Shown piece after piece: positions 1 to 64,000 of a DNA stretch of 64,000 nt. Location of the stretch: the IMG/VR virus record IMGVR_UViG_3300042319_002138, positions 1-64,000 of that record; one strand, given 5' to 3'. Under the pieces are notes generated by a model. That model was not told the origin of the DNA and made no database searches. It saw nothing but the letters and a program-made list of their open reading frames with translations. The stretch comes from a virus. The position numbers and the translations under genes are program-made. Position 1 is the stretch's first letter, and each line of letters begins with the position of its first letter.

Positions 1-2
1 TT

Positions 3-1007
3 AGTGATGATGATTTTAGTAATATTGCCGATGTAACAAGTGGAGGAATTCTTAATATTGATTATGTTGGTACCGCAACAAATGGTTCTGGAGTCTTTAA
101 CGGTCTTACAGGAACAACAAGTGGTTTGGGTAGTGGGGCATCTTTTGATGTTTATATATGTGGAACGACATATAATTCAATTACCGTTGTAACAAGTGGA
201 GTTGATTATGTTGTGGGAGACACAATAACAATATTAGGAACTGATCTTAGTGGTAGTACGCCTACAAATGATATAACAATTACAGTTACTGGTTTTAATC
301 CTAATCAAACGGGATGTGTTTTCATTGCAACAGGAGAAATACCAACAAATTGGAGTAACGGTTCTACTTTAGTGTCTAGCGGTAATTTAGTGGTGAAAGT
401 ATTAGAAAATAATTTAGGTTATGATATTGAGTGGGTTACTGGTGAGATTGGAGCAGGAGTTTATTTAGGATTTAATTCAATCACAGGACCATTGTATAAT
501 ACTTTTAATAGAAACACAACATTTGTTTTAGGTGGTGGAAATTCAATATCGTTTTTTGGACTTGAGCCTAACTTATTAGAGACTTTTATAGGTCCTGTAA
601 GTTTTGTAAACGAGAAAGATGACATAATTTTTGTTGCGGTTGTTGATACGGAAATATTTGACACAGTTGCTGATAATTTGTATTATTTTCCAGTAGAGAT
701 TCAAATTAAACAAGATTTAGATACCACACCAGTTTCAATAAACGGAACTGTAGAATCATTATTTCCTATTAATTTTACTAGTATTTCTTTGTTTTGTAAT
801 GGAAATTACATTCAAACACTTTACGGGAATGGTACCGTAACTGATATGTCAGAACTTATAACTTACTTAAACTCTGAACCAAATATGAGTTATTTGGGGA
901 CATATTCTGACGCTGGAGATGGTTCTGTAAATTTAGAAATGCCAACCAACTTAGTATATCAATTCTGTTCTAGTGGAACATTAACGTTTGAGGTCTTCAA
1001 CAACTAA
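3..1007 (+). CDS. Phage structural protein, tail fibre/baseplate type (5' end outside window)
   Basis: The frame is open from the left edge, so the gene starts upstream of the window; an internal TTG near base 126 is not a credible start. The visible 334 residues are rich in Gly, Ser, Thr, Asn and beta-branched residues. They contain a repeat of the type GxGxxFDV...Y..T.V.SGxDYxVGDxITI.GTDLxGxTPxNDxxITV, at about bases 126-290. I know this module from appendage and baseplate proteins of T4-like marine phages. No catalytic motif is visible. Two small genes follow within 20 bases. Virion appendage is an inference from composition and repeat type; the exact component cannot be named. Confidence 0.6.
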   Translation, partial: SDDDFSNIADVTSGGILNIDYVGTATNGSGVFNGLTGTTSGLGSGASFDVYICGTTYNSITVVTSGVDYVVGDTITILGTDLSGSTPTNDITITVTGFNPNQTGCVFIATGEIPTNWSNGSTLVSSGNLVVKVLENNLGYDIEWVTGEIGAGVYLGFNSITGPLYNTFNRNTTFVLGGGNSISFFGLEPNLLETFIGPVSFVNEKDDIIFVAVVDTEIFDTVADNLYYFPVEIQIKQDLDTTPVSINGTVESLFPINFTSISLFCNGNYIQTLYGNGTVTDMSELITYLNSEPNMSYLGTYSDAGDGSVNLEMPTNLVYQFCSSGTLTFEVFNN

Positions 1008-1026
1008 CTTTATAAAAATTAAAAAA

Positions 1027-1269
1027 ATGATAAAATATATTAAAAGAAAAAGTGACAATAAGTTTCTACAATCTTTAGAAAATGATGTTTGGGTTGATAA
1101 CTCAAAGGATGCTTATGAAATGACATATAAAGAATGTGAGGAAACAAAAACCACATTACTTAACACATATACTTCTGAAGAAATTACCGAAGTTGTTAAT
1201 ATGTTTAAGAGTAAACCAATGTCAAGAGAAGAAAAAAAAGAACTACTTAATTTATTAAAAAATAAATAA
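1027..1269 (+). CDS. Hypothetical protein, 80 aa
   Basis: Short charged protein beginning MIKYIKRKSDNKF and ending in a Lys/Glu-rich helix. The frame can be opened further upstream at base 988, but that overlaps the end of the preceding gene; the ATG at 1027 sits behind an A-rich stretch typical of this genome and is preferred. It is followed one base after its stop by another small gene, suggesting co-transcription with the structural gene upstream. No recognised domain. Confidence 0.6.
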   Translation: MIKYIKRKSDNKFLQSLENDVWVDNSKDAYEMTYKECEETKTTLLNTYTSEEITEVVNMFKSKPMSREEKKELLNLLKNK

Positions 1270-1270
1270 T

Positions 1271-1531
1271 ATGAGAATCTGTATATTATGTGAAGAATCT
1301 AAGGTTTCACAGGCAAGAGAAAAAATGAAAAATGATAATATCTTAAAAATAGATTTATCACCAACAGGAGAATTACCAGCAACACATAAATTATGTGTTA
1401 TGGCAGTAACCGAAGAAAAGGCAAAACAACTTATGGATTCTGCTGAATTAACAATAATTGAGGCAATGAACCCAAGAGAATTTTTGAAAAAGCACAACTT
1501 AAAAAAAATTGGGAAATACGGAAACATATAA
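1271..1531 (+). CDS. Hypothetical protein, 86 aa
   Basis: Begins MRICILCEESKV and contains a beta-alpha pattern (ICILCEE, ILKIDLSPTG, LCVMAVTEEKAKQLM) suggesting a small compact alpha/beta fold. The stop overlaps the likely start of the downstream oxygenase gene, so the two are probably translationally coupled. I do not recognise the family. Confidence 0.6.
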   Translation: MRICILCEESKVSQAREKMKNDNILKIDLSPTGELPATHKLCVMAVTEEKAKQLMDSAELTIIEAMNPREFLKKHNLKKIGKYGNI

Positions 1532-2144
1532 GATAATAAAAAAATTTATCACAAAAGACGTGGTAGACCAAATAGTAACTTGGCTTGATTCTGTTAATCA
1601 CAATGGTAATGGTAGTAATCATCATCTTACAGAATTATCTAAAACACTTAATGGTAAATCTTGTATATTCGACATATCTAACACCCCCTTAACTAACTAC
1701 ATCACAAAATTTCAAGCAATATCTGATGTTTCAAAAGAACCTTTACCTGATTTTATTTATAAAATTATAGATAGGATATCAGAAGAGTTTAATTTTCCAA
1801 AAGATAACATTTTCTTACAAGCAGTTGACATGGATAAGGGTGGGAAAATAAATCCACATTACGACGCGTCAATTGATGGGTATATTAACTACAAATGTAA
1901 TATATCTGTGTTGTCTGAAAATTATGATTTTTTTGTGGGTGATGAATCAATTAATATTGAAAAAACGGACCTTTATGCGTTTGAAGCGTCTCTTTATAAA
2001 CATTGGACAAACGAATTTAATTCAAGAAGAATACTTTTAAGTTTTGGGTTTGTTTTGCCTTATGAGGTTTTAAATAGAACTGAAAATGAACCAAGAGTAA
2101 GATTAAGTAAAAGGATTGGGAGATACTTTCAACAAAATAATTAA
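1509..2144 (+). CDS. 2OG-Fe(II) oxygenase superfamily protein
   Basis: About 211 residues with the iron-binding facial triad expected of prolyl-hydroxylase-like dioxygenases: His117-x-Asp119 in NPHYDAS, a distal His165 in LYKHWT, and Arg173/Arg174 in SRRILLSFGF for the 2-oxoglutarate carboxylate. Such enzymes hydroxylate protein or small-molecule substrates using Fe(II), O2 and 2-oxoglutarate; they recur in T4-like marine phages, usually with unknown substrate. No ATG lies near the 5' end; the open frame starts with TTG at 1509 inside the preceding gene, so the true start is uncertain. Its place between appendage genes suggests, without proof, a virion protein as substrate. Confidence 0.7.
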   Translation: MGNTETYKIIKKFITKDVVDQIVTWLDSVNHNGNGSNHHLTELSKTLNGKSCIFDISNTPLTNYITKFQAISDVSKEPLPDFIYKIIDRISEEFNFPKDNIFLQAVDMDKGGKINPHYDASIDGYINYKCNISVLSENYDFFVGDESINIEKTDLYAFEASLYKHWTNEFNSRRILLSFGFVLPYEVLNRTENEPRVRLSKRIGRYFQQNN

Positions 2145-2173
2145 AATAATTATTATGCTATTGGTTTAGTGTG

Positions 2174-2181
2174 ATATTTAT
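2174..2181 (+). promoter_or_regulatory. Candidate late promoter octamer
   Basis: GATATTTATAAATA ends 16 bases or less before the ATG at 2198 (octamer-to-ATG gap 16). One of nineteen sense-oriented copies of ATATTTAT seen ahead of genes here; the extended match also contains TATAAATA, the T4 late promoter sequence. Confidence 0.55.
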
Positions 2182-2197
2182 AAATAAAAACAAAAAA

Positions 2198-5100
2198 ATG
2201 GGAAAATTAATTTTAAAAAAAGGTGGCGTTGAGACGCAATATATTAATGGTGTTGACTTTACTACAATAACGCCACAAAATGGTGTTTACTCTGTTGGTG
2301 TTGACCTTGTTACTGGTTATTTTGAAAAACTAAACCCTGACGGTACAATCATAAACTTTGACCAAGATATTACAGGTAGTACAAATACTTATGGTGTAAC
2401 TTATTCAGGATTGGTAAATCATATTACGAGTGGTACATTAGATTCAGGTTCTTTTTATCTAATCACAGATTTTAAAACTTGTTATGACCAGCCTGATTTT
2501 GATTATAACAATAATCCTATTACAAGTGGTAATTACAAACAAGGTCCTGTTGAGCCTATTTTAGTTTTAGCTACTAGTGCAAACACAATCAGTGAGATAG
2601 CTTATCAACCAGCTTATCCTAAAGATAGAATATTATATGATTGGACATTTAATCAAACGGAGGTTACTAGTGGTGTTACTTTTGGTAGAATTACTGAAAG
2701 AATCGATGAGTTCAATAACAGAACTGATTATGACCATAGAAATATTTTATTTAAAAGATATAGATTATTTACTCAAAGAGAAGGTTTAAGAATAAATGGT
2801 ACAATCGAATTACTTAGTGGTGGTACTGTGAATGGTATTGATACATCTTTTACTGGTTTAACTATTGGTGATGTTATTTATATCCCTAATGCTGACCCTA
2901 GTTATTACGAGATTGTAAGTATTTCTGGTGACACATTAATGTCAGTTTCAGGTGATACAATAGGTTCAGTAGGTCTAGGTACAGTAATTTACAAAACAAT
3001 AGAAGAAACTAATGATAGTAATGGTTATTTTAGCTTTAAAAGAACAAATGTTAAAACATCTGATTTTATTGAATACACAACATTTGGAGATGCTCTTAAT
3101 CAAGAATACGCAAAAAATAATTATGTAGGTAATTACGCTAATAACTATACAAATTTAGGTTCTGGAACTTTTATATTAGCAAATAATGTATTATTAGAAG
3201 GACAATATGAAAGTAATAAATTTGGTGATTATTGTTATAACAACACATTTGGAACCGACAATCAAAATAACGTTTGGGGGGATTGGTGTTATGAAAACGT
3301 ATCAGTAAACGATATTGATGATTGTATTATAGGTCATTATTTTAATCGTAACTTAATAAATGCAAATTTATACTCTAACCATATTGGTAATGATTTTAAT
3401 AATAACCGATTATTGAATGAGAATGGTACTGATTTTGAAGACAACATTATTGGTAATGGTTTTAGTAACAATCTTATTTATTCTGGGTTTTATAAAAATG
3501 AAATATTAGATAATTTTAACGATAATGTAATTGGTGACTTCGGTAACTTAGATAATTTTGAATTTTATAGAAATTATATTCGTAATAATTTTAACGAAAA
3601 TATCATAAGACAAAATTTCCAAAACAATCAAATTGGTACAAACTACCAAGAGAATACTATTAATGGCGATTCTCAAGGTAACACAATACTTAATGGGTTT
3701 AATAATAATCAAATTGGTAGTTATTTTAATCACAATCTTATTGGTAATGGTTTTAATAATAATACAGTTAATGATAGTTTTTATAATAATGAAACTAAAA
3801 ATTATTTTAATGGTAATATTATTAGTAATGAATTTTTTACCAACGATATAGGTACAAACTTTTATAATAACAACCCATCTAATTTAGATTTATTTGGGTG
3901 GAACGACTTATCAACAGTATCAACAAGAACATATGATACTTTTTATAATTCACTTAATGGTGATTTTGGGAAAATTTTAGGTAAAGAACTTGTGATGGAG
4001 GTTACATCAACATCACAATATTTCAAGATTAAATTTACACAATGGTCAACTAACGACAATGGATTTCAATACACAAGAGAAGAAATTGATTCTTCTGGTA
4101 ATAGTTTAGGTCCTGTTATAGCATTCACTTTAGTTAATGGTGGAACTGACGTGGATTACATTGTTCCAGGTGATGTAGAAATAACAAGAAGTGGTACTGA
4201 CCCTATTTATAATTCTTTTGCTGAACCTGGTTGGGATAGTTCAGTTTCACCAAGTGGTACATCATGGAACTCTATATATACTGAGCCTAATAATGGTGAA
4301 AGATTCGCATATAATAAAATAGGAAATGAGTTTCAAAATAACACAATAGGAAATGATTTTGGTTTCGGAGGTAGTGACGACCATGGTAATGTAATAAACG
4401 ATGTGTTTGAAAATAATACTATTGGACAATTTATGTACGATAATGTTATAGGTAATTACTTTACCAACAATATTATCGGTGATAACTTTGAGACTAACTC
4501 AATAAAAAATAACTTCGAAAATAATACTATAGGTAATACATTTACAGGTAACGATATTGAAAATTTCTTTGTTGGAAATACAGTAGTTGATGGTTTTGAA
4601 GGTAATGAAATAGGTAACTACTTTGGGAATGATGGTTCGGGTCCTGGTTCACCAGTTCAAAATATTATTTTTGATGATTTTAAATACAATAAGATTGGTA
4701 ATTTCTTTGGTAATGACACTAACTACCCTACTGTTGGTGGTGGTTCAAATGGGGATGGTGGAAACATCATAAACACTGGATTCCAATTTAACGTGATTGG
4801 TGATAATGTAATATTTAACGCACTAAACTTAAACTTCACCAATAATAAAATTGGAAACGTCTTTTGGTTTAACGTTTTTGGGTCAAACAACAACAATAAT
4901 ACAATAGGGAATTTATTTGTCGGTAACTCAGGTATTGGTGGACTCCCAATTGAAATTGGTGATAACTTTATATCTAATAATTTGGGTAACTACTCAGCGT
5001 TTAACGAAATTGGTACTGATTTCCAATATAACAAGGTTGGTCATTTCTTTGGTAACGCTGGTAGTGGAACACAAAACATTATTTCTAATGGATTTAACAA

Positions 5101-5449
5101 TAACAACATCGGTAATTACTTTGGTGATGACGGTTCTCAAACTAGTGGGGGTAATAATATTGGGATTAACTTTACATTGAATGAAATTGATTCTCTTTTC
5201 TATTCCAACACTATTGGTGATGACTTTAACAACAACACAGTGGGTAACGGTTTCTTCGAAAACACAGTGGGGAATGACTTCAAAATAAATCAAATAGACT
5301 ACTCACCAAATAGTATAGATTTCACAACGGGGGCAACTCACGTATACGGTGATTATAACTGTATAATATTCAAAAGACCTGATAGTACATTAAGATTATC
5401 TTACTACGATAACTCAGATGTGTTAAACATAACAAACATTGACGCATAA
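2198..5449 (+). CDS. Tail fibre/adhesin built of 9-residue N-x-I-G-N-x-F repeats
   Basis: 1083 residues. After an N-terminal region of about 390 residues come long tandem arrays with an exact 9-residue period, N-x-(I/V)-(G)-(N/D)-x-F-x-x, for example NVIGNYFTN, NIIGDNFET, NSIKNNFEN in register. Array 1 spans about 3375-3875, array 2 about 4310-4635 and array 3 about 4660-5300, with a non-repetitive insert at about 3880-4310. The short C-terminal cap contains CIIFKRPDSTLRLSYY. The period implies a solenoid of beta-helix or beta-roll type, as expected for a host-binding fibre or spike. A GTG at 2171 opens the frame but overlaps the promoter-like motif; the ATG at 2198 follows an A-rich stretch. 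Fibre role is inferred. Confidence 0.7.
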   Translation: MGKLILKKGGVETQYINGVDFTTITPQNGVYSVGVDLVTGYFEKLNPDGTIINFDQDITGSTNTYGVTYSGLVNHITSGTLDSGSFYLITDFKTCYDQPDFDYNNNPITSGNYKQGPVEPILVLATSANTISEIAYQPAYPKDRILYDWTFNQTEVTSGVTFGRITERIDEFNNRTDYDHRNILFKRYRLFTQREGLRINGTIELLSGGTVNGIDTSFTGLTIGDVIYIPNADPSYYEIVSISGDTLMSVSGDTIGSVGLGTVIYKTIEETNDSNGYFSFKRTNVKTSDFIEYTTFGDALNQEYAKNNYVGNYANNYTNLGSGTFILANNVLLEGQYESNKFGDYCYNNTFGTDNQNNVWGDWCYENVSVNDIDDCIIGHYFNRNLINANLYSNHIGNDFNNNRLLNENGTDFEDNIIGNGFSNNLIYSGFYKNEILDNFNDNVIGDFGNLDNFEFYRNYIRNNFNENIIRQNFQNNQIGTNYQENTINGDSQGNTILNGFNNNQIGSYFNHNLIGNGFNNNTVNDSFYNNETKNYFNGNIISNEFFTNDIGTNFYNNNPSNLDLFGWNDLSTVSTRTYDTFYNSLNGDFGKILGKELVMEVTSTSQYFKIKFTQWSTNDNGFQYTREEIDSSGNSLGPVIAFTLVNGGTDVDYIVPGDVEITRSGTDPIYNSFAEPGWDSSVSPSGTSWNSIYTEPNNGERFAYNKIGNEFQNNTIGNDFGFGGSDDHGNVINDVFENNTIGQFMYDNVIGNYFTNNIIGDNFETNSIKNNFENNTIGNTFTGNDIENFFVGNTVVDGFEGNEIGNYFGNDGSGPGSPVQNIIFDDFKYNKIGNFFGNDTNYPTVGGGSNGDGGNIINTGFQFNVIGDNVIFNALNLNFTNNKIGNVFWFNVFGSNNNNNTIGNLFVGNSGIGGLPIEIGDNFISNNLGNYSAFNEIGTDFQYNKVGHFFGNAGSGTQNIISNGFNNNNIGNYFGDDGSQTSGGNNIGINFTLNEIDSLFYSNTIGDDFNNNTVGNGFFENTVGNDFKINQIDYSPNSIDFTTGATHVYGDYNCIIFKRPDSTLRLSYYDNSDVLNITNIDA

Positions 5450-5478
5450 TAATAAGAAAATTAAAAAATAAAAATAAA

Positions 5479-5865
5479 ATGGCAAGTGCAAATTTTAATA
5501 CAAAAATACTTTCATCAAATTATGAAAAACAAAATACTGAATATTTTTTAGATGATGTAATAACAAAAGGTTTTAACGGTCCTTATTCGTATAGTTTTAC
5601 TAATGAAGTCCCTAACGGTGTAACATTAGACGGAGATATGTTAACAATAGCAGAAAGATTAACTTTTGTTTTGTCAATAACAGTAAATGCTGGAGATGAA
5701 AATAACCCTACATCTGCTATAGCGACAACAAACGTAACTATTGACACCACAAAAGATTATGCTAAAGAGGTGGAAATTCTATTGGACAATCCAGGAATAA
5801 CTCAAAAAGTAACTGACACTAAAAATAATTGGACTTCAATAATTAATGGTCAAGAACCTGCTTAA
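5479..5865 (+). CDS. Small virion-associated protein, Ig/cadherin-like (tentative)
   Basis: 128 residues beginning MASANFNTKILSS behind an A-rich leader. The middle (FNGPYSYSFTNEVPNGVTL, LSITVNAGD, IATTNVTID) reads like one beta-sandwich repeat as in Ig- or cadherin-like domains; the C-terminus is helical (YAKEVEILLDNP). It lies 29 bases after the repeat fibre gene and 16 bases before another structural gene, so it is probably an accessory of the same appendage. Family not identified. Confidence 0.55.
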   Translation: MASANFNTKILSSNYEKQNTEYFLDDVITKGFNGPYSYSFTNEVPNGVTLDGDMLTIAERLTFVLSITVNAGDENNPTSAIATTNVTIDTTKDYAKEVEILLDNPGITQKVTDTKNNWTSIINGQEPA

Positions 5866-5881
5866 ATTATTTTAATTATTT

Positions 5882-6277
5882 ATGGCACAAAATTTCTTCA
5901 TAAAGAAAAATTCAGAATTACCGATTTTACAAATGAAGGTAATTAATGATGGTCGTAATGATTACAAAAAGATATTTGATAATCTTGAGAATGCTGCGAT
6001 TACTTTTTCTATGAAGGAAGTTGATTGTAGTACTTGTAAATTTAAAGTATTCAACAAACCTGCTTTAATCATACCAGTAGAAAATGAGGCTTGTGGAGTG
6101 ACAGAATATTATATTGGTTATAAGTTTAGTAAAAATGAAACTAATATGGCAGGAACATTTAAAGCAGAATTTAAAATAGATTTTTTAGATGATGGTTGTT
6201 CCTTAATTGTTCCCATATACGAAGATTTATATGTAACAATAGCCGACAGTTTTGTAAATTCAAAAATAGTATGTTAA
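5882..6277 (+). CDS. Structural protein with BppU-N-like domain (tentative)
   Basis: 131 residues. The pattern AAITFSMKEVD ... KFKVFNKPALIIP ... EYYIGYKFSKNETNMAGTF ... AEFKIDFLDDG ... EDLYVTI resembles the small beta domain at the N-terminus of siphophage baseplate upper proteins (BppU), which docks receptor-binding parts. Several cysteines are present. It is the last gene of the left plus-strand structural block and ends eight bases before a strong hairpin terminator. Assignment rests on pattern recognition only. Confidence 0.5.
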   Translation: MAQNFFIKKNSELPILQMKVINDGRNDYKKIFDNLENAAITFSMKEVDCSTCKFKVFNKPALIIPVENEACGVTEYYIGYKFSKNETNMAGTFKAEFKIDFLDDGCSLIVPIYEDLYVTIADSFVNSKIVC

Positions 6278-6284
6278 AATAAAG

Positions 6285-6317
6285 AATCCCCCAATCACTT
6301 GGGGGATTTTCTTTTTT
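6285..6317. terminator. Intrinsic terminator between convergent genes
   Basis: Inverted repeat AATCCCCCAA / TTGGGGGATT with a 4-base loop followed by TTCTTTTTT on the plus strand; the minus strand also has a T-rich tail. It separates the plus-strand structural block from the convergent Clp gene. Confidence 0.85.
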
Positions 6318-8799
6318 AGGACTTACTTTCAGTACCACTGATTATTTCAACAGTAACGTCATTTTTAGCATAACCAATTTTAATGGTATCCCCTTCTTTG
6401 ACATCACCCTCCATCATTCTTTCAGCGATAGGGTCTTCAACGTACTTTTGGATTGCTCTGTTAAGAGGTCTAGCTCCATACTTCTCATCGTAACCAATTT
6501 CAACTAAATGGTCTCTCATTTTTGTAGAAATCTTGATGTTGTAACCCATTTCAGCCATTCTATCTCTTAAATCGTTAAGAGGTAACTCAACAATATTCTT
6601 GATATCTTCTTTTCCTAAAGATTGGAAGATGATGATATCATCAAGACGGTTCAAAAATTCAGGTGAAAAAGCTTTCTTAACTGACTCTTCGATTACGTTG
6701 TTACGGATATCTTCCAAGTTTTCAATTTTAGCTTTTGTACCAAAACCAACACCTGTACCAAAATCCTGTAGTTTTCTAGCCCCTACGTTAGATGTCATGA
6801 TAATTAAAGTATTCTTAAAGTCTACTTTTCTACCAAGACCATCCGTTAAGTGACCCTCATCCAATACTTGGAGTAGGATGTTGAATACATCAGGGTGTGC
6901 CTTCTCAATCTCATCTAACAAGATAACTGAATAAGGTTTTCTTCTAACTTTCTCAGTCAACTGACCACCTTCTTCATAACCAACATACCCTGGAGGAGCT
7001 CCCACTAATTTAGAGATTGCGTGTTTTTCCATGTATTCAGACATATCCACTCTAATCATAGAATCTGCAGTACCAAACATTTCTTTGGCCAACATTTTAG
7101 CTAAGTGAGTTTTACCTACACCAGTTGGTCCTAAGAAAATAAATGAACCGATTGGTTTTCCTTGTTGTTTAATCCCCATTCTATTTCTACGAATAGCTTT
7201 TGAGATTTGCTCAACAGCAGAATCTTGACCGATTACCTTACTTGTTATTTCTTTGGACATGTTTTTGAGTCTTATCAACTCGTCCTGACCAACCTTAGTC
7301 ACAGGAATACCTGTAATCAATGAAACAACTTTAGCAACATCTTCTTCAGTAATTTCTTTTCTTTCTGAATTGAGATTACTAGTCCAAACGCTTGTCTCTA
7401 TATCCAAACTTTCTTTTAGTTTTCTTTCTTCATCACGAAGACGTGCAGCTTCTTCATATCTTTGAGCTTTAACCACATCAATTTTAGCCTTATCGATATC
7501 AACAATCTTGTTCTCTAAGTCTAAAATAACTTGTGGTGGTTTTGCGTGAACTTGTGACCTAGCACCTACCTCATCCATGATATCGATAGCTTTATCAGGT
7601 TGTTCACGGTCACTGATATATCTATCAGCTAATTTAACACAAGCTTCAATTGCCTCATCAGTATATCTTACTTTGTGGTGGTCCTCATACTTATCCTTAA
7701 TGTTTTTAAGAATAATTAATGTTTCCTCAGAAGATGGTGGTTCAACCATTACAGTTTGGAATCTTCTAGTTAATGCACCGTCTTTCTCAAAGTTTTCACG
7801 ATACTCATCAAGAGTTGTTGCCCCAATACATTGAATTTCACCACGTGCTAAAGCTGGCTTCAAGATGTTTGATGCGTCAAGAGAACCAGAAGCGTTACCA
7901 GCACCAACCATAGTATGGATTTCATCAATGAAAAGAATAACGTCATCAACCTTTTCCAATTCTTGCATAATACCTTTTAAACGTTCCTCAAATTGGCCAC
8001 GGTATTTAGTACCTGCAACTAATAGAGCCATGTCAAGGGATACTACTCTCGTATTGAACAAAATTCTAGGACATTTTTTCTGAACAATTTTTAGAGCTAA
8101 CCCTTCTACAATCGCTGTTTTACCAACACCTGGTTCACCAATCAAGATTGGGTTGTTTTTCTTTCTTCTACTCAATACCTGAGCAACTCTTTCAACTTCA
8201 TCGTCTCTACCAATAATTGGGTCAATCCCACCTTTTGCAGCAATATCGGTAATATCTCTACCAAAATTATCCAGAATAGGTGTGTTGGATTTAGTACTGC
8301 CCTTCTTACCTTTTAAACCATCCATTTCATCGTAATCGTCTGTAATTCCACTCATGTTAATTTGTTTTTTTATTTCTATTAATCTTTGTTTAAAACTTTT
8401 ATAATCAAGACCCTGATGTTCCAAAACTTTAGTACAATCAAGTTCTCTATTTTTTAAAATTGCTAACATTAGGTGTTCTTCCCCAATGTGTTTATCCCCT
8501 AATTTATCTGATTCCAGTTCTGCTATGTTTAAGACAGATTTAGAACTTTTACTCAAAGGTAGTAATTTTATTTCATATTTCGGGTTTTTAATTTTTAATC
8601 TTATGTAAGATTCGACTTTTGAAGTTAATTCGTCAACATCTAAACCCATATTTCTTATAACATCAGTAACACTATTGTTGTTATCAAAAAAAAGAGCTAA
8701 AACTATATGGTCTGGACTAATATCACTCCCACCTAATCTAACGGACTCTCTAAATGATTCCTGTATTATTAATCTAATTTTTTCTCCTATGGGTTTCAT
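6316..8799 (-). CDS. clpC: ClpC-like AAA+ unfoldase
   Basis: 827 residues, full length for ClpC. Order: N-terminal Clp repeat domain (1-145, more divergent than the rest); first AAA+ module with Walker A GEPGVGKT (221-228), pore loop GTKYRGQFE (263-271) and Walker B VILFIDE (287-293); short ClpC-type middle domain with a UVR-like stretch [14 protein letters not shown] (445-458); second AAA+ module with Walker A GPTGVGKT (557-564), pore loop GYVG (604-607) and Walker B (625-630); and a VGF tripeptide (684-686) in the position of the ClpP-docking loop. All catalytic motifs are intact, so it should unfold proteins by ATP hydrolysis and might dock host ClpP. No clpP is in the window; an HslV-like hydrolase gene is at 54.6-55.1 kb. 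It is the only minus-strand gene in this stretch and has a host-type promoter candidate. Confidence 0.93.
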
Positions 8800-8807
8800 T
8801 CACACAA

Positions 8808-8838
8808 CAAGTATAATTACTTTTTTTAAAATAGACAA
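8808..8838 (-). promoter_or_regulatory. Host-type (Bacteroidota) promoter candidate for clpC
   Basis: Read on the minus strand: GTTG, 20 bases, TATACTTG. This matches the Bacteroidota housekeeping pattern TTG/TTTG-N~20-TAnnTTTG with one mismatch in the -7 box. The predicted transcript start would be only a few bases from the ATG at 8799, so a nearly leaderless message is implied. Confidence 0.4.
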
Positions 8839-8925
8839 CTGAATTGACTTTTTTTAACAAGATAATTAAAGTTAACACAGTTCTCAATAAAAGAATTATA
8901 ACAATTTATTTATTATATTTAAAGT

Positions 8926-9141
8926 ATGTATAAAGAATTAACAATTATTTTTAAAAATAACCCCAATAGTGATGATGATTTTGATGGGGGTACACATTCA
9001 GTAACCTACGAAAAGGCAGCTTTTCAATTAGTAGGTGATTATATGGTATTACATTTACAAAAAGAAGATGATGCTGGAAATGGTTATGTAGAAGGCCACA
9101 TATTACCAATAAATTCAATTAAATCTTATAAAGGGGTTTAA
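8926..9141 (+). CDS. Hypothetical protein, 71 aa
   Basis: Acidic small protein beginning MYKELTIIFKNNPN with alternating beta-like segments (GTHSVTYEKAAFQLVGDYMVLHLQ). It stands divergently from clpC and one base before the KTSC-domain gene, so the two form a short operon. No family recognised and no ATATTTAT motif upstream; the leader is simply AT-rich. Confidence 0.6.
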   Translation: MYKELTIIFKNNPNSDDDFDGGTHSVTYEKAAFQLVGDYMVLHLQKEDDAGNGYVEGHILPINSIKSYKGV

Positions 9142-9142
9142 T

Positions 9143-9442
9143 ATGGCGGTAGTAAAAAAAATAGAAAAAGAAGATGGTGTTGTTGAGTGTTTAATTGACT
9201 CATCAAACATTATAATGTCTGAATACGACGAAACTAAAAGTACTTTAGCTATTACATTTAAAGCGGGTACAAAATACCTTTATAAAGAAGTTTTAAAAAG
9301 GGATTATGTTCGTTTTGAAGTTTCTGAAAGCCAAGGAGAAGTTTTTAATAAAACTTTACGTAAATATGTATACGAAAAATTAGATAATATAGACGTTTCT
9401 CCTTTAAAAGAACAAATTAAGGAAATAAAAGGTATTGTTTAA
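9143..9442 (+). CDS. KTSC-domain protein
   Basis: 99 residues with the hallmark layout of the KTSC domain: SSNIIMSEYDETKSTLAIT, then F..GTKYLYKEV...Y..F and a C-terminal SQGEVFNKTL. The domain is a small beta-rich module shared with some lysyl-tRNA synthetase-related and many phage proteins; its molecular role is not established. Its TAA overlaps the stop codon of the convergent downstream gene by three bases, leaving no room for a terminator between them. Confidence 0.75.
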   Translation: MAVVKKIEKEDGVVECLIDSSNIIMSEYDETKSTLAITFKAGTKYLYKEVLKRDYVRFEVSESQGEVFNKTLRKYVYEKLDNIDVSPLKEQIKEIKGIV

Positions 9443-9771
9443 TTTTTTGTGTAAGATACTACATCTACAATATCCATACATGGAGGGTTAACATCTGACT
9501 TACTTTTCGCAATAAAAACAAAAACAGGTCCTTCAGTGTAAACAATATATTTAAGTTCATCTGATATACCACCGTAACCTAAAAATTTAATTGTAATCTC
9601 TTCAAACCCTAGTTCGGATAATTTTCTTGATACTAGGGTTTTTACACTTTCCCCCGTACAATCAATGGAACTTAAAATATTTACAATTTCATTTGCAGTA
9701 TATTCCTGAATTCTTATTTCAGTTAATCTTTGTAACTGTGATTCTGTTAGTATAATATTTTTTCTTCTCAT
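9439..9771 (-). CDS. Small protein with capsid-targeting-like N-terminus
   Basis: 110 residues from the ATG at 9771 (a longer frame to 9849 overlaps the upstream gene and is unlikely). It begins MRRKNIILTESQLQRL: a basic, hydrophobic start followed by an (L/I)-x-E site (LTE, residues 8-10), the pattern shared by a dozen proteins in this window and resembling T4 capsid-targeting sequences cut by the prohead protease. The remainder is an alpha/beta domain (VKTLVSRKLSELGFEEITIKF, FVFIAKSKSD). Five bases separate it from the preceding minus-strand gene. Function unknown. Confidence 0.6.
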   Translation of the reverse strand: MRRKNIILTESQLQRLTEIRIQEYTANEIVNILSSIDCTGESVKTLVSRKLSELGFEEITIKFLGYGGISDELKYIVYTEGPVFVFIAKSKSDVNPPCMDIVDVVSYTKN

Positions 9772-9775
9772 ATTA

Positions 9776-10357
9776 TTAATTTTCATTGTAGTCTTCATCA
9801 TAATCTTCATCATAGTCAGAAGGGTCAAATCCAGATTCTCTTCTTTCAAAATCTTCTACATCTAACCCAGCTTCATAAGCTCTACCTTCTTCAAAGGCTT
9901 TATAATAAGTTGCTTCAACCCCCTCTTCGTAACCTTTTTGATATCCGTCTTGGATAGCTTCGTCATAACCTTCGTCATAACCTTTCTCGTATTTTTCTTC
10001 TAACTTATCTTCCATATCCCGTTTAGCTTCAGAATATCCATCACGATGACCCATATCATACCCTTGGGATTCACCTTCACTATAACCATTTTGACTCCCT
10101 GTATCTATACCCCTTTCATAAGCATTATAACCAAATTCATATAATGATTTAATTAAACTATCTAATTGTATAGTGTTTAAACCAAGATTATAAATAGAAT
10201 TAACTAAAGGACTAGTTTCGGTATTAAAAATATAAAAACCAAAATCATCAAATCTAGATAGTTTATTAGCTATTTCAGATTTTGAGGTTGGTTCAGATTC
10301 CCTAACCCAATCAAAATCGTTGTCTTCTTTTAATATTTTCTTAATTGTATTTCTCAT
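9776..10357 (-). CDS. Gly-x3 repeat protein (Yae1-like pattern) with targeting-like N-terminus
   Basis: 193 residues from the ATG at 10357. The N-terminus MRNTIKKILKEDNDFDW has the (L/I)-x-E site (LKE) followed by an acidic FDW motif also found in two other proteins here. Residues about 85-160 have a Gly roughly every four residues, often as GY-x-x-G (YSEGESQGYDMGHRDGY; YEKGYDEGYDEAIQDGYQKG), like the deca-GX3 motif of eukaryotic Yae1/Lto1. It probably forms glycine-lined packed helices. The C-terminus is Asp/Tyr-rich (DYDEDYDEDY). The ATG at 10363 lies too near the promoter motif, so the third codon Met was chosen. Function unknown. Confidence 0.6.
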   Translation of the reverse strand: MRNTIKKILKEDNDFDWVRESEPTSKSEIANKLSRFDDFGFYIFNTETSPLVNSIYNLGLNTIQLDSLIKSLYEFGYNAYERGIDTGSQNGYSEGESQGYDMGHRDGYSEAKRDMEDKLEEKYEKGYDEGYDEAIQDGYQKGYEEGVEATYYKAFEEGRAYEAGLDVEDFERRESGFDPSDYDEDYDEDYNEN

Positions 10358-10366
10358 TATCATTTA

Positions 10367-10374
10367 ATAAATAT
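10367..10374 (-). promoter_or_regulatory. Candidate late promoter octamer (minus half of palindrome)
   Basis: ATATTTAT on the minus strand, 9 bases before the ATG at 10357. It forms one half of a perfect 20-bp palindrome with the plus-strand copy at 10379. Confidence 0.5.
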
Positions 10375-10378
10375 CATG

Positions 10379-10386
10379 ATATTTAT
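10379..10386 (+). promoter_or_regulatory. Candidate late promoter octamer (plus half of palindrome)
   Basis: GATATTTAT, 4 bases before the ATG at 10391 of the divergent nucleotidyltransferase-like gene. Together with the minus copy it gives ATAAATATCATGATATTTAT. Confidence 0.5.
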
Positions 10387-10390
10387 GAAT

Positions 10391-11608
10391 ATGAATATAA
10401 ATGAAAAAGAAGTCGAAAAAGCTAATAGAAAAATTGACTTGGGTGGTTTTACAATGAATGATGAATTAAATCCTAAAATTTGGGATGAAAATCAAAAAAT
10501 GAAACCCGAAGTTAAAAAAAATCTTTTAAAAATAGCTGATGATTATTTTGAGAGTTTAAAAATACCTGGGGTTGACATTGAAGATGTTTGTATTACAGGT
10601 AGTTTGGCTAATTATAATTGGTCAAAATACTCTGACGTTGATTTACATATTATAATCGATTATAAAGATGTCCCTGTTGATGAAGATTTAGTACAAGATT
10701 TTTTTAAATCTAAAAGCTCTAATTGGAATAAGGAACATGACGTTAAAATTTATGATTATGACGTTGAATTATATGTACAAGATATAAATGAATCACACCA
10801 CTCAACAGGAGTTTATTCAATATTAAATAATGAATGGGTAACAAAACCACAAAACAAGAAAATTAATTTTAACGATAAATCTGTAAAAGATAAGGCTAAC
10901 GGAATTATGGACCGTATTGAAGATTTATATGATGAGTTAAATGATGGTGATTATGATGTTGCTGTTAAAGGTGTTGAAAAATTAACGGAAAAAATTAAAA
11001 AAATGCGTCAATCAGGTTTAGAGTCTGGTGGTGAATTTTCAGTAGAAAATATTGTTTTCAAAGTTTTACGTAGAAATGGAATGTTGGATAGATTGTATGA
11101 TATTAAGACAGTTGCTTACGATAAATCGGTAACACTAGAATCAATGCGTGAGTCAAAAAAAATTGATTCCCTTTTAGAATCAATTGAAGATGACCCATTT
11201 AAATGGATAAAAGATGTAGAAACAAAAACATTAATAGAAAAACAACCATATAGAAGTGCTGAATATGATATAGTTGGTGAATATTTTAAAAAAGAAAAAC
11301 CCGTTTATAAGGGTTGGTCTGTTATTTGGGACGGTTTTCAAGGAGTTGTTGAATGGAGAAATCAAGATGTACCACATTTATTTATTTTTGCAACACCTTA
11401 TTGGGATGGTGCTGATAATGTACCAGTAAATTATGATGAAAATTACGGTGATGATTACGGACATTTAGGATTTGTAAGTATTCCTGAATTTGAGTATAAA
11501 GAAGACTTAATCAATTGGATAGAAAACGATTATTTTAAAGGGGTGTATAAATTAATTATAGATTATACGGGCCCTTTAGTCGAATCAGTAGAAGATTTTA
11601 AACGGTAA
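10391..11608 (+). CDS. Nucleotidyltransferase-fold protein with C-terminal domain
   Basis: About 405 residues. The region NPKIWD...MKPEVKKNLLKIADDYF followed by GSLANYNWSKYSDVDLH shows the G-S ... D-x-D signature of the DNA polymerase beta-like nucleotidyltransferase fold, in the arrangement found in many phage proteins of unknown substrate. A helical segment follows, then SLLESIEDDPFKW, which repeats the (L/I)-x-E plus acidic F-x-W pattern of the targeting-like N-termini in this window. The protein ends with a separate Trp-rich domain (KGWSVIWDGFQGVVEW). ATGs at 10376, 10385 and 10391 are possible; 10391 is the first beyond the promoter motif. Substrate unknown. Confidence 0.65.
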   Translation: MNINEKEVEKANRKIDLGGFTMNDELNPKIWDENQKMKPEVKKNLLKIADDYFESLKIPGVDIEDVCITGSLANYNWSKYSDVDLHIIIDYKDVPVDEDLVQDFFKSKSSNWNKEHDVKIYDYDVELYVQDINESHHSTGVYSILNNEWVTKPQNKKINFNDKSVKDKANGIMDRIEDLYDELNDGDYDVAVKGVEKLTEKIKKMRQSGLESGGEFSVENIVFKVLRRNGMLDRLYDIKTVAYDKSVTLESMRESKKIDSLLESIEDDPFKWIKDVETKTLIEKQPYRSAEYDIVGEYFKKEKPVYKGWSVIWDGFQGVVEWRNQDVPHLFIFATPYWDGADNVPVNYDENYGDDYGHLGFVSIPEFEYKEDLINWIENDYFKGVYKLIIDYTGPLVESVEDFKR

Positions 11609-11632
11609 TTGGTGGTTTATTGAAGATTAAAC

Positions 11633-11640
11633 ATATTTAT
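11633..11640 (+). promoter_or_regulatory. Candidate late promoter octamer
   Basis: CATATTTATA, 16 bases before the ATG at 11657; the intervening sequence is purine/A-rich. Confidence 0.55.
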
Positions 11641-11656
11641 ATAGAAAAAGAAAATT

Positions 11657-11944
11657 ATGGATAGTTATTATGCATTACACTTACCTTCGGGAGCTACATA
11701 TACAGCATACACGTATTATCAAATATATGTTAACGCTGGAGCTACTTTAGTATATAAAGGTGTTACATTACCCTCACCTTCGGCTGGACCTATAGTATTA
11801 AATCTAACTGTTAATTCTACTACAGATATAGCTGGTAGTTCGGGAATTGCTTTATTAGGTAAGAAAAAACCAGAAGCTTTTGCAGAAGGACCTGCTGGAC
11901 AAAACGGTCTTAACACGGATGGTACTTGGAATATAAGAGGATAA
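11657..11944 (+). CDS. Small beta-rich structural protein (tentative)
   Basis: 95 residues, Gly/Ala/Thr/Tyr-rich with few charges until the C-terminal half: TAYTYYQIYVNAGATLVYKG, then IVLNLTVNS and PAGQNGLNTDGTWNIRG. It has its own promoter-like octamer and is followed 13 bases on by a large low-complexity gene. Composition suggests a decoration or assembly protein of the virion, but I do not recognise it. Confidence 0.5.
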   Translation: MDSYYALHLPSGATYTAYTYYQIYVNAGATLVYKGVTLPSPSAGPIVLNLTVNSTTDIAGSSGIALLGKKKPEAFAEGPAGQNGLNTDGTWNIRG

Positions 11945-11957
11945 AAAAAAATAGAAG

Positions 11958-14234
11958 ATGAATAAAAAATTATTAAATAGAATGTTGGAACTCTCTAACA
12001 TTAAACCAGTGATTAAAGAAGAAAAGATGAGTCTATCTAATTTTGAATTGGTTAAAGAATCTGTAAACGGTAAAATATATGCTGTTGTAAGAGAACAAAA
12101 TAAATATTATATAAAGAACGCTGATTCTAAAAATAATATCAATGAATCTGATTTTGATTACATTGGTGGTATAGTTAATAAGGGAAAAAAATCTTTTTAT
12201 TCTTATGAAGAGGCGGTTAAACATTTAAATTTAATGTTTGAAGAAATTAATAATCACTATAATGTAGATAATGTTAATTTGTTAGAATCAGATGTTTTAA
12301 ATGAGAAAAAATTTATTTTAAAATTAAAAAACAAAAAAACTGAACCAAAAGCTGAACCAAAAGTTGATAAAGGTGGTTTTGACTTTGGTGGAGACTCTGA
12401 AGAAAAGGAAACTTCTGATAAAGGTGGTTTTGACTTTGGTGGAGGTGATGATACTGAAGATACGGGGGATAGTGAATTTGACTTCGGTGGAGATGAAGAT
12501 ACTGAAGATACTGGTGATGATTCATTTGACTTCGGTGATGATACTGAAGATACAGGAGACGGTGAATTTGATTTTGGTGGAGACGATGAGGGAGTTGATT
12601 CCGAAGAAGACGATACTGATGTAGAAGAATTTGGTGATGATGATATCAAAGATATTCAAAGTACCACAGGTAAATTGGGTCAACAAATTAGAGATGTCGA
12701 GGATTTATCTTCTGATATGCAAAAATGGGTTGCTAAATCAGTTTTATCTGCTATGGATTTAGAAAATATGGATTCTGAAGATAAAAAAGATATTATTCGT
12801 ACAATAAAAAAGAAATCACAAGAAGAACCTGAAGAATCTGATGAAGAGTCTTTTGATTTTGGTGATGAGGAACCTGTAGAGGAATCTTCTTATATGTCTT
12901 ATATGGACGATAAATCATGTACACATTGTAATGGTTCGGGTTATGATGAATTCACTGATGAAACTTGTGAATGGTGTGAGGGTGAAGGAAAATTTATAAA
13001 TCCTAATGACACAAGTAATTATCGTAGATATATGGGTGATGGTACACACGATTCTTACATGAAAGAGAAAAAAGAAAGTTATTCAGATTCAGAATTAGAT
13101 AATTGGTTGCTGGATATGGAAATGGCTGGATTTGTTTCAACACCTTCTTACGAATCATACATGGGAGAAGACAACCCTCATATTGGTGGTGATGAGAATA
13201 TGGTTGATGGTGAATTATTATTAGATTATGATGATGAAAATTTATATGGTTTAAACCTAAATATGAGAAATAATCCTAATTTAGAGTATTCAGAAAATAA
13301 TAACATGAATCGTGGATATGGTAATTATATGTCTGATGTAACAGATAAATTTGAGACATATGAACAAGAAATTGCTTACCAAGATTTGTCGGATATGGCA
13401 TCGGAATATGGTTTTACACTAAGTCTTTGTCACGCTGATAAAACAGAAGACCCTGAAGAATCTACAATCTATTTTGATATCAAAGACGGTAGTAAAAAAT
13501 TATTAAAGGCTAGAATTAACTCTATTGGTAGTCTTGAAATTGGTACAATGAGAGGTAGACATTTTATTGGTGAACCAGTTGACTCTTTATCAGATTTTGA
13601 CGAAACTTTTGACGAAGAAGGAAAATTAAAAGATATGGGACCCCAAAGAGAAAAAGCACCTGAAAAACCTGACCGTGGAACTGAAACAATTCCCGGAACA
13701 CCTACTAAAACACCTGATAGAGAACGTCCTTCTAGAAGACCGTTTAATCCTCCCCCACATATTACGCCAGGTGAGGAACCAGGTCCAAAAGCTAGAGGTA
13801 GAAGATTAAATAATTATGACCCTACAATGGCTCCGGCTCCAGCAAAACAACCTGAAAAACCTGACCGTGGAACTGAGACAGTTCCTGGAACGCCGACTAA
13901 AACGCCTGATAAGGATAGACCATCTAGAAGGCCTTTTAATCCACCTCCTCACATTACGCCAGGAGAAGAACCAGGTCCAAAAGCTAGAGGTAGAAGAAGT
14001 TATATGAGTTATATGGGGGATGAAGATAAAACATCTAAGCCATCTCATGACAAACCTCGAAGACCTGGCCGTAATCCATTTGAAAAACCTATGGGGGATG
14101 AAGATAAAACATCTAAGCCATCTCATCCCAAACCTCGAAGACCTGGCCGTAATCCATTTGAAAAACCTCAAAGACCTGACAGTAATCCATTCAAAAGGCC
14201 TAATAATAATGAAGGTGACGTTAAGTTCTCATAA
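11958..14234 (+). CDS. Low-complexity protein: acidic repeats, DnaJ-like zinc module, basic Pro-rich tail
   Basis: 758 residues in blocks. The N-terminus MNKKLLNRMLELSN ... VIKEE (IKE site) resembles the targeting-like leaders here. Residues about 139-235 are acidic repeats around GGFDFGG and DTEDTGD. Residues 321-345 hold two CxxCxGxG motifs (CTHCNGSG and CEWCEGEG), the zinc-binding signature of DnaJ. A folded region at about 465-545 (YQDLSDMASEYGF, IYFDIKDG, KARINSIGSLEIG) follows. From residue 568 come two 49-residue Pro/Arg repeats (568-616, 632-680) and two tandem 26-residue repeats (686-711, 712-737; MGDEDKTSKPSH, KPRRPGRNPFEKP). The acidic first half and basic tail suggest DNA, scaffold or capsid-interior contacts, but the function is unknown. 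A terminator follows. Confidence 0.65.
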   Translation: MNKKLLNRMLELSNIKPVIKEEKMSLSNFELVKESVNGKIYAVVREQNKYYIKNADSKNNINESDFDYIGGIVNKGKKSFYSYEEAVKHLNLMFEEINNHYNVDNVNLLESDVLNEKKFILKLKNKKTEPKAEPKVDKGGFDFGGDSEEKETSDKGGFDFGGGDDTEDTGDSEFDFGGDEDTEDTGDDSFDFGDDTEDTGDGEFDFGGDDEGVDSEEDDTDVEEFGDDDIKDIQSTTGKLGQQIRDVEDLSSDMQKWVAKSVLSAMDLENMDSEDKKDIIRTIKKKSQEEPEESDEESFDFGDEEPVEESSYMSYMDDKSCTHCNGSGYDEFTDETCEWCEGEGKFINPNDTSNYRRYMGDGTHDSYMKEKKESYSDSELDNWLLDMEMAGFVSTPSYESYMGEDNPHIGGDENMVDGELLLDYDDENLYGLNLNMRNNPNLEYSENNNMNRGYGNYMSDVTDKFETYEQEIAYQDLSDMASEYGFTLSLCHADKTEDPEESTIYFDIKDGSKKLLKARINSIGSLEIGTMRGRHFIGEPVDSLSDFDETFDEEGKLKDMGPQREKAPEKPDRGTETIPGTPTKTPDRERPSRRPFNPPPHITPGEEPGPKARGRRLNNYDPTMAPAPAKQPEKPDRGTETVPGTPTKTPDKDRPSRRPFNPPPHITPGEEPGPKARGRRSYMSYMGDEDKTSKPSHDKPRRPGRNPFEKPMGDEDKTSKPSHPKPRRPGRNPFEKPQRPDSNPFKRPNNNEGDVKFS
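13659..13805 (+). repeat. 147-bp direct repeat, copy 1
   Basis: In-frame repeat encoding 49 residues (starts PEKPDRGTET, ends GPKARGRR). The second copy is at 13851-13997, separated by 45 bases; differences are mostly synonymous or conservative. Confidence 0.85.
13851..13997 (+). repeat. 147-bp direct repeat, copy 2
   Basis: Second copy of the 49-residue Pro/Arg-rich unit described at 13659, same frame and strand. Confidence 0.85.
14013..14168 (+). repeat. Tandem 78-bp repeat (two copies)
   Basis: Units 14013-14090 and 14091-14168 abut exactly and differ only in one codon (GAC versus CCC), so the duplication is recent. Each encodes 26 residues starting MGDEDKTSKPSH. Confidence 0.9.
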
Positions 14235-14253
14235 ATAAGAAATAAAATAATAA

Positions 14254-14284
14254 AAAACATAGTCTAAAAAGGCTATGTTTTTTT
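14254..14284 (+). terminator. Intrinsic terminator
   Basis: AAAACATAG / CTATGTTTT arms with a 10-base loop and a run of T. It lies 20 bases after the stop of the 758-residue protein gene. Confidence 0.75.
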
Positions 14285-14297
14285 ATGCTCAAGACTA

Positions 14298-14305
14298 ATA
14301 TTTAT
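14298..14305 (+). promoter_or_regulatory. Candidate late promoter octamer
   Basis: AATATTTATAG, only 5 bases before the ATG at 14311, so the message would be nearly leaderless. Confidence 0.45.
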
Positions 14306-14310
14306 AGTAT

Positions 14311-14718
14311 ATGTATTTAATTTATATAAACAGAATTGGTAAAACATTTAAAGGTGAACATATGTTTGAATTTTTATTCTCAGACTCAACTGAATGGGAA
14401 TGGGATGAATCTTGGTATGAATCGTCTGTTATTACCGAAACAAGAGAATTAGCCCCCGACGAAAATATCATTAAACTAGTTGGTTCACTTAAAACTGACG
14501 AATTTGATTTGGAATTAGTTCAAGAAGATGGTGTACGTGATATTTATAATGCTGTAGAAGGTATTATAGCTTTAGGTTGGGAAAAACTACAAGATGATGA
14601 AGATTATCCAGAACAAAGAAGAATATTCCGTTTTGGGGACACAAAAAAATCTGTTGATGAACAACTATACGAGTATGACCTTGTATTAAAATATAAAGAA
14701 AACAAAGTAACAAAATGA
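14311..14718 (+). CDS. Conserved T4-like phage protein of unknown function
   Basis: 135 residues. The opening YINRIGKTFKGEHMFEFLFSD matches, from memory, a protein conserved among marine T4-like phages next to head genes (pattern IG..wKG...YEF.FSD). The rest is acidic with many Trp (STEWEWDESW). Its stop overlaps the ATGATG start of the 647-residue gene by 4 bases, so translation is probably coupled. A start at 14362 is possible but would cut the conserved N-terminus. Function not established. Confidence 0.6.
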   Translation: MYLIYINRIGKTFKGEHMFEFLFSDSTEWEWDESWYESSVITETRELAPDENIIKLVGSLKTDEFDLELVQEDGVRDIYNAVEGIIALGWEKLQDDEDYPEQRRIFRFGDTKKSVDEQLYEYDLVLKYKENKVTK

Positions 14719-16658
14719 TGAGAAAAAAATATTTTTTACGAGAAGCTGATGAGATGGATAAGGAAGCTGTACTTAAATCTGCCGAAGAAAGTTTGGAACA
14801 AGAGAAACAAAATTTAGAAAATAATAAAAAATCTTTAGAGGTAAATAAAGAAACTTTAAAGGCATCTGAAGTTGACGTAGATACTAAATTATCAGCAATT
14901 CAGGGTAATAATAAAGTAATAGCACAAGGTAATAAAGCAGAAGACGTTACCGACCCAAAAACACAAGCAGATGCTTTAACAAGACAAAAACCAGTTCTTA
15001 CAAAACAAGTGAATGGTTTAAAACAACAAAATAAAGAAAAAGAACAAGCCATAAAAAATCAGGAAGAATCTATAAAAAACCAAGAAGATTATATTAAACA
15101 AAAAGAAGATTATATAAAAGACATGGAAAGTGGTATGCGTGAAAGTAGAATTATAAAAGCAAAAGATTTTAAATCTATTGTTGAAAACTATTCCAAAATT
15201 GATTTGTCTGAATCAGATATTATTAATATCATTGTAGAGACTCAAAATCCAATAATGACAAAAGCTAAGATTGTTGAGTCGATACAAAATAAATTAATAT
15301 TTGAAGCGGATATGAATAGAGACGTAAACAGTAGTTTTGAAGGTGGTACAAATGAGTATTCTGAATTGTTAGGTTCAGATTTAGCTAAACAAATGGCTAA
15401 TCAATCTTTTGAAGAAATAGCTAGAGCTATTAGACAAAAAACAGGTAAAGAAAGAGTTACTTTTGATGATGTTCAACAATTAATGTCTAGTTCATTGATG
15501 AATGCGGCTAAAGAAGAATACGCTTACGGTATCGACAGATTAGAAACAAAGGCTGTTGAAATGATTCGTAAACAATTCAACATCCCTGAAGGTGCTGTTG
15601 AATTTGATGCGACCATAACAGGTGTCCCACAAAAAGCGTTAGGTTTACCTAGTGGTACCCCACAGGCAACTATAAACCAAATGTCTAGACAATTGGGTGT
15701 TAAGATTGGTGATATACAAAGAGAAGGTCTTAAATTTGATAAAGGTACTAGTCCTGTTCCACAAGGAAAAACTGAGGTACAAATGAAACCTAAAATTAAA
15801 AGAAGAAAGTACACTAACGCTATGATGCACGGTGCGGCTAGAAAGTCACAAAACATTCACCACATGGACGACCAATTAAGACAGGAGAATCCTAGATTGA
15901 GTCAAAACTACGCTAATCTTATGGCTGCAAATGACGCTTCTTACTGGATGATGAATGATGAAGACATTAAAACACAGGGTAGACAAGGTATTCACGCAGG
16001 TAATGTTAGAGTTAAATTATCTGACCAACCTAATGGAGTTCCTAAAATTATTGCACAAGGTGTGGTATTCCCAGTACTTTTACATGAATTGGCTAAAGGT
16101 GTTATTGAATTAATGTCTTTATGGTCCCTACCTGTTGATGCTGAAGAAAGAAAATATGTCCTAGATAAAACTGATAATTTAGATAATGAAACTAATGATA
16201 TTAGATTAGGTACTATCTTTTGGGAAAAATTTGTAAGACAAATACCAACTGATAATCAAGAAGTTATTTCTTTGACATGGAATATGATGCAAGAACTTTC
16301 AGATGATGAGTTTAATAGTATTATTGAGGGATTATCAAATGATAGAACAGATTCACAAATGAAAGTTCAAAGAATAGCTGAAGAAGCGGCTGAAGAGTTA
16401 AGACGTGAAGCTTCCGACGATACTTTTGGTATGTACGGTGATGATGATGATAAAGATGGTGGTGATGTAGAAACTCCTGATGAGGATGAAGAAGAAACTA
16501 ACCCTACTGTTTTAGGTGGTGAAAAAGAGGGTCCTGAAGAACCTAAAGACCTTAATGATATGACTGATGATGAACTTAGAGGTTTAATGAAGTCAGCTAT
16601 TGAAGATGAGGACTATGAATTTGCTTCAGAAATTAGAGATATCTTAAAAAATAGATAA
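14715..16658 (+). CDS. Large coiled-coil virion/head-associated protein
   Basis: 647 residues. The N-terminus MRRKKYFLREADE-like start (MMRKKYFLREAD) carries an LRE site like other targeting-type leaders. Residues about 15-145 are a Gln/Lys/Glu coiled coil (KQQNKEKEQAIKNQEESIKN). The central part is alpha/beta with KRRKYTNAMMHGAARKSQ and a hydrophobic helix VVFPVLLHELAKGVIELMSL. An acidic linker precedes a C-terminal UVR-like helical hairpin (LRGLMKSAIEDEDYEFASEI). Position immediately before the terminase gene and the leader suggest a protein inside the head or at the portal, but no named homologue is evident. Confidence 0.6.
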   Translation: MMRKKYFLREADEMDKEAVLKSAEESLEQEKQNLENNKKSLEVNKETLKASEVDVDTKLSAIQGNNKVIAQGNKAEDVTDPKTQADALTRQKPVLTKQVNGLKQQNKEKEQAIKNQEESIKNQEDYIKQKEDYIKDMESGMRESRIIKAKDFKSIVENYSKIDLSESDIINIIVETQNPIMTKAKIVESIQNKLIFEADMNRDVNSSFEGGTNEYSELLGSDLAKQMANQSFEEIARAIRQKTGKERVTFDDVQQLMSSSLMNAAKEEYAYGIDRLETKAVEMIRKQFNIPEGAVEFDATITGVPQKALGLPSGTPQATINQMSRQLGVKIGDIQREGLKFDKGTSPVPQGKTEVQMKPKIKRRKYTNAMMHGAARKSQNIHHMDDQLRQENPRLSQNYANLMAANDASYWMMNDEDIKTQGRQGIHAGNVRVKLSDQPNGVPKIIAQGVVFPVLLHELAKGVIELMSLWSLPVDAEERKYVLDKTDNLDNETNDIRLGTIFWEKFVRQIPTDNQEVISLTWNMMQELSDDEFNSIIEGLSNDRTDSQMKVQRIAEEAAEELRREASDDTFGMYGDDDDKDGGDVETPDEDEEETNPTVLGGEKEGPEEPKDLNDMTDDELRGLMKSAIEDEDYEFASEIRDILKNR

Positions 16659-16662
16659 AGAG

Positions 16663-16732
16663 AACGGATTAGGACCGTTATAGTCTACGGACTATTAAAA
16701 CCCACCAAGTTCGCTACTATGGTGGGTTTTTT
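16663..16732 (+). terminator. Three tandem hairpins ending in an intrinsic terminator
   Basis: Hairpin 1: AACGG/CCGTT (16663-16679). Hairpin 2: ATAGTC-TACG-GACTAT (16680-16695) with a UNCG-type loop. Hairpin 3: AAAACCCACCA/TGGTGGGTTTT (16697-16732) followed by TTTTTT. The third is a strong terminator; the first two may be RNA-processing or stability elements. Confidence 0.75.
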
Positions 16733-16743
16733 CATGCCTGATG

Positions 16744-16751
16744 ATATTTAT
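16744..16751 (+). promoter_or_regulatory. Candidate late promoter octamer
   Basis: GATATTTATTG directly after the terminator and 4 bases before the ATG at 16756 of the terminase gene. Confidence 0.5.
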
Positions 16752-16755
16752 TGGC

Positions 16756-18594
16756 ATGAGTTTAAGTAAAGGACAAATGATGTATGAAATAGGTAAGTGT
16801 TTAACAGACCCTATTTATGCTATAGAAAATTACCTTGAGACAGAGGATAGAACACAAAAGGGATTTGTTGCCTTTAAATTATTTCCTAGACAAAAGGAGT
16901 TAATTGAGGCATATAAAAATCATCATCACAATATAGTGATGAAACCAAGACAGGCAGGTATATCAACTACAACCGCGGCTTATTTAGCAATTGTAACCGC
17001 TTTAGCGTCAAGTAAAAGTACCCAAAAAATTCTTATTGCGGCAAATAAACAAGAAACAGCGAAAGAATTCTTAAAAAAGATTAAAGATTTTACAATGCAG
17101 TTACCTGGTTGGATGGATGTTCACAGACCAGCGGGTTCTGATAGTTGGTTTAACCCCGAAAAGAACTCTAGTTCACATTACAAATTATGGAATGGTTCTG
17201 AAGTAAAAGCTGTTGCTTCTTCAAAAGATGCACTTAGAGGTTATACACCGTCATTCATTGTTGTCGATGAAGCCGCCTTTATCGAAGGTCATAGGGGTGA
17301 GGAATTTTATACTGCCGCACAACCGTCACTTTCAACTGGTGGTAGGTCAATTCTTATTTCAACACCAAACGGACATGACCCTTTATACCATAAAGCTTAT
17401 GTAACGGCTGAAAGAGGTAAAAATAATTTTAACATAATTTCGATGAAGTGGTATGAAGACCCTCGTTATAATGGTAAAAATGATGGTTCTGGGATGTCTT
17501 GGGTTCTTAGGGATGAGAAGAATAACGATATTATAGAAAATATTGAGGACCCAAAAAGTGGATTTGGCCCTGATGCTGTTGTCCCACAAGAAAAATGGCC
17601 TGAAATGGCTGAAAAGGGGTATGTACCAAGGTCAAAATGGTTTGACGATATGTGTGCACAACTTAATCACAACGCAAGGTCAATAGCACAAGAGTTATTA
17701 TGTTCTTTTGTTGGTTCAGGTGATAGTGTAATTGATGATAAATACAAATCTAGACAAGAAAGAGATAATGTTAGAGAACCAATAAGAAAAGAGTGGGTTG
17801 ATGGTAACATGTGGATATGGGAAGACCCTATACCTGAACATGAATATATTTTGTCTGCTGACCCTTCTTCAGGTTCTTCTGATGACTTTGCAGGTATTTG
17901 TGTATGGGATTATACAACAGGTAATCAAGTAGCTGAATACCACGGTAAAGTAGCACCCGATGTTTTAGGTGAGATAGCTAACTATTATGGTGGTTCATAT
18001 GACGCATTTGTGGTTGTGGATATTACAGGTGGATGGGGTGCTTCTGTTGTATTAAAATTAATTGAATTAGGTTACCCTAAAAAAAGACTGTATTACGATG
18101 TTACCGTTGGTATTGATTCTGTTGAAAATAACAGAGCCTTACAAAAACACATGGATAGGGGTAAACTACCTGGGTTAAACTTTCAAAAAAATAGAAATAC
18201 CATAATCTCTAAATTAGAAGAGGCTATTAGATTGGATTCGTTTAAGATTCGTTCTAAAAGAATGTTAGCTGAAATAGAGACGTTTGTCTATATTAATGGT
18301 AGACCAGACCACATGAGAGGTTATCACGATGACTTATTAATGTGTATTGGTATGTGTTGTTTTGTGGCTATGACCTCTTTTAAAGATTTGGAAAAATCTA
18401 AAGGTCAGGCAAAGGCAATGATTAACAGTTGGTCTGTTGAGACTGGTACTATAGAAGAGAATCCAATTTTAAATGAAGTTATTGGTACAGGTTTTTATAC
18501 AGATAGTAGAAATAAAGATAATAATAGAATAACTACTGAACAAACTAAGGAATACTCTTGGTTATTTAGTGGGATGAAAGGATTTAAAAAATAA
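16756..18594 (+). CDS. terL: Terminase large subunit (gp17-type)
   Basis: 612 residues from the ATG at 16756; an in-frame ATG at 16741 overlaps the promoter motif. ATPase: variant Walker A PRQAGISTT (64-72), Walker B FIVVDEAAF (167-175) with the catalytic Glu. RNase H-like nuclease: LSADPSSGSSDDFAG, VVVDITGGWG and the final YHDDLLMCIGM, supplying the acidic metal-binding residues. It pumps DNA into the prohead through the portal and cuts the concatemer. Length matches T4 gp17. It begins the head operon: a small gene and the portal follow. T4 has the sheath and tube genes between gp17 and gp20; here only a 78-residue gene lies between. Confidence 0.95.
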   Translation: MSLSKGQMMYEIGKCLTDPIYAIENYLETEDRTQKGFVAFKLFPRQKELIEAYKNHHHNIVMKPRQAGISTTTAAYLAIVTALASSKSTQKILIAANKQETAKEFLKKIKDFTMQLPGWMDVHRPAGSDSWFNPEKNSSSHYKLWNGSEVKAVASSKDALRGYTPSFIVVDEAAFIEGHRGEEFYTAAQPSLSTGGRSILISTPNGHDPLYHKAYVTAERGKNNFNIISMKWYEDPRYNGKNDGSGMSWVLRDEKNNDIIENIEDPKSGFGPDAVVPQEKWPEMAEKGYVPRSKWFDDMCAQLNHNARSIAQELLCSFVGSGDSVIDDKYKSRQERDNVREPIRKEWVDGNMWIWEDPIPEHEYILSADPSSGSSDDFAGICVWDYTTGNQVAEYHGKVAPDVLGEIANYYGGSYDAFVVVDITGGWGASVVLKLIELGYPKKRLYYDVTVGIDSVENNRALQKHMDRGKLPGLNFQKNRNTIISKLEEAIRLDSFKIRSKRMLAEIETFVYINGRPDHMRGYHDDLLMCIGMCCFVAMTSFKDLEKSKGQAKAMINSWSVETGTIEENPILNEVIGTGFYTDSRNKDNNRITTEQTKEYSWLFSGMKGFKK

Positions 18595-18598
18595 TATT

Positions 18599-18835
18599 AT
18601 GGGAATATCGTCAAACAAACCTTTTAATAGACAATGTAATGTAAGAAAAGGTGCTGGTCCAGTTTATAATAAGTTTTGTCCTCCAACAGATAGAGCTAAT
18701 AACAACAACACTAAAGTTAATGTTAAAGTTGTAAAAGAACCCTGTTTTGGGGAATACGATAACTTAGTTCAATATGTGTACGAAATAGACCTTACAGGTC
18801 ATTTAGGTTATGTAGATTGTGACTATGTAGAGTAA
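18599..18835 (+). CDS. Hypothetical protein, 78 aa
   Basis: Begins MGISSNKPFNRQCNVRKG and contains four cysteines and a Tyr-rich C-terminus (GHLGYVDCDYVE). It starts 4 bases after the terminase stop and so is surely co-transcribed with it. It sits where T4 has the tail sheath and tube genes but is far too short to be either. No family recognised. Confidence 0.6.
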   Translation: MGISSNKPFNRQCNVRKGAGPVYNKFCPPTDRANNNNTKVNVKVVKEPCFGEYDNLVQYVYEIDLTGHLGYVDCDYVE

Positions 18836-18858
18836 GTTTAATACGAATAACATTCACA

Positions 18859-18886
18859 TTAATAAAGTGTCGGTTAACTTTATTAA
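18859..18886. repeat. 10-bp inverted repeat ahead of portal promoter motif
   Basis: TTAATAAAGT - 8-base loop - ACTTTATTAA, perfect arms. There is no T-run on the plus strand, so it looks more like an operator or RNA hairpin than a terminator. It ends 2 bases before the ATATTTAT motif at 18889. Confidence 0.55.
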
Positions 18887-18888
18887 TA

Positions 18889-18896
18889 ATATTTAT
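18889..18896 (+). promoter_or_regulatory. Candidate late promoter octamer
   Basis: AATATTTATAATA, 22 bases before the portal ATG at 18919, with an A-rich leader between. Confidence 0.55.
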
Positions 18897-18918
18897 AATA
18901 TAAAAAACATTTTTTTAA

Positions 18919-20823
18919 ATGGCAGAAGAAAATAAAAATTTAACGGTATATCAAAAACTCTTTTACCTTTTTGGTCAAGGTAATGGTGGTATAAAAGCCA
19001 ATACCATATATAACAAATACGCTTTAGGTGATAGAGATTTAATTGTTACAAAGTCCAGAGAGGAGTTTGAGAAAGAAAAATTACAAAGACAACAACAAAA
19101 ATACTTAGAAGGTCAATGGGCTAAAGTAGATAGTGAATTATATCAAAAAGCGATTTACTATGAAACTTCTAGGGTTGCCTCTTATATGGATTACGAGGCA
19201 ATGGAGTTTACCCCTGAAATTGCTGTCGCTTTAGATATTATGTCAGAAGAATCTTGTACATTAAACGAACAAGGTAAAATTTTAAGTGTTTATTCTGATT
19301 CATCTAGAATTAAAAAAGTTTTAGAAGATTTATTCTTTAATGTAATGGACATCCACTCAAATTTACCGATGTGGACTAGAAATACATGTAAATACGGTGA
19401 TAACTTTCTTTATTTAAAAATAGATTACAGGGATGGTATTGTTGGTTCTTCTCAATTAACAAATATTGATATTGAAAGAAAAGAAACAGGCGTATTCCCT
19501 TTTCAAGCTCAAAAAGAAGAAACAAAAGAAGAAACACAGAAAAAACAAGTTAAATTCTTTTGGAGAGATAAAACCATGGAGTTTAACGCTTGGGAAATAG
19601 CTCATTTTAGACTTTTAGGTGATGATAGAAAATTACCTTATGGTACTTCGGTATTAGAGAAAGTAAGGAGAATATGGAAACAACTTCTTTTAGCAGAAGA
19701 CGCTATGTTAGTTTATCGTGTAACTAGAGCACCTGAAAGAAGAGTATTTAAAGTTTATGTAGGTAACATTGATGATAATGATGTTGAAGCTTACGTACAA
19801 AAAGTTGCTAATAAATTTAAAAGAACACAAAAAGCTGATAGTCAAACAGGTCAGGTAGATTTAAGATATAATACTTTGGCAGTTGACCAAGATTACTTTG
19901 TACCTGTAAGAGATGCTAACGCTTCTAGTCCAATTGAAACGTTGGCGGGTGCGTCTAACCTAGACCAAATTGCAGATATTCAATTTATCCAAAGAAAAAT
20001 GGTTACAGCATTAAGAGTACCAAAAACTTTCCTAGGTTTTGATGATGTCGTTGGTGAGGGTGGTAATTTAGCTATGTTAGATATTAGATTTGCTAGGACC
20101 ATAAATAGAATTCAACAGGCTATGGTTCAAGAGTTAAATAAAATAGCTATTATCCATTTATATATTTTAGGTTTCCACGATGAGTTAAATAATTTTAAAC
20201 TAGTCCTTAACAATCCATCTACTCAAGGTGAAGTTCTTAAAGTTGAACAATGGAAAGAAAAAGTTTTGTTGTATAAAGACCTTGTTAGTGCTGTTGATGG
20301 TGGAATTGCTCCAACATCACACACATGGGCTAAAAAAAATATCTTTAATTGGTCTAATGATGAAATCTTAGAAGATTTAGAACAACAAAGACTTGAAAGA
20401 GCGGCAGCTAAGGAACTTGAAAATACTGCTGAAATTATCAAAAACACAGGATTCTTTAAGAACGTTGATAAACTTTATGGTGAAATTCCTGTTAAATCAG
20501 ATGAAACGGCTGGGACTGAAACTGGTGGTGAAGAAACTGGAGGCTTTGGAGGCGGTGAAGAAGCTGGAGGCTTTGGAGGTTTAGGAGGTGGTGAAGAAGC
20601 TGGAGGCTTTGGAGGTTTCGGAGGCGGTGAAGAAGCTGGAGGCGGTGAAGAAGCTGGAGGAGGTGAAGAAGTTGGTGGTTTTGGTGAAAGCTTTAGAGGT
20701 GATGAGAATGTAATTAATAAATTATTACTTGAAGGTAGAAAGAAAAATGAAGATATTTTAATGATGACTAAGGGTATAGATTTGTTACTTAATGAAGGTG
20801 ATGATGAAATACTTGGTAGCTAA
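18919..20823 (+). CDS. Portal protein (gp20-type)
   Basis: 634 residues; T4 gp20 is 524. Recognisable gp20 features include the N-terminal YMDYEAMEFTPEIAVALDIMSEE, the central CKYGDNFLYLKID and WEIAHFRLL, and RRIWKQLLLAEDAMLVYRVTRAPERRVFKVYVG, then RVPKTFLGFDD. The dodecameric portal nucleates head assembly and is the DNA channel docked by the terminase. Unusual: residues about 534-590 are a Gly/Glu low-complexity insert of repeated GGGEEAGGFGG units before a short helical tail (NKLLLEGRKKNEDILMM), accounting for much of the extra length. Confidence 0.93.
   Translation: MAEENKNLTVYQKLFYLFGQGNGGIKANTIYNKYALGDRDLIVTKSREEFEKEKLQRQQQKYLEGQWAKVDSELYQKAIYYETSRVASYMDYEAMEFTPEIAVALDIMSEESCTLNEQGKILSVYSDSSRIKKVLEDLFFNVMDIHSNLPMWTRNTCKYGDNFLYLKIDYRDGIVGSSQLTNIDIERKETGVFPFQAQKEETKEETQKKQVKFFWRDKTMEFNAWEIAHFRLLGDDRKLPYGTSVLEKVRRIWKQLLLAEDAMLVYRVTRAPERRVFKVYVGNIDDNDVEAYVQKVANKFKRTQKADSQTGQVDLRYNTLAVDQDYFVPVRDANASSPIETLAGASNLDQIADIQFIQRKMVTALRVPKTFLGFDDVVGEGGNLAMLDIRFARTINRIQQAMVQELNKIAIIHLYILGFHDELNNFKLVLNNPSTQGEVLKVEQWKEKVLLYKDLVSAVDGGIAPTSHTWAKKNIFNWSNDEILEDLEQQRLERAAAKELENTAEIIKNTGFFKNVDKLYGEIPVKSDETAGTETGGEETGGFGGGEEAGGFGGLGGGEEAGGFGGFGGGEEAGGGEEAGGGEEVGGFGESFRGDENVINKLLLEGRKKNEDILMMTKGIDLLLNEGDDEILGS
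20518..20690 (+). repeat. Gly/Glu tandem repeat within portal gene
   Basis: Imperfect tandem units of about 30-40 bases (ggcggtgaagaagctggagg) encode GGGEEAGGFGG. The tract is richer in G than the surrounding gene and likely varies in copy number. Confidence 0.8.
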
Positions 20824-20826
20824 AGC

Positions 20827-20834
20827 ATATTTAT
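20827..20834 (+). promoter_or_regulatory. Candidate late promoter octamer
   Basis: CATATTTATTT, 15 bases before the ATG at 20850. Confidence 0.55.
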
Positions 20835-20849
20835 TTTAAAAATAAAATT

Positions 20850-21650
20850 ATGAACTTTGGTACATTAAAAGATATATTCGTTGAGAAGTTAATAGAATCT
20901 TACATTTCTGAAGATAAATCAGGAAAAGACTTATATAAAAACTTCTTAAAAATACTTAAAGAAAACGAAACTCTTAGAACAACCTTTATTGTTTACAAGA
21001 ATATCGAGGGTAAAACAATAAAAAGTGAAACAGCGGCTAATGAATATTTAAAAGAATCTATTTCTTTATTAGAAAATTTTAGAGGTGAAAAATCCATATC
21101 TACAGAATCAGAAAAATTAATTTCTTTATTAGAAAAATATAATATTGATTTGAGTGGGGTTAAAACAAAAGGGTTACACGAATCTTTACAAAATTTACTA
21201 ACAACCAAGAAAAGTGTTTCTACAATAGACAAACTACATGAATCTAGAACTAATGTTATTTCTTGGTTAATGTCTGATAAAGAAACTATTTCAGAATCAG
21301 AAGATAAATCTTATGTTAGAAAAAATATTGACCCTAGGAAATTTCTAGAAGTAGCTGTAAATAAATTTAATGAAAAATATAATGATTCCTTAACTGAGGA
21401 AGAAAAAAAGATTTTAAAGGTTTTGCGTGAAAATAACGAAGAAAAAACAAAAACTTTAGTGTCTGATTTGGTGAAGGAAACAATCCAACTAGTTAATCAA
21501 CATTTAGATGATTACGGGGACAATGTAACAGTAAAATCAAAACTACTAGAAACTAAAGATGTTATTTACAAGATGAGTGAAAATAACGACAGTTTTAACG
21601 AAAAAGTTTTAAGGCTGTATGAATTGAAAAAGAATCTTAAAAATGATTAG
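20850..21650 (+). CDS. Helical protein in prohead-core gene position
   Basis: 266 residues, almost entirely Lys/Glu/Leu-rich helices (LRTTFIVYKNIEGK, LISLLEKYNIDLSGV, EEKKILKVLRENNEEK). It lies directly after the portal gene, where T4 encodes the prohead core proteins gp67 and gp68, and contains several (L/I)-x-E sites that the gp21-type protease could cut. A core or scaffold component is therefore plausible by position, though no sequence match is claimed. Its 3' end overlaps the holin gene by 8 bases. Confidence 0.55.
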   Translation: MNFGTLKDIFVEKLIESYISEDKSGKDLYKNFLKILKENETLRTTFIVYKNIEGKTIKSETAANEYLKESISLLENFRGEKSISTESEKLISLLEKYNIDLSGVKTKGLHESLQNLLTTKKSVSTIDKLHESRTNVISWLMSDKETISESEDKSYVRKNIDPRKFLEVAVNKFNEKYNDSLTEEEKKILKVLRENNEEKTKTLVSDLVKETIQLVNQHLDDYGDNVTVKSKLLETKDVIYKMSENNDSFNEKVLRLYELKKNLKND

Positions 21651-22197
21651 TCGATTTTTTAATTACATTGTTAACAATTTTGGTTTTAACTGTACACACG
21701 ATTTTAATAATTCAATAGTACATTCTAATTTACTAACAATAACACTACCTATAGCAGGAATATCTAGTATCATAGAAACTTCAATGGGATTACAAGGTTT
21801 AACTGTTTTAGCCTTTGTTGTACTTGTAATATTAGAATTAATTACTGGTATAGCAGCATCAAGAGCAAGAGGAGAAAAAATACAATCACACAAATTTAGT
21901 AGGTTTGGTTTAAAAGTTTTTGTATGGATGTCCTTATTGTTTATAACCAATAGTATTGGTTTAGAGTACAGTGGTCAGGATGATGTATTATCTACAATGG
22001 CTAAAGGGTTTTTTGTTTGGTTACATGGTACTTTATTTATTTATGTTACACTAGAATATTTAATTTCTGTTTTAGAAAATTTGGGTTCTCTGACTGGTGA
22101 AAAAAATAAAAAAACATTAATCACAAAAATAATTGAAAAATTAAATAGTGTCTTGGGTATAGAAAGATACCAAAAAAATAATGAAGAAAATAAATAA
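21643..22197 (+). CDS. Holin, phage holin 4_1-like
   Basis: 184 residues with about four membrane segments (roughly 29-47, 50-72, 90-107, 120-143). The core ELITGIAASRARGEKIQSHK followed by FGLKVFVWMSLLFITN fits the toxin-secretion/phage-lysis holin family (Cph1/holin_4_1 type): a membrane segment, a basic loop, then another membrane segment. Holins permeabilise the inner membrane to time lysis. No endolysin is nearby, so if this is the lysis holin its partner lies elsewhere. It overlaps the preceding gene by 8 bases and a strong terminator follows. Confidence 0.7.
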   Translation: MISRFFNYIVNNFGFNCTHDFNNSIVHSNLLTITLPIAGISSIIETSMGLQGLTVLAFVVLVILELITGIAASRARGEKIQSHKFSRFGLKVFVWMSLLFITNSIGLEYSGQDDVLSTMAKGFFVWLHGTLFIYVTLEYLISVLENLGSLTGEKNKKTLITKIIEKLNSVLGIERYQKNNEENK

Positions 22198-22226
22198 AAT
22201 TTAATATTATTATTAAAAAATATGAT

Positions 22227-22258
22227 AAAGCCTCCCTATTTTAGGGGGGCTTTTTTTT
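22227..22258 (+). terminator. Intrinsic terminator
   Basis: AAAGCCTCCC / GGGGGGCTTT arms (one G-T pair) with a 7-base loop, then eight T. Ends the portal-holin unit before the glutamine synthetase gene. Confidence 0.85.
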
Positions 22259-22296
22259 ATGTTAAAAAATTAGTATAATTAAGAAAAAAATTATAT

Positions 22297-23376
22297 ATGA
22301 ATAAAATTTTATTAGAATACATTTGGTTGGATGGTAATCAACCACAACAATTACGGAGTAAAACAAAAGTAGTTTCTAAAGCTGATACATTAAAAGCGTC
22401 AGAGTACCCATTGTGGTCTTTTGACGGTAGCTCAACAAATCAAGCAGAAGCAGGTAAAGGTAAAAATACAGATTGTATACTTAAACCAGTTTTTGTAAAA
22501 CAAGACCCCTTTAGAGGTGGAAACCATTTATTGGTTTTTTGTGAGGTAATGAATCCTGATGGTACACCACATAAAAGTAATACTAGGTATAAATTAAGTC
22601 AGTTTATTTTGGAAAATAAAAACATTGAGAGTAATGTTTGGTTTGGTTGGGAACAAGAATATACGTTAACCCATAAACCATCAATGCCTTTTGGGGAAGG
22701 TGTAGGGTTACCTCTAGGTTTTACTAGTGACCTCTCTAGATTACCTAGACCACAGGGGGACTATTATTGTGGTATCGGTTCAGATACAGTTGTTGGTCGT
22801 AAAATTGTTGAGGAACACATGGAAAAATGTTTAGAAATAGGTTTAGAGGTTTCTGGTATTAATGCCGAAGTTCTTTTAGGTCAATGGGAGTATCAAATCG
22901 GACCTGTGGCACCATTAAATGGTTCAGACCAATTGTGGGTTTCTAGATATATTTTAGACCGTGTGGCAGAAGAAAACGATGTAAACGTATCTTTACACCC
23001 AAAACCACTAAAAGGTGATTGGAACGGTTCAGGATGTCATGTTAATTTTTCAACAAAAGAAATGCGTGAAGAAGGTGGTTTGAAGATAATTGAGGATACC
23101 ATGGAAAAACTCAAAAATAATCATGAAGAACACATTAAAGTTTATGGTTTACATAACAATGAAAGATTAAGTGGTGAACACGAAACATCTAGTATTCACG
23201 ATTTTAGTTATGGATATAGTACAAGAGACACAAGTATTAGAATTCCAGCTCAAGCAATAATTGACGGATGTGGTTATTTTGAAGATAGAAGACCGGCGTC
23301 AAATTGTGACCCTTATATGGTTTCTTTAAGAATGTTAGATACCGTGTATAACACAGTGGCAGAAACAATTCAATAA
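22297..23376 (+). CDS. Glutamine synthetase, type II (eukaryote-type)
   Basis: 359 residues, the length of GSII (not the ~470 of GSI or ~730 of GSIII). Signatures: beta-grasp WSFDGSSTNQAEAG (40-53), DPFR (70-73), metal/Glu site WFGWEQEYTL (115-124), NAEVLLGQWEYQIGP (189-203), PKPLKGDWNGSGCHVNFST (235-253), NNERLSGEHET (287-297) and RPASNCDPY (332-340). All catalytic positions I can check are present, so it should make glutamine from glutamate, ammonia and ATP in the cytoplasm. It lies between holin and prohead protease, has its own AT-rich leader without the ATATTTAT motif, and overlaps the next gene by one base. As a phage gene this is a striking auxiliary metabolic gene. Confidence 0.95.
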   Translation: MNKILLEYIWLDGNQPQQLRSKTKVVSKADTLKASEYPLWSFDGSSTNQAEAGKGKNTDCILKPVFVKQDPFRGGNHLLVFCEVMNPDGTPHKSNTRYKLSQFILENKNIESNVWFGWEQEYTLTHKPSMPFGEGVGLPLGFTSDLSRLPRPQGDYYCGIGSDTVVGRKIVEEHMEKCLEIGLEVSGINAEVLLGQWEYQIGPVAPLNGSDQLWVSRYILDRVAEENDVNVSLHPKPLKGDWNGSGCHVNFSTKEMREEGGLKIIEDTMEKLKNNHEEHIKVYGLHNNERLSGEHETSSIHDFSYGYSTRDTSIRIPAQAIIDGCGYFEDRRPASNCDPYMVSLRMLDTVYNTVAETIQ

Positions 23377-23813
23377 TGAAAAGAGGTAAAGAAATGAGAG
23401 TAGAAACCCCATACCAATATAACGTAATATCGGGTACAGTAGATAACAAAGAACCTAAATCTATTTATATCCAAATATCCGCGTGGGGAAAACCTAAAGA
23501 GTATGGTTTAGAAAATTACGATAATATCATTAAGAAAAAATCAAAAAGAGTAAAAAGTAAGTTGTTTGAAATTTTAAACGATACCGAATTCCACAAAACA
23601 AAATCAATAGTAGATTTTAATATGGCTTCATCAGGTATTAATTTTGATAAAAGAAGTTTTATGTCGGTTGAAATAACTTTATTTAAAAAAGAACCATTTT
23701 TACCTATAAATTCAGATGAGATGAAACCAATGATTGAGTCCATATCTCAAAAAATAATATCAGATGTCTTTGAAAAAGACGAAACTTTTGAATTTTATAA
23801 AACAAAAAAATAA
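23376..23813 (+). CDS. Hypothetical protein co-transcribed with glutamine synthetase
   Basis: 145 residues. Its ATG shares a base with the glutamine synthetase stop (TAATG), implying coupled translation and possibly linked roles. The sequence is alpha/beta with ISAWGKPKEYGLENY, KSKLFEILNDTEFHK and SFMSVEITLFKKEPF; no known family. An alternative Met at 23394 would shorten it by six residues. A terminator follows immediately. Confidence 0.6.
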   Translation: MKRGKEMRVETPYQYNVISGTVDNKEPKSIYIQISAWGKPKEYGLENYDNIIKKKSKRVKSKLFEILNDTEFHKTKSIVDFNMASSGINFDKRSFMSVEITLFKKEPFLPINSDEMKPMIESISQKIISDVFEKDETFEFYKTKK

Positions 23814-23816
23814 AAA

Positions 23817-23842
23817 GGAGGGGTAGTAACCCCTCTTTTTTT
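23817..23842 (+). terminator. Intrinsic terminator
   Basis: GAGGGG / CCCCTC with a 6-base loop and seven T; ends the glutamine synthetase operon. Confidence 0.85.
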
Positions 23843-23862
23843 GCTCCAAAGATTAATATAGC

Positions 23863-23870
23863 ATATTTAT
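23863..23870 (+). promoter_or_regulatory. Candidate late promoter octamer
   Basis: CATATTTATAAGAAAAAG, 16 bases before the ATG at 23887 of the prohead protease gene. Confidence 0.55.
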
Positions 23871-23886
23871 AAGAAAAAGTATAAAT

Positions 23887-24654
23887 ATGAAAATATTAAA
23901 ACCAGGTGAAGAAGGTACAGGTTTTTTAGTTGAATATGATTCAGGGTATATTAAACCTGAATTAACTTGCAAAGATGGCGTTTGTTCAAACGTTAATTTA
24001 ATTAGAGAATTTAAGTCTGGAATGAATTTCACTATGGACGGGCCTTTACCTGAAAAAATTGAAATATATGCCGTACTACAAAAGTGGGGTGTAGAAAATA
24101 AAAACGGTAGGGTCTACCCTAAAGATATCTTAGAAAGAGAAGCTAAAAGATACCAAGAGTTTATCAAAATGGGTACTTCTTTGGGTGAATTAAACCACCC
24201 AGAATCATCTATTATTGATGGTGAAAGGGTATCACATATGGTAACTGAATTATGGTGGGAAGGCAAAACTCTAATGGGTACATTAGAATTAGATACAACA
24301 CCAGGATATCATAAAATGGGAATTATTTCATCAGTTGGTGATAAAGTTCTTAATATGATTAGAAAAGGTTGGACCGTAGGTATCTCATCTAGAGGTGTAG
24401 GTTCACTTAAAAATGAAGGTGGTAAGAATGTAGTTCAAGATGACTTTGAGTTAATCTGTTGGGATATTGTAACTTCACCATCAACTCCAGGTTCTTGGAT
24501 TTCTTCTGATAAGAATGACCTTAAACCTTATACGGAATCTACTAATAAAAAAATGGATTTATTAAATAGTAGTTCAAATATAATAGCAGATAACCTATAT
24601 TTATCTGAAAATGAATCTAAATTATTAAACAATTTAAATAAATTTTTACTATAA
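23887..24654 (+). CDS. Prohead core protease (gp21-type)
   Basis: 255 residues. The herpes/T4-type protease motifs are present: GELNHPESS with catalytic His104, WTVGISSRGVGS with the nucleophilic Ser (167/168), and FELICWDIVTSPSTPGS (187-203). In T4, gp21 cleaves scaffold, core and internal proteins and the capsid protein after Glu in (L/I)-x-E, then destroys itself. Possible self-processing sites here include NLIREF near residue 41 and LYLSE near the C-terminus. Gene order protease, two small genes, scaffold-like gene, capsid gene follows the T4 head cluster, with insertions. Confidence 0.92.
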   Translation: MKILKPGEEGTGFLVEYDSGYIKPELTCKDGVCSNVNLIREFKSGMNFTMDGPLPEKIEIYAVLQKWGVENKNGRVYPKDILEREAKRYQEFIKMGTSLGELNHPESSIIDGERVSHMVTELWWEGKTLMGTLELDTTPGYHKMGIISSVGDKVLNMIRKGWTVGISSRGVGSLKNEGGKNVVQDDFELICWDIVTSPSTPGSWISSDKNDLKPYTESTNKKMDLLNSSSNIIADNLYLSENESKLLNNLNKFLL

Positions 24655-24660
24655 AAAATA

Positions 24661-24697
24661 AAAGCGCGCAGCAGCTAGCTTAAGCTAAAAGCAAAGC
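24661..24697. other. GC-rich palindromic spacer
   Basis: A patch of AGC-rich sequence including the perfect 12-bp palindrome TAGCTTAAGCTA (24676-24687) and short GCAGC repeats. It is strongly unlike the surrounding A/T-only spacers and lies between protease and a targeting-leader gene. Confidence 0.5.
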
Positions 24698-24724
24698 AGC
24701 AAAAATAAATAAAATAAAATTAAT

Positions 24725-25003
24725 ATGAAAAAAGTAATTAAATTAAACGAAGCTGATTTGGAAAAATTAGTTCAAAAAATTATTAGAGAAGAAGGTGAAC
24801 AAGGAGGTCAGGAAATGTCACAAGGTTCAGAAGCAAAAACTGGAAAAGTGTTAGACTCAACAGTTTTTAATCAGTTGCTTACAACATTAAAATCTAAATC
24901 AGCTGACGAACAAGTTAATATTATAATGACATTATTAAAACAAATGGATTTAAAAGGTGGTTTTGGTGTGAAATTTAAACAAGCTTTAAAAACTTTAAGT
25001 TAA
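24725..25003 (+). CDS. Small protein with capsid-targeting-like leader
   Basis: 92 residues beginning MKKVIKLNEADLEKLVQKII, with an LNE site at 7-9. The leader is nearly identical to that of the gene at 34262, although the rest differs. The C-terminal half is helical (VFNQLLTTLKSKSADEQVNI; LLKQMDLKGGFG). It directly follows the prohead protease gene and abuts the next gene by sharing one base (TAATG). I infer an internal head protein cut after LNE; function unknown. Confidence 0.65.
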   Translation: MKKVIKLNEADLEKLVQKIIREEGEQGGQEMSQGSEAKTGKVLDSTVFNQLLTTLKSKSADEQVNIIMTLLKQMDLKGGFGVKFKQALKTLS

Positions 25004-25527
25004 TGAATATTCGTAAAATTATAAAAGAAGAATTACTTAAGGAAGTTGGTGGGTATGATGATAAAAATATCATGTCTATTCATGCCGGAGTTTCTATGAC
25101 TACTTTAGCTAACGTATATAATGACTTAACACTCGTTATCGAAGGTTTAGCTAATGCTGTGGTGGATGGACATTCAAAGAATGATTTTATAAGTTATTTA
25201 AGTGAAACTTCTGAAGTTATTGGTTCTCTTATCAAAGAGGTTGAAACCGTTATAAACGAATTTACTGAAGACGATTTAATTAGAGATGCTAGAAGCATGA
25301 TTAAAAAACTAAACACTTTCAAGAGAAGAGTAGATGTTCTTTCTAATTTTTCAGACGCTATGGGTAATGATGAAGTTTTCACCGAAAAAATAAAACAATT
25401 ATTAATTGATTTATTACCTTCTTTACATAAGTTTGGTGAACAATTACAAATTACTGGTCATGAGTTTAAACATAGATTGGCTGGTCATGGTAGAAGTTCT
25501 TTTGGTTCAGGATTTAGTGATAATTAA
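25003..25527 (+). CDS. Helical protein with capsid-targeting-like leader
   Basis: 174 residues beginning MNIRKIIKEELLKEV: IKE at 7-9, the same leader type as the genes at 30342 and 30691. The body is a bundle of amphipathic helices (VYNDLTLVIEGLANAVVDGH, SMIKKLNTFKRRVDVLSNF, IKQLLIDLLPSLHKFGEQL) ending in a Gly/Ser-rich tail. It overlaps the preceding gene by one base. Internal head/core protein is inferred from leader and position. Confidence 0.6.
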   Translation: MNIRKIIKEELLKEVGGYDDKNIMSIHAGVSMTTLANVYNDLTLVIEGLANAVVDGHSKNDFISYLSETSEVIGSLIKEVETVINEFTEDDLIRDARSMIKKLNTFKRRVDVLSNFSDAMGNDEVFTEKIKQLLIDLLPSLHKFGEQLQITGHEFKHRLAGHGRSSFGSGFSDN

Positions 25528-25598
25528 TACTTCACTATTTAATTTATTATCCTTATCATTAATACGTAAATAAATTATTAATTTAAAAAGTATTAAAA

Positions 25599-25832
25599 AT
25601 GGGAGACCAAGTAACAAATTTTTTCCTTATCAAGGTTGAATTCGAAGATGTAAACGAAGAAACAGGAAAAATAAAAAAAATCAAAACACAGTATCTTGTT
25701 GATGCAATGACTTGTACTGAAGCTGAAGCAAGAACTCACAAGTACCTAGATGGTACGGTATTAGACTACGAGATTGTATCGGCTGTTAAATCATCAATTG
25801 AGGATGTAATTCGGGTAGAAGTTACAGCTTAA
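25599..25832 (+). CDS. DUF4494-like small protein
   Basis: 77 residues with the layout I associate with DUF4494: FFLIKVEFEDVNEETGKIKK, then TQYLVDAMTCTEAEARTHKY and a C-terminal EDVIRVEV. That family is known chiefly from Bacteroidota genomes and their phages; its function is unknown. It lies between head genes with a 71-base spacer upstream and is followed by a terminator. The presence of this family supports a Bacteroidota host. Confidence 0.7.
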   Translation: MGDQVTNFFLIKVEFEDVNEETGKIKKIKTQYLVDAMTCTEAEARTHKYLDGTVLDYEIVSAVKSSIEDVIRVEVTA

Positions 25833-25838
25833 TTAAAT

Positions 25839-25866
25839 AAAGACTCAGAAATGGGTCTTTTTTTTG
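25839..25866. terminator. Intrinsic terminator between convergent genes
   Basis: AAAGACTC / GGGTCTTT arms (one G-T pair), 6-base loop, followed by a T-run on the plus strand; the minus strand also has a T-rich tail. Confidence 0.75.
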
Positions 25867-25876
25867 TACCTAGTAT

Positions 25877-26305
25877 TTAATCTTGGTATTCTTTAGGTAA
25901 TCCCATTCTATCAGCTAATTTTTTAAATAAACCCGAATGTTCATCACTTTGTGGTAAATCTTCCCCAACGGACGCATGTATTAATTCATGTACTATAATC
26001 CATTTTAGATATTCCTTATCTTTTAAAGCCTTTTCTTTAATACCCATCTCTGCGTTTTCACCATTTTTAGGATGATTAAAACCAGCTATTTTCCCTTTTT
26101 TAATAGAGTTATCTATATTAATCTCTATGTTAGGTAGGGTTAATTCTTTGCCTGTTATCTCCCGATAAACATTTTTTAATTTTTTTTCTATAGAAGATTT
26201 TAAGAATTTGATTTCTTCTAAATCCCCATTTTTTTCTGTTAAATGAGGTTTTTCAATTCTTTCACTTAGAATTTGATTTACAATGTCGGACATAAGATAC
26301 TTCAT
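25877..26305 (-). CDS. SprT-like zinc metallopeptidase with targeting-like leader
   Basis: 142 residues. The C-terminal half has WIIVHELIHASVGEDLPQSD (HELIH at 106-110) and a third zinc ligand His123 in EHSGLFKKLADRMGLP, the arrangement of SprT-like zincin proteases. The N-terminus MKYLMSDIVNQILSER carries an LSE site (12-14), resembling the capsid-targeting-like leaders. If packaged and ejected with DNA, it could act early in the host cell, but that is inference. It is the only minus gene inside the head cluster and has its own promoter-like octamer. Confidence 0.75.
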   Translation of the reverse strand: MKYLMSDIVNQILSERIEKPHLTEKNGDLEEIKFLKSSIEKKLKNVYREITGKELTLPNIEINIDNSIKKGKIAGFNHPKNGENAEMGIKEKALKDKEYLKWIIVHELIHASVGEDLPQSDEHSGLFKKLADRMGLPKEYQD

Positions 26306-26311
26306 ACAATA

Positions 26312-26319
26312 ATAAATAT
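26312..26319 (-). promoter_or_regulatory. Candidate late promoter octamer
   Basis: GATATTTATTATT on the minus strand, 6 bases before the ATG at 26305 of the metallopeptidase gene. Confidence 0.5.
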
Positions 26320-26373
26320 CAATTGTTTTTAAATAATCTTTTTAAAAAAATCAATCTTTTCCACATTTAATAC

Positions 26374-26381
26374 ATATTTAT
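26374..26381 (+). promoter_or_regulatory. Candidate late promoter octamer for scaffold/capsid unit
   Basis: CATATTTATTTGAG, 62 bases before the ATG at 26444: the longest leader among the copies, containing a hairpin followed by a T-run. Confidence 0.5.
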
Positions 26382-26390
26382 TTGAGAAAC

Positions 26391-26414
26391 TAGCGTTTTA
26401 AAGCGCTATTTTTT
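26391..26414 (+). promoter_or_regulatory. Terminator-like hairpin in leader of scaffold gene
   Basis: TAGCG - 8 bases - CGCTA followed by TTTTTT, lying between the promoter motif and the scaffold ATG. It could attenuate transcription or stabilise the mRNA 5' end. Confidence 0.45.
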
Positions 26415-26443
26415 CATAATAACAGTTTAAAAAAACAAAAAAA

Positions 26444-27721
26444 ATGGCTGAAACAAGAAAGTCTATCATCGATGAAGCTTTTATGGAAGCGGAGCACATA
26501 GACAATGCTTTCAAAGCCAACGCGAAAGAAATACTAGCTCATACAATGAGTCTAGAAATTGAGGAAATGGTAAAAGAATCTCTAGGAGATTGGAGTGGCT
26601 TAACAGAAGACGAAGATGAAGAGAATGTGGATTTAGAGTTAGACAATGACTCTGATGTAGCCGGCTTAGGTGCTGGTAACGATGAAGAATTCGACTTTGA
26701 CAGTTTAGATTTAGATGACGAGGACGATGATGACGACCTTGATGGTTTAGATTTAGATGACGAGGACGATGATGATGTAGATGTTGTAGACCTTACGGGT
26801 GAGGAAGATATCGAGAAAGTAGTTAATGTGTTCAAAAAAATGAGCCCAGAAGATGAAATCGAGGTTGTTCAAGACGGAGGTAACATTGAAATCAAAGATA
26901 ACGCAACTGGTGCTGAGTACAGAATAGAACTTGGTGGTTCTGACGACACTGAAATGTTTGATGATGAAGAAGACATGTTTGATGATGAAGAAGATATGTT
27001 TGATGATGAAGAAAACGAAGATGATGAAGCCTTTAATAGAATGGGTGAAGAAGTTATCTACGAAATTCATTTATCTGAAGATGAAGAAGGTGATGATGAT
27101 GAATACATGTCTGATAAATACATGTCTGATAAATCTAAGGATGAAGATGGTGAAATGGAAGAAGGTAGAATGCCTCGTACATTATCTAAAGCTGGAAAAG
27201 TTGGGAATCGTAAATCATCTGACATGAACTCAAACCGTGAAAAATTAGGTATGAGAGAATCAACAACACCAAGAGTTACACAGTTAATGACTGAAAACAA
27301 AGTTCTAAAAAACAAAGTTAGTTCTATCAATTCTGAAAATAAGAGTTTAACAGAAGACTATAACAAAATGGTCGACGCTCTTAAAGAGTTCAGAAATAAA
27401 TTAAATGAGGTAGCTATCTTTAATAGCAACCTTACATACACAGTAAGATTGTTTACTGAACACTCAACTACTAAAGACGAGAAGGTGGATATCATCAAAA
27501 GATTTGATGAGGCAAAAACTCTTAAAGAATCTAAAAATATCTACAAAAATTTAGTTAAAGAAATTTCTAAAACTAAAGCTCCAATCAAAGAATCTATTGA
27601 AAATAAATTCAATGATACTAAAAGTAGTGGTTCATCAACACAAATTACTGAATCAAAAGTTTATGTAGACCCCCAACTAGAAAATATGAAAAGATTGTGG
27701 GAATACGAATATAAACACTAA
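26444..27721 (+). CDS. Prohead scaffold/core protein (gp22 position)
   Basis: 425 residues between the protease and capsid genes, the gp22 position. The N-terminus is helical (MAETRKSIIDEAFMEAEHID). Residues about 50-215 are extremely acidic with DDEDDDDDLDGLDLDDE and three DMFDDEE repeats. The C-terminal 150 residues form a coiled coil (VTQLMTENKVLKNKVSSINS) and end LWEYEYKH. Acidic, helical, protease-sensitive proteins with this neighbourhood build the T4 core; several (L/I)-x-E sites are available. A 30-base A-rich gap leads to the capsid gene, so both are probably made from one message. Assignment rests on position and composition. Confidence 0.75.
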   Translation: MAETRKSIIDEAFMEAEHIDNAFKANAKEILAHTMSLEIEEMVKESLGDWSGLTEDEDEENVDLELDNDSDVAGLGAGNDEEFDFDSLDLDDEDDDDDLDGLDLDDEDDDDVDVVDLTGEEDIEKVVNVFKKMSPEDEIEVVQDGGNIEIKDNATGAEYRIELGGSDDTEMFDDEEDMFDDEEDMFDDEENEDDEAFNRMGEEVIYEIHLSEDEEGDDDEYMSDKYMSDKSKDEDGEMEEGRMPRTLSKAGKVGNRKSSDMNSNREKLGMRESTTPRVTQLMTENKVLKNKVSSINSENKSLTEDYNKMVDALKEFRNKLNEVAIFNSNLTYTVRLFTEHSTTKDEKVDIIKRFDEAKTLKESKNIYKNLVKEISKTKAPIKESIENKFNDTKSSGSSTQITESKVYVDPQLENMKRLWEYEYKH

Positions 27722-27751
27722 AATAATAATAAAATAAAAAACAAAAAAAAA

Positions 27752-29551
27752 ATGGGATATTTATTAAAATCTGGAGAGGTTGGTAATATCGGATTAAAGC
27801 ACCAAAAAGCTATCCGTGAGGCAACTGTAAACAAATGGAATGACCTTGGGTTCTTAGAAGGACTTACAGGACATGTACGTGAGAATATGGCTTTGTTGTA
27901 TGAAAACCAAGCATCTGTTCTTATCAATGAGACTGACACATCGGGTGGTGCATCTACTGGTTCTTTTGAAACTGTAGTTTTCCCTATCGTAAGACGTGTA
28001 TTCTCTAAATTATTAGCTAACGACATCGTGTCTGTACAAGCGTTGAACTTACCTATCGGTAAATTGTTCTACTTTGTACCTAAGATTTCTGAAAGAATCG
28101 AAGCTACTGAAGGTGAAAGCACAGTTTATAAGCACGGTGAACCAATCGTTACACCTTGTCTTTCTGTAGATAACGCAACTTGTCCTGAGACTACATATGT
28201 AGAATGTGCTAAAAATCTTTACGATAGATTTTACAATGATGGTTTATATGACCAATCAAAAGGTAAAATCACTTTAGTTGTTACTAACGGTGTACCAGTT
28301 ATTTGGACATCTTGTACAACAGGTAACGAATTTACAGATGGTGTATCAGCTTTTGCTGGTGACGGTTCTGTTAGAACTCAAATCCTTGAATTAACAGGAT
28401 TTAACAATAATGGTCAAGGTAGACTTTTAGGTCCTGATGGAAATGAAATGGATACTGAGGCTTTCTTAGCTTCTTTAGCTGTTACTGTCGGTGGTGGTAG
28501 TCTTAAAGATAAAGATGGTGAAGTTATTTACGCTCCAGGTGATGAAGTTCCTGTAAGAGTTGTAACACAAAGATATGGTAAAGGTATTGTTAATTATGGT
28601 GATATTTGTACTGGTGAAGGTATTATGTATCTTGAAGTAGATTTAACTCACCCTAAGTGTATTACTTGTTCATCAGGTACATTTGATGGTTATATCGGAG
28701 CTCAATCTGGTAATACATCTATCGTACCTGGAGTTGGTGTATCTACATTAGGTGGTGTTAGTTTTGTTATCACTTATAGACAATACGCTGACTTAGAAAT
28801 GGAATCTCAAATGGGTGAAGTTTCTTTCGAATTAGATTCTGTAACGGTATCTGTAACTGAAAGAAAACTAAGAGCTACTTGGACTCCTGAATTAGCACAA
28901 GATGTTAGTGCATTCCACAACATCGACGCTGAAGCTGAATTGACAGCATTACTTTCTGAGCAAGTTGCGGCAGAAATTGACCGTGAAATCTTACGTGACT
29001 TACGTACAGGTGCAGCATGGCAATTACGTTGGGATTACAACGGATGGAAGAGACTACCTAACAACAACGGTTACACTCAAAAAGACTGGAACCAAACGTT
29101 AGTAACAGCTATCAACCAAATCTCAGCACAAATTCACAAAGCTACATTGAGAGGTGGAGCTAACTTCGTAGTTGTATCTTCTGAAGTATCTGCTGTTTTT
29201 GATGATTTAGAATACTTCCACGTATCTAACGCTTCTCCTGAGCAAGACCAATATAACATGGGTATCGAAAGAGTAGGTTCACTTTCAGGAAGATATACTA
29301 TCTACCGTGACCCTTACGCACCAGCATACTCTGTATTGATTGGACACAAAGGAAAATCATTGTTAGACACAGGTTACATCTACGCACCGTATGTACCTCT
29401 ACAATTAACACCTACAATGTACAATCCGTTTAACTTTGTACCTGTTAAAGGTATCATGACTCGTTACGCCAAAAAAATGGTGAACAACAGGTTTTACGGC
29501 CATATCCGTGTAGACGGTTTACGTACATTTGACGTAAGAGAATTAAGATAA
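27752..29551 (+). CDS. Major capsid protein (gp23-type)
   Basis: 599 residues; T4 gp23 is 521. The N-terminal 60 residues form a helical delta-like region ending ENMALLYENQASVLINE. An (L/I)-x-E site at residues 58-60 corresponds to the gp21 cut in T4 gp23 (after residue 65), leaving a mature N-terminus TDTSGGAS. FPIVRRVFSKLLANDIVSVQ directly follows, as in gp23. The C-terminal half contains the conserved WNQTLVTAINQISAQIHKAT and VVVSSEVSAVFDDLEYF. A central insert (about 130-340) is beta-rich with Cys residues. The strongest terminator of the window follows, as expected for the most abundant virion protein. Confidence 0.95.
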   Translation: MGYLLKSGEVGNIGLKHQKAIREATVNKWNDLGFLEGLTGHVRENMALLYENQASVLINETDTSGGASTGSFETVVFPIVRRVFSKLLANDIVSVQALNLPIGKLFYFVPKISERIEATEGESTVYKHGEPIVTPCLSVDNATCPETTYVECAKNLYDRFYNDGLYDQSKGKITLVVTNGVPVIWTSCTTGNEFTDGVSAFAGDGSVRTQILELTGFNNNGQGRLLGPDGNEMDTEAFLASLAVTVGGGSLKDKDGEVIYAPGDEVPVRVVTQRYGKGIVNYGDICTGEGIMYLEVDLTHPKCITCSSGTFDGYIGAQSGNTSIVPGVGVSTLGGVSFVITYRQYADLEMESQMGEVSFELDSVTVSVTERKLRATWTPELAQDVSAFHNIDAEAELTALLSEQVAAEIDREILRDLRTGAAWQLRWDYNGWKRLPNNNGYTQKDWNQTLVTAINQISAQIHKATLRGGANFVVVSSEVSAVFDDLEYFHVSNASPEQDQYNMGIERVGSLSGRYTIYRDPYAPAYSVLIGHKGKSLLDTGYIYAPYVPLQLTPTMYNPFNFVPVKGIMTRYAKKMVNNRFYGHIRVDGLRTFDVRELR

Positions 29552-29574
29552 TAAATTCTTAAAACTATAATACT

Positions 29575-29603
29575 AAGAGGGACTTCGGTCCCTCTTTTTT
29601 TTT
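29575..29603 (+). terminator. Strong intrinsic terminator after capsid gene
   Basis: AAGAGGGAC - TTCG - GTCCCTCTT, a nine-pair stem with a UUCG tetraloop and a long T-run. Confidence 0.93.
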
Positions 29604-29633
29604 GTATTATTTACAATAATATATTTTATGGGT

Positions 29634-29641
29634 ATATTTAT
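29634..29641 (+). promoter_or_regulatory. Candidate late promoter octamer
   Basis: TATATTTATATT, 5 bases before the ATG at 29647 of the HNH gene. Confidence 0.45.
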
Positions 29642-29646
29642 ATTAT

Positions 29647-30345
29647 ATGGGAAAAAAGAAAATTGAAATACCTGAAGATGTTTTATCAGAAATGATAAGA
29701 TTATATAATGAAGACTATATTGGTACACCTTCATTATCTGATAGATTTGGTTATCATAAATCTATTATTTTAAGAAGTTTTAAAGATAAAGGTGTACAAC
29801 TAGGTCCATCTGGCCGTAAATGGACTGGTGGTAAAGAAGAGGCAGCTAAAAAATATCACTCTAAACCTGAAGTTAAAAAAAGAAAAAGTGATAACCACAA
29901 AATATGGTCAGAAAAAAACCGTGAACATCTACGAGAATACCACACCAAATGGAGAGAAGAAAATCGTGAAGACTTAAATGAGTACAAACGTATCTACGAA
30001 AAAACAAAAAAAGATTCCGACCCATCATATCGATTGGCATGTTATACAAGAACAGCTGTTTACACTTGTTTAAAAGAAAGAGATGTAACAAAATATAAAA
30101 GTACTTTTGATTTATTACCTTATTCTTTGGAGGAATTAATCACCCATTTGGAATCCCAATTTAAAGAAGATATGACATGGGATAACTATGGTGAGTGGCA
30201 TGTTGACCATATTAAACCTATGACTTCATTTAATATCCAATCACCTGAAGATAAATCTTTTCAAGAGTGTTGGTCGTTAAATAATTTACAACCTCTATGG
30301 GGTGTGGAAAATCTTTCCAAAGGTTCAAGATATTTATTAATATGA
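29647..30345 (+). CDS. HNH endonuclease (homing-type)
   Basis: 232 residues. The N-terminal third resembles a helix-turn-helix (YNEDYIGTPSLSDRFGYHKS), the middle is a basic helical linker (KNREHLREYHTKWREENRED), and the C-terminal part is an HNH module: GEWHVDHIKPMTSF (His185, Asp187, His188), then WSLNNLQPLWGVEN (Asn212/213). This layout fits phage free-standing homing endonucleases that invade conserved genes. It lies directly downstream of the capsid gene. Its stop overlaps the next gene's ATG by 4 bases. Confidence 0.8.
   Translation: MGKKKIEIPEDVLSEMIRLYNEDYIGTPSLSDRFGYHKSIILRSFKDKGVQLGPSGRKWTGGKEEAAKKYHSKPEVKKRKSDNHKIWSEKNREHLREYHTKWREENREDLNEYKRIYEKTKKDSDPSYRLACYTRTAVYTCLKERDVTKYKSTFDLLPYSLEELITHLESQFKEDMTWDNYGEWHVDHIKPMTSFNIQSPEDKSFQECWSLNNLQPLWGVENLSKGSRYLLI
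30330..30337 (+). promoter_or_regulatory. Candidate late promoter octamer
   Basis: GATATTTATTAATATG inside the 3' end of the HNH gene, 4 bases before the ATG at 30342. Confidence 0.45.
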
Positions 30346-30689
30346 ATCTACGTAAGATTATAAAAGAAGAGATTAATGATTTTGATTGGATTCCCAAAAA
30401 AAGTATTATAACCAATGAGTTTGATTTTGATGGGGAGTTAAATACTGACGAGGCTAATCAAAATTTTAAGAATGAAGTTAATGGGTATTATGCTATTTCA
30501 ACACCAAAGGGTAAGGAATCTCCTGAAACAATAATAGCTTATGGACCTGTATTCTATATAAAACAAGTTTTAAGATATATTGATAGTTTAAACGACCCTT
30601 ATTGGGGTGGCATGGATTTATATCTTGGGGTTGTTAAATACTCTAGGAAAGATAAAGATAACGTATTATCTTTAATAAAATATTATTAA
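30342..30689 (+). CDS. Small protein with KIIKEE...FDW leader
   Basis: 115 residues from the ATG at 30342 (a longer frame runs back into the HNH gene). It starts MNLRKIIKEEINDFDWI, with IKE at 7-9 and an FDW motif almost identical to the next gene and to the minus-strand gene at 9776. The rest is a compact alpha/beta domain (YYAISTPKGKES, ETIIAYGPVFYIKQVLRYI). Function unknown; inferred packaged cargo. Confidence 0.6.
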   Translation: MNLRKIIKEEINDFDWIPKKSIITNEFDFDGELNTDEANQNFKNEVNGYYAISTPKGKESPETIIAYGPVFYIKQVLRYIDSLNDPYWGGMDLYLGVVKYSRKDKDNVLSLIKYY

Positions 30690-30690
30690 T

Positions 30691-31335
30691 ATGAATCTTA
30701 AAAAAATCATAAAAGAAGAGGTTGACGAATTTGATTGGGCTCGTGAAATAGAACCAAAATGGGAACCCCAAGTCGGTGATAAATTTATTTGTAAACATGG
30801 TTTTAATAGGAATAGTATGTCAGATTATTATGGGGGTGCCGCATATGTGGAAGGAAAAGTCTATACTATATATAGAATTACACCCGACATTCATAATGAT
30901 GATAATGTCATATTATGGGGTAAAGAAGATGAAGATAACAACGGTGTTTATAAAAGAGCCACTGAACTTTATTTTGAATCTCTAAGTGAATCTAAAGAAG
31001 ATGATTTTGAATGGGCTAGAGGTGAGGTTATTTTTACAATTAATGATATTATTGGTAAAAAATGTACTTATAGAGAAAATAATTTAGTAGACCTAGAACA
31101 AGAGTATGAAATCTCCCAACTTAAAAGAGGTGACGTTGATTTGGGTCCCATTAGATATAATGATAAGTATTCTTATTGGGTGGTGACTAGATTAGAAGGT
31201 GATGATGCTTTTATTAATTTAGCTGATGGTACTGAATTAGATTATAAAATAGAAGAAATAGAACAATACGTTAATTTAGGTGTATGGGTTTTATTTGATG
31301 ATAATGGTAATATTTTAAACGATTTTTATAAATAA
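30691..31335 (+). CDS. Two-domain protein with duplicated F(D/E)W leader motif
   Basis: 214 residues starting MNLKKIIKEEVDEFDWAREI, IKE at 7-9. The motif recurs internally as SLSESKEDDFEWARGEV near residue 105, again behind an LSE site, so the protein looks like two leader-plus-domain units fused. The first domain resembles a small beta barrel (VGDKFICKHGF...VEGKVYTIYRI...NVILWGKE); the second is similar in style (VIFTINDIIGKKCTY, YWVVTRLEGDDAFINL). If the prohead protease cuts both sites, two mature domains would be released. One base separates it from the preceding gene. Confidence 0.6.
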   Translation: MNLKKIIKEEVDEFDWAREIEPKWEPQVGDKFICKHGFNRNSMSDYYGGAAYVEGKVYTIYRITPDIHNDDNVILWGKEDEDNNGVYKRATELYFESLSESKEDDFEWARGEVIFTINDIIGKKCTYRENNLVDLEQEYEISQLKRGDVDLGPIRYNDKYSYWVVTRLEGDDAFINLADGTELDYKIEEIEQYVNLGVWVLFDDNGNILNDFYK

Positions 31336-31337
31336 TA

Positions 31338-31368
31338 CAAAAAAGGGAACTTCTCAGTCCCCCTTATT
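31338..31368 (+). terminator. Degenerate hairpin terminator
   Basis: AAGGGAAC / GTCCCCCTT, an imperfect version of the terminator at 33371-33397, in the same relation to the duplicated fragment that follows it. Confidence 0.45.
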
Positions 31369-31380
31369 TTGTGATAGATA

Positions 31381-31512
31381 GGTATTATTCTTTAATACCT
31401 TTTTTGGTTGCCGCCTCTTTGTTTGTAGGGCCGTTCTCCAATTTGTCATTGATAATGGTCATAATCTCACTTCCAACCAAACTATAAACTTTATTTACGT
31501 TTTTCTTAGGGA
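31381..31512 (-). pseudogene. Truncated duplicate of the 3' end of the gene at 33402-34142
   Basis: Bases 31381-31492 align without gaps to 33398-33509, with 105 of 112 identical by my count. On the minus strand it reads KVYSLVGSEIMTIINDKLEN and on to a stop at 31385, matching the C-terminus of the downstream gene. The frame runs upstream to about 31512 without a start codon. It is a remnant of a tandem or recombination-derived copy, not a working gene. Confidence 0.8.
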
Positions 31513-31518
31513 CAACAC

Positions 31519-31526
31519 ATATTTAT
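31519..31526 (+). promoter_or_regulatory. Candidate late promoter octamer
   Basis: CATATTTATATATAAATA, 31 bases before the ATG at 31558; it also contains a TATAAATA-like sequence. Confidence 0.55.
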
Positions 31527-31557
31527 ATATAAATAATATTTTTTAAAAAATAAAAAA

Positions 31558-31974
31558 ATGGCAGAAGAAATGCAAGAAATACAAGATGTATGTTTATGTT
31601 TTGAGGGAGATAAAGCACAAACACGAGTTGGTGGTGAATGGTTTGTTACGGCAGCGGATGTTAGTTTTTCTGGTTCCGTTCAGAGTGGTAAAATTCAATT
31701 TACTGGTGAACAATCAATGTCTGTAAAGGACAAGCCTGAATTTAATTTGGCTGTTAAACCTGGTGGGTACGAAAATGAGCTTATTAAATACCCTGGTAGT
31801 GTTTTAGACACACCAGATAAATTACCTTTACCTGTTGAAATTAGACAGTTAACACCACAACAAAAAGTAGATGTTATTAAACGAAATGCTAGAAGAATAA
31901 AAGATAATTTCCAACGAACTTTACAAAACCGTTTTGGTAGCCAAACATCAGTAATTAATAACACAAATACTTAA
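31558..31974 (+). CDS. Small structural protein, paralogue of next gene
   Basis: 138 residues. The N-terminal two-thirds is beta-rich (GGEWFVTAADVSFSGSVQSG). The C-terminal 35 residues, LTPQQKVDVIKRNARRIKDN, continuing to a terminal RFGSQTS, match the end of the next gene's product (YTPEEKVDLIIKNAKALKEK ... RFKPSLG), so the two share a helical tail. They are two bases apart. Probably a virion accessory protein expressed late; family unknown. Confidence 0.6.
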   Translation: MAEEMQEIQDVCLCFEGDKAQTRVGGEWFVTAADVSFSGSVQSGKIQFTGEQSMSVKDKPEFNLAVKPGGYENELIKYPGSVLDTPDKLPLPVEIRQLTPQQKVDVIKRNARRIKDNFQRTLQNRFGSQTSVINNTNT

Positions 31975-31976
31975 TT

Positions 31977-32453
31977 ATGGCAGTAGAAACAATAAAAGAA
32001 AAGATAAAAATAGGTCAATTATTAGATAAAAATAATAAACCTATTGAAATAAGTTCAAATTTTGAGAATGTAGTTTTAACCTTTAATGGGGTTAAAGTAA
32101 TCAAAGAAAAAACTACTTACAGTGAGATTGTAAAAGCGACCACAGATAAAGATGGTTTTATATACCTTAATAACGAAGATGAAATTAAAAAAGTTAGTGA
32201 GGTGTTAAAAAAAGAAACAGTAACTTTTAATACATCAAGTATTTTTGGTTATGAGGATAGTATAAATATAGTGACTAAAGAAAATTTTGATTCAAAAAAT
32301 TTAAAAATTGTTTTAACAATTAAATCTTATACACCCGAAGAAAAGGTTGATTTAATAATTAAAAACGCTAAAGCACTAAAAGAAAAAGTAGTAAAAGCTT
32401 TAGAGACACGTTTTAAACCGTCATTAGGGGAAGCAACACAAGCAACTCAATAA
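31977..32453 (+). CDS. Small structural protein, paralogue of previous gene
   Basis: 158 residues beginning MAVETIKEKIKIGQLLDKNN. A beta-rich middle (NVVLTFNGVKVIKEKTTYSE) is followed by the shared helical tail YTPEEKVDLIIKNAKALKEK. Only the tail clearly resembles the previous protein. Co-transcribed with its neighbours behind one promoter-like octamer. Confidence 0.6.
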   Translation: MAVETIKEKIKIGQLLDKNNKPIEISSNFENVVLTFNGVKVIKEKTTYSEIVKATTDKDGFIYLNNEDEIKKVSEVLKKETVTFNTSSIFGYEDSINIVTKENFDSKNLKIVLTIKSYTPEEKVDLIIKNAKALKEKVVKALETRFKPSLGEATQATQ

Positions 32454-32498
32454 TTTTTAAAAACAATAAAAAATAATAATTTAATAAAATAAAAAAAA

Positions 32499-33341
32499 AT
32501 GAACTTTTATAAAAATACTAAACAATTTTACGCACTAGTCGGTAATAATGTTGCTGGTAACAGTAATCTAACTATAGATGAATTTTTAAACCAATTAGAA
32601 AATAAATATTCTAATGCTGGTTTAATCTTTAATTATTTAATAGATAGGGGTGTAAATGGTAATCTTCAAATTAAAGCATTATTAGCTAGACCTGAATATT
32701 TTTCTTTTATAGATAAATCTTTGACGTTGGCTAGTGCTACAGATACTACTGATTTTTACCAAAAGGTAGTTGAAGTCAATTCTCTTTACACAGAAGAAAA
32801 TAAGTTTTCACTTTTAGCAAACGATGTTGAAGCTTTTGGTTATAGTGGTGGGACTTATGTATACACAACTTTATTAGAATCAAAAGAATCTGCTTTAATC
32901 CAAGATACTATTGCATTTAGTGGTGACGTTGCTGTTAAAAGTTACAGGTTAGTTGGTAGTGCATATTTAGATGACAGTACCGGATTTTATGTTTTACCTT
33001 TAGGTTTAATTACTATAGAAGGTGATTATATTGGGGCCAGTCTTTCTTCTGGTAAAAACACTGTGTCAGCACAAGACACACTTTTTGATAACGTTGTAAC
33101 ACCTTTAGCTCCTGGTTGTTTTGTTACTGACTCATCTAGTGGTGATTTTGAAGTGGCTCCTATTGCTTTCATATTTGCTGATAATACCTCTTTAGGTCCA
33201 AATGATTATGAGTTATACCTAGTAGTTGCGTCAATTAGTTTCTCTATTGGTAGTACGGTTGTGACTATTGACCAAGAATTTACTATTTCAACATTAACAA
33301 AAGATTTTAGTAACGTTAAAGCTAATTTTATTAATATATAA
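32499..33341 (+). CDS. Virion structural protein (tentative)
   Basis: 280 residues beginning MNFYKNTKQFYALVGNNVAG, with a helical N-terminal third and then beta-rich sequence (LGLITIEGDYIGASLSSG, YELYLVVASISFSIGSTVV) low in Lys. It has an A-rich leader and is followed by a terminator shared with the convergent gene. Composition fits a capsid or tail component; no specific homologue recognised. Confidence 0.5.
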   Translation: MNFYKNTKQFYALVGNNVAGNSNLTIDEFLNQLENKYSNAGLIFNYLIDRGVNGNLQIKALLARPEYFSFIDKSLTLASATDTTDFYQKVVEVNSLYTEENKFSLLANDVEAFGYSGGTYVYTTLLESKESALIQDTIAFSGDVAVKSYRLVGSAYLDDSTGFYVLPLGLITIEGDYIGASLSSGKNTVSAQDTLFDNVVTPLAPGCFVTDSSSGDFEVAPIAFIFADNTSLGPNDYELYLVVASISFSIGSTVVTIDQEFTISTLTKDFSNVKANFINI

Positions 33342-33370
33342 TTTAATATTATTTAATTAAAAATAAAAAA

Positions 33371-33397
33371 GGGACTTATAAAAAGTCCCTTTTTTTT
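33371..33397. terminator. Bidirectional intrinsic terminator
   Basis: GGGACTT - 5 bases - AAGTCCC flanked by six A and eight T, so it can act on both converging units. Confidence 0.9.
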
Positions 33398-33401
33398 GGT
33401 A

Positions 33402-34142
33402 TCATTCTTTAATACCTTTTTTAGATGCGGCCTCTTTGTTGGTAGGTCCGTTCTCCAATTTGTCATTGATAATGGTCATAATCTCACTTCCGACCAAACT
33501 ATAAACTTTCATGGCGTTGCTAACGTTCATTTGTGTGTCAACAACATCCCACAATGTAATACCGTCTTGTTTGTTACGGTCATTGTGAAATGCTACTTTT
33601 GAGAAAATGTTATTACGAGCTTCACTATCTTTGACATTTTTATCAATCAAATACACTAGAACACCGTTCTCAGTATATTGTTTGAAGTATCTACCGTAGT
33701 TTTGGTCTTCACTTGCCACACACCACTTAGTTGCTTTACCATAAAGGTTTGAACTACGTGTTGAAAGTGGGAATATAACCAACCAACGGTCATCTTCATA
33801 AAGAACTTCGGTTTCTTTTTTCTTAACCTCAGAACGAGTTATTTTTTCTTTAGCCGTTTTTACAGCTTCGATAATATCTTGATTTGATTCGTAAGAATAG
33901 ATATCTTTATTATCCAGTAAATTACGTTGTGAAAGGTCCTCAAAATCTTTGATTACCTCAAACATTTCTTTAAATGTTTCATTACGTAATTCATTATTAA
34001 TCCAGTCTACCCATTCAGCGGTACATTTAATCATGAATGGTAGGTACTTGTTGGACTTACTTGGGTCCATTGAAGACAAAACCTCGATAACGTCTACTAC
34101 GTAACTTGGATTTTGTACTTTTAAATCTTTAACTCTTGCCAT
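33402..34142 (-). CDS. Conserved phage protein with TKWC motif
   Basis: 246 residues. The middle has LYGKATKWCVASEDQNYG followed by YTENGVLVYLIDK and a downstream KVAFHNDRNKQDGITLWDV. I know this arrangement (G(K)xTKWC...G.LYxLID) from uncharacterised proteins in many large phages; the conserved Trp-Cys suggests a functional site. Its last 37 codons are duplicated as a fragment 2 kb away at 31385. It is preceded by a near-perfect host-type promoter rather than the ATATTTAT motif, suggesting early expression amid late genes. Confidence 0.65.
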   Translation of the reverse strand: MARVKDLKVQNPSYVVDVIEVLSSMDPSKSNKYLPFMIKCTAEWVDWINNELRNETFKEMFEVIKDFEDLSQRNLLDNKDIYSYESNQDIIEAVKTAKEKITRSEVKKKETEVLYEDDRWLVIFPLSTRSSNLYGKATKWCVASEDQNYGRYFKQYTENGVLVYLIDKNVKDSEARNNIFSKVAFHNDRNKQDGITLWDVVDTQMNVSNAMKVYSLVGSEIMTIINDKLENGPTNKEAASKKGIKE

Positions 34143-34176
34143 ATAAATTGTTTTTTTTTCTTAAACGTTAACACTA

Positions 34177-34208
34177 CAAATATAAGTATCTTTTTTTAAT
34201 CAATCAAA
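34177..34208 (-). promoter_or_regulatory. Host-type (Bacteroidota) promoter
   Basis: On the minus strand TTTG, exactly 20 bases, TATATTTG: a full match to the Bacteroidota housekeeping consensus TTTG-N~20-TAnnTTTG. It is 35 bases upstream of the ATG at 34142. Confidence 0.75.
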
Positions 34209-34239
34209 GGGTAAACCTAAAATTTTTCTTTTTTCTGGG

Positions 34240-34247
34240 ATATTTAT
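34240..34247 (+). promoter_or_regulatory. Candidate late promoter octamer
   Basis: GATATTTATATAAAAAC, 14 bases before the ATG at 34262. Confidence 0.55.
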
Positions 34248-34261
34248 ATAAAAACATTAAA

Positions 34262-34690
34262 ATGAAAAAAATAATCAAACTTAACGAGCAAGATTTAGAG
34301 AGGTTAGTTAAAAAAGTTATTGCTGAAGAAGAGAATTCTTCACAAGGTAAAACTCCTGAAAAGAAGACAACAATGACAAAACACCCAGCTTATAGTGTTA
34401 TTGATAAATTAGGTAGAGATTTGGAATCTTTAAAAACAGAATTTAAAGATGGTATCGCTGATGCTGTTTCTGGTTCTGACGGTTATCATAGTGAAATAGA
34501 TACATTTTCTAGTGACTTTACAAAATTCATTGGTAAACTTGAGGATTTAAAGAAAAAAATTAATGATTACCAAGTTATTGATAATGCCAGACATAAAGAA
34601 ATGAAAGAAAAACAAAAACAACAGGATAAGTACCAACAGCATATGAGGGTAAGAGAAGCCGGAAGAAATGGTTCAAATTATTCTTACTAA
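34262..34690 (+). CDS. Coiled-coil protein with capsid-targeting-like leader
   Basis: 142 residues beginning MKKIIKLNEQDLERLVKKVI, with LNE at 7-9; 15 of its first 20 residues match the product of the gene at 24725, while the remainders differ. The body is a helical, Lys-rich segment (VIDKLGRDLESLKTEFKDGI, FIGKLEDLKKKINDY) ending in a basic tail. It shares a base with the next gene's start. Probable internal head protein by inference. Confidence 0.6.
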   Translation: MKKIIKLNEQDLERLVKKVIAEEENSSQGKTPEKKTTMTKHPAYSVIDKLGRDLESLKTEFKDGIADAVSGSDGYHSEIDTFSSDFTKFIGKLEDLKKKINDYQVIDNARHKEMKEKQKQQDKYQQHMRVREAGRNGSNYSY

Positions 34691-35082
34691 TGAAAAGACG
34701 AGATAAACTAAAAGTAATTCAGGAAGCTAATCAAAGATTGGAAGAAAAGTTTTTAAATGAAAAAGCTATAGGTTTTCAAACTGCTGGTGATAATAGAGAT
34801 AAGGACACAAATTCAGAAAGAGGTAAATTAGGATTTAAACCATCTAAAGACCTTGAAGATAAAATCATTAGTTTAATGATTAAATTAAAAGCTATGGCTG
34901 AAAAAGGTGAATCTGGTGAAAAAGATACCGCTATGAAAAAACTTAATGACTTAGCTAAAAAATACGGGATAAGTACAAAAAACCTTGGTGAAAAAAGTTC
35001 TAAGGTTGGGTTTAAATTCTCTTGGGAAAATGGTGACTATGACATAGAGGATATCACTAAAGAAGTTAATAAATTAAATTAA
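34690..35082 (+). CDS. Small helical protein with targeting-like leader
   Basis: 130 residues beginning MKRRDKLKVIQEANQRLEEK (IQE at 10-12, LNE near 22-24). The middle is Lys/Glu/Asp-rich and helical (IISLMIKLKAMAEKGESGEK), and the end is more beta-like (VGFKFSWENGDYDIED). Last plus-strand gene before the long minus-strand half of the window; a bidirectional terminator follows. Function unknown. Confidence 0.6.
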   Translation: MKRRDKLKVIQEANQRLEEKFLNEKAIGFQTAGDNRDKDTNSERGKLGFKPSKDLEDKIISLMIKLKAMAEKGESGEKDTAMKKLNDLAKKYGISTKNLGEKSSKVGFKFSWENGDYDIEDITKEVNKLN

Positions 35083-35087
35083 TAAAA

Positions 35088-35116
35088 AAAAGGTCTGATT
35101 TCTCAGACCTTTTTTA
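35088..35116. terminator. Bidirectional terminator at the strand switch
   Basis: AAGGTCTGA - TTTC - TCAGACCTT with A-runs and T-runs on both sides. It separates the plus-strand and minus-strand halves of the window. Confidence 0.92.
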
Positions 35117-35117
35117 T

Positions 35118-36620
35118 TTAACACCAATCTTTTTCAGAAACAATTTCAAATTGTATGATATCGTGGTAAGTTCTAATTTCACTACCTGATTCTAATTTAA
35201 ACTCTAAATAATAATCATTAGGTATAAACCAAGAAGTATCAATTAAAAAGAAGTTACTATCTTCAGTTCTATTTAATTCACCCCAAGGAAGATATTCTAT
35301 TTGTGTTTCACCTTCTTTAATGTATATTCTATAATACATTTTATCAACAGGTTTATAATCAGATGTATAAGGTATTGTAGCCTGAACCTCAACTCTTCTA
35401 GTATCACCACGTTTTATTTTTTCTTTACGTTGTATTCCATTAAAAGAAAAATGATAGTCATATATTGATATGTTTTTACCATTACCAACGCCTCTACCAC
35501 TTCTATCATTAGAACCAATATTATAATAAGAATTTTTTTCTTGAATAATGAAGTCTAACTCAATATCACCTACGTTATTACCGTTTATAGTTACATTTTC
35601 CCAAACATCTCTAAACTGAACATTACCACAGTAACCATTAACAGGGTCACTAGATACGTTTAATTCAACATAATAAACACCTGTAGTTGTTTGTTTTATA
35701 TCTATAGCCGGTATTATCTGATATACGTTATCATTTTGGTCGTATATACTAACAGAATCTATGGTAGCGTTAACTCTTTCACCACCAGCATTAACAAATA
35801 GATAAAGTCTGTTTGTTTTATCTAAATAAAATTCACATCTATCATCTTTTATTAAATCATTATATACACTCTCCATAAAAGGTTCATAAACTGTTTGGGT
35901 TTCTCTAGAGAAAAATCCTACATAACAAAAAGATTCTTGTGGAGCTGATTCTAAACCTGGTGAAAAAGCTACACCCATTGTACAAGCAGTAACACTATTT
36001 AAAATTAAACCATTAACATAGTTAGTAACGTCTACACAAAAGTTTTCATTTCCCTTATCAAAGTGTTGTTCACCTTTAACTAAGTTGGTTGTTGTTCCTG
36101 TGTATCCTGTTGATGAACCTGGCCACCACATAGTAGGGTCTATATAAACACCTTGTTGGTACCAAGATGTAAACCCTACACGTTCAACCCAGTTTGCTGG
36201 TGATTCACAATATACTTGGTCACCCGTATCACAAGTTAGGTAAGTTGTTGGTACATAATCATATCCATTACCCTCATCCCAAAATTCAGGTACTTCAAAA
36301 AGTATTAAATCAAAACTTGTAGCTCTAGATACTTCACCACAAGAACTTGAAACTGTTTTACAATACAATTCCCTGTCAAAACAAGATGTATTTGTTAAAT
36401 TAATTTTATGTGTTAGATTAGATAAATTATACTCACCACTCGCAACTTTAGATATTAATTCAGTCAAATCCAAATTAAAAATATATCTAGTATAAATTAA
36501 GTCATTTACATTATTAGACCCCCCATGAAATAACTCTACTATTGGGTTTCTGCCTGTATTGACACAAGAATTTCTTATAATTACAGTATCTTTATCAAAG
36601 TAAGTTCTGTATATACTCAT
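35118..36620 (-). CDS. Virion structural protein (tentative)
   Basis: 500 residues, beta-rich, Cys- and Tyr-rich. The N-terminal part (FDKDTVIIRNSCVNTGRNP, YTRYIFNLDLTEL) resembles an appendage module in which a beta-sandwich follows SRxxxxFDL. The C-terminal part (SNFFLIDTSWFIPNDYYLEF) resembles an immunoglobulin-like end domain. It is the most downstream gene of the minus-strand baseplate block, with its own promoter-like octamer and a terminator. I cannot name the component. Confidence 0.5.
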   Translation of the reverse strand: MSIYRTYFDKDTVIIRNSCVNTGRNPIVELFHGGSNNVNDLIYTRYIFNLDLTELISKVASGEYNLSNLTHKINLTNTSCFDRELYCKTVSSSCGEVSRATSFDLILFEVPEFWDEGNGYDYVPTTYLTCDTGDQVYCESPANWVERVGFTSWYQQGVYIDPTMWWPGSSTGYTGTTTNLVKGEQHFDKGNENFCVDVTNYVNGLILNSVTACTMGVAFSPGLESAPQESFCYVGFFSRETQTVYEPFMESVYNDLIKDDRCEFYLDKTNRLYLFVNAGGERVNATIDSVSIYDQNDNVYQIIPAIDIKQTTTGVYYVELNVSSDPVNGYCGNVQFRDVWENVTINGNNVGDIELDFIIQEKNSYYNIGSNDRSGRGVGNGKNISIYDYHFSFNGIQRKEKIKRGDTRRVEVQATIPYTSDYKPVDKMYYRIYIKEGETQIEYLPWGELNRTEDSNFFLIDTSWFIPNDYYLEFKLESGSEIRTYHDIIQFEIVSEKDWC

Positions 36621-36636
36621 TAGTTTTTATTTACTA

Positions 36637-36644
36637 ATAAATAT
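36637..36644 (-). promoter_or_regulatory. Candidate late promoter octamer
   Basis: Minus strand GATATTTATTAG, 16 bases before the ATG at 36620. Confidence 0.55.
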
Positions 36645-36663
36645 CTAAAAAAAAGATATAATT

Positions 36664-38013
36664 TTAGAAAACTTTTATTTTGTTAATAGGAGGTATTTCA
36701 ACATCACTATTATTAATACCATTAGCAACAAGATAAGATAATAATGCTGTCACAACTTGTTGATAAGCTAATAATTGATTTCCTCCCCTACCTTCTAGTT
36801 TAGTTATTATTTCACCAGACGCATTATTAATAATATCAAATTCAACTAAACATTCATTATCATCACAATTCCTGACTGCATTTATACTAATTAAAGGTGA
36901 ATTAATTTCGTCAACCCTTTGTATTTCAGAATTAACCCTAACTTCAGCTTCATTAGGTAATATGGTTGCTTGTTTATTTACCGTTGATTTTGTTTTATTA
37001 TTTTCAAAATCACCACCAGCAAAAATATTTCTACTATTTAATCTAGGTAATTCTTCGGTCATCCATCTTTGTAATTCAATATAAGCGGGTTCTTCTGGAT
37101 ATTGCGGTAATTTATGATAAGAGTGGGTGTGTGATTTAGCCCAATTAAATAACTTTTCAATAAAATCTTTTAATATATCACCATAAACTAATGGGTGTAA
37201 TTTATCTTCTAAAGAAAATTCTTCTTCATCAGTAAAATAAGGATTAACAATTGATGAGTTATTGTCTCTACCAATTAAATAAATCTTATTACTAACCATA
37301 TTAATATCAGTCCTAGTCTCTGAAAATTTTTCTTGTTGTAATATTTTTTTAAAAAAAGTATCAGTAGTAGCATTTATATCTATATTAGTACTGTATTTAC
37401 CCGGATTTATTGTTTTTAATTGTATATAGGCAGGGTTCACTTCATTTCTAACCGTAGGTTGGTCTGGTAGGAACTTTGCTGCTCTAATCAAAACTTCTGA
37501 AGGTTTAAAAATTATATCAGAGTTGTCACGTCCTTGTATTGCAATCTCATCTACATTAGGGTAAACACCTTGAGCGGTAACAATTTTTTTTATTGATTTC
37601 TCATAAGTTAATGGAAAATCAGGTCTACCTCTTTTAGCATCGGGAAAATCTAATGATTCTTTTAACTTATCACCTAATTGTGGTATTAAAGGTCCGACAT
37701 ATTCTCTGACAGCTTGGTCATTTTTACTATCGTATAAAATTATTTTAGCCGTTTCACCTACTTTTGGGATTATGTTTATATGTAAAGGTAAAAAAGGAAA
37801 ACAGACTAAAGGGTCAAACTTTGACCATGGTGTGGGTGGGGTATCTTCAGGTTTATCATCAAAACCTTTTATCTTCACCCTAATTCTACCCGCAGCTACA
37901 GGGTCATTAACATCAATAACAATACCTAAGTGTATTATTTTCTGTTGATTTCTTGATTTTATCGAACCGTCACCACGTGCCCCTTCTCCTAGGGATTCAT
38001 TTCTTTCAGACAT
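36664..38013 (-). CDS. Baseplate hub/spike-base protein, gp5-like OB-fold
   Basis: 449 residues. Residues about 28-110 read HLGIVIDVNDPVAAGRIRVK, then PLHINIIPKVGETAKIILYD, the signature of the gp5 N-terminal OB-fold domain (V-x-D-P-x-x-x-G-R-[IV]-[RK]-V...P.vGe.v.v). The lysozyme domain of T4 gp5 is absent. The rest contains FIEKLFNWAKSHTHSYHKLP, typical of hub proteins, and a C-terminal region with VEFDIINNASGEIITKLEG. It is expected at the centre of the baseplate, joining tube and spike. It overlaps the next downstream minus gene's neighbour by 8 bases, indicating one operon. Confidence 0.72.
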   Translation of the reverse strand: MSERNESLGEGARGDGSIKSRNQQKIIHLGIVIDVNDPVAAGRIRVKIKGFDDKPEDTPPTPWSKFDPLVCFPFLPLHINIIPKVGETAKIILYDSKNDQAVREYVGPLIPQLGDKLKESLDFPDAKRGRPDFPLTYEKSIKKIVTAQGVYPNVDEIAIQGRDNSDIIFKPSEVLIRAAKFLPDQPTVRNEVNPAYIQLKTINPGKYSTNIDINATTDTFFKKILQQEKFSETRTDINMVSNKIYLIGRDNNSSIVNPYFTDEEEFSLEDKLHPLVYGDILKDFIEKLFNWAKSHTHSYHKLPQYPEEPAYIELQRWMTEELPRLNSRNIFAGGDFENNKTKSTVNKQATILPNEAEVRVNSEIQRVDEINSPLISINAVRNCDDNECLVEFDIINNASGEIITKLEGRGGNQLLAYQQVVTALLSYLVANGINNSDVEIPPINKIKVF

Positions 38014-38182
38014 CTACACCTCTATTTTTTAATTCCTCATTAATTGAGTTATAAACCTTTTCTATATTTTTCATATGGTCATATTTTTTTATAGTTTCTT
38101 CCTTAACTCTATAAAAATCCTGACCCAATTTAAATCTAAGTTCCAATAGTTGTGTATTACTCTTTTTATCCAACCCCTTCAT
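38006..38182 (-). CDS. Hypothetical protein, 58 aa
   Basis: Starts at the ATG 2 bases after the preceding gene's stop (a longer frame to 38209 overlaps that gene). Begins MKGLDKKSNTQLLELRFKLG and is a Lys/Glu helical hairpin ending NRGVDV. Its end overlaps the start of the hub gene by 8 bases, so it belongs to the baseplate operon. Possibly a chaperone or small baseplate part; not recognised. Confidence 0.55.
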   Translation of the reverse strand: MKGLDKKSNTQLLELRFKLGQDFYRVKEETIKKYDHMKNIEKVYNSINEELKNRGVDV

Positions 38183-38184
38183 AA

Positions 38185-38631
38185 TTAAAACATTTGCCCA
38201 TGACCACATGAAGTGTTTATTGTAGTACCAAAAACTTGTATAGGACCTCCCGCATTACCACCAGTAGCCTGTAATTGTGTACCAGCTTTTGTACACACAT
38301 CAATTCTAGCGTCTTCAGTTAAAGCTTTAACAATTTCTTCCATCCTTATTTTTTCCATTACCTCATCAGGTGATACTTGACCCCCAGGTAATGGACCAAC
38401 AGGTAAACCTGCTTCAGATTTTCTTTGGATGATTCTTGCCGCAATTTTATCGGGACTCATGCCAGGTTTTAAACTACCCGTGTACGCTAATATATTTGAA
38501 TCAATTAAATTTGTTGTTGGTATATTCGGTACTTTAAATAAATTTTTTATTGCATTTAAAACAGAACGTGAACTTTTAAAATTTATTTGACCAATTTTTT
38601 CTGATTCCCTACATTTATTTTTATTACTCAT
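38185..38631 (-). CDS. Small structural protein of baseplate block (tentative)
   Basis: 148 residues beginning MSNKNKCRESEKIGQ. The C-terminal part CTKAGTQLQATGGNAGGPIQ followed by TTINTSCGHGQMF is Gly/Thr/Cys-rich, reminiscent of small spike-tip proteins, but the diagnostic PAAR motifs are not evident. It lies between the gp5-like gene and a large structural gene in the same orientation. Function inferred only from location. Confidence 0.5.
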   Translation of the reverse strand: MSNKNKCRESEKIGQINFKSSRSVLNAIKNLFKVPNIPTTNLIDSNILAYTGSLKPGMSPDKIAARIIQRKSEAGLPVGPLPGGQVSPDEVMEKIRMEEIVKALTEDARIDVCTKAGTQLQATGGNAGGPIQVFGTTINTSCGHGQMF

Positions 38632-38636
38632 ACAAT

Positions 38637-40232
38637 TTAAACGTTATTAGCACCACTTATTTGTGGTTCAGGTACACCACTTATTAACCCTGAGTCTTCT
38701 GAAGCAGCTAATTTAGCTTTAGCGTAACTTTTGATTATTTTTATTTTCTTTTCTGCTATTTTCTTAAGTATTTTTTTAACCATTTTAGCAATAAGTTTTA
38801 ATATTTCAGGTTTTAACCATACCTGAAAAGTTATTTTTACTAAAACAGCTAAAGATTCTCTAGCTATGTATTCAACAAATACTCTATTATTTATAACAAA
38901 ATCAAAACTAGTATTTTGTGTAGTATTTACCGCTGTTGTTATATACCCCGAAAGGTTATAAATCCCCACAACGGTTGGTTTCATAACAGAATTTTTTACA
39001 AGAATTTTTGGTAATTCTAATAAGATGTCCCAATTAAATTTTTTCTTAATTGCTTCACTATTTCTTGGTGAATTCTTTGCAGCAATATCTTCTATTGAAT
39101 TTAATAATTGTATTGTTTTTCTTTCTTGTAATTGTGCGTTGTTGTTGTTATTTTTTATATCGTCTAAAAAACCCACTAATAAAGGTGTGTTGTCATTTAA
39201 ATCAAATTCAAAAATACCACAACCTAAATCTATGTTCGTTACACCCAATTTTCTTTCTCTTGCTCTTCTTTCTATTTCTTCTAAATCTTCATTATTAAAA
39301 CTAAAAAAAGAATTATCGTAAACTATTTCATCATAACATGGGTCTGTATCTAAAATTTTGTCTATAATTTTATTAGTTTTTTCTTCATTAATTAATTGTT
39401 CTACAGTTGTGTCTGTTTGTGAAGAAATAAGACCAAAAAAGAAATCTAATAATGTTGCCATAAATTTTTCTTTACTAAATAATTCTACACTTGCAAAAAA
39501 ATCTAATAAAAAATCACCAAAATTTTTATCATCATAATTTTGATTTACTTTAAAATCTATTTGATTGTTTTGTGTACCCCCAGAAAAATATGTTAAATCT
39601 ATTAATGGACCATTAGGTCCTTGCCAAACATTAAGGGTGTTTGGTGTTCTTACTGTATCGTATATAAACTTATCAAAATCTTTTGATGAATCACCCAATA
39701 AAAATGATGCCATACCACCAGCGTTGGGGTCCATTTTAAATAGATTATTATAATCTATATCAGCTAAATTCATTAACATATTAGCTCCTGATGGCATCAC
39801 AAAATCAGAACCACAATTAAACGTGGCTTTAATACCCAAAATCAAAGCTTCTTTTAATATTTTAATAAATTCAGGTAAAAATTTAATTAATATTTTTTTT
39901 ACAATTGTTTTCCATTTTGGTTCTTCTTCGGGTTCTTCTTCGGGTTTTTCTTCCTTTTTTTTTTGTAAAAGTTTTCCGTTACCTGGGAGTTTAAAATCAA
40001 AACCACGTTCCACGTTTTTTTCTTTTTCCTTTTCCTCTTTTTCGGCTTCTCTTTTTTCTTTTTTATCATTAGAAACAATAGTCAACAACTCTAATAAAAA
40101 AGGTAATATGTTTTTTGAATTGCTATTAGCAGAGTCAAAAGAAGAGGTACTTTTTGAATCGGGTATATCATTAAGCGTCTTAATGATACCAACCTCTTCA
40201 AATACACTTTTTTTATCATTTTTGTAACTCAT
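38637..40232 (-). CDS. Large structural protein of baseplate/tail block (tentative)
   Basis: 531 residues. The N-terminal 100 residues are low-complexity Lys/Glu (KEKREAEKEEKEKEKNVERG; EEKPEEEPEEEPK). A middle domain includes MPSGANMLMNLADIDYNNLF and WQGPNGPLIDLTYFSGGT. The C-terminus is a Lys/Ile amphipathic helix block (PEILKLIAKMVKKILKKIAE). Two bases separate it from the upstream gene. Composition and operon suggest a tail or baseplate protein; no homologue recognised. Confidence 0.5.
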   Translation of the reverse strand: MSYKNDKKSVFEEVGIIKTLNDIPDSKSTSSFDSANSNSKNILPFLLELLTIVSNDKKEKREAEKEEKEKEKNVERGFDFKLPGNGKLLQKKKEEKPEEEPEEEPKWKTIVKKILIKFLPEFIKILKEALILGIKATFNCGSDFVMPSGANMLMNLADIDYNNLFKMDPNAGGMASFLLGDSSKDFDKFIYDTVRTPNTLNVWQGPNGPLIDLTYFSGGTQNNQIDFKVNQNYDDKNFGDFLLDFFASVELFSKEKFMATLLDFFFGLISSQTDTTVEQLINEEKTNKIIDKILDTDPCYDEIVYDNSFFSFNNEDLEEIERRARERKLGVTNIDLGCGIFEFDLNDNTPLLVGFLDDIKNNNNNAQLQERKTIQLLNSIEDIAAKNSPRNSEAIKKKFNWDILLELPKILVKNSVMKPTVVGIYNLSGYITTAVNTTQNTSFDFVINNRVFVEYIARESLAVLVKITFQVWLKPEILKLIAKMVKKILKKIAEKKIKIIKSYAKAKLAASEDSGLISGVPEPQISGANNV

Positions 40233-40233
40233 A

Positions 40234-40584
40234 TTATTCTTTTTCTTTTGTAAACATATCTCTTAATAACTCCATGTCTTCGGGAGTTAATGAACCATCT
40301 GATTTAGATTCAGTTCCCTCACCTTTAAAAATTAAAGTACCCATTAATTTAACTATTGAAAGTTTTTTATCTATGGTACTATCAACTAATTTTAATAAGT
40401 CAGTGTTTGCTTTGTTTAGATTAACTAAATCATGCATATCCTCAACTTCAACTTTCTTTTTGTTTTCGTTGATTTGTCTTATAGCGGTACTACGTTGTTC
40501 AACAAGTTCGTTATATGCTTCTTGTGCCACACCTAAAAAACTATCTGTACTTAACTTAATTTCTTTTTTCTTTGGCCTACTCAT
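40234..40584 (-). CDS. Small helical protein next to late sigma gene
   Basis: 116 residues beginning MSRPKKKEIKLSTDSFLG, mostly helical (AYNELVEQRSTAIRQINENK, LVNLNKANTDLLKLVDSTID). It lies 35 bases downstream of the gp55-like gene. In T4, gp33, of similar size (about 112 residues), is the co-activator that works with gp55, so this is a position-based candidate for an equivalent, without sequence evidence. It has its own promoter-like octamer. Confidence 0.5.
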   Translation of the reverse strand: MSRPKKKEIKLSTDSFLGVAQEAYNELVEQRSTAIRQINENKKKVEVEDMHDLVNLNKANTDLLKLVDSTIDKKLSIVKLMGTLIFKGEGTESKSDGSLTPEDMELLRDMFTKEKE

Positions 40585-40596
40585 AATCTTTTTTTT

Positions 40597-40604
40597 ATAA
40601 ATAT
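40597..40604 (-). promoter_or_regulatory. Candidate late promoter octamer
   Basis: Minus strand GGATATTTATAAAAAAAAG, 12 bases before the ATG at 40584, lying in the 35-base gap after the sigma factor gene. Confidence 0.55.
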
Positions 40605-40619
40605 CCTTTTTATATAATT

Positions 40620-41402
40620 TTAAAAAGAATCATCTCTTAAAACATTGTAAATGACCCTATATCTTTTCATGCCATTTCTAATGTCTTTAGTATTAAGAGA
40701 TGTCATTTCTCTCATATAATATAAAATAAGGTTTTTATTGAATTTATTTTTACCAGGAACATTATCATCATCAAAAAGATTTTCCCATTCATCTAAAATA
40801 GAAGTTAGGGCCTTACCGACTTTAATTTCATTTTCGTTTAAAACTTTATTTTCCATTTCTTTTTTAATGCTAGTAGAAATGCTTCCGATTAAATCACCCA
40901 AATTTGGTTTTGGGTCATCGATATAATAAGCCATGTTTTCGTCCTCCTCAATCATAGGAGCAACGTCATCGTAACTTAAATTTTGTTTAAGTCTTTTATC
41001 CCCCTTTATCATTTGACCTAAGAGGTAGTGTTTACACACAGTCCCATAATAAGAGTAAGATTTTTTATTTCTTGACGGCTTAAATTTATGAAACTTAATG
41101 TGTAAAAAACTAAGTGTATCGGCATGAAGGTCATCAAACTCCATTGTTTTAGAATAGAGTTTGTACCTTCTAATAATGCTTTCAACCATTTTATCTAACG
41201 GGGCCTTGAGCTGTTTACTGTAGATTCTATTTCTAAGTGTGTCTTCTTCCGTTGTGCCAGTCCATCTATACCCGTCTTGTGTAGTCGGGTCTTTAATTAA
41301 TTCTCCAAGTTCAAGATAATTCTTTACTGCTTCTTCTTCTTCCGGACCAAAGTAAGGTTTCTTTTTAGGTTTCCTACCCCTTTTCTTTGGTTCTTCTATC
41401 AT
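40620..41402 (-). CDS. Late-transcription sigma factor (gp55-type)
   Basis: 260 residues; T4 gp55 is 185. Residues about 56-134 correspond to sigma region 2: LRNRIYSKQLKAPLDKMVES, IIRRYKLYSKTMEFDDLHAD, then a helix FLHIKFHKFKPSRNKKSY and YYGTVCKHYLLGQMIKGDKR, in the gp55/ECF-like style. There is no clear region 4, as in gp55. It would bind host RNA polymerase core and recognise a short -10 type late promoter; the ATATTTAT octamer here is the obvious candidate target. The N-terminus is basic (EEPKKRGRKPKKKP). It lies next to a glycosyltransferase gene in the same minus-strand unit. Confidence 0.82.
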   Translation of the reverse strand: MIEEPKKRGRKPKKKPYFGPEEEEAVKNYLELGELIKDPTTQDGYRWTGTTEEDTLRNRIYSKQLKAPLDKMVESIIRRYKLYSKTMEFDDLHADTLSFLHIKFHKFKPSRNKKSYSYYGTVCKHYLLGQMIKGDKRLKQNLSYDDVAPMIEEDENMAYYIDDPKPNLGDLIGSISTSIKKEMENKVLNENEIKVGKALTSILDEWENLFDDDNVPGKNKFNKNLILYYMREMTSLNTKDIRNGMKRYRVIYNVLRDDSF

Positions 41403-42215
41403 TTAGACTGTTTGTTCTTCTGCGTTATAAGTTAGACCTCTGTCTTGTTTAAAATAACATTCCTTTTTAGCAGTATTAAACCACCATCTAGCTTCAAGAG
41501 GGTCAATTTTATTTACACCATTATAGTATTCAAAAAACAAAGAAGAAGGTCTCATATTTGTTTTTTTGTAACCAATCTTAGGGATAGTCATAATTTTTTT
41601 ATCGTAGTAAGTCATTCTTAAGAAGAACTCATACACAAATTGTAGTCTAATACTAGATTTCAATTTACCTACAGATTCAAAAGATTCTTTTCTGTAAACT
41701 CCACCAGAGATTTGGAAACTTGGGTAGTTCAATAAAGCGTCATTATCTAAGAAACCAATCTTGTCTGAAAAATCTTTTGCCCATACAGGTTCATTTGTAA
41801 AATGTAAAAATCTACCTTCAACATTAGCGTCTAAAACAATAGGTAAAAATGCGTCTACATCATCATAATAGTTTGCGTATTGGTAAAAATTACTAAACCA
41901 AATTTTAGAATATTCATCATCCATTTCTAGAATACTAAACCACTCTGTTTCTACTTGTGAAACACCGTAGTTAATTTGTGAACAAAAATCAGTTTCACCA
42001 TCATTTTCAACAATAGTTAAAATATCTTTAATTTTTTCATCATAAGAATATTCTTCCACTGTTGTTTTTGCTTCACTACCTTTTGGTACTACAATAATAA
42101 CTTTTGTAGGTAATTCTTTTTGTTCTCTAAGACTAGCCATAGCTTTAGCAAAGTAGTCTTTCTCCTCTTCATTAATTTTATGTACAGGTACAATAACTGT
42201 TACTTTATTATCCAT
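41403..42215 (-). CDS. Glycosyltransferase, GT2-like
   Basis: 270 residues with the GT-A opening VTVIVPVHKINEEEKDYFAK, a nucleotide/metal region WFSILEMDDEYSKIWF and a later SGGVYRKESFESVG acceptor-side motif. It transfers a sugar from a nucleotide-sugar donor to an unknown acceptor. The stop abuts the sigma gene start with no gap, and its start overlaps the upstream GT4-like gene by 8 bases, so sugar and sigma genes share one operon. Confidence 0.75.
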   Translation of the reverse strand: MDNKVTVIVPVHKINEEEKDYFAKAMASLREQKELPTKVIIVVPKGSEAKTTVEEYSYDEKIKDILTIVENDGETDFCSQINYGVSQVETEWFSILEMDDEYSKIWFSNFYQYANYYDDVDAFLPIVLDANVEGRFLHFTNEPVWAKDFSDKIGFLDNDALLNYPSFQISGGVYRKESFESVGKLKSSIRLQFVYEFFLRMTYYDKKIMTIPKIGYKKTNMRPSSLFFEYYNGVNKIDPLEARWWFNTAKKECYFKQDRGLTYNAEEQTV

Positions 42216-43308
42216 TTGTTTCTTCTGTTTTAGTTTCTGTTATTACTTCTGGTTCAACAAATTGTGTCAAACTAGATTTAAATTCCTCAATAGCTTTATT
42301 AGTTAACTTTTCAAAATAATTTTTGATTGTTTCTTTTTGTTCTTCAGGAGTATATTTTTTGTTAGTTTCTTCCATTTCAGTGTACAATTCTTGTGGTTCT
42401 AAATCTTCCAACCAAGCTTGAACGTAGTTACCTAAAATATCTACAATATTGTTAACATTGTTAGTCCACATTCCGTTTCTATCTGTCATCCATTCAGGTA
42501 CCATGTTAGGAACTTTACCAATAACAGGTACACCACATCTCATAGATTCTAATGGGAAAGTACCAAAGCCTGAAATATCGTCAACCCAAATAGATACACA
42601 AGATTCAGCTAAATTTTCAGCAAATTTTTCTCTAGACATACCTCTTAAATCTCTAAAAGAAACCCATTTTAAGTGTGGGTATTTAATGTAAAAAGCCTTA
42701 AAGATTTTTAGAGTATCTCTTTGGTCTCTAGTGTTAATCGTTACAATAGGTTTTCTAGGTTCTTCCGATTTTTTAAAGTAACTTGGGATTGAAATTGATG
42801 TTGAATCAACTTCGATTGTTGGGTTATTGAACAGGGTGTTAATGTATTCTTTTTGGTTTGCTGATGTTGTAATAACATCTCTTACTTTATAGTCAGCCCA
42901 AGTTTTACCTGGTTCTAACATCTCAAAAATATAATCATATGCCTGTGACATAATCATTTTTCTACATGGTAATCCTTTAATTTGTTCTAATACATTAGCA
43001 AAAATTTCAGGGATGATTACAAAATCACTACCACCAACTTTTAATTCGTTTCTTTCGATAGAAAGGTGTGGTAAATTACCATACTCTTCACCTAACCAAG
43101 AATTAACACTAGTATAATCATTTTTTTCATGTAAGATATAAGCTCTATATCCTAGTTCAGTTAAAACTTTTACGTGTTCATAAACGTTTGCTACTCCAGC
43201 CGTAGGAGCTCCTTTTGTGTCCATCGTAAAGAAATAAATACCAAAATCTTTTTTTGATAGTTTTTCGATGTTAGACTCAATTTGTTTTACAATTTCTAAT
43301 TTTTCCAT
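42208..43308 (-). CDS. Glycosyltransferase, GT4/GT-B-like
   Basis: 366 residues. The N-terminal Rossmann half opens DFGIYFFTMDTKGAPTAGVA and continues VYEHVKVLTELGYRAYILHE; the donor-binding half has VSIWVDDISGFGTFPLESMR followed by CGVPVIGKVPNMVPEW, the E-x7-E-like region of GT4 enzymes. The C-terminal 60 residues are an acidic helical extension. Acceptor unknown. It overlaps the GT2-like gene by 8 bases. Confidence 0.78.
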   Translation of the reverse strand: MEKLEIVKQIESNIEKLSKKDFGIYFFTMDTKGAPTAGVANVYEHVKVLTELGYRAYILHEKNDYTSVNSWLGEEYGNLPHLSIERNELKVGGSDFVIIPEIFANVLEQIKGLPCRKMIMSQAYDYIFEMLEPGKTWADYKVRDVITTSANQKEYINTLFNNPTIEVDSTSISIPSYFKKSEEPRKPIVTINTRDQRDTLKIFKAFYIKYPHLKWVSFRDLRGMSREKFAENLAESCVSIWVDDISGFGTFPLESMRCGVPVIGKVPNMVPEWMTDRNGMWTNNVNNIVDILGNYVQAWLEDLEPQELYTEMEETNKKYTPEEQKETIKNYFEKLTNKAIEEFKSSLTQFVEPEVITETKTEETNG

Positions 43309-43309
43309 A

Positions 43310-43657
43310 TTAGCTTCTGTTTTTTTTTATTAATTTATATTTTATTAGTGTATTAAATGAAAGTCTGAACGGTATTGATAGTTGTTCACCTAATTTGGTG
43401 ATTCCCATACCCTCATCAACAATCCCATTTTCGTTTAATATTGATTCAATCATTGCTTTAGTTAAATCCCATTTAGTCATATCGACCATTGGACCTTGTA
43501 AATCAATGGGTTCTTCTTCCCCTTCACCTTTTGGGTTTTTTTCTTTAGTCAACAAGTCCTCAAAACTTTTAGACTCTTCTTCGTCTATTTTTACAAAATC
43601 AGAAATTGATTTTAAATCAAAATAGTACTCTTCTCCAGCTATGTCAAATAATTCCAT
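43310..43657 (-). CDS. Hypothetical protein, 115 aa
   Basis: Acidic protein beginning MELFDIAGEEYYFDLKSISD with a Gly/Glu-rich linker and a C-terminal helical part (WDLTKAMIESILNENGIVDE, PFRLSFNTLIKYKLI). One base separates it from the glycosyltransferase gene downstream. No family recognised. Confidence 0.6.
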   Translation of the reverse strand: MELFDIAGEEYYFDLKSISDFVKIDEEESKSFEDLLTKEKNPKGEGEEEPIDLQGPMVDMTKWDLTKAMIESILNENGIVDEGMGITKLGEQLSIPFRLSFNTLIKYKLIKKNRS

Positions 43658-43694
43658 AGTTAATTATTAATAATAAAATTTTAGATGTAAACCA

Positions 43695-44390
43695 TTATAA
43701 GGACCATTCTCCCTCACCACCCAATAAAATATTTTGAATATCTTTTAGTGTGGTAGAATCAATTTCTTTAATTGACTTAATATTAATATTAGATTGTACT
43801 AATAGTGTATTAAATTCTTTCTCTATTTTAACACAAACTTTTTTACTTGGTTTTGAATTGATTATTTCTGGGTGGTCCGTAATCATCACGTCAACGTAAT
43901 CCCATACTTTATTATATTCTGTAACAAATTTTATGTTAGGACAAGTGCATCTTGTTTTTGATAGAAAAAATAAAGTAGACGGAATAACTAACCCACCTTC
44001 TCTAGTTATGATAATAAATTCGTGTTGTGGATTATCTATAATTAATTTATTTAATGTCTCTACAGCAGAATTAACAACCTCATTTGCGTACCCAAAAATC
44101 TCTAATGTACATTTTTCATACATAAATTCTTCTAATGTAACTTGTTTTTTGACCGTAACTAATTTTGTATCTTCCTCTGATTCAAGAAAAGAATCTTCAT
44201 TAAAGTCAGGATTAAATTCTAATTCAGCTTGTTTAACTTCTTCTTCAGGAAACTTAATCCAATTTTCTAAATCATAGTCTTTAACCTCAATCGGTTCATT
44301 GTCTTCGTCAGCAAAATATTTTTGGAATGTGTTTTCTATTTGCCCAAAATAATCTCTTAATACATTATCTATTGATACCCCTATCTTCAT
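43695..44390 (-). CDS. HAD-like phosphatase/nucleotidase fold, catalytic motif degenerate (tentative)
   Basis: 231 residues. It begins MKIGVSIDNVLRDYFGQIEN, resembling HAD motif I (DxDxT/V) but with Asp-Asn instead of Asp-x-Asp, and later has EFIIITREGGLVIPSTLFFL and VWDYVDVMITDHPEI, echoing motifs II and IV. Phage 5'(3')-deoxyribonucleotidases have this look. An acidic insert lies between. If motif I is truly altered, it may be inactive or use a different chemistry. Adjacent to a small overlapping gene and PhoH. Confidence 0.5.
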   Translation of the reverse strand: MKIGVSIDNVLRDYFGQIENTFQKYFADEDNEPIEVKDYDLENWIKFPEEEVKQAELEFNPDFNEDSFLESEEDTKLVTVKKQVTLEEFMYEKCTLEIFGYANEVVNSAVETLNKLIIDNPQHEFIIITREGGLVIPSTLFFLSKTRCTCPNIKFVTEYNKVWDYVDVMITDHPEIINSKPSKKVCVKIEKEFNTLLVQSNINIKSIKEIDSTTLKDIQNILLGGEGEWSL

Positions 44391-44535
44391 CTTCTACAAC
44401 TTTATAAATTTTTAGTAATTCTTTTTTTGTTAATTTTTTTACTTCACTAAAATATTCTATAGATTCTTCCAGTGAGTCAGATTTAAATTTATTTATGGCT
44501 TCACCATTTTTATTTATTAATTTAAAAGTTTTCAT
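44365..44535 (-). CDS. Small protein, 56 aa
   Basis: An ATG at 44535 opens a 56-residue frame, MKTFKLINKNGEAINKFKSD then SLEESIEYFSEVKKLTKKEL, ending at 44365. It fills the otherwise empty gap between the PhoH gene (2 bases after its stop) and the HAD-like gene, overlapping the start of the latter by 26 bases. The alpha/beta pattern and tight spacing support a real gene. Function unknown. Confidence 0.65.
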   Translation of the reverse strand: MKTFKLINKNGEAINKFKSDSLEESIEYFSEVKKLTKKELLKIYKVVEDEDRGINR

Positions 44536-44537
44536 AA

Positions 44538-45293
44538 TTAATTTTTTCTTTTGGTGTTTGGTATTCTTCCCTCGGCAAGAGCCTTTTCGTAGTTATCAAT
44601 AATCTTAATAAGTAATGGGTCTCTAACAATATCATTTCTATCAAACTTAAAGTGAAACATTTGGTCATCTTCACCTAAAATTTCTTTAACAAAAAAGTCT
44701 AAAGCCACATACTTTTCATTGATGTCGTTTTGTCTTGAATCTCCAATAATAGTAATTTTAGAACCTTCACCAAAACGAGTAATTGTTGTCATTAATTGTT
44801 TAATGTCAGCGTTTTGCATTTCATCACAGATAATATATGAGTGTTTAAAAGTACGACCCCTCATGTAAGCAATGGGTTCAAATTTAATAGTGCCGTTGTC
44901 AATTAACATTTTAAGTGTTCTACCGTCCATCATCTCAATTAAATTATCTAAAAAAGATTCCATAAATGGTTGTACTTTATCTTTTTCAGAACCAGGTAAA
45001 AACCCTAAGTCTTCACCAGAAGTCTCAAGAGGCTTCACTAAAACTATTCTTTTAACTTCACCCTTTTGTAATGCTTTAACTGCTGCCCAACAAGCGGTAA
45101 ATGTTTTAGATGTTCCTGGAGGGCCGACAATTGTAGAGATTCTAGAATCTTTTATACCATTAAAAAGTTCGTATTGTTTTTCTGATAATTTAACATTTTT
45201 ATAGGAACCAAATTCTTTATTAATTGATTCGTTGTTTAAATACTCATCATAAACCTCTTGTGTATTAATTTTACGTTTTTTTTGATTTGTCAT
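44538..45293 (-). CDS. phoH: PhoH-like ATPase
   Basis: 251 residues. Motifs of the PhoH helicase-like domain: Walker A GPPGTSKT (57-64), LVKPLETSGEDLGFLPG (85-101), Walker B IICDE (154-158) with MQNA, and GDSRQND (184-190). PhoH proteins are ATPases/RNA helicase-like and very common in large and marine phages; the role during infection is not settled. It follows the fucose genes on the minus strand after a 36-base gap. Confidence 0.9.
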   Translation of the reverse strand: MTNQKKRKINTQEVYDEYLNNESINKEFGSYKNVKLSEKQYELFNGIKDSRISTIVGPPGTSKTFTACWAAVKALQKGEVKRIVLVKPLETSGEDLGFLPGSEKDKVQPFMESFLDNLIEMMDGRTLKMLIDNGTIKFEPIAYMRGRTFKHSYIICDEMQNADIKQLMTTITRFGEGSKITIIGDSRQNDINEKYVALDFFVKEILGEDDQMFHFKFDRNDIVRDPLLIKIIDNYEKALAEGRIPNTKRKN

Positions 45294-45329
45294 AAAAAAT
45301 TATATTAAATTTTTGGAAAAAGTATATGA

Positions 45330-46265
45330 TTACTTCCTAATTTTATTATAGTTACCCTCAAACCATTCTATAGTTTCTTTTAAACCTTCATATAAAGGTG
45401 TGAATTTAAAATTTGGTAAATAATTTTTAATTTTACTATTGTCGCTTGGTTTTCTAAATTGTCCGTCTGGTTTTGAGGTATCCCATATAACCTCACCCTT
45501 AAAATTCATAATTTCAACAATTACGTCAACAATTTCTTTAATCGATATTTCTTCGGATGTCGATAAAATTATTGGTTCGTTTTCAGTGTAATTATTTAAA
45601 ACCCATTCAGATAAAATGGCAACATCTTTATTGTATATAAATTCCCTTAATGGTTTACCTGAACCCCATATAGTTAAAGGTGTTTTAGTTTCTCTAGCAA
45701 TATAACATTTATGTATTATGGAAGGAATTACATGTCCGTTTTCAATATCAAAATTATCATTTATACCATATATGTTTGTTGGTATAACTGATTTATAATT
45801 TAATCCATATTGTTCTTTGTAAGCTCTTATTTGAATGTCAGCCATTCTTTTAGAGTAAGCGTAAGCATCATTAGAAAAATGTGGTGGACCTAAATGTATT
45901 TTATTCTCTGTTAAGGGATACTCAACGTTGTCAGGAAAAACACATGTTGAAAGGAAAACAACTAAATCTTTTATGTTGTGTTTTCTACATGATTCAATAA
46001 CATTTGTATTTATCATGATGTTATCATAAAAAAATTCTCCCTTATATCTCATGTTTCCACCAACGCCACCTACTTTAGCTGCGGTATGGATAACCTTATC
46101 AACAACAAATTCTTTTTGTATTTCTTTATTTGTATAAAAAGAAAAAATTTCGTCAACAGATTTTTGGTCTCTTAAATCACAAACTTTAGAATTTAAGGCA
46201 ATTAAATTACCTTTAAACTGTGAACCCACCAAGCCACTTTGTCCTGTAACTAATAATCTACCCAT
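45330..46265 (-). CDS. fcl: GDP-L-fucose synthase
   Basis: 311 residues, family length about 310-320. Extended SDR features: NAD(P) site TGQSGLVGS (7-15), catalytic triad with Ser106-Thr107-Cys108 in FLSTCVFP and Tyr135/Lys139 in DAYAYSKR, and the substrate region HVIPSIIHKCY. It converts GDP-4-keto-6-deoxy-mannose to GDP-L-fucose (epimerase plus reductase). Start and stop overlap with gmd by one base, the usual gmd-fcl pairing, so the phage encodes the complete two-step route from GDP-mannose. Confidence 0.93.
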   Translation of the reverse strand: MGRLLVTGQSGLVGSQFKGNLIALNSKVCDLRDQKSVDEIFSFYTNKEIQKEFVVDKVIHTAAKVGGVGGNMRYKGEFFYDNIMINTNVIESCRKHNIKDLVVFLSTCVFPDNVEYPLTENKIHLGPPHFSNDAYAYSKRMADIQIRAYKEQYGLNYKSVIPTNIYGINDNFDIENGHVIPSIIHKCYIARETKTPLTIWGSGKPLREFIYNKDVAILSEWVLNNYTENEPIILSTSEEISIKEIVDVIVEIMNFKGEVIWDTSKPDGQFRKPSDNSKIKNYLPNFKFTPLYEGLKETIEWFEGNYNKIRK

Positions 46266-47320
46266 TAAACATTTCTATTTCTCATAATACCTAGCATTAC
46301 CTCTGATGGTATGTCTAATATATTTTGTTCTATTTCATTCTCTTCTACTTTATAATGTTCTAACCAATATTCAATCATTTCATCTAACATTGTCTCAAAA
46401 GTATATTTTGGGTCCCAATTTAACTCATCTCTTAACTTACTTGAATCCCCCTTTAAATCATGTAATTCTTCAGGTCTAAAATGTTTATCATCAATAACAA
46501 CATATTTTCTAAAATCCAAGTTTAATTTGGAAAATGTGTATTCACATAATTCTTTTACTGAATGTGAAACACCTGTAGAACATACATAATCATCTGGTTT
46601 ATCAGATTGTAACATTAACCACATAGCTTCTACATAATCTTTTGCGTGACCCCAATCTCTGGTAGCATCAAGATTACCTAAATGTAAATTATTTTGTAAT
46701 CCTAATTTAATTCTAACTGCAGCTTTAACAACTTTATTAGTTACAAAATTAGTTCCTCTTCTAGGGGACTCGTGATTAAATAATATACCGTTCCATATTT
46801 TCATACCATATGAATTTCTATAATTCTTACAAATGTTGTAAGAAAAAACTTTAGCACAACCATATGGTGATACAGGATTCAATGGTGTCGTTTCTCTTTG
46901 ATACCCATCATCGTCTATTGAATTACCAAACATTTCTGAAGATGATGCTTGATAAATTTTTGAATGTGGTGAAACCATCCTTACAGCTTCAAGTAAATTT
47001 AATGTACCTAAACCAGTAGCGTTAGCCGTGTATATTGGTTGGTCAAAACTAACTCTAACATGGGATTGTGCTGCTAGATTATATATTTCATCAGGTTGTA
47101 CTTTTTGTAAAACTCTAACTAAAGATGCCATATCAGTTAAATCAGCGTACTCTAAATTAATTTTACCTTCTGAGAGTAGGTGTTCTATTCTAGTAGATTG
47201 TGTTTCAGATACAGAATTTCTTTTTACGGTACCCCATATCTCATAATCTTTATTCAACAAAAATTCTGCTAAATAAGAACCGTCTTGTCCGTTAATACCC
47301 GTTATTAAAACTTTTTTCAT
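46265..47320 (-). CDS. gmd: GDP-mannose 4,6-dehydratase
   Basis: 351 residues, full length. Cofactor motif GINGQDGSYL (8-17), SSSEMFG (126-132) with catalytic Ser/Glu, Tyr153-x3-Lys157 in SPYGCAKV, and downstream FNHESPRRGTNFVTNKV and DATRDWGHAKDYVEAMW, which are diagnostic for Gmd. It makes GDP-4-keto-6-deoxy-D-mannose, the precursor of GDP-fucose and related sugars. It is followed by fcl and preceded by a fucosyltransferase gene in the same direction. Confidence 0.95.
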   Translation of the reverse strand: MKKVLITGINGQDGSYLAEFLLNKDYEIWGTVKRNSVSETQSTRIEHLLSEGKINLEYADLTDMASLVRVLQKVQPDEIYNLAAQSHVRVSFDQPIYTANATGLGTLNLLEAVRMVSPHSKIYQASSSEMFGNSIDDDGYQRETTPLNPVSPYGCAKVFSYNICKNYRNSYGMKIWNGILFNHESPRRGTNFVTNKVVKAAVRIKLGLQNNLHLGNLDATRDWGHAKDYVEAMWLMLQSDKPDDYVCSTGVSHSVKELCEYTFSKLNLDFRKYVVIDDKHFRPEELHDLKGDSSKLRDELNWDPKYTFETMLDEMIEYWLEHYKVEENEIEQNILDIPSEVMLGIMRNRNV

Positions 47321-47353
47321 TATTAATTTTTTGTGTTAATATATTTATTATTT

Positions 47354-48112
47354 TTAAAAATTCATTTTATTGTTTATTACGGATGTTAACCTATCCCAAA
47401 AACTCGTATAAATTAACGATAACTCAAAATTATTTTTAATAAAAGGTAACATGTTATTATATGTCTCAAGATTTAATTTTTCAATTATTCCCTTAAATTC
47501 ATCGACACTGTTAAACTCTAAAAAACCCCTCTTATCAAAATAATTACCAATATTACCACACCCCCAATATATTGGTACGGTTCCAGTAACTAAACAATCG
47601 ATTATTTTTTCTGTAAACAAATTATCTATTTTTTCATTTTCTATAATTAAAGAAAACATATAATCTTTAAATGCGGTAATTTTATTCTCAACTGGATTAT
47701 ATCCATGACCATAAGTGTCCATAGGGGTTAACTTACTATCAATTATTTTATGTCGAAGTTGATGTCCCTCAGTTTGACGTTTGTTGGAAGCTACAATTGA
47801 TAAAATTTTTGTTTTATCATGAATACCCCTATCAGATTCATTTATCCAACAAGAACCAAAAGGAAATAATTTACTATTTTCACATTCTTCTAATACTTTT
47901 GTATTCCAACTTAAAATTAAATCAAAATTATTTTTAAATGAGGGTATTTGGTTTACTATCCCCATGATAGAGGGTGGTTCTATTTGGACCATGACTTTAT
48001 AATCAGCATTTTCATCGTAATTAAAACTATCAAAAGAAATACTAACTTTTTTATTAAAATATAAATCGTTATGTAGAGTACCAAAAGTAGAAGCTTTTAT
48101 ATTATTTTCCAT
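47354..48112 (-). CDS. Fucosyltransferase, GT10-like (alpha-1,3/1,4 type)
   Basis: 252 residues. The donor-binding region of GT10 is evident: KDYMFSLIIENEKIDNLFTE (149-168), then KIIDCLVTGTVPIYWGCGNI, matching FSL.FENS...TEKI..ALL.GTVPIYWG. The basic residues before it (SNKRQTEGHQLRHKII) fit the acceptor/donor groove. It should use GDP-fucose, which the adjoining gmd and fcl genes supply. Linkage and acceptor cannot be read from sequence. Confidence 0.8.
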   Translation of the reverse strand: MENNIKASTFGTLHNDLYFNKKVSISFDSFNYDENADYKVMVQIEPPSIMGIVNQIPSFKNNFDLILSWNTKVLEECENSKLFPFGSCWINESDRGIHDKTKILSIVASNKRQTEGHQLRHKIIDSKLTPMDTYGHGYNPVENKITAFKDYMFSLIIENEKIDNLFTEKIIDCLVTGTVPIYWGCGNIGNYFDKRGFLEFNSVDEFKGIIEKLNLETYNNMLPFIKNNFELSLIYTSFWDRLTSVINNKMNF

Positions 48113-48127
48113 TTTTTTTACAAATGC

Positions 48128-48658
48128 CTATTTTATTGCTTGAATGTTTAAACTCATTAAAATACCATTCTCTTTATCCATATGAGGCATATATGCCTGT
48201 GAAAAATCATCAATATTAGAATGTTCCGATTCTCTCCAATCCCATATTTTGACATCAGTAAAACCAATTTGTTCTAAGTCTTCTTTTAAAGTGTTGTAAT
48301 CAAACCCAACATAATGATAATTGTGTTCATAACTTTGTCCACCATATAAAAACCCCATTAATTCTCTTAAAGAAGTACCATTTTTATATTGTAAAAAAAC
48401 TTTTTCTAAATCAGGTACAGATAGTTTTATAATTCCACCTTTTTTTAATATTTCATACCATCTTTTTAATACTGTGATATATTCATGTCTACTAAAATGT
48501 TCTAACACATGACAAGCATAGATTTCATCTGCACTAGATGGATTGAATTGTGAAAGTGTTTTTATATCATCAACTACGTCACAATCTAAATTTTCTCGTA
48601 TATCTATGTTTATATAATTTTTTATAATTTTTGTCCCGCAACCTAAGTGTAATTTCAT
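48128..48658 (-). CDS. Class I SAM-dependent methyltransferase
   Basis: 176 residues opening MKLHLGCGTKIIKNYINID, the glycine-rich SAM site in the methyltransferase_11 style, followed by ADEIYACHVLEHFSRHEY (motif with Leu-Glu-His), then LKKGGIIKLSVPDL. Such enzymes often methylate sugars or precursors in surface-glycan clusters. It sits within the glycosyltransferase island, 4 bases from the next gene. Confidence 0.8.
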   Translation of the reverse strand: MKLHLGCGTKIIKNYINIDIRENLDCDVVDDIKTLSQFNPSSADEIYACHVLEHFSRHEYITVLKRWYEILKKGGIIKLSVPDLEKVFLQYKNGTSLRELMGFLYGGQSYEHNYHYVGFDYNTLKEDLEQIGFTDVKIWDWRESEHSNIDDFSQAYMPHMDKENGILMSLNIQAIK

Positions 48659-48662
48659 ATTT

Positions 48663-49340
48663 TTAAGTATAATAATTGTGTGATTTTAATTGTCTATGTA
48701 TAGTTTCGTTTTCTTTAACTTCATACTGAATGTCGTTTAATAAGCAATACACGGTTAGATACCTTTCAAAATGGTGTGCAAAATAATTAGAATCATTATT
48801 ATCCAAATAAACAGGGTAAAACCATTCCATAAAATTTCTAAATGTTTCAGTTTTTATTAAGACATCCCCAATACTAAACCATTTGTCTTGTATAAATTTA
48901 TTATAATGTTTTTCTATTAAAAATTGTAGATTAAAACCTAATTTATTTTTTATATAATCATTAAATTTATGATGTTCTGGAAAACCAGTGTTAAAATAAA
49001 AATTAAAATTAAAACCCATAGATGATTTAATATCGTAACTAGTTTGATTATTAGGTGTTAAAATGTCAACATCGTAATCAATTAATCTAATGTAATCTGA
49101 ATTTAAAGATGTGTTTTTAAATATGGAATACCACCCACAGTATTGTAAACAATGCTTATTGTTTTCTATATTATCAGATAAATTTCTAGATATAATTACA
49201 TTCTCTAGACCTTCAATTTTGTCAACCTCATTAAAACCTAAAAAAACAAAATAATGTTTACCTAAACAGTCATACCTAGTATTTTCAATACTATTCAAAA
49301 TAAAGTTTTGGTCGTGGCAAAATATGTATGTAGTAACCAT
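48663..49340 (-). CDS. Glycosyltransferase-like protein (tentative)
   Basis: 225 residues. It starts MVTTYIFCHDQNFILNSIEN and has a possible GT-A metal motif DYIRLIDYDVDILTP, with an acceptor-side FSIGDVLIKTETFRNFMEWF and ERYLTVYCLLNDIQYEV. The overall order resembles capsular or LPS glycosyltransferases of the DUF type, but no family is certain. It adjoins the methyltransferase-like gene without a gap. Confidence 0.5.
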   Translation of the reverse strand: MVTTYIFCHDQNFILNSIENTRYDCLGKHYFVFLGFNEVDKIEGLENVIISRNLSDNIENNKHCLQYCGWYSIFKNTSLNSDYIRLIDYDVDILTPNNQTSYDIKSSMGFNFNFYFNTGFPEHHKFNDYIKNKLGFNLQFLIEKHYNKFIQDKWFSIGDVLIKTETFRNFMEWFYPVYLDNNDSNYFAHHFERYLTVYCLLNDIQYEVKENETIHRQLKSHNYYT

Positions 49341-49967
49341 TTAAATATTAATAAATTTTTTATTATTTAATTTTTGTGTGTGAACATTATGTGGTAGTTT
49401 AACGTTATTAGCATCAAAAACCGATGGTAATACATTAATGTACTTATTATCCACAAATATTAAATTTGTAAAATCAGTTTCAGCGTATAAATAATAACCT
49501 TTTTCTTCTCCTAAATTTTTTAAACATGTTAAAGATGCACTATAAGCATAAGTTTCATCCCAAACATGGTTTTCATCATATTCCAACGCTACAGATTCTT
49601 CGTGTGAAAAATTTGAGTTATACTCTATAATGACTACGGATGGTTTATATGTCAATTCTTTCCAAACCCAATAATCATTACCATCGATATCTATAGATAG
49701 TAAATCTAAATTTTCAGGTACTTCATATTTTTTTAATAAAAAGTTTATATTGTCTTTTGTTATAAACTCATTTTTTACATTACCTTGTGGGTTTGATATA
49801 CCTTCCATTTGTAACCCATTCCACCCAATGTCTAAAAACATTCTAATATTAGATAACCAATAACCGTCACCTGCACCAAATTCTACAGCGTACTTGCTAT
49901 TGACACCTATTTTTTCAAAAATACTATGTAGTATTTTACTTTCCCCATTTTGTGAATAATCTGTCAT
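49341..49967 (-). CDS. Methyltransferase-fold protein, FkbM-related (tentative)
   Basis: 208 residues. MTDYSQNGESKILHSIFEKI then KYAVEFGAGDGYWLSNIRMF resembles the SAM motif of FkbM-like enzymes, followed by LDLLSIDIDGNDYWVWKELT where FkbM proteins carry their second acidic motif, and PSVVIIEYNS. It is likely a sugar- or glycan-modifying methyltransferase or a binding homologue. Part of the same tightly packed island. Confidence 0.6.
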   Translation of the reverse strand: MTDYSQNGESKILHSIFEKIGVNSKYAVEFGAGDGYWLSNIRMFLDIGWNGLQMEGISNPQGNVKNEFITKDNINFLLKKYEVPENLDLLSIDIDGNDYWVWKELTYKPSVVIIEYNSNFSHEESVALEYDENHVWDETYAYSASLTCLKNLGEEKGYYLYAETDFTNLIFVDNKYINVLPSVFDANNVKLPHNVHTQKLNNKKFINI

Positions 49968-49997
49968 ATTTAATTTTTTAATTGTTTATTATTATTA

Positions 49998-50594
49998 TTA
50001 TTTTTTATTATTAATAAAAAGAGCGTTACCCCAATTACTGTTTTCGGGGTATATTGAATCAAGTTCAAAAGAGTATTGTTTAACATAATTCTCTATTTTA
50101 TCTAAATTACTACAATCTTCATATAATTCTGAATTTATATATTCGACATATATGTAATCTAATTTTTTTAAAAAATCACCAAAGCCTTTTAATACTTGAA
50201 TTTCATAACCTTGTGTATCTGAAACTAACACATTAAAATTATTAATATCAATACCCAAAGAATCAAATCTTTTTATTTCAACACTTTCAGTATGATTAAA
50301 TTGTATAGAAGTAAATTGTGATAAATGATTTAAAGGTTTAAGAAAAGATGATGACTCACCGTTATTTGAGGCGATATTTATATTTTTTATCTCATCCCTA
50401 TCACCTAAAGCAAAATTATAACAAATAAAATCTGGGTTATTTTTTGTTAATAAATTGAACACATCTTTTATGGGTTCAAAACACATAACATTATTTGTAT
50501 ATTTTCTAAATAAACTAGACTCTTGGCCTGTATTAGCACCTACCTGTATTATACCCCTTATTTCTTTAATTTTCTCCAATACTTCGATTTCCAT
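49998..50594 (-). CDS. FkbM-family methyltransferase
   Basis: 198 residues with the FkbM layout: IIQVGANTGQESSLFRKYTN (SAM site), MCFEPIKDVFNLL (acidic Glu after strand 2), NFALGDRDEI, IKRFDSLGIDINNFNVLVSD followed by TQGYEIQVLKGFGDFLKKLD. These enzymes O-methylate sugars or polyketides, typically in surface polysaccharide clusters. It lies between the second methyltransferase-like gene and the GT11 gene. Confidence 0.83.
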   Translation of the reverse strand: MEIEVLEKIKEIRGIIQVGANTGQESSLFRKYTNNVMCFEPIKDVFNLLTKNNPDFICYNFALGDRDEIKNINIASNNGESSSFLKPLNHLSQFTSIQFNHTESVEIKRFDSLGIDINNFNVLVSDTQGYEIQVLKGFGDFLKKLDYIYVEYINSELYEDCSNLDKIENYVKQYSFELDSIYPENSNWGNALFINNKK

Positions 50595-50656
50595 TTTTAT
50601 AATATATAAAAATTTTAGTTAAATTAAAGTCTAACTAATTTTTATTTTTTACATTT

Positions 50657-51415
50657 CTAACACCATTCATTCGGTATTAAATCATGAGTATTGTGGTTTA
50701 TTGCCTTACCGAACCAATTTTTTGGTGTTATAACCATTTTGTTAGGGTTTGTGTTTAACCATGCACCCCACCATGAAAAAGATGAATTAGCTATTATATT
50801 ATTTTTACATAGACTCATTAACCATAAATCGATATAGTCTTTTTCGCCCTCAATAAAAATAAATTGTGGTCCTTTAAAATTTTTTTTACACCATTCTATG
50901 TCGTTTGAAAAAACTAAAAAAATTGTTTTTTTATCAAAATTAGAAATAGCTTGATTATAATATTCGATACTACAAATTGGGTGGTGTTCTGGTAATCCTA
51001 AATAATCACCTCTTCTAATATGAATTGAACAGGTTTTTTCGTTTAAAAATTTACCATATTTTTCATATATTTCTTCTTTAGATTTTTCATCTATCGCATA
51101 TAAATTTAATATTTGTTCACGATTATGTAAAAAATATTTTTCACTTTGAAAGTATCCGTACAACTTTAAATTTGTTGTGTACGGTATTTTAGAATAATGA
51201 AAAAAAGGTTCTTGGTAAGTTTTATTACAATTTGTAATACCGAATTTTACGAATCTAAAAATATTTTCAGTGTAAGAATTTATTGGTTGGTGAGCATTTG
51301 AAGCTTGGGTTACTTCGAATACGGATTCGTCATTATTATCTAAAGACAATGAATAAGTTGTAGCTATTTGGAACATCTTGTTACCTAACCCACCTATTAA
51401 GTTACACGTTATCAT
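50657..51415 (-). CDS. Alpha-1,2-fucosyltransferase, GT11
   Basis: 252 residues. GT11 motifs are complete: IGGLGNKMFQ (7-16), HIRRGDY (132-138; the HxRRxD signature for GDP-fucose binding), and IIANSSFSWWGAWL (207-220). It transfers L-fucose in alpha-1,2 linkage to a galactose or related acceptor. With gmd and fcl 4 kb away in the same unit, donor and transferase are encoded together. It overlaps the next GT2 gene by 14 bases. Confidence 0.9.
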   Translation of the reverse strand: MITCNLIGGLGNKMFQIATTYSLSLDNNDESVFEVTQASNAHQPINSYTENIFRFVKFGITNCNKTYQEPFFHYSKIPYTTNLKLYGYFQSEKYFLHNREQILNLYAIDEKSKEEIYEKYGKFLNEKTCSIHIRRGDYLGLPEHHPICSIEYYNQAISNFDKKTIFLVFSNDIEWCKKNFKGPQFIFIEGEKDYIDLWLMSLCKNNIIANSSFSWWGAWLNTNPNKMVITPKNWFGKAINHNTHDLIPNEWC

Positions 51416-52094
51416 TATATTTTTGTTTTACGTAATCTATTTCTTCATTTATATTTTTATTGTATCTACTACTAATTTGAAATTGGTGTATTCTATTACT
51501 TATTAAAATATCACTAACTACCTGTGGTAAACCATATTTTTTATATAAATGGTAATAATACTCACAATCCATTAACATTGTTAAATTCTCATCAAAAAAA
51601 ACAATTTCTTCATTAATAAAGGAAAGTACTGAAGGTGAACTAATTGTGTTAACACCATACAATATTTGGTCATTCCAAGAAGGTACCATTTCCCTGTTAA
51701 AAGTAAGACCATCATTTGTGTGATTACAACCATTAACTAACCATTTACAGTTGGTTTCTTTAAATGTATTGTGTATTATTTGTAATGCGTTATCGTCCAC
51801 AAATAGGTCATCCTGGAACATTACTTTTATAATTTCCCCATCAGCATTTTTTATGGCTATATTTGTATTAGCAGGACCATTGCCTCGGTCATACTCATTT
51901 TTAATATAAACAATATCAAAAAATATATTATAAGATTCTACAAGTTTTTTGATTCCATCATCTACACTATGGTCAGAAATAATAACGTTAAAATTTTTAA
52001 AACTTTGTGTTTTTATAGAATTTAATAAAGCCTTTAAATAATGCAGACCATTACCATACTGTTCCCAAGTGGGTATGCAAATACTTATTTTCAT
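51402..52094 (-). CDS. Glycosyltransferase, GT2
   Basis: 230 residues from the ATG at 52094, which overlaps the upstream stop as ATGA (a longer frame to 52106 is less likely). MKISICIPTWEQYGNGLHYL opens the GT-A fold; VIISDHSVDDG, then FQDDLFVDDNALQII (DxD-like region) and MDCEYYYHLYKKYGLP follow. Inverting GT2 enzyme of unknown donor; part of the island. Confidence 0.82.
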   Translation of the reverse strand: MKISICIPTWEQYGNGLHYLKALLNSIKTQSFKNFNVIISDHSVDDGIKKLVESYNIFFDIVYIKNEYDRGNGPANTNIAIKNADGEIIKVMFQDDLFVDDNALQIIHNTFKETNCKWLVNGCNHTNDGLTFNREMVPSWNDQILYGVNTISSPSVLSFINEEIVFFDENLTMLMDCEYYYHLYKKYGLPQVVSDILISNRIHQFQISSRYNKNINEEIDYVKQKYNDNV

Positions 52095-52849
52095 ACCCAA
52101 CGCCAAGTTTTAATATGATTAGTTAATTGTTCTCTATTCATATTTCTTATTTTATGGAATTCTTGCCCATTAGAATGAAAAAGTGGGTTACTATCAGAAC
52201 TATTGTGTGTCCTACTATGGGTTAAATGATAAAGAGGACCCTCAACTCTACATAAACTATAACCCATAATTTCTATACGTACAACTCTTTCCCAATCTTC
52301 ATGACCCCATGAAACAAAATTTTCATTTTCTAAACCAATTTGTGAGTATCTTTCTTTGTTAAAGAAAAAAGCTCCACCAACAGAATTAGGGTTAAATAGA
52401 GTACACTGACTTAAATCAATGTCTTGAATATTATCAGAATCAACTAAATGGAATTGATTTTTTTGTACGTCATAGAATTTTCCTGAGTAAGGGAATACCA
52501 TATCACAACCTTCTAAAATTTTATTTCTAGATTCTAGGTATTGGTCAACTGTGAAAATAACATCAACATCATAGTTAACAACAATGTTTGTTTCACACAT
52601 TTTAGTCATATCATTCAACAATCTTGTTCTATGAAAAAGTCTTTCATCGTTTTTTTCAAAAACATATTTTATTTTATCTGAAACTGATTTTACAAATTCT
52701 TCATTAGAATTTTCATCACTTTCTAATACTATAATATTAGTATCAAAGTTCCTTAATAAAAAACTTATTGAAGTTTTAAAATTATCTCTTCTATCCTGTG
52801 AATCAAATCTAACAGGAACAATAAATGTAACGTCTTTAAAATCTATCAT
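52091..52849 (-). CDS. Glycosyltransferase, GT-A, GT7/GT2-like
   Basis: 252 residues. Opens VTFIVPVRFDSQDRRDNFKT; metal motif NIVVNYDVDVIF (DxD); the C-terminal NFVSWGHEDWERVVRIEIMG is the (F/W)-x-W-G-x-E-D-x-(D/E)-x-x-x-R motif of galactosyl/GalNAc transferases of the GT7 C-terminal type, followed by a His-rich tail. Adds a hexose or hexosamine, probably building the acceptor that the fucosyltransferases decorate (inference). Confidence 0.8.
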   Translation of the reverse strand: MIDFKDVTFIVPVRFDSQDRRDNFKTSISFLLRNFDTNIIVLESDENSNEEFVKSVSDKIKYVFEKNDERLFHRTRLLNDMTKMCETNIVVNYDVDVIFTVDQYLESRNKILEGCDMVFPYSGKFYDVQKNQFHLVDSDNIQDIDLSQCTLFNPNSVGGAFFFNKERYSQIGLENENFVSWGHEDWERVVRIEIMGYSLCRVEGPLYHLTHSRTHNSSDSNPLFHSNGQEFHKIRNMNREQLTNHIKTWRWV

Positions 52850-54387
52850 CCTCTATTTTGATATATTGCTTGTAATTGTTGTTGTACCTGTTCTGGTGTT
52901 GCTAAAGGTGTTTCTGTGGGTGTAATCCCATGTTTATTTTTGTACCACATAGTACCTTTTCTAAAATTCTCATTCCATGTTGGTGTTCTAGCAATAGTAC
53001 TTTCAGCTATTGAGTTCGGTATATCAGTTAAGTAATTCCAACTTTCATGAATATCGGCAAAATACCAAAAAGCTGGGTGATACATTTTTTTAATAGCTTG
53101 GTATGTGTGTTCAACATGTTCCCACGCGTTTTTAAACATTGGGTCAAAACCACCGATATCTTCTAATACTTTTCTTTGGTAATAAGAAAATGCCCCAACA
53201 CAATTAGGGTACAATGCTATTTTTACACCCGTATTTAATACATCACCATTTTCATAAGGGATAATCATCCTAGGGTTAGGTTTACCATCTACATCCTCTC
53301 TTTCAGATAAATCTGTAAATCCCTTACTACCAATCTTATTAGCTGGTCCGTGTAAAGCAAAATTTAAATGTTTAATACCAGAAATTAATGAGTGTTTAAT
53401 ATATTCTTTAAAAACATTTTCATCTTTAATTAAGATATCATCTTCCATAATAAAAATATGTTCACAACCTTTTTCCATTAGATAATTAATAGCTGTTGTT
53501 TTTGCTGCACCTACAGACATATTTGTTTTATGCTGTATGATATGTGCATCTTCAGGGTAAGCGTCTTCAGGGTAAGGTGTACCGTCATTTACAATAACAA
53601 AATTCTTAACCCATTTTGGAACTGTAAAAGCACTTTGCCTAATTCTATGTTCAGCATTATAAGTAACCATACCAAAACCAATAGAATCAGGGTCAAACTC
53701 TAACTTTTCTTCAAAAGTTTTATTATTTGATAGTCTTACAGGTAAGTTATCTTTATATCTTTCTTCAAATTTAATTTTATTATCTTCCCATTGTTGATTG
53801 GTCATACCTACTGATAAATGGGTTACTCTAATTAAAGTCGTTAAACCAATTTTAACACCATCTAAATAATTAGGGAAACAAAAAGCTAAATCATAAAAAT
53901 GGAATCCATCAAAAGATTCGTCAAAAGTATGTTTAATTTTTGTTTTATCTATAGCAAAAAACAAACCATCTAAAACAACCATTTCAGTAATTTTATTACC
54001 CTGGTCTTTAGAATAATAGTTAGTCCATTTTTTACCTTCGTGTTGGTGTGATACAATACCATTCATAGATTCTTTCAAAGTCCACCATCTACCGTCTAAT
54101 AAATCTGTTGTACCAGCTATCCCTAAAATTCCATATTCAGGATTTTTATTAAATAGTTTTTGTAGTTTTTGGCCCCAACCCTTAGTTTCAAAAATTAAAT
54201 CATCGTGACAAAAAACAACTATATTATTTTTAGCCATATCTAATCCTTTATTATAAGCTTGTGGTAATGACATTTCACCATCATTAACAATTTGTATAAC
54301 ATCTACGTTATGAATACCACAAGTTTTTTTAATTTGTTCGATATACTCAGGGTTATCTTTTCTTGTTGAATATACTACTGTAATCAT
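52846..54387 (-). CDS. Two-domain glycosyltransferase
   Basis: 513 residues with two GT-A units. Domain 1 (1-215): MITVVYSTRKDNPEYIEQIK, SLPQAYNKGLDMAKNNIVVF, CHDDLIFETKGWG. Domain 2 (about 240-490): IGFGMVTYNAEHRIRQSAFT, FVIVNDGTPYP, IFIMEDDILIKDENVFKEYI. Domain 1 resembles the DUF4422/LpsA-like type and domain 2 resembles GT2. A single protein able to catalyse two sugar additions, or one donor and one recognition domain, is possible. It overlaps both neighbours by 4 bases. Confidence 0.78.
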   Translation of the reverse strand: MITVVYSTRKDNPEYIEQIKKTCGIHNVDVIQIVNDGEMSLPQAYNKGLDMAKNNIVVFCHDDLIFETKGWGQKLQKLFNKNPEYGILGIAGTTDLLDGRWWTLKESMNGIVSHQHEGKKWTNYYSKDQGNKITEMVVLDGLFFAIDKTKIKHTFDESFDGFHFYDLAFCFPNYLDGVKIGLTTLIRVTHLSVGMTNQQWEDNKIKFEERYKDNLPVRLSNNKTFEEKLEFDPDSIGFGMVTYNAEHRIRQSAFTVPKWVKNFVIVNDGTPYPEDAYPEDAHIIQHKTNMSVGAAKTTAINYLMEKGCEHIFIMEDDILIKDENVFKEYIKHSLISGIKHLNFALHGPANKIGSKGFTDLSEREDVDGKPNPRMIIPYENGDVLNTGVKIALYPNCVGAFSYYQRKVLEDIGGFDPMFKNAWEHVEHTYQAIKKMYHPAFWYFADIHESWNYLTDIPNSIAESTIARTPTWNENFRKGTMWYKNKHGITPTETPLATPEQVQQQLQAIYQNRG

Positions 54388-54563
54388 AGTTCAAAATTAT
54401 CTTTAGTATTTTCTTTTATTGAAACAAATTCTCTAATAGTCTTACCTAACTCTGTATCATCAGAATAAGTTTTAACTAATAATTCTACAACCTCCATTCT
54501 TAAAGCCTCATGTCTTTCATTAATGGGGTTATTTTCCAAATCCGTATATACTTGATTTTTCAT
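54384..54563 (-). CDS. Small helical protein, 59 aa
   Basis: Starts at the ATG one base after the preceding gene's stop (the longer frame to 54602 overlaps that gene). MKNQVYTDLENNPINERHEA then LRMEVVELLVKTYSDDTELG: acidic helices. Its stop overlaps the start of the large glycosyltransferase gene. Function unknown. Confidence 0.6.
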   Translation of the reverse strand: MKNQVYTDLENNPINERHEALRMEVVELLVKTYSDDTELGKTIREFVSIKENTKDNFEL

Positions 54564-54564
54564 A

Positions 54565-55056
54565 TTACTTCTCAATTTCAATAATATTAATTGGTTCCTC
54601 ACAATAAACTGATAAGTGACATGAAGCCTTAATAGCTTCTTTTACTGAATTACCCAAGTATAATGCTGCTAAAGCAAAATCCATACCAGCACCAATAGCT
54701 GTATAATCAGTTACTTCTTTACACCAAAAACCTTCCATTACAAAAGCTTTTTTCTCAAAAACAATAACATATTGGTTAGTTAATTTTGTTTCTTCTGTTT
54801 TATTTCTATACCAATCTTGGAACTCTGACATAAACTCTACCATTCCCTCCACAGAAGCTTCTCTAGGCTTTCTTGTTTTAGAATAAATTAGAAATAATCC
54901 ACCTTCTTGTGCATCACCACAATCACCGATAACCATTCCGTTTACTTCATTAAGTTTTGCTAATTTATCTTTTTCTTGTGTCCAACCAGATACTAGGATA
55001 CTATCCGCTCCAATTGTAATTTTTTTATTTGTTACTCTTACTGCTACTACTGACAT
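54565..55056 (-). CDS. HslV/proteasome-beta-like Ntn-hydrolase
   Basis: 163 residues. The N-terminus MSVVAVRVTNKKITIGADSI aligns with HslV/proteasome beta. Removing Met exposes Ser1, and counting from it, Asp17 (GADS) and Lys33 (LAKL) fall exactly at the catalytic positions of the proteasome family. Later VNGMVIGDCGDAQEGGLFL and YTAIGAGMDFALAALYLGN match strand and helix motifs of HslV. A self-compartmentalising peptidase with Ser instead of Thr is predicted. No hslU is visible; a ClpC-like unfoldase gene is elsewhere in the window. It lies between a small gene and a conserved hypothetical, upstream of dUTPase. Confidence 0.75.
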   Translation of the reverse strand: MSVVAVRVTNKKITIGADSILVSGWTQEKDKLAKLNEVNGMVIGDCGDAQEGGLFLIYSKTRKPREASVEGMVEFMSEFQDWYRNKTEETKLTNQYVIVFEKKAFVMEGFWCKEVTDYTAIGAGMDFALAALYLGNSVKEAIKASCHLSVYCEEPINIIEIEK

Positions 55057-55058
55057 GT

Positions 55059-55391
55059 TTAAGCTTTTGTTGTTATGTTATAAATCCCACTATTTAAAGT
55101 TACACTATCCGTCCCTGATGTGGTATACCATACTTGTGGGTAAAAGGGTGGCTGAGGACTTGTATATGGGTTAACCTCATTTGGTACCCCAGTTGGTATA
55201 AACGGATTTATTGGTGTGTGTGGTGTGATTGTTATAGGGTTTCTCCATTCAGTAATTTTAGTTACCTTTAATGTAAATTCTCTCCACAAACCACTTGGTA
55301 ATAAAGAATTTAGTTCTTCATAAAAATCATGAAGGTTAACATCTTCCTCTATTGTAATTGTTTTATTAATTGTATCTAATTGAATTTTCAT
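55059..55391 (-). CDS. Conserved phage hypothetical protein, 110 aa
   Basis: Begins MKIQLDTINKTITIEEDVNL then HDFYEELNSLLPSGLWREFT; the second half is Pro/Thr-rich and extended (ITPHTPINPFIPTGVPNEVN). The N-terminal part resembles a small beta-alpha domain I have seen in T4-like marine phages. It shares its first base with the dUTPase stop. Function unknown. Confidence 0.6.
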   Translation of the reverse strand: MKIQLDTINKTITIEEDVNLHDFYEELNSLLPSGLWREFTLKVTKITEWRNPITITPHTPINPFIPTGVPNEVNPYTSPQPPFYPQVWYTTSGTDSVTLNSGIYNITTKA

Positions 55392-55987
55392 TACTTTGTA
55401 CCTGTAGAACCAAATCCACCCTCACCACGTTCAGATTCGTTTATTTCCATAACTTCGATTAAATCACCGTAGTCTGAACTAATTCTATGTGCCACAACAC
55501 CTTGTGCGATTCTTTCACCTCTTTCCCAAGTAAATTCCTCATTACTAATGTTAACCAAAAGAACTTTAATTTCACCACGGTATCCTGTATCTACAGTTCC
55601 AGGTGAGTTTAATACGGTAATACCGTTTTTATAAGCCAACCCACTTCTAGGTCTAATTTGTAATTCATAACCATCAGGTAATTCAAAATACAAACCTGTA
55701 CCAACAAGTTTTCTTTCTAATGGTTTTAAAGAACCACCTTCATTTGCTCTTAAATCAAAACCTGAATCTCCCTCTTTTGCATAGACAGGATTTTTATTTT
55801 CGGATTTATTAATATAATTAATTTTTACTTTTGTTTTAACTGGTTCATTAACTTTTTTATTATCGTATTCTTGTACTGATTCAGCTAATTTAATCGCCAT
55901 TAAAATTTCTTGTCTAGTTGCTTCAGGTAACATATCCATTTCAGCTAGAGCTTTTAATTCTTCTATTTGTTGTGTAATTTCTCCCAT
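55391..55987 (-). CDS. dut: dUTP diphosphatase
   Basis: 198 residues: an extra 60-residue helical N-terminus, then a trimeric dUTPase domain. Motifs I-V are complete: DSGFDLRA, IRPRSGLAYKNG, ITVLNSPGTVDTGYRG, GERIAQGVV and the C-terminal P-loop-like RGEGGFGSTG. It converts dUTP to dUMP and pyrophosphate, keeping uracil out of phage DNA and feeding dTMP synthesis. Its start overlaps the exonuclease gene stop by one base. Confidence 0.95.
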   Translation of the reverse strand: MGEITQQIEELKALAEMDMLPEATRQEILMAIKLAESVQEYDNKKVNEPVKTKVKINYINKSENKNPVYAKEGDSGFDLRANEGGSLKPLERKLVGTGLYFELPDGYELQIRPRSGLAYKNGITVLNSPGTVDTGYRGEIKVLLVNISNEEFTWERGERIAQGVVAHRISSDYGDLIEVMEINESERGEGGFGSTGTK

Positions 55988-56700
55988 TATTTAAGATTAT
56001 TTAATTTTGTTATTATATCTACAAGAGCCTTAACGTCTCTTTCACAATATTCTTTAATTTCTTCATGATTACCCTCCCAATAATTGGTAGTAACGCTATC
56101 CCCTTTAACATCACCGTTTTTAGGTGATTCAATATCTAATGATGAACAGATTAAATCTAAAGAACCCAAAGACCAATTGTTACCAAATTGCCAAACTTCT
56201 TTAGTATCAACAACTCTTAAATCCCATGGTTTAGTTTCATGTGTTGGGAACAGTTTAGGTGGTTTCATTCCATTAATAAAAAATCTTTTACCTAAAAATG
56301 GGATATCAAATATTTTAATACTTTGACCACAAAGGTCAAACCCAAGAGGTTCAATTTTATTAAAGATTTTTCTAACTTCAGTTAAAATATGTAATTCATC
56401 TTCACCGTAAAAAGATTCAAATCTAACCTCACCTTCTTTAGTTACAAATGCCATAGAAACACAAGCTACCTTACCATATTCAGGGAAGAATGCCGCAGTT
56501 TGTCTATAAACTTCTTGGTGAATTTCTTTTAATGACATAGATTCAGAGTCTATTCTAGTTTCATCGGTAACTTTTTTTCTAAACGAGTCATAGTAAGATT
56601 CCCACATCTTTAATTTATCTTCAGGCATGTCGTATAAATCTTCATACTGACTTACTGATTCGATATCAAAAAATAATAATTTGTCTAATTTAAATTGCAT
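55987..56700 (-). CDS. DnaQ-like 3'-5' exonuclease (PolB-associated type)
   Basis: 237 residues. DEDD-family motifs: LLFFDIES (ExoI), CGQSIKIFDIPFLGKRFF (ExoII, with the Asp), and YCERDVKALVDII (ExoIII, YxxxD). This resembles the predicted exonuclease often encoded beside B-family polymerases. It probably proofreads or trims DNA ends in replication or recombination. It overlaps the GT4 gene upstream by 11 bases. Confidence 0.85.
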   Translation of the reverse strand: MQFKLDKLLFFDIESVSQYEDLYDMPEDKLKMWESYYDSFRKKVTDETRIDSESMSLKEIHQEVYRQTAAFFPEYGKVACVSMAFVTKEGEVRFESFYGEDELHILTEVRKIFNKIEPLGFDLCGQSIKIFDIPFLGKRFFINGMKPPKLFPTHETKPWDLRVVDTKEVWQFGNNWSLGSLDLICSSLDIESPKNGDVKGDSVTTNYWEGNHEEIKEYCERDVKALVDIITKLNNLK

Positions 56701-58006
56701 TTGTATGTTCGATTAATTGTCCAACTTCTTTTTTATCATCTTTCAATATTGTTTTATAGAAAGATGCTCTTGTATGTGTAACTGTATCAATATGGTATTT
56801 ATCCTTAACCGTTTCATGTAAGTTATGTGACAATAACTCTACTAAACTCGGATTATCCTTTAATTTTTTGAGTGCTTTATACCAATCCTTATGATTTTTA
56901 CCTGTATCTACTAAAATTGCGTTACCCTTTTCATTAATACCACCACCATACTCTAACAAGTTTACACAATCTATTTGATAAGGTCCATAATTTTGTGCGA
57001 TTAAAGCTTTTTTATGGAAACCAGATTCAATAACTTTTAATTGTGATTTAACCTTATTAAATGTATGTTCTTTAAGTGGGGCCATTGATACATCAAATAG
57101 ATTGTAGTTTGATGCATAAGTGGTAATAGGTTTGGTCCAAACTCTTCTATATAATTCATTTAAATCGTTGTATTTTTTATCACTACTTTCATCATATTTT
57201 TTTATTTGATTCAAATAGTCACCTTCAAGTAATTTGTAATTTTTAGTAAACATTTCTTCATAACGAGCCCAAACACTTTCATGTGGTTCAATTTTTCTTG
57301 TTCTTTGTTGTCCTGTATTTCTATCAATTTCAGTAATACTACCTCTAGTATCAAAACCACAAAGTACCATTTGTGAATCCATTTTATTTTCACCTAAAAA
57401 TCTACTCACACCCTCTTCAATAATTTTTAAGTCATGTAAGTGAGATGAACCACCTAACCAACCTAATCTAATAAGTTTATCTGTTTTTTCGAGGTTTGGT
57501 GTAAATTGTTTTTCTGAAGGGTCAATTGCATTTGGTAATACAATTACATTTTTATTTAATTGGCTAATTTCTTTAGCAAAAATATCTGTAGTTGTAATTA
57601 CATAATTAACTCTCTTAATATTTTCTTTGATTTTTTTAGGTAATTCATCACTAACAATCATATGATATGCTGGGTGTTCTTTAGAAGGTAACCAGTAATC
57701 ATCTAAATCCATAACTGTTATAATACCCAATGAATGGATTTTGTCCAATATTTGAAACATATCTTCCATATATACTTGTCTTAACATACCGTCTTTAATC
57801 ATTGGTAACGTTCTATGGAAATGGACAATATCAAATTTTCGTAAAAAACTTTCGTCCCAACTAAAATTATCTGTACCTGCTGTAATAATTTCTACATAAA
57901 AATCGTCATTATACAATTCTTGTAGTTTCATATGTGGTTCTACTGAACGAAATTTAGATACCCCTGTTCTATCTGATGGGAATACTAAAACATTTATTTT
58001 ACTCAT
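56690..58006 (-). CDS. Glycosyltransferase, GT4/GT-B-like
   Basis: 438 residues. KINVLVFPSDRTGVSKFRSV opens the N-terminal Rossmann domain, with FDIVHFHRTLP and VMDLDDYWLPSKEHPAY; the C-terminal part carries KLIRLGWLGGSSHLHDLKII and FKVIESGFHKKALIAQNYGP-like sequence at the donor site. It resembles the phage/bacterial family with the D-D-Y-W pattern. Separated from the main island by dUTPase and exonuclease genes, so it may act on a different substrate. Confidence 0.75.
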   Translation of the reverse strand: MSKINVLVFPSDRTGVSKFRSVEPHMKLQELYNDDFYVEIITAGTDNFSWDESFLRKFDIVHFHRTLPMIKDGMLRQVYMEDMFQILDKIHSLGIITVMDLDDYWLPSKEHPAYHMIVSDELPKKIKENIKRVNYVITTTDIFAKEISQLNKNVIVLPNAIDPSEKQFTPNLEKTDKLIRLGWLGGSSHLHDLKIIEEGVSRFLGENKMDSQMVLCGFDTRGSITEIDRNTGQQRTRKIEPHESVWARYEEMFTKNYKLLEGDYLNQIKKYDESSDKKYNDLNELYRRVWTKPITTYASNYNLFDVSMAPLKEHTFNKVKSQLKVIESGFHKKALIAQNYGPYQIDCVNLLEYGGGINEKGNAILVDTGKNHKDWYKALKKLKDNPSLVELLSHNLHETVKDKYHIDTVTHTRASFYKTILKDDKKEVGQLIEHTNAI

Positions 58007-58050
58007 AATCTATATTTTATACCAATATAAACTATTAGAAAAGTTTAGTA

Positions 58051-58079
58051 AATAAAAAACCCGACTTAATGTCGGGTTT
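58051..58079 (-). terminator. Intrinsic terminator
   Basis: Minus strand AAACCCGAC - ATTAA - GTCGGGTTT followed by TTTATTT. It ends the unit containing the tiny Cys-rich ORF and the genes upstream of it. Confidence 0.85.
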
Positions 58080-58083
58080 AGTA

Positions 58084-58137
58084 TTACTTTTTTGGTGTTC
58101 CTTTGTTACCTTTGCAACTACATCCTTTTGTTCTCAT
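58084..58137 (-). CDS. Tiny Cys-rich peptide ORF, 17 aa
   Basis: An ATG at 58137 behind a perfect A-rich leader (AAAAAAAAGAAAAC) reads MRTKGCSCKGNKGTPKK and stops 5 bases before a strong terminator. Basic, with a CxC pair. The tight fit between leader and terminator favours a real micro-gene, but 17 codons could occur by chance. Confidence 0.4.
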   Translation of the reverse strand: MRTKGCSCKGNKGTPKK

Positions 58138-58160
58138 GTTTTCTTTTTTTTAGTTGTTTG

Positions 58161-58742
58161 TTATTGTACCCTTTTAACTTTACTATTTAAAGTTTTTAAG
58201 ATTTTTACGTTTTCTTGAATCATTTTTTTATCAAAATATTTTTCAACAATACTAGGTAATGCTTTTGATATTTCCTCAGCAATCATTTGTCTAATTACAT
58301 TTTCATTTAGTGTACTAGAATTTTTTGCTACAGGTTTTTTTTGTTCTACTATATGTCTTTTTTGTTCCATATAATCAAACTCGTCTTCTTCAGAATAGTA
58401 TTCTTCTTTTACACTACCGTATTTTGGGTTTATTTCTTTGATGTCCTCATCATCCAAAGAAAATGTCCCAACAGCATCTGGTTGTGGAATTGGGTTTTCT
58501 AACATCGCCCTCTGAATTTCAGGTGGTAATTTAGATTCTTTAACTCTTTGTTTATACATATCACTTCCTATTGCTACTTTAGGTACAGAATTTCTAACAG
58601 GTTCACTAATTTCTTCACTTAAAGAAGCTTGTCTACTTGTAACATTAGATTCTAAAATTGCCATGTCAGTTTTATCAAACTGTCTAGCTCTTTCATCGAT
58701 AACTTTCGCTTTTTGTAGTATTGCTTTTAATCTTGGGTCCAT
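58161..58742 (-). CDS. Conserved phage hypothetical protein, 193 aa
   Basis: Begins MDPRLKAILQKAKVIDERAR and ends with a helical/coiled segment (NENVIRQMIAEEISKALPSI, VEKYFDKKMIQENVKILKTL). The middle is disordered and acidic (YYSEEDEFDYMEQ). The shape, an N-terminal short helix, linker and C-terminal helix, suggests an assembly or scaffold partner. It shares one base with the upstream gene's stop. Function unknown. Confidence 0.55.
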   Translation of the reverse strand: MDPRLKAILQKAKVIDERARQFDKTDMAILESNVTSRQASLSEEISEPVRNSVPKVAIGSDMYKQRVKESKLPPEIQRAMLENPIPQPDAVGTFSLDDEDIKEINPKYGSVKEEYYSEEDEFDYMEQKRHIVEQKKPVAKNSSTLNENVIRQMIAEEISKALPSIVEKYFDKKMIQENVKILKTLNSKVKRVQ

Positions 58743-59128
58743 TATTCAAATGTTGCTTGTTTATAAATTTTTATCATACTCCTATCTCCGTTAGGATTAT
58801 ATTTTGGTACGCCTGATTTTCTATCAGAAATAGGTTCATAAAACGTTTGACCCGTTTTAATCCAATTGCTAATTCTATCTACCCTAAAAGTTTTCCAACC
58901 TTCAGGTTCGGTATCAGTAACCCCTTGAGTTTGATAGACTCTAATTATTGGGTTATTGGCTAAAGATTCTCCATAAACATAAGGTTCAATCCATCTCCAA
59001 CCTCTTACTTCTGTTTCATCACCCTCATAATAAATTCTAGCAACCTTATGTTTTTCAATAGAATCTTCTATTTCATTTGGTCGTACTTCTTCTAATATAA
59101 TATTGCTTAATAGAGAGTAAAGTTTCAT
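58742..59128 (-). CDS. WYL-like domain protein with targeting-like leader
   Basis: 128 residues from the ATG at 59128 (TTG at 59137 overlaps the upstream gene). The N-terminus MKLYSLLSNIILEEVRPNEI has an ILE site. KVARIYYEGDETEVRGWRWI followed by EPYVYGESL, RVYQTQGVT and GWKTFRVDRISNWIKTG matches the WYL-domain pattern (RI.Y...G.R.IEPY..G....N..LR.YQ...GWK.FR.DRI), a nucleic-acid or ligand sensing fold. No helix-turn-helix is present. Co-transcribed with neighbours. Confidence 0.65.
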   Translation of the reverse strand: MKLYSLLSNIILEEVRPNEIEDSIEKHKVARIYYEGDETEVRGWRWIEPYVYGESLANNPIIRVYQTQGVTDTEPEGWKTFRVDRISNWIKTGQTFYEPISDRKSGVPKYNPNGDRSMIKIYKQATFE

Positions 59129-59130
59129 TA

Positions 59131-59499
59131 TTACCAATATTGTTCCCCGTAACTATAATTATAATAATTACTACCAGCTGTTCCAGGTTTGTATTTATTA
59201 CCAGAAGTATACAACAACACATTTTTACGTTGTATATCTATCAAAGTACCAACACCTGAATTAGGTGCGGTTTCTCCTCTACCATAGTTATCACCAGTGC
59301 TTTGTGCGTTAGGGTGTTGAGCGTCGTATCTCTGTCCATTAACATTCTTATAATCGTTAATTACAGTTTGTTGTGCTCTACTAATATCACCTTGTGCTTT
59401 TAATGATGGTAATTGATTAGTAACTGCCCCACCATTAGGGTTTAGTTCTTGTACTGAGTCTGCGTCCGTTAATATAGGAGCTATTGATTGTCCAGGCAT
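59131..59499 (-). CDS. Conserved small structural-type protein, 122 aa
   Basis: Begins MPGQSIAPILTDADSVQELN with a Gln/Gly/Asn-rich, low-hydrophobicity sequence and a C-terminal Tyr-rich end (AGSNYYNYSYGEQYW). A central stretch GVGTLIDIQRKNVLLYTSGN is the only beta-like core. It overlaps the upstream gene by 19 bases. Possibly a virion component; not recognised. Confidence 0.5.
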   Translation of the reverse strand: MPGQSIAPILTDADSVQELNPNGGAVTNQLPSLKAQGDISRAQQTVINDYKNVNGQRYDAQHPNAQSTGDNYGRGETAPNSGVGTLIDIQRKNVLLYTSGNKYKPGTAGSNYYNYSYGEQYW

Positions 59500-59978
59500 A
59501 ATTTTCTGTTTTTATCAATTGTTGTTATTAGGTTTTCCATTAACCTCATATTATAAATACCTTCTTGTCTTAAAATTTTATTTGTATCTGAGTCATGTTT
59601 TTCTGTGTCTATTCTAACATTACCACCAATTTTTTCTTTTTGGTATTGGTTTTTCATACCCACGTCACTCATAGCATCTTGTTTACCTTTAATACTTTGT
59701 CTAGCTTTATTCAAGGTATGTTCTATCCAATTCTTCATTAAGGTTCCACCATTTAATAGGTAAGATGTATGTTTATTACCCTCATTATGACCATCAAAAA
59801 AATTCTTAATTAATTTTAATTGTTCATAGGTGATAGAATCTTTATCTACCAATTCTTCCAACCTTTGATATCCCTCAACATCTTTAGCACCTTTATATGC
59901 ATTAAAAATTTTTTTTAAATGATTTTTTATTTCCTCATCAATATCAAAAGATTGTCCCTGTAGTTTGGAATTGGCCAT
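59481..59978 (-). CDS. Helical hypothetical protein, 165 aa
   Basis: Begins MANSKLQGQSFDIDEEIKNH; helical and charged (LKKIFNAYKGAKDVEGYQRL, EQLKLIKNFFDGHNEG, EHTLNKARQSIKGKQDAMSD). It shares one base with the preceding gene's stop and overlaps the next by 19 bases, so all belong to one operon starting at 60511. Function unknown. Confidence 0.55.
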   Translation of the reverse strand: MANSKLQGQSFDIDEEIKNHLKKIFNAYKGAKDVEGYQRLEELVDKDSITYEQLKLIKNFFDGHNEGNKHTSYLLNGGTLMKNWIEHTLNKARQSIKGKQDAMSDVGMKNQYQKEKIGGNVRIDTEKHDSDTNKILRQEGIYNMRLMENLITTIDKNRKLCLDNQ

Positions 59979-60511
59979 TATCTAATTTTCTTTTTAAGTT
60001 CATTCTTATATTCAACAGGGATGTCTGTCATATCCATGTCTAAAAGATAATTTATTATAATAGCCTTTTCTTCACCAGTGGCATCATTTTTACCAATTAA
60101 ATCTCTAAGTGTTTCTACTTTTCTAATTAAAATAGGATTAGAGTCTTTAATAGTATCTAAATTTTGGATTCCGTTTAATCTTAAATCAGGTTGTTTAGTA
60201 ACAAAATCCCTATCAAAATCTTTTTTAGTAAAGATATCCTCAATAAGTTCATCCATTTTTTTTGCTGAACCCTCTTCTACTCTTTTTTTTAAAGATTTTT
60301 TATTTTTCTTTTTTGTTAAATTCGGTTTTTTATCGGACATATATCTCCATCTGCCGTAATTATTATACCTACTAAGTCCCTGCATTTGATTTTGCTTATC
60401 GTCAGTAGTTAGTTTAGAAGCTGTAACATCATCGTTACTATTAATAGGCATATCACCCTTAATTTTAGCTCCCCCTTTGGTTATAAATTCACGTAATAAT
60501 AAAATAGCCAT
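59978..60511 (-). CDS. Hypothetical protein with targeting-like leader, 177 aa
   Basis: Begins MAILLLREFITKGG: a hydrophobic start with an LRE site at 6-8. The middle is basic and disordered (KKPNLTKKKNKKSLKKRVEE); the C-terminal part is helical (PILIRKVETLRDLIGKNDAT, IIINYLLDMDMTDIPVEYKN). First gene of the five-gene operon behind a promoter-like octamer. Function unknown. Confidence 0.55.
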   Translation of the reverse strand: MAILLLREFITKGGAKIKGDMPINSNDDVTASKLTTDDKQNQMQGLSRYNNYGRWRYMSDKKPNLTKKKNKKSLKKRVEEGSAKKMDELIEDIFTKKDFDRDFVTKQPDLRLNGIQNLDTIKDSNPILIRKVETLRDLIGKNDATGEEKAIIINYLLDMDMTDIPVEYKNELKKKIR

Positions 60512-60525
60512 AAATTACTTTCTAT

Positions 60526-60533
60526 ATAAATAT
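60526..60533 (-). promoter_or_regulatory. Candidate late promoter octamer
   Basis: Minus strand GATATTTATATAG, 14 bases before the ATG at 60511. Confidence 0.55.
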
Positions 60534-60579
60534 CAGGTAATTATTATAATTCTACTTTATTTTTTCTTATTTTAAGGGT

Positions 60580-63480
60580 TTAATCAACTAAGGCTATGTT
60601 TTTAGAATCTAAATTTTCTTTTTTATCGGATAATCTATCATTAACCATATAATCGGGTGAAATACCTTTTTTCTGCCAAAACTTTAATTCATCATCACTC
60701 ATTGTCATAAGTTCTTCTAAACTATCTTGGTCTCCAGGTTCAGATGGTATGCCCGATACTAATCCCAACTCACTTCTAGTAAAAAATTGTTTATCAGCCG
60801 GGTCAGTTATCAATAAACTTTCTCTAATATGTAAATTAAAAACTACCAATAAAGGTTCTACTTTTTTATTAAAAGAATCTATATATTTTGGGACATTATA
60901 ATTTCCTTTCATATTTGGATTTTTTTCCATTTCGTCAGAAGTAATCAAATAAGAGTTAAAAACTAAAGTACCTTCAGGTGGGTCATTTTTAGTTTTTTTA
61001 ACTTGGATGTCTCCATGTGATTTTTTTGTACCGTTATTAACATAGTAAACTTGGTCCCCCAATTGAGGTTCAATTCCTTCTTTAATTAAAAGTTCCATGT
61101 GAGCTTGTCTAGGTAAATCAGCTCCATTTTTATTTGAACCTCTATTCTTATATTGTTTAAAAGTTTTTTTAACTTTTGATTTATTAGCAATATCGGCTAA
61201 AGGAATATCCATATTATAAATCTTTTCAAGGTATTCATTATAATAATCTACAAAAGATTTTCCATCACCATTTAATAACATTTTAATACCATTGTTCAAA
61301 AATGTTTTAATATATTTTTGAATCATTTTACCTTTAATAGTATTACCTGTTAATTTAATTTTACCATTTGGTTTAAGAGTGGCATAATTTTTACGTGATA
61401 AATTAATTGTTGCCGGCCATACCTCATCAATATCAAGACCCATAGCTTCATACATATAACGGTCATTATATTCCATTACATCAGCATCAATACCTTTATA
61501 TTCTTTCCCCTCCTCAACAAATCTATGGAGACCTTTACCAATGTAAGTATGTGATAATACTTTATCATCATAAGAAAAGTTTACACCATCAGTATCTAAT
61601 ACCAAAGGGTCGTAACCTCTTTCCATAAAAAATTTAATCATGTGTCTTAGGTATTGTCTACCTGTACAAGTAATAGTTTCACCAATATCAATATCACCCC
61701 AAGGAAAAATATAAGGTGCTGAAATAGAACCAAAAGCAGAGTTATTGAAAATTTTAATCGGTAATTGTTTTTTATCAAATTTACCGGCTAATTTGTCATC
61801 ACCCTCAGCTCTATATTTGTTCATTAAATTTTTATATAAATTACGAGTATCAGACAAGTATTTTATCATTGCTTTTAAAGCACCAGATACATCTACATCA
61901 GGAAAAACATTATGTGTTAATTGGATTGATGGGTAAAGTGAAGCGTAGTCAAATTTAGCAATATTCTTACTATACCCCAAGTTTAATAATCTAGATAACC
62001 CCCCAACAAAATCTCTTTTTGGTGATACGTCTGGTAAAGCTAAATTATTTTCATAAGACCATGCCATCATTAAAGTTTTCCACATTGTTGCGGTACCCAT
62101 TGTAATTGAACGAACAAAGTTAGTCGGAACTAAAGCTGCGGTTAAGAATCCTGCTTGTGCATAAATGTCATCAACTTGTTCAGTTTCCCAAAGGTCATCA
62201 TGAAGATATTCTTTAATTAAAAATTGACCGTCAACTATATTCCAAGTGTCTTCATAGGCATCAATAATTTCACCTTCAATTTCTTTCGGGTTTGGTTTAT
62301 TTCCGTCTAATGAATACCACTGACCACTAGTCGGGTTATAATGATATTTTTTATTTTCTTTCCAAATCTTACCTAATTGAGCTCCATCAATATAAACACG
62401 GTTGGGTCTTTCGATATTAGCCTCCTTAGCAATATATTTCAAACCACCTTCTTGTAAATTTGAATTTAAAGCCATCGCCTGTCTAACTCTGTGGTAAGTG
62501 TCCATCACATTATAACCCCATAGTTGGGTTTGTTCATATTCCTCAGTTTCAGCACCCAATTTTAAACTAGCTTTTTTTCTAGATGCTTTAATCATTGGAT
62601 GTTTTGTTTTAATAATGTCGTCAGTATTTAAACCTAAAAGTTGAGCACGTCCAGGAATTAATGTTTTCTTAACTTCAATCTTTCTTGTTTTTGGGTGTGT
62701 GTATTTTTGTTCTTCTGTTCTGCCTATAAGGTAAGTCCAGTCAAAGTTTTCTGAGTTGTAACCAATAATAACTGTTGGTTCTAGTTCATGTATAATTTCA
62801 AAAAATTCTTTTAACATTTTTTTTTCACCCTCTTTAGTATACTCACCGTCATTGTCGTAAGCAGTTAAAAGTTTTTGGAACCCACGATTATCTTTAATCC
62901 CAATCATAAAAGCATGCCCTTCTGCTGGGTCAAGACTTGTGGTCTCAATATCGAATGTTAATTTGTGAACTTCTGTGTAATCCTCATAACCTTTAAATAA
63001 TCTTTTACCTGTTTGAATCATGAATTGTTCTACAGGGGGTAAAATTTGTATTAATCTTTTATCTCTATCCCAAGGATTGATTCCACCTTTTTTAAAGAAA
63101 TTAATTAGGTCACGGTAAGTACCTGTTGTTTTAACCAAAAAACTAAAACCATCTTCAAGTCTTTCGTTATCATCAGTATTTAATTTTTGTGTACTTATAC
63201 CATATTTTTTGGCCTCACGTCTAATGACATCTAGGTCATCACCGTAAAAACCACTTCCTCTTAATGATTTGGTCCAACAAAAAGGTGTAAATTTTTGGAC
63301 TTTAATTTTTTTACCCTTATTAGGGTCATCGATAATTAAATAAACTTTGTTGGTTTCGTCAATTGACCAATCGTCTGTTTGGTCTAATTCAATTGAGACA
63401 ATATATTTTTCAGGGTCATGTCCTTCTAAAAATAATTTAATGTCTTCAGGGGTTGCCTGTTTGATTTTTTCTTTTTTCAT
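60580..63480 (-). CDS. DNA polymerase, family B (gp43-like)
   Basis: 966 residues; T4 gp43 is 898. Exonuclease motifs: FDIET (176-180), IIGYNSENFDWTY (238-250), and YNVMDTYHRV (323-332). Polymerase motif A DYASLYPSI (511-519), motif B KQLPIKIFNNSAFG (571-584) with the conserved Asn-Ser-x-x-Gly, motif C LDTDGVNFSY (628-637) with catalytic Asp-x-Asp, and KNYATLKPNGKIKLTG thereafter. It replicates the phage genome with proofreading. The leader between 63480 and the divergent sulfotransferase-like gene lacks a sense ATATTTAT octamer, fitting early rather than late expression. Confidence 0.95.
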   Translation of the reverse strand: MKKEKIKQATPEDIKLFLEGHDPEKYIVSIELDQTDDWSIDETNKVYLIIDDPNKGKKIKVQKFTPFCWTKSLRGSGFYGDDLDVIRREAKKYGISTQKLNTDDNERLEDGFSFLVKTTGTYRDLINFFKKGGINPWDRDKRLIQILPPVEQFMIQTGKRLFKGYEDYTEVHKLTFDIETTSLDPAEGHAFMIGIKDNRGFQKLLTAYDNDGEYTKEGEKKMLKEFFEIIHELEPTVIIGYNSENFDWTYLIGRTEEQKYTHPKTRKIEVKKTLIPGRAQLLGLNTDDIIKTKHPMIKASRKKASLKLGAETEEYEQTQLWGYNVMDTYHRVRQAMALNSNLQEGGLKYIAKEANIERPNRVYIDGAQLGKIWKENKKYHYNPTSGQWYSLDGNKPNPKEIEGEIIDAYEDTWNIVDGQFLIKEYLHDDLWETEQVDDIYAQAGFLTAALVPTNFVRSITMGTATMWKTLMMAWSYENNLALPDVSPKRDFVGGLSRLLNLGYSKNIAKFDYASLYPSIQLTHNVFPDVDVSGALKAMIKYLSDTRNLYKNLMNKYRAEGDDKLAGKFDKKQLPIKIFNNSAFGSISAPYIFPWGDIDIGETITCTGRQYLRHMIKFFMERGYDPLVLDTDGVNFSYDDKVLSHTYIGKGLHRFVEEGKEYKGIDADVMEYNDRYMYEAMGLDIDEVWPATINLSRKNYATLKPNGKIKLTGNTIKGKMIQKYIKTFLNNGIKMLLNGDGKSFVDYYNEYLEKIYNMDIPLADIANKSKVKKTFKQYKNRGSNKNGADLPRQAHMELLIKEGIEPQLGDQVYYVNNGTKKSHGDIQVKKTKNDPPEGTLVFNSYLITSDEMEKNPNMKGNYNVPKYIDSFNKKVEPLLVVFNLHIRESLLITDPADKQFFTRSELGLVSGIPSEPGDQDSLEELMTMSDDELKFWQKKGISPDYMVNDRLSDKKENLDSKNIALVD

Positions 63481-63564
63481 AAACTTTTTTGATTTTTGGT
63501 ACGGGGTAAATCTTAACCTCTCGTTATTTTATTAATTATACTACATTTATAAATAAAAACAAAT

Positions 63565-63572
63565 ATATTTAT
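63565..63572 (+). promoter_or_regulatory. Candidate late promoter octamer
   Basis: ATATATTTATGATAAAAA, 14 bases before the ATG at 63587; a related CATTTATAAATA lies 20 bases further upstream. Confidence 0.5.
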
Positions 63573-63586
63573 GATAAAAATAAGTT

Positions 63587-64000
63587 ATGTTTTTAAATAA
63601 AATAAATGTAAATAAATTAGATAATATAAAATATTTTGTTTTTTGTAGTGGAAAAACAGGGTCTAGAACTTTATTTGGTGGTATGAAAAATAAGTTTGGT
63701 TCTAACTCTGTCATACATTTACACAGTACGGCTCATTTTAAAGGTGGTCACCCAAGACACGGTGATGTAAAAAAATTAATTACTGACAGCTCAAAAAAAT
63801 TTGATAAAATCTATATTATAGATTCTTACAGGGAACCTTTTGAAAGGGGTATTTCCTCTTTTTTTCAGAACATAGACAAACATTGTCCTAATTGGCGCTC
63901 AATGTCAGTTGACGAGATTATCATTTTTTTTAATGAAAATAAATTATACCTTTTGGATATATATCATTCTTATCACGAATCGTGGGGTTATTTTAACATC
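63587..64000 (+). CDS. Sulfotransferase-like / capsular polysaccharide synthesis-type protein (3' end outside window)
   Basis: 138 codons are visible and the frame runs off the edge. YFVFCSGKTGSRTLFGGMKN resembles the 5'-phosphosulfate-binding loop region of sulfotransferase-fold proteins. IYIIDSYREPFERGISSFFQ matches the (V/D)-x-x-R-(D/E)-P-x-x-R-x-x-S motif and, with it, the putative capsular polysaccharide synthesis family. It could add sulfate to a glycan, consistent with the glycan genes to the left, but the active site after residue 138 cannot be seen. It is divergent from DNA polymerase. Confidence 0.6.
   Translation, partial: MFLNKINVNKLDNIKYFVFCSGKTGSRTLFGGMKNKFGSNSVIHLHSTAHFKGGHPRHGDVKKLITDSSKKFDKIYIIDSYREPFERGISSFFQNIDKHCPNWRSMSVDEIIIFFNENKLYLLDIYHSYHESWGYFNI

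Follow-up and report, generated by a model that had tools for sequence, protein, structure and literature searches.

Interchangeable N-terminal leaders that end at the expected cut of the head-maturation enzyme probably load proteins into the head of a large T4-like phage

The window, that is, the whole 64,000-nucleotide stretch analyzed here, is part of a 226-kb T4-like record from a large uncultured virus of bacteria. It contains T4-type head genes together with genes whose products begin with a short leader ending in (I/L)-x-Glu (Table 1). The gp21-type protease and the INE-60 site of the capsid protein, both named in the original prediction, were confirmed. At the capsid-protein site Glu is present in 79/79 relatives, with Ile, Leu or Met at P3; P1' is Ala, Ser or Thr in the capsid proteins here and mostly Ala in one leadered family (family Y), where (I/L)xE occurs in 24/24 and leader length ranges over 8-56 residues. 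All 13 leaders proposed earlier are present where they had been placed and on the same strands, including those that begin at internal starts (9771-, 30342+, 59128-); genuine as they are, they amount to under half of the full set, as about 25 genes of the 226-kb record bear leaders, ~15 of them outside the window.

Table 1. Head genes and leadered genes of the window (a slash marks the expected cut; profile, score with the 9-residue leader profile)
Feature	Position	Strand	Leader or evidence
Third-type leadered protein	9439..9771	-	MRRKNIILTESQLQRLTE/IRIQEY...; LTE sites at residues 8-10 and 16-18
Short-type leadered protein	9776..10357	-	MRNTIKKILKE/DNDFDW...; profile 20.0 bits
758-aa protein	11958..14234	+	...NIKPVIKE/EKMSL; profile 8.0 bits
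647-aa head-region protein	14715..16658	+	MMRKKYFLRE/ADEM
T4-type portal gp20	18919..20823	+	PF07230 4.3e-74
266-aa protein behind portal gene	20850..21650	+	MNFGTLKDIFVEKLIE/SY
Prohead protease, gp21 type (Peptidase_S77), presumed cutter	23887..24654	+	PF03420 3.5e-27, 95.6 bits
Long-type leadered 92-aa protein	24725..25003	+	MKKVIKLNEADLEKLVQKIIRE/EGEQ; sites LNE-9 and IRE-22; profile 12.8 bits
Short-type leadered 174-aa protein	25003..25527	+	MNIRKIIKE/ELLKEVGGYDDKN; profile 12.4 bits
SprT-like metallopeptidase	25877..26305	-	MKYLMSDIVNQILSE/RIEKP; PF10263 4.1e-6; profile 11.3 bits
Scaffold, gp22-like	26444..27721	+	N-terminal KSIIDE/AFMEA; position and orthologs
Major capsid protein gp23	27752..29551	+	Propeptide site INE-60; PF07068 7.1e-70
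Short-type leadered protein	30342..30689	+	MNLRKIIKE/EINDFDW
Short-type leadered protein	30691..31335	+	MNLKKIIKE/EVDEFDW; profile 8.0 bits
Long-type leadered protein	34262..34690	+	MKKIIKLNEQDLERLVKKVIAE/EENSS; profile 20.4 bits
Candidate leader	34690..35082	+	MKRRDKLKVIQE/ANQRLEEKFLNE/KAIGF; ortholog keeps sites (ILE, LNE)
WYL-like protein, below Pfam cut-off	58742..59128	-	MKLYSLLSNIILE/EVRPN
177-aa protein	59978..60511	-	MAILLLRE/FITKG; ortholog MNILFLNE/FIGKN

Two leader types are well supported and interchangeable, and a third is related to them. The short type has ~9-14 residues (about 11) and ends in KKILKE; the long type has 22 residues, MKKIIRLTESDLTRIVKRVIKE, and contains a further (L)TE/(L)NE site upstream; the third (ITES/LTES) starts MKIIITESQ, and the N-terminal type of 9439..9771 is also that of 84040+ of the record and of many relatives. 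The LNE ends originally assigned to 24725+ and 34262+ do exist, at residue 9, but are internal sites, and the leaders end instead at IRE-22 and IAE-22. In an ortholog of 34262+ both sites are kept in a body that is just 32% identical; for 34690+ site conservation is weak evidence, because the whole protein is 86% identical to its ortholog. In orthologs of 11958+ (I/L/V)NE stands at the equivalent position, those of 20850+ (a gene missing from the original prediction) have LLAE/S and ILGE/A at the same place, and those of 59128- have IVE/A, ILE/S or LNE/S. The 14715 family carries (L/I/V/M)xE ahead of the body in 18/20 orthologs, with leaders of 8 to 43 residues. A homolog of 25003+ in relative G002 has a long-type leader followed by AGYDDFQ, and an ortholog of the SprT-like protein begins MNYILSDIIKEIISE/KVKNP. 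The SprT-like assignment lies above the Pfam cut-off (27.1 vs 25.6 bits), and the WYL-like identity suggested for 59128- falls under it (20.8 vs 21.8 bits). Two other N-termini were not accepted as leaders: that of the ClpA-like 6316- (IIQE) was taken as an ordinary domain N-terminus, and that of 9143+ (IEKE) as chance.

The bare motif exceeds chance at N-termini, though modestly. In the window (L/I)xE occurs within residues 2-30 of 40/73 proteins; shuffling each N-terminus leaves 26.9±3.7 (p=0.0005). Across the 226-kb record 117/248 proteins have it N-terminally, a count that 0/2000 shuffles reached (82.0±6.5 when shuffled), and it is found in 28.6% of internal windows. LxE is the top-enriched spaced residue pair at N-termini of the record (89 vs 50 expected, z 5.6); internally it shows no enrichment. 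Since the enrichment is only modest, the motif by itself is weak evidence, and it was rejected as a leader identifier because about two thirds of its N-terminal matches are expected by chance. Its genome-wide retention in orthologs is 0.73 for the nearest relative vs 0.60 at internal sites, at most a small excess, and this naive test found no excess in farther relatives. What is decisive is the leaders taken as units: a 9-residue profile trained on leaders of other contigs scores at least 9 bits at 18/260 N-termini where 1.4 are expected, and a chance control gave 66 stretches vs 0 with the reversed pattern.

These leaders end exactly at the cut expected of the head-maturation enzyme and so probably load proteins into the head for delivery. 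We propose that they act as capsid-targeting propeptides. As a short amphipathic helix at the N-terminus, the leader would dock the new protein onto the prohead core, where the partner has not been identified and is presumed to be the gp22-like scaffold protein; the gp21-type protease would cut, within the prohead, after the Glu of (I/L)-x-E; and the mature body thus freed into the head space would be packaged along with the DNA and then probably be ejected into the next host. Together the leaders would constitute a standard set of exchangeable tags that any gene can acquire. In the absence of virion proteomics or a cleavage assay, this reading as a whole, from docking to probable ejection, rests on sequence, and on that footing we hold it to be very probable; cleavage and packaging of the leadered proteins are a strong inference, and that they are then ejected into the host is likely, though only inferred.

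Across other viral contigs, the bodies of 191 leadered proteins form 125 unrelated clusters (at least 125 bodies), which bears out the original prediction that near-identical leaders stand on different proteins; the bodies are spread across whole genomes and vary from phage to phage. Among orthologous proteins the leader type or length is swapped and the junction kept. In family X one syntenic body carries either a short- or a long-type leader, E22 being the sole invariant leader column among 17 orthologs, and in the KWC family members with and without a leader coexist. The sampled contigs are not phylogenetically independent, and few leaders of these types occur in relatives G001 and G004 and in the cultured phage immuto. 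The latter, Flavobacterium phage vB_FspM_immuto, has a gp21-type protease and candidate leaders at 60009+, 81525+, 102294+, 103366+ and 113188+, with the sites ILSE-13, LIKE-12, IIKE-12 and ILKE-10 among them.

The same data bear on the possibility that the leaders are real gp21 propeptides but that most of their bearers are core or scaffold components consumed in assembly, like T4 gp67/gp68, and not delivered cargo. Several leadered genes do lie between the gp21 and capsid genes (24725+, 25003+), and some of their products may be core or scaffold components; that of 24725+ is possibly a core protein, judged from the long-type leadered gene that occupies the same slot, between gp21 and scaffold, in relative G003. 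Such sites are also carried by the scaffold and, near the portal, by the 14715 and 20850 families. As an account of most bearers, however, this explanation is unlikely, given the number of unrelated bodies, their genome-wide scatter and their variability between phages, and given the domains found among them (SprT, lysozyme, LysM/PG-binding, AAA/zeta kinase), which one would not expect in core proteins. Most leadered bodies had no match in the Pfam search, and for the KWC cargo family a confident structure model was obtained, but no known fold matched it.

The signature at the cut site is sharply defined. Every one of the 127 distinct long-type leaders terminates in (I/L/V/M)xE, never with Asp at P1, the end falling at residue 22 in 118 and, through a 4-residue insert, at residue 26 in nine; among the 118, P3 is I94, L19, V4, M1, and P2 is free. 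At P1 the information content is 3.86 bits; at P2' and beyond it is no more than 0.2-0.8 bits, a sharp loss of conservation directly after P1. For the short type, with P1 left free, Glu fills the position in 111/128 (28/180 for the same motif internally) and Asp in 1/128. The leaders have the appearance of amphipathic helices, and a structure model of family X places a helix at residues 9-24, followed by a break (pLDDT mean 59 overall, 64-75 in the leader). Such features would also suit uncleaved targeting or interaction helices, directed to a membrane, a replication compartment or a partner protein, in which the terminal Glu merely caps the helix. But Asp should be acceptable in a helix cap, the restriction at P3 and the freedom at P2 are just those of gp21 sites, the capsid protein has the same site, and conservation ends directly behind P1, so that this explanation is very improbable.

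At the DNA level, leaders contain 322 same-codon pairs vs 294 expected if independent; synonymous codons are nearly randomised, and leader conservation lies at the protein level because codons differ about as often as independence predicts. A TATTTAT element stands upstream of leader genes, and also of the portal and protease genes, in four genomes, and is missing from half of the leader genes. It is not claimed as a T4 late promoter: that promoter, TATAAATA, is the reverse complement of TATTTATA, and the orientation is therefore wrong. That the leaders are functionless by-products of duplicated 5' gene ends (a shared promoter or start region) or of start-codon-proximal codon preference in an A+T-rich genome is scarcely credible, for although the upstream element is often common to leader genes and the N-termini are Lys/Ile-rich, the codon and element data just given oppose it, leaders of different phages are alike at the protein level up to an abrupt end at Glu, and none of this kind were seen in crAss001.

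The capsid-targeting reading, already put forward in its T4-type form in the original prediction, is supported by Glu at P1, Ile/Leu at P3, the free P2, the capsid site, the leader swaps and the co-occurrence of S77 and portal: Peptidase_S77 and Portal_T4 are found in exactly the same 21/30 large leadered contigs, so that the protease is present in 21/21 leadered contigs with a T4-type portal, and TerL and a full capsid gene are likewise missing from the other 9/30. The features of a T4-type capsid-targeting sequence (CTS) that can be read from sequence are present, namely a short N-terminal leader (~10-20 residues; here 9-14 and 22, or 26), an (L/I)-x-Glu end, the same leader on unrelated proteins, and S77 with a matching capsid site. 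In T4, too, a short propeptide (10-19 residues) ending in (L/I)-x-Glu precedes differing proteins, IPI-IPIII and Alt, and is cut by gp21, Peptidase_S77 is present, and gp23 and gp24 have the same type of site; gp21 cuts their propeptides at (L/I)xE, although these are shell proteins rather than cargo. However, T4 has four CTS bearers where about 25 per phage occur here, at least two interchangeable leader types exist here, one with two sites, and the cargo here includes enzymes and, counted over all relatives, more than 125 families. Apart from the terminal site the leaders are unrelated in sequence to MKTYQEFIAE, and the leader profile had no match in the T4 segments examined; this is a difference, although leader sequence is not known to define CTSs across phages. 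The T4 precedents are ipII/ipIII, MKTYQEFIAE/A, and gp24, MAKINELLRE/S (PMC9026906). In phiKZ and SPN3US several inner-head (ejection) proteins likewise have N-terminal propeptides cut after Glu, but these are mostly >100 residues long with the motif A/S-x-E, a combination (S/A-x-Glu plus >100 residues) not met by the leaders here, which are short with I/L at P3; eight SPN3US proteins have been found processed, and its gp53 and gp54, whose bodies have diverged, begin with the same 15 residues (PMC5694885). A tblastn search with a 23-residue leader, a query too short to carry information, found no match in phages and plasmids, and a literature search for leader strings found no paper in the collection searched, the CTS papers found covering T4, P1 and phiKZ-like phages. 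Overall, we regard a much enlarged, modular version of the T4 capsid-targeting-sequence system as the best explanation.

With moderate confidence, we extend this to a whole lineage of large T4-like environmental phages that share a universal exchangeable capsid-loading tag. Fusion to one of a few standard leaders would turn the product of any gene into virion cargo; each phage would eject tens of effectors along with its DNA, drawing on a common pool of over 125 families (cell-wall enzymes and metallopeptidases as well as proteins resembling nucleases and kinases), and the tag would mark injected effectors in sequence data. To our knowledge, apart from a few model phages, it is mostly unknown which proteins phages inject besides DNA, and packaged proteins have so far been found by proteomics. 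A sequence tag for packaged proteins would make finding them a search; for many uncultured phages it would yield candidates for anti-defence proteins and first-minute effectors, and phage engineering would gain new protein-loading tags. The present findings suggest that the internal-protein arrangement of T4 represents only a minor instance of a far larger system.

All 13 leaders (short N-terminal tags ending in (L/I)-x-E) that the original prediction had read as T4-like capsid-targeting propeptides were found in the sequence as described, and about 15 further leader genes lie outside the window in the 226,303-base IMG/VR virus record, whose bases 1-64000 make up the window. Residues 1–30 contain bare (L/I)xE in 117 of 248 record proteins, compared with 82.0 ± 6.5 when each N-terminus is shuffled and 28.6% in internal windows; no other spaced residue pair is as enriched at N-termini as LxE, which shows no enrichment at internal positions of record proteins. 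The enrichment is real, but most single matches are background, and the evidence is carried by leaders as units. The density of the core [IVL][IL][KRQN]E[EDSNQ] in N-terminal windows is 10-fold that in internal ones (18/248 vs 15/2025 here; 24/364 vs 20/2619 in the related genome G002), and a profile trained on leaders of other contigs scores at least 9 bits at 18 N-termini of this record, where 1.4 are expected. A Bacteroidota phage of another kind, Bacteroides phage crAss001, gives no profile match and no significant N-terminal (L/I)xE enrichment (34 vs 29.0 ± 4.0).

Short-type leaders read M-x(1-6)-I-(K/R)-(K/R)-(I/V)-(I/L)-(K/R)-E (e.g. MKNLIKKILKE); the 22-residue long type reads MKK(I/V)I(R/K)LTESDLTRIVKRVIKE and contains a second possible site, an upstream (L)(T/N)E; a third type starts M(K/R)IIITE(S/N)Q. 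An exact-pattern scan of IMG/VR returned at least 120 long-type and 66 short-type stretches, and none for the reversed short pattern. All 127 distinct long-type leaders, retrieved with a pattern that constrains residues only to position 14, end in (I/L/V/M)-x-E, at residue 22 in 118 and at residue 26 in nine with a 4-residue insert. In the 118, P3 is I94/L19/V4/M1 and P2 is free; P1, preceding the presumed cut, is Glu and never Asp, and information, 3.86 bits at P1, is down to 1.4 at P1' and 0.2–0.8 farther on. When P1 is left unconstrained in the short type and all pattern-fetched proteins are omitted, P1 is Glu in 111/128 N-terminal occurrences vs 28/180 inside proteins, and P3 is L87/I21/V3. 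In T4, 10 residues suffice for targeting, and Asp at position 10 permits targeting while blocking processing (PMC9026906), so the absence of Asp at P1 is informative. Known substrates in the T4 record follow the same pattern (slash, cut): ipII and ipIII MKTYQEFIAE/A, gp24 MAKINELLRE/S and gp23 FLTE/AEIG.

The leaders are modular. The 191 full-length leadered proteins fall into 125 clusters with unrelated bodies, and a joint alignment of one protein per cluster leaves only M1, K2 and E22 invariant, M1 and K2 being imposed by the pattern and the Glu likewise fixed in short-type members. Homologous bodies exchange leaders: orthologs of the RYMFFSNLEQ... protein encoded behind the capsid gene carry the short or the long type, E22 being the sole invariant leader column in 17 sequences, and one member, in the related G004, is leaderless. 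The body GGYDDKN at 25003+ follows a short-type leader, and its G002 homolog has the long type before AGYDDFQ. The (I/L)xE junction is kept in 18/20 members of the family of window gene 14715+ and in 24/24 of another, in which it is mostly followed by Ala and leaders measure 8 to 56 residues. Between leader genes 322 of 484 codons are the same, vs 294 if independent; the leaders are therefore not recent DNA copies. Leadered and leaderless copies coexist among four paralogs with a (T/S)KWC motif, whose structure model is confident (pLDDT 82) and matches no solved structure.

Features of the record
Feature	Position	Strand	Remark
Terminase	16741	+	head module
Portal	18919	+	PF07230 4e-74
Glutamine synthetase	22297-23376	+	PF00120 4e-15, PF03951 6e-11; in the head gene cluster, after portal and before protease
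gp21-type protease	23887	+	PF03420 3.5e-27
SprT-like protein	25877	-	leadered
Scaffold	26444	+	head module
Capsid protein gp23	27752	+	PF07068 7e-70
Genes with upstream ATATTTATA(A/T), among others in window	18919, 23887, 30342, 34262	+
Same	25877, 59978	-
KWC paralogs, leaderless	33402-34142 (-), 224203 (+)
KWC paralogs, leadered	218179 (-), 220952 (+)
Sugar-nucleotide enzymes, methyltransferases, glycosyltransferase-like genes	45330-54387	-	named by eye from translations
Phage lysozyme domain	70439	-	leadered
DHH match	71473	-	weak, below cut-off
FDWDDNI phosphatase-like body	84040	+	leadered; by eye only
PD-(D/E)xK-like C-terminus	184627	+	leadered; by eye only
Other leader genes outside window, among others	168264, 171523, 186485, 187855, 210298, 222315, 222856	+
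Same	163965, 215639	-
Tandem large proteins	107014, 108997, 111022	+	near-identical N-terminus MSDNTRLVGLKKDKN...
Capsid-fragment genes	152635, 153329, 185533	+
Capsid fragment	154781	+	propeptide and INE cleavage site
Capsid fragment	185729	+	residues 357-417

The window holds a T4-type head module, and both the protease and the capsid site invoked by the original prediction are present. The capsid propeptide ends in (I/L/M)-(N/T/S)-E, with Glu in 79/79 relatives and P3 I52/L26/M1; just after this site the sequence turns variable and gapped. The protease co-occurs with the leaders: Peptidase_S77 is encoded by 21 of 30 leader-bearing contigs of at least 100 kb, exactly those with a T4-type portal, and the other nine, presumably fragments, are also without terminase and a full capsid gene. 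Judged by the capsid protein, the closest named phages are Flavobacterium phage vB_FspM_immuto, Microcystis phage Mel-JY01 and an uncultured 484-kb phage, with 42–44% identity over about half of the protein. The capsid-fragment genes, all small and outside the window, mostly have similar KHKL/KFKL-like C-termini, and matches of this kind are also present on contigs G035, G036 and G040; the fragments are unexplained and are possibly decoys or assembly modifiers. The large tandem proteins are probably tail-fibre variants, and the block of sugar-related genes suggests glycosylation of host surface or virion.

In four genomes, leader genes have TATTTAT in the 40 bases upstream more often than other genes do: 9/17 vs 42/231 in this record, 19/28 vs 74/336 in G002 (p=1e-6), 7/11 vs 54/214 in G003 and 4/6 vs 17/76 in G008. 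The portal and protease genes are likewise preceded by this element, which is of unknown nature and suggests joint expression of leader and virion genes. The strand-specific element ATATTTATA(A/T), enriched before leader genes and found ahead of portal and protease genes, stands at 52/248 genes (25 in reverse sense), mostly 4–7 or 12–18 bases before start codons; it is promoter-like, but its orientation is not that of a T4 late promoter.

Most bodies of leadered proteins have no match; those of relatives include LysM, peptidoglycan-binding, AAA/zeta-toxin kinase and GP88 domains. In immuto, a cultured relative, a kinase-like protein (NC_055915, 103366-103806 +; GEGDYGAVF loop, by eye) bears the short-type leader MISIYNILKE.

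Counted against a T4-like role are the lack of proteomics, a weak genome-wide retention test and the few leaders of these types in relatives G001, G004 and immuto. Of the sequence-level defining features tested, only homology to the T4 leader itself is missing. The leaders, their P1/P3 constraint, their modularity, the site shared with the capsid protein and the co-occurrence with the protease are shown; the further steps are inferred. The leader would dock its protein to the core and be cut by the protease, and the body would be packaged and then ejected; cutting is inferred with high confidence, packaging is likely, and ejection is only moderately favoured. The leaders would work like an enlarged and standardised form of T4 capsid targeting.

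Follow-up and report, generated by a model that had tools for sequence, protein, structure and literature searches.

The closest described systems are the moraphages, T4-like jumbo phages from aquatic habitats whose hosts are predicted to be Bacteroidota; their published description reports a glutamine synthetase (GS) in 9 of 25 genomes and a DnaK in 8 of 25 (Perez-Hernandez et al. 2025, PMC12619734). A jumbo-phage survey also lists glnA (PMC13037316), and the virus-assigned sequences of the GOS metagenomes include type II glutamine synthetases (GSII), which cluster with Mimivirus and the eukaryotic enzymes in the tree of that study (Yooseph et al. 2007, PMC1821046). Because a moraphage GS has already been reported, the core observation, that such jumbo phages encode a GS, is essentially known; the type of the enzyme, its tree, its genomic slot and fossils of the gene are not given in the accessible part of that article. 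In the literature that we searched, which comprised papers outside subscription, we found no report of a phage-only clade, a fixed slot, fossils of the gene, its transfer between lineages or a neighbouring gene that is independent of it.

The locus studied here lies in a stretch of 64,000 nucleotides (the window) within a record of 226,303 bp from a T4-like jumbo phage that probably infects Bacteroidota. The record carries the features by which moraphages are delimited, namely T4-type structural genes, PolB, PhoH, Clp ATPase, dUTPase and a size of 200-307 kb; its genes for PolB, PhoH, Clp and dUTPase were identified from a reading of the sequence. It also shares with them several glycosyltransferase-like genes and, among the moraphage-type chaperones, DnaJ, while DnaK was not found in the record. 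Overall, the phage resembles the moraphage lineage. A separate cluster on the minus strand (window 45330-54387), assigned by eye, reads as genes for a GDP-mannose dehydratase, a GDP-fucose synthase, and methyltransferase-like and glycosyltransferase-like proteins, and probably serves to glycosylate the virion or DNA.

An open reading frame of 359 aa, running from ATG to TAA at 22297-23376 on the plus strand, encodes a full-length GSII and is the only GS counted in the record. The protein exceeded the gathering scores of both Pfam domains (Gln-synt_N and Gln-synt_C), matched the NCBIfam GlnII model (NF041605; 418 bits, E 2e-125) without reaching its equivalog cut-off of 500 bits, and scored 358 bits against yeast GS with phmmer. 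Its PDB matches were the yeast, Streptomyces, plant and human GSII (E 1e-91 to 1e-105). An AlphaFold model of the single chain (pLDDT 84, pTM 0.88) gave TM-scores of 0.82-0.90 against solved GSII structures, with an E-value of 3e-41 for Streptomyces 4bax. Length, with a beta-grasp and a catalytic domain, and overall homology are those of a GSII, and so are the residues of the metal, glutamate, ATP and ammonium sites. Twelve catalytic and metal-binding positions (E119, E121, E191, E198, H248, E329, D43, R290, E296, R310, R315, R331), scored in 25 phage proteins and a 24-row alignment of phage and cellular sequences, were invariant; mapped to maize GS1a, they correspond to what we take to be the plant residues that bind metal, ATP, glutamate and ammonium. 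The window GS agrees in fold, order of domains and residues of the active site with the bacterial and eukaryotic enzymes (Streptomyces 4bax, yeast 3fky), which are 44-50% identical to it, whereas about 10-20 additional residues past the EQEYTL motif set the window GS apart. As judged from sequence and predicted fold, the window GS is a complete and probably active enzyme. This agrees with the initial annotation, which had described a complete GSII with all signature motifs, although its term "eukaryote-type" holds only in its older usage, since the protein groups with bacterial and phage GSII.

The gene is located between a holin (Phage_holin_4_1, PF05105; 21643-22197) and a prohead core serine protease of the T4 gp21 type (PF03420; 23887-24654), both on the plus strand and identified by Pfam matches. 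Directly downstream, the gene for a 145-residue protein (P145; 23376-23813, plus strand) shares one base with the stop codon of GS (TAATG). Only 100 bp separate holin and GS, and this interval holds an intrinsic terminator with a 12-pair stem and a T tail (22227-22253, plus strand) followed by a promoter-like element, TTAGTATAATTAA (22270-22282, plus strand), that ends 14 bp ahead of the GS start codon. Past P145, a terminator-like GC hairpin with a T run was read in the sequence at about 23815-23843 on the plus strand, the same stem being reported by a scan on the minus strand. Flanking genes, terminators on both sides and the TAATG overlap were all as the initial annotation had placed them. 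A GC hairpin with a T run 5' of GS is also present in most relatives, and an element like TTAGTATAATTAA is recognisable in most of them at a similar spot. Genome-wide, the promoter-like element gave 14 upstream hits against 4.8 expected, and it was dropped as a timing signal because AT-rich upstream regions inflate this count and the genes behind it are a mixed set (PolB and others); the T4 late-promoter octamer TATAAATA was likewise not informative, with 26 found and 18 expected. In many GS-free relatives the holin is followed by another small membrane protein (about 95-100 aa; e.g. L087:7560-7856), which the window does not have. A SprT-like metalloprotease (PF10263) is encoded at window 25877-26305 on the minus strand, opposite to the head cluster in which it lies.

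A search of IMG/VR by six exact peptide patterns, which yields a lower bound, found at least 341 contigs encoding relatives of the window GS. Among named phages, matches close to full length came from LR756502, LR745206 and LR756501, genomes of 642, 634 and 735 kb (Al-Shayeb et al. 2020, PMC7162821); the main text of that paper nowhere uses the word glutamine. Both LR756502 and LR745206 carry a GS of the window's clade (69-71% identical to the window's) at a different location in the genome, while the GS of LR756501 is 50% identical, lies closer to the Bacteroidota enzymes and seems to have been acquired separately. Two genomic contexts were observed. In the window's own lineage (context A) GS always occupies one slot, in the order portal, 266-aa protein, usually holin, GS, P145, prohead protease and, later, major capsid protein. 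In other, distantly related large phages, including those of 634 and 642 kb (context B), the gene has a different but likewise conserved surrounding, in the order portal, head-closure endonuclease, GS, late-sigma-like, sheath-stabiliser-like and clamp loader genes. GS of context B is 69-75% identical to the window's, but the prohead protease near it, where found, is only 22-27% identical, and this disparity indicates that GS was transferred between phage lineages.

Phylogenies support a phage-owned group. In a 92-row tree the window GS fell in a phage-only clade of 31 rows (SH-aLRT 99), and a 49-row tree recovered a phage-only clade of 33 rows with support of 100/99. Within the latter, context B formed a single clade nested among context A rows, and the grouping of context B with the window's group had support of 99/96. 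Transfer from A to B is likely rather than shown, because an AU test did not reject a monophyletic group A (p 0.255). When the best Bacteroidota hits were added, a 21-row phage clade remained intact with support of 100/100 and stood apart from the Bacteroidota enzymes on a long branch. The window GS is 59-82% identical to those of the other phages in its clade. Its closest cellular counterpart was 55% identical among the matches listed for GTDB contigs and 58% identical across Bacteroidota genomes (396 from the phylum and 398 from one order holding Allomuricauda, overlapping sets of about 790 in total); because these sets are samples and the GTDB figure refers to matches listed, a nearer cellular relative may exist. 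A second kind of phage GSII, in LR756501 (L106), L188, L206, L218 and L219, is 64-81% identical to Bacteroidota enzymes, and those of LR756501, L188, L206 and L219 interleave with Bacteroidota enzymes in the 92-row tree, which suggests several separate, later captures.

The ratio dN/dS of GS was 0.057-0.27 in 12 pairs, values that place the gene under purifying selection. Presence of the gene is nevertheless patchy. Using the prohead protease as an anchor, we gathered 80 loci irrespective of GS and found it in 29, under a permissive criterion that counts the remnant in L340 as present. On a tree of protease and P145 from 61 distinct loci, the 23 rows with an intact GS all fell in one inner clade, and presence and absence required 8 changes. 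Decayed remnants were found in the GS slot just 5' of P145 in two loci, L100 (1892-2100) and L340 (7289-7411). The L100 fossil retains both ends of GS with about 300 codons deleted; its matches to GS residues 1-36 (E 0.015) and 335-357 (E 0.003) are weak singly, but are in order and in place. The L340 fossil is a GS C-terminus (E 1.7e-8) with the otherwise invariant EDRRP decayed to GDIRP, and because this remnant sits in an outer clade it suggests that GS either predates the inner clade or was gained independently in the outer one. A GS-free relative of 380 kb contained no GS anywhere in its record, the other GS-free records being short fragments. GS has been lost repeatedly, and is for that reason regarded as dispensable in many relatives. 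Comparison of the window with a near-identical phage (L004) showed about 86% DNA identity at 22400-22800, in the N-terminal half of GS, between flanking bins of 97-100%; this dip indicates an intragenic exchange of alleles. Similar dips were observed in the capsid and HNH regions.

P145 was modeled with good confidence (pLDDT 87), but a fold search of the PDB returned nothing below E 0.001, and the one fold relative in BFVD was an uncharacterised myovirus protein (A0A8S5L9A5, TM 0.81). No P145 was found in named phages by tblastn. T4 gp68 has the same position and length with no sequence homology, and identity with this prohead core protein was rejected (hhalign probability 0.4%, no shared PHROG hit).

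The initial annotation had proposed that P145 regulates or modifies the synthetase as its partner in a two-gene unit. Their TAATG overlap, the bounding terminators that they have in common and the presence of P145 next after GS in all context A loci with GS would fit this proposal, which is nonetheless highly improbable and already largely refuted: P145 immediately precedes the prohead protease in all 80 relatives examined, 51 of which have no GS, and the GS of context B phages has no P145 match beside it. A check of co-occurrence between P145 and phage GS therefore spoke against a partnership. Since it is present independently of GS, P145 is an ordinary head-cluster gene beside which GS was inserted. 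We give still less credence to the idea that this isolate recently captured the GSII of a Bacteroidota host. GSII is common in Bacteroidota, and the Bacteroidota-like copies in LR756501, L188, L206 and L219 demonstrate that captures happen, but the window GS is closer to the phages of its clade than to any cellular sequence found (at most about 58%), and the 100/100 phage-only clade is not nested among the Bacteroidota enzymes with which it was analysed. Related copies in at least 340 IMG/VR contigs exclude a capture unique to this isolate, the outcome that the initial annotation had named as fatal to its proposal.

Two further explanations concern what the protein does. GS folds also make other gamma-glutamyl amides, and a ligase for another amine or acid could account for a score short of the GlnII equivalog cut-off and for an insertion at residues 125-150 that is missing in the cellular GSII aligned. 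We consider this unlikely, with every active-site position checked invariant between the phage and cellular enzymes and a score of only 33 bits against the gamma-glutamylputrescine synthetase model, the alternative ligase. A repurposed GS with a late or virion-linked role, either packaged or moonlighting in head assembly, would explain why both lineages keep the gene in structural or late surroundings, with head genes around it in the window's lineage and, in context B, genes of the portal, head-closure, late-sigma and sheath-stabiliser types. Phage metabolic genes often sit among structural genes, however, and the full conservation of the catalytic residues, together with the separate terminator and promoter-like element of GS, makes such a role very unlikely.

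We therefore favor, with a probability of about 0.75, a working GSII that is owned by the phage lineage, was acquired in the distant past and later underwent losses and transfer, and would provide an unregulated source of glutamine in infection. This reading is based on the full length of the enzyme, its conserved active site, purifying selection, the fixed slot, the repeated absence of the gene together with its fossils, and the phage-only clade. A T4-like jumbo phage lineage would have acquired GS long ago, probably once, by insertion at a fixed slot with lysis genes on one side and P145 and the prohead protease on the other, where a terminator and a promoter-like element of its own would serve it. 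Many later losses would have followed, as well as a transfer to a second lineage of huge phages. During infection, GS would make glutamine from glutamate and ammonium at the expense of ATP. Adenylylation of the GSI type is not known to act on GSII, and the phage enzyme could for this reason hold glutamine high when host nitrogen control would lower it. We infer catalysis, timing and the benefit to the phage, as we do the direction of transfer.

The glutamine would feed purine, pyrimidine and protein synthesis by host rather than phage enzymes, because the glutamine-consuming families sought in the record (class I GATase, GATase_7 and asparagine synthase) are absent from it. The record also has no thymidylate synthase and only a weak match to ribonucleotide reductase. 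Of the roles suggested in the initial annotation, that of an auxiliary metabolic gene, presumably active in infection, is supported by a complete, predicted-active GSII in a phage setting with many phage relatives, and a contribution to nucleotide synthesis is plausible. The suggested link to sugar-nucleotide pathways is weak, as GDP-mannose dehydratase and GDP-fucose synthase do not, to our knowledge, use glutamine and the record holds none of the amidotransferases or asparagine synthases tested.

Glutamine supply is at the center of nucleotide and protein synthesis, yet phage GS is usually just listed as an annotation. We lean towards viewing the window GS as a member of a phage gene family, a deep phage-owned branch of GSII that lacks a close counterpart in cells and would have been long kept by giant phages of Bacteroidota, exchanged between distantly related lineages of jumbo phages, allelically swapped and repeatedly lost, instead of being captured from hosts again and again. 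Purifying selection, a fixed slot, repeated losses and an inter-lineage jump within a single clade owned by phages offer a comparative system, in which the hosts, habitats and nitrogen status of sister phages with GS and with GS fossils can be set side by side.
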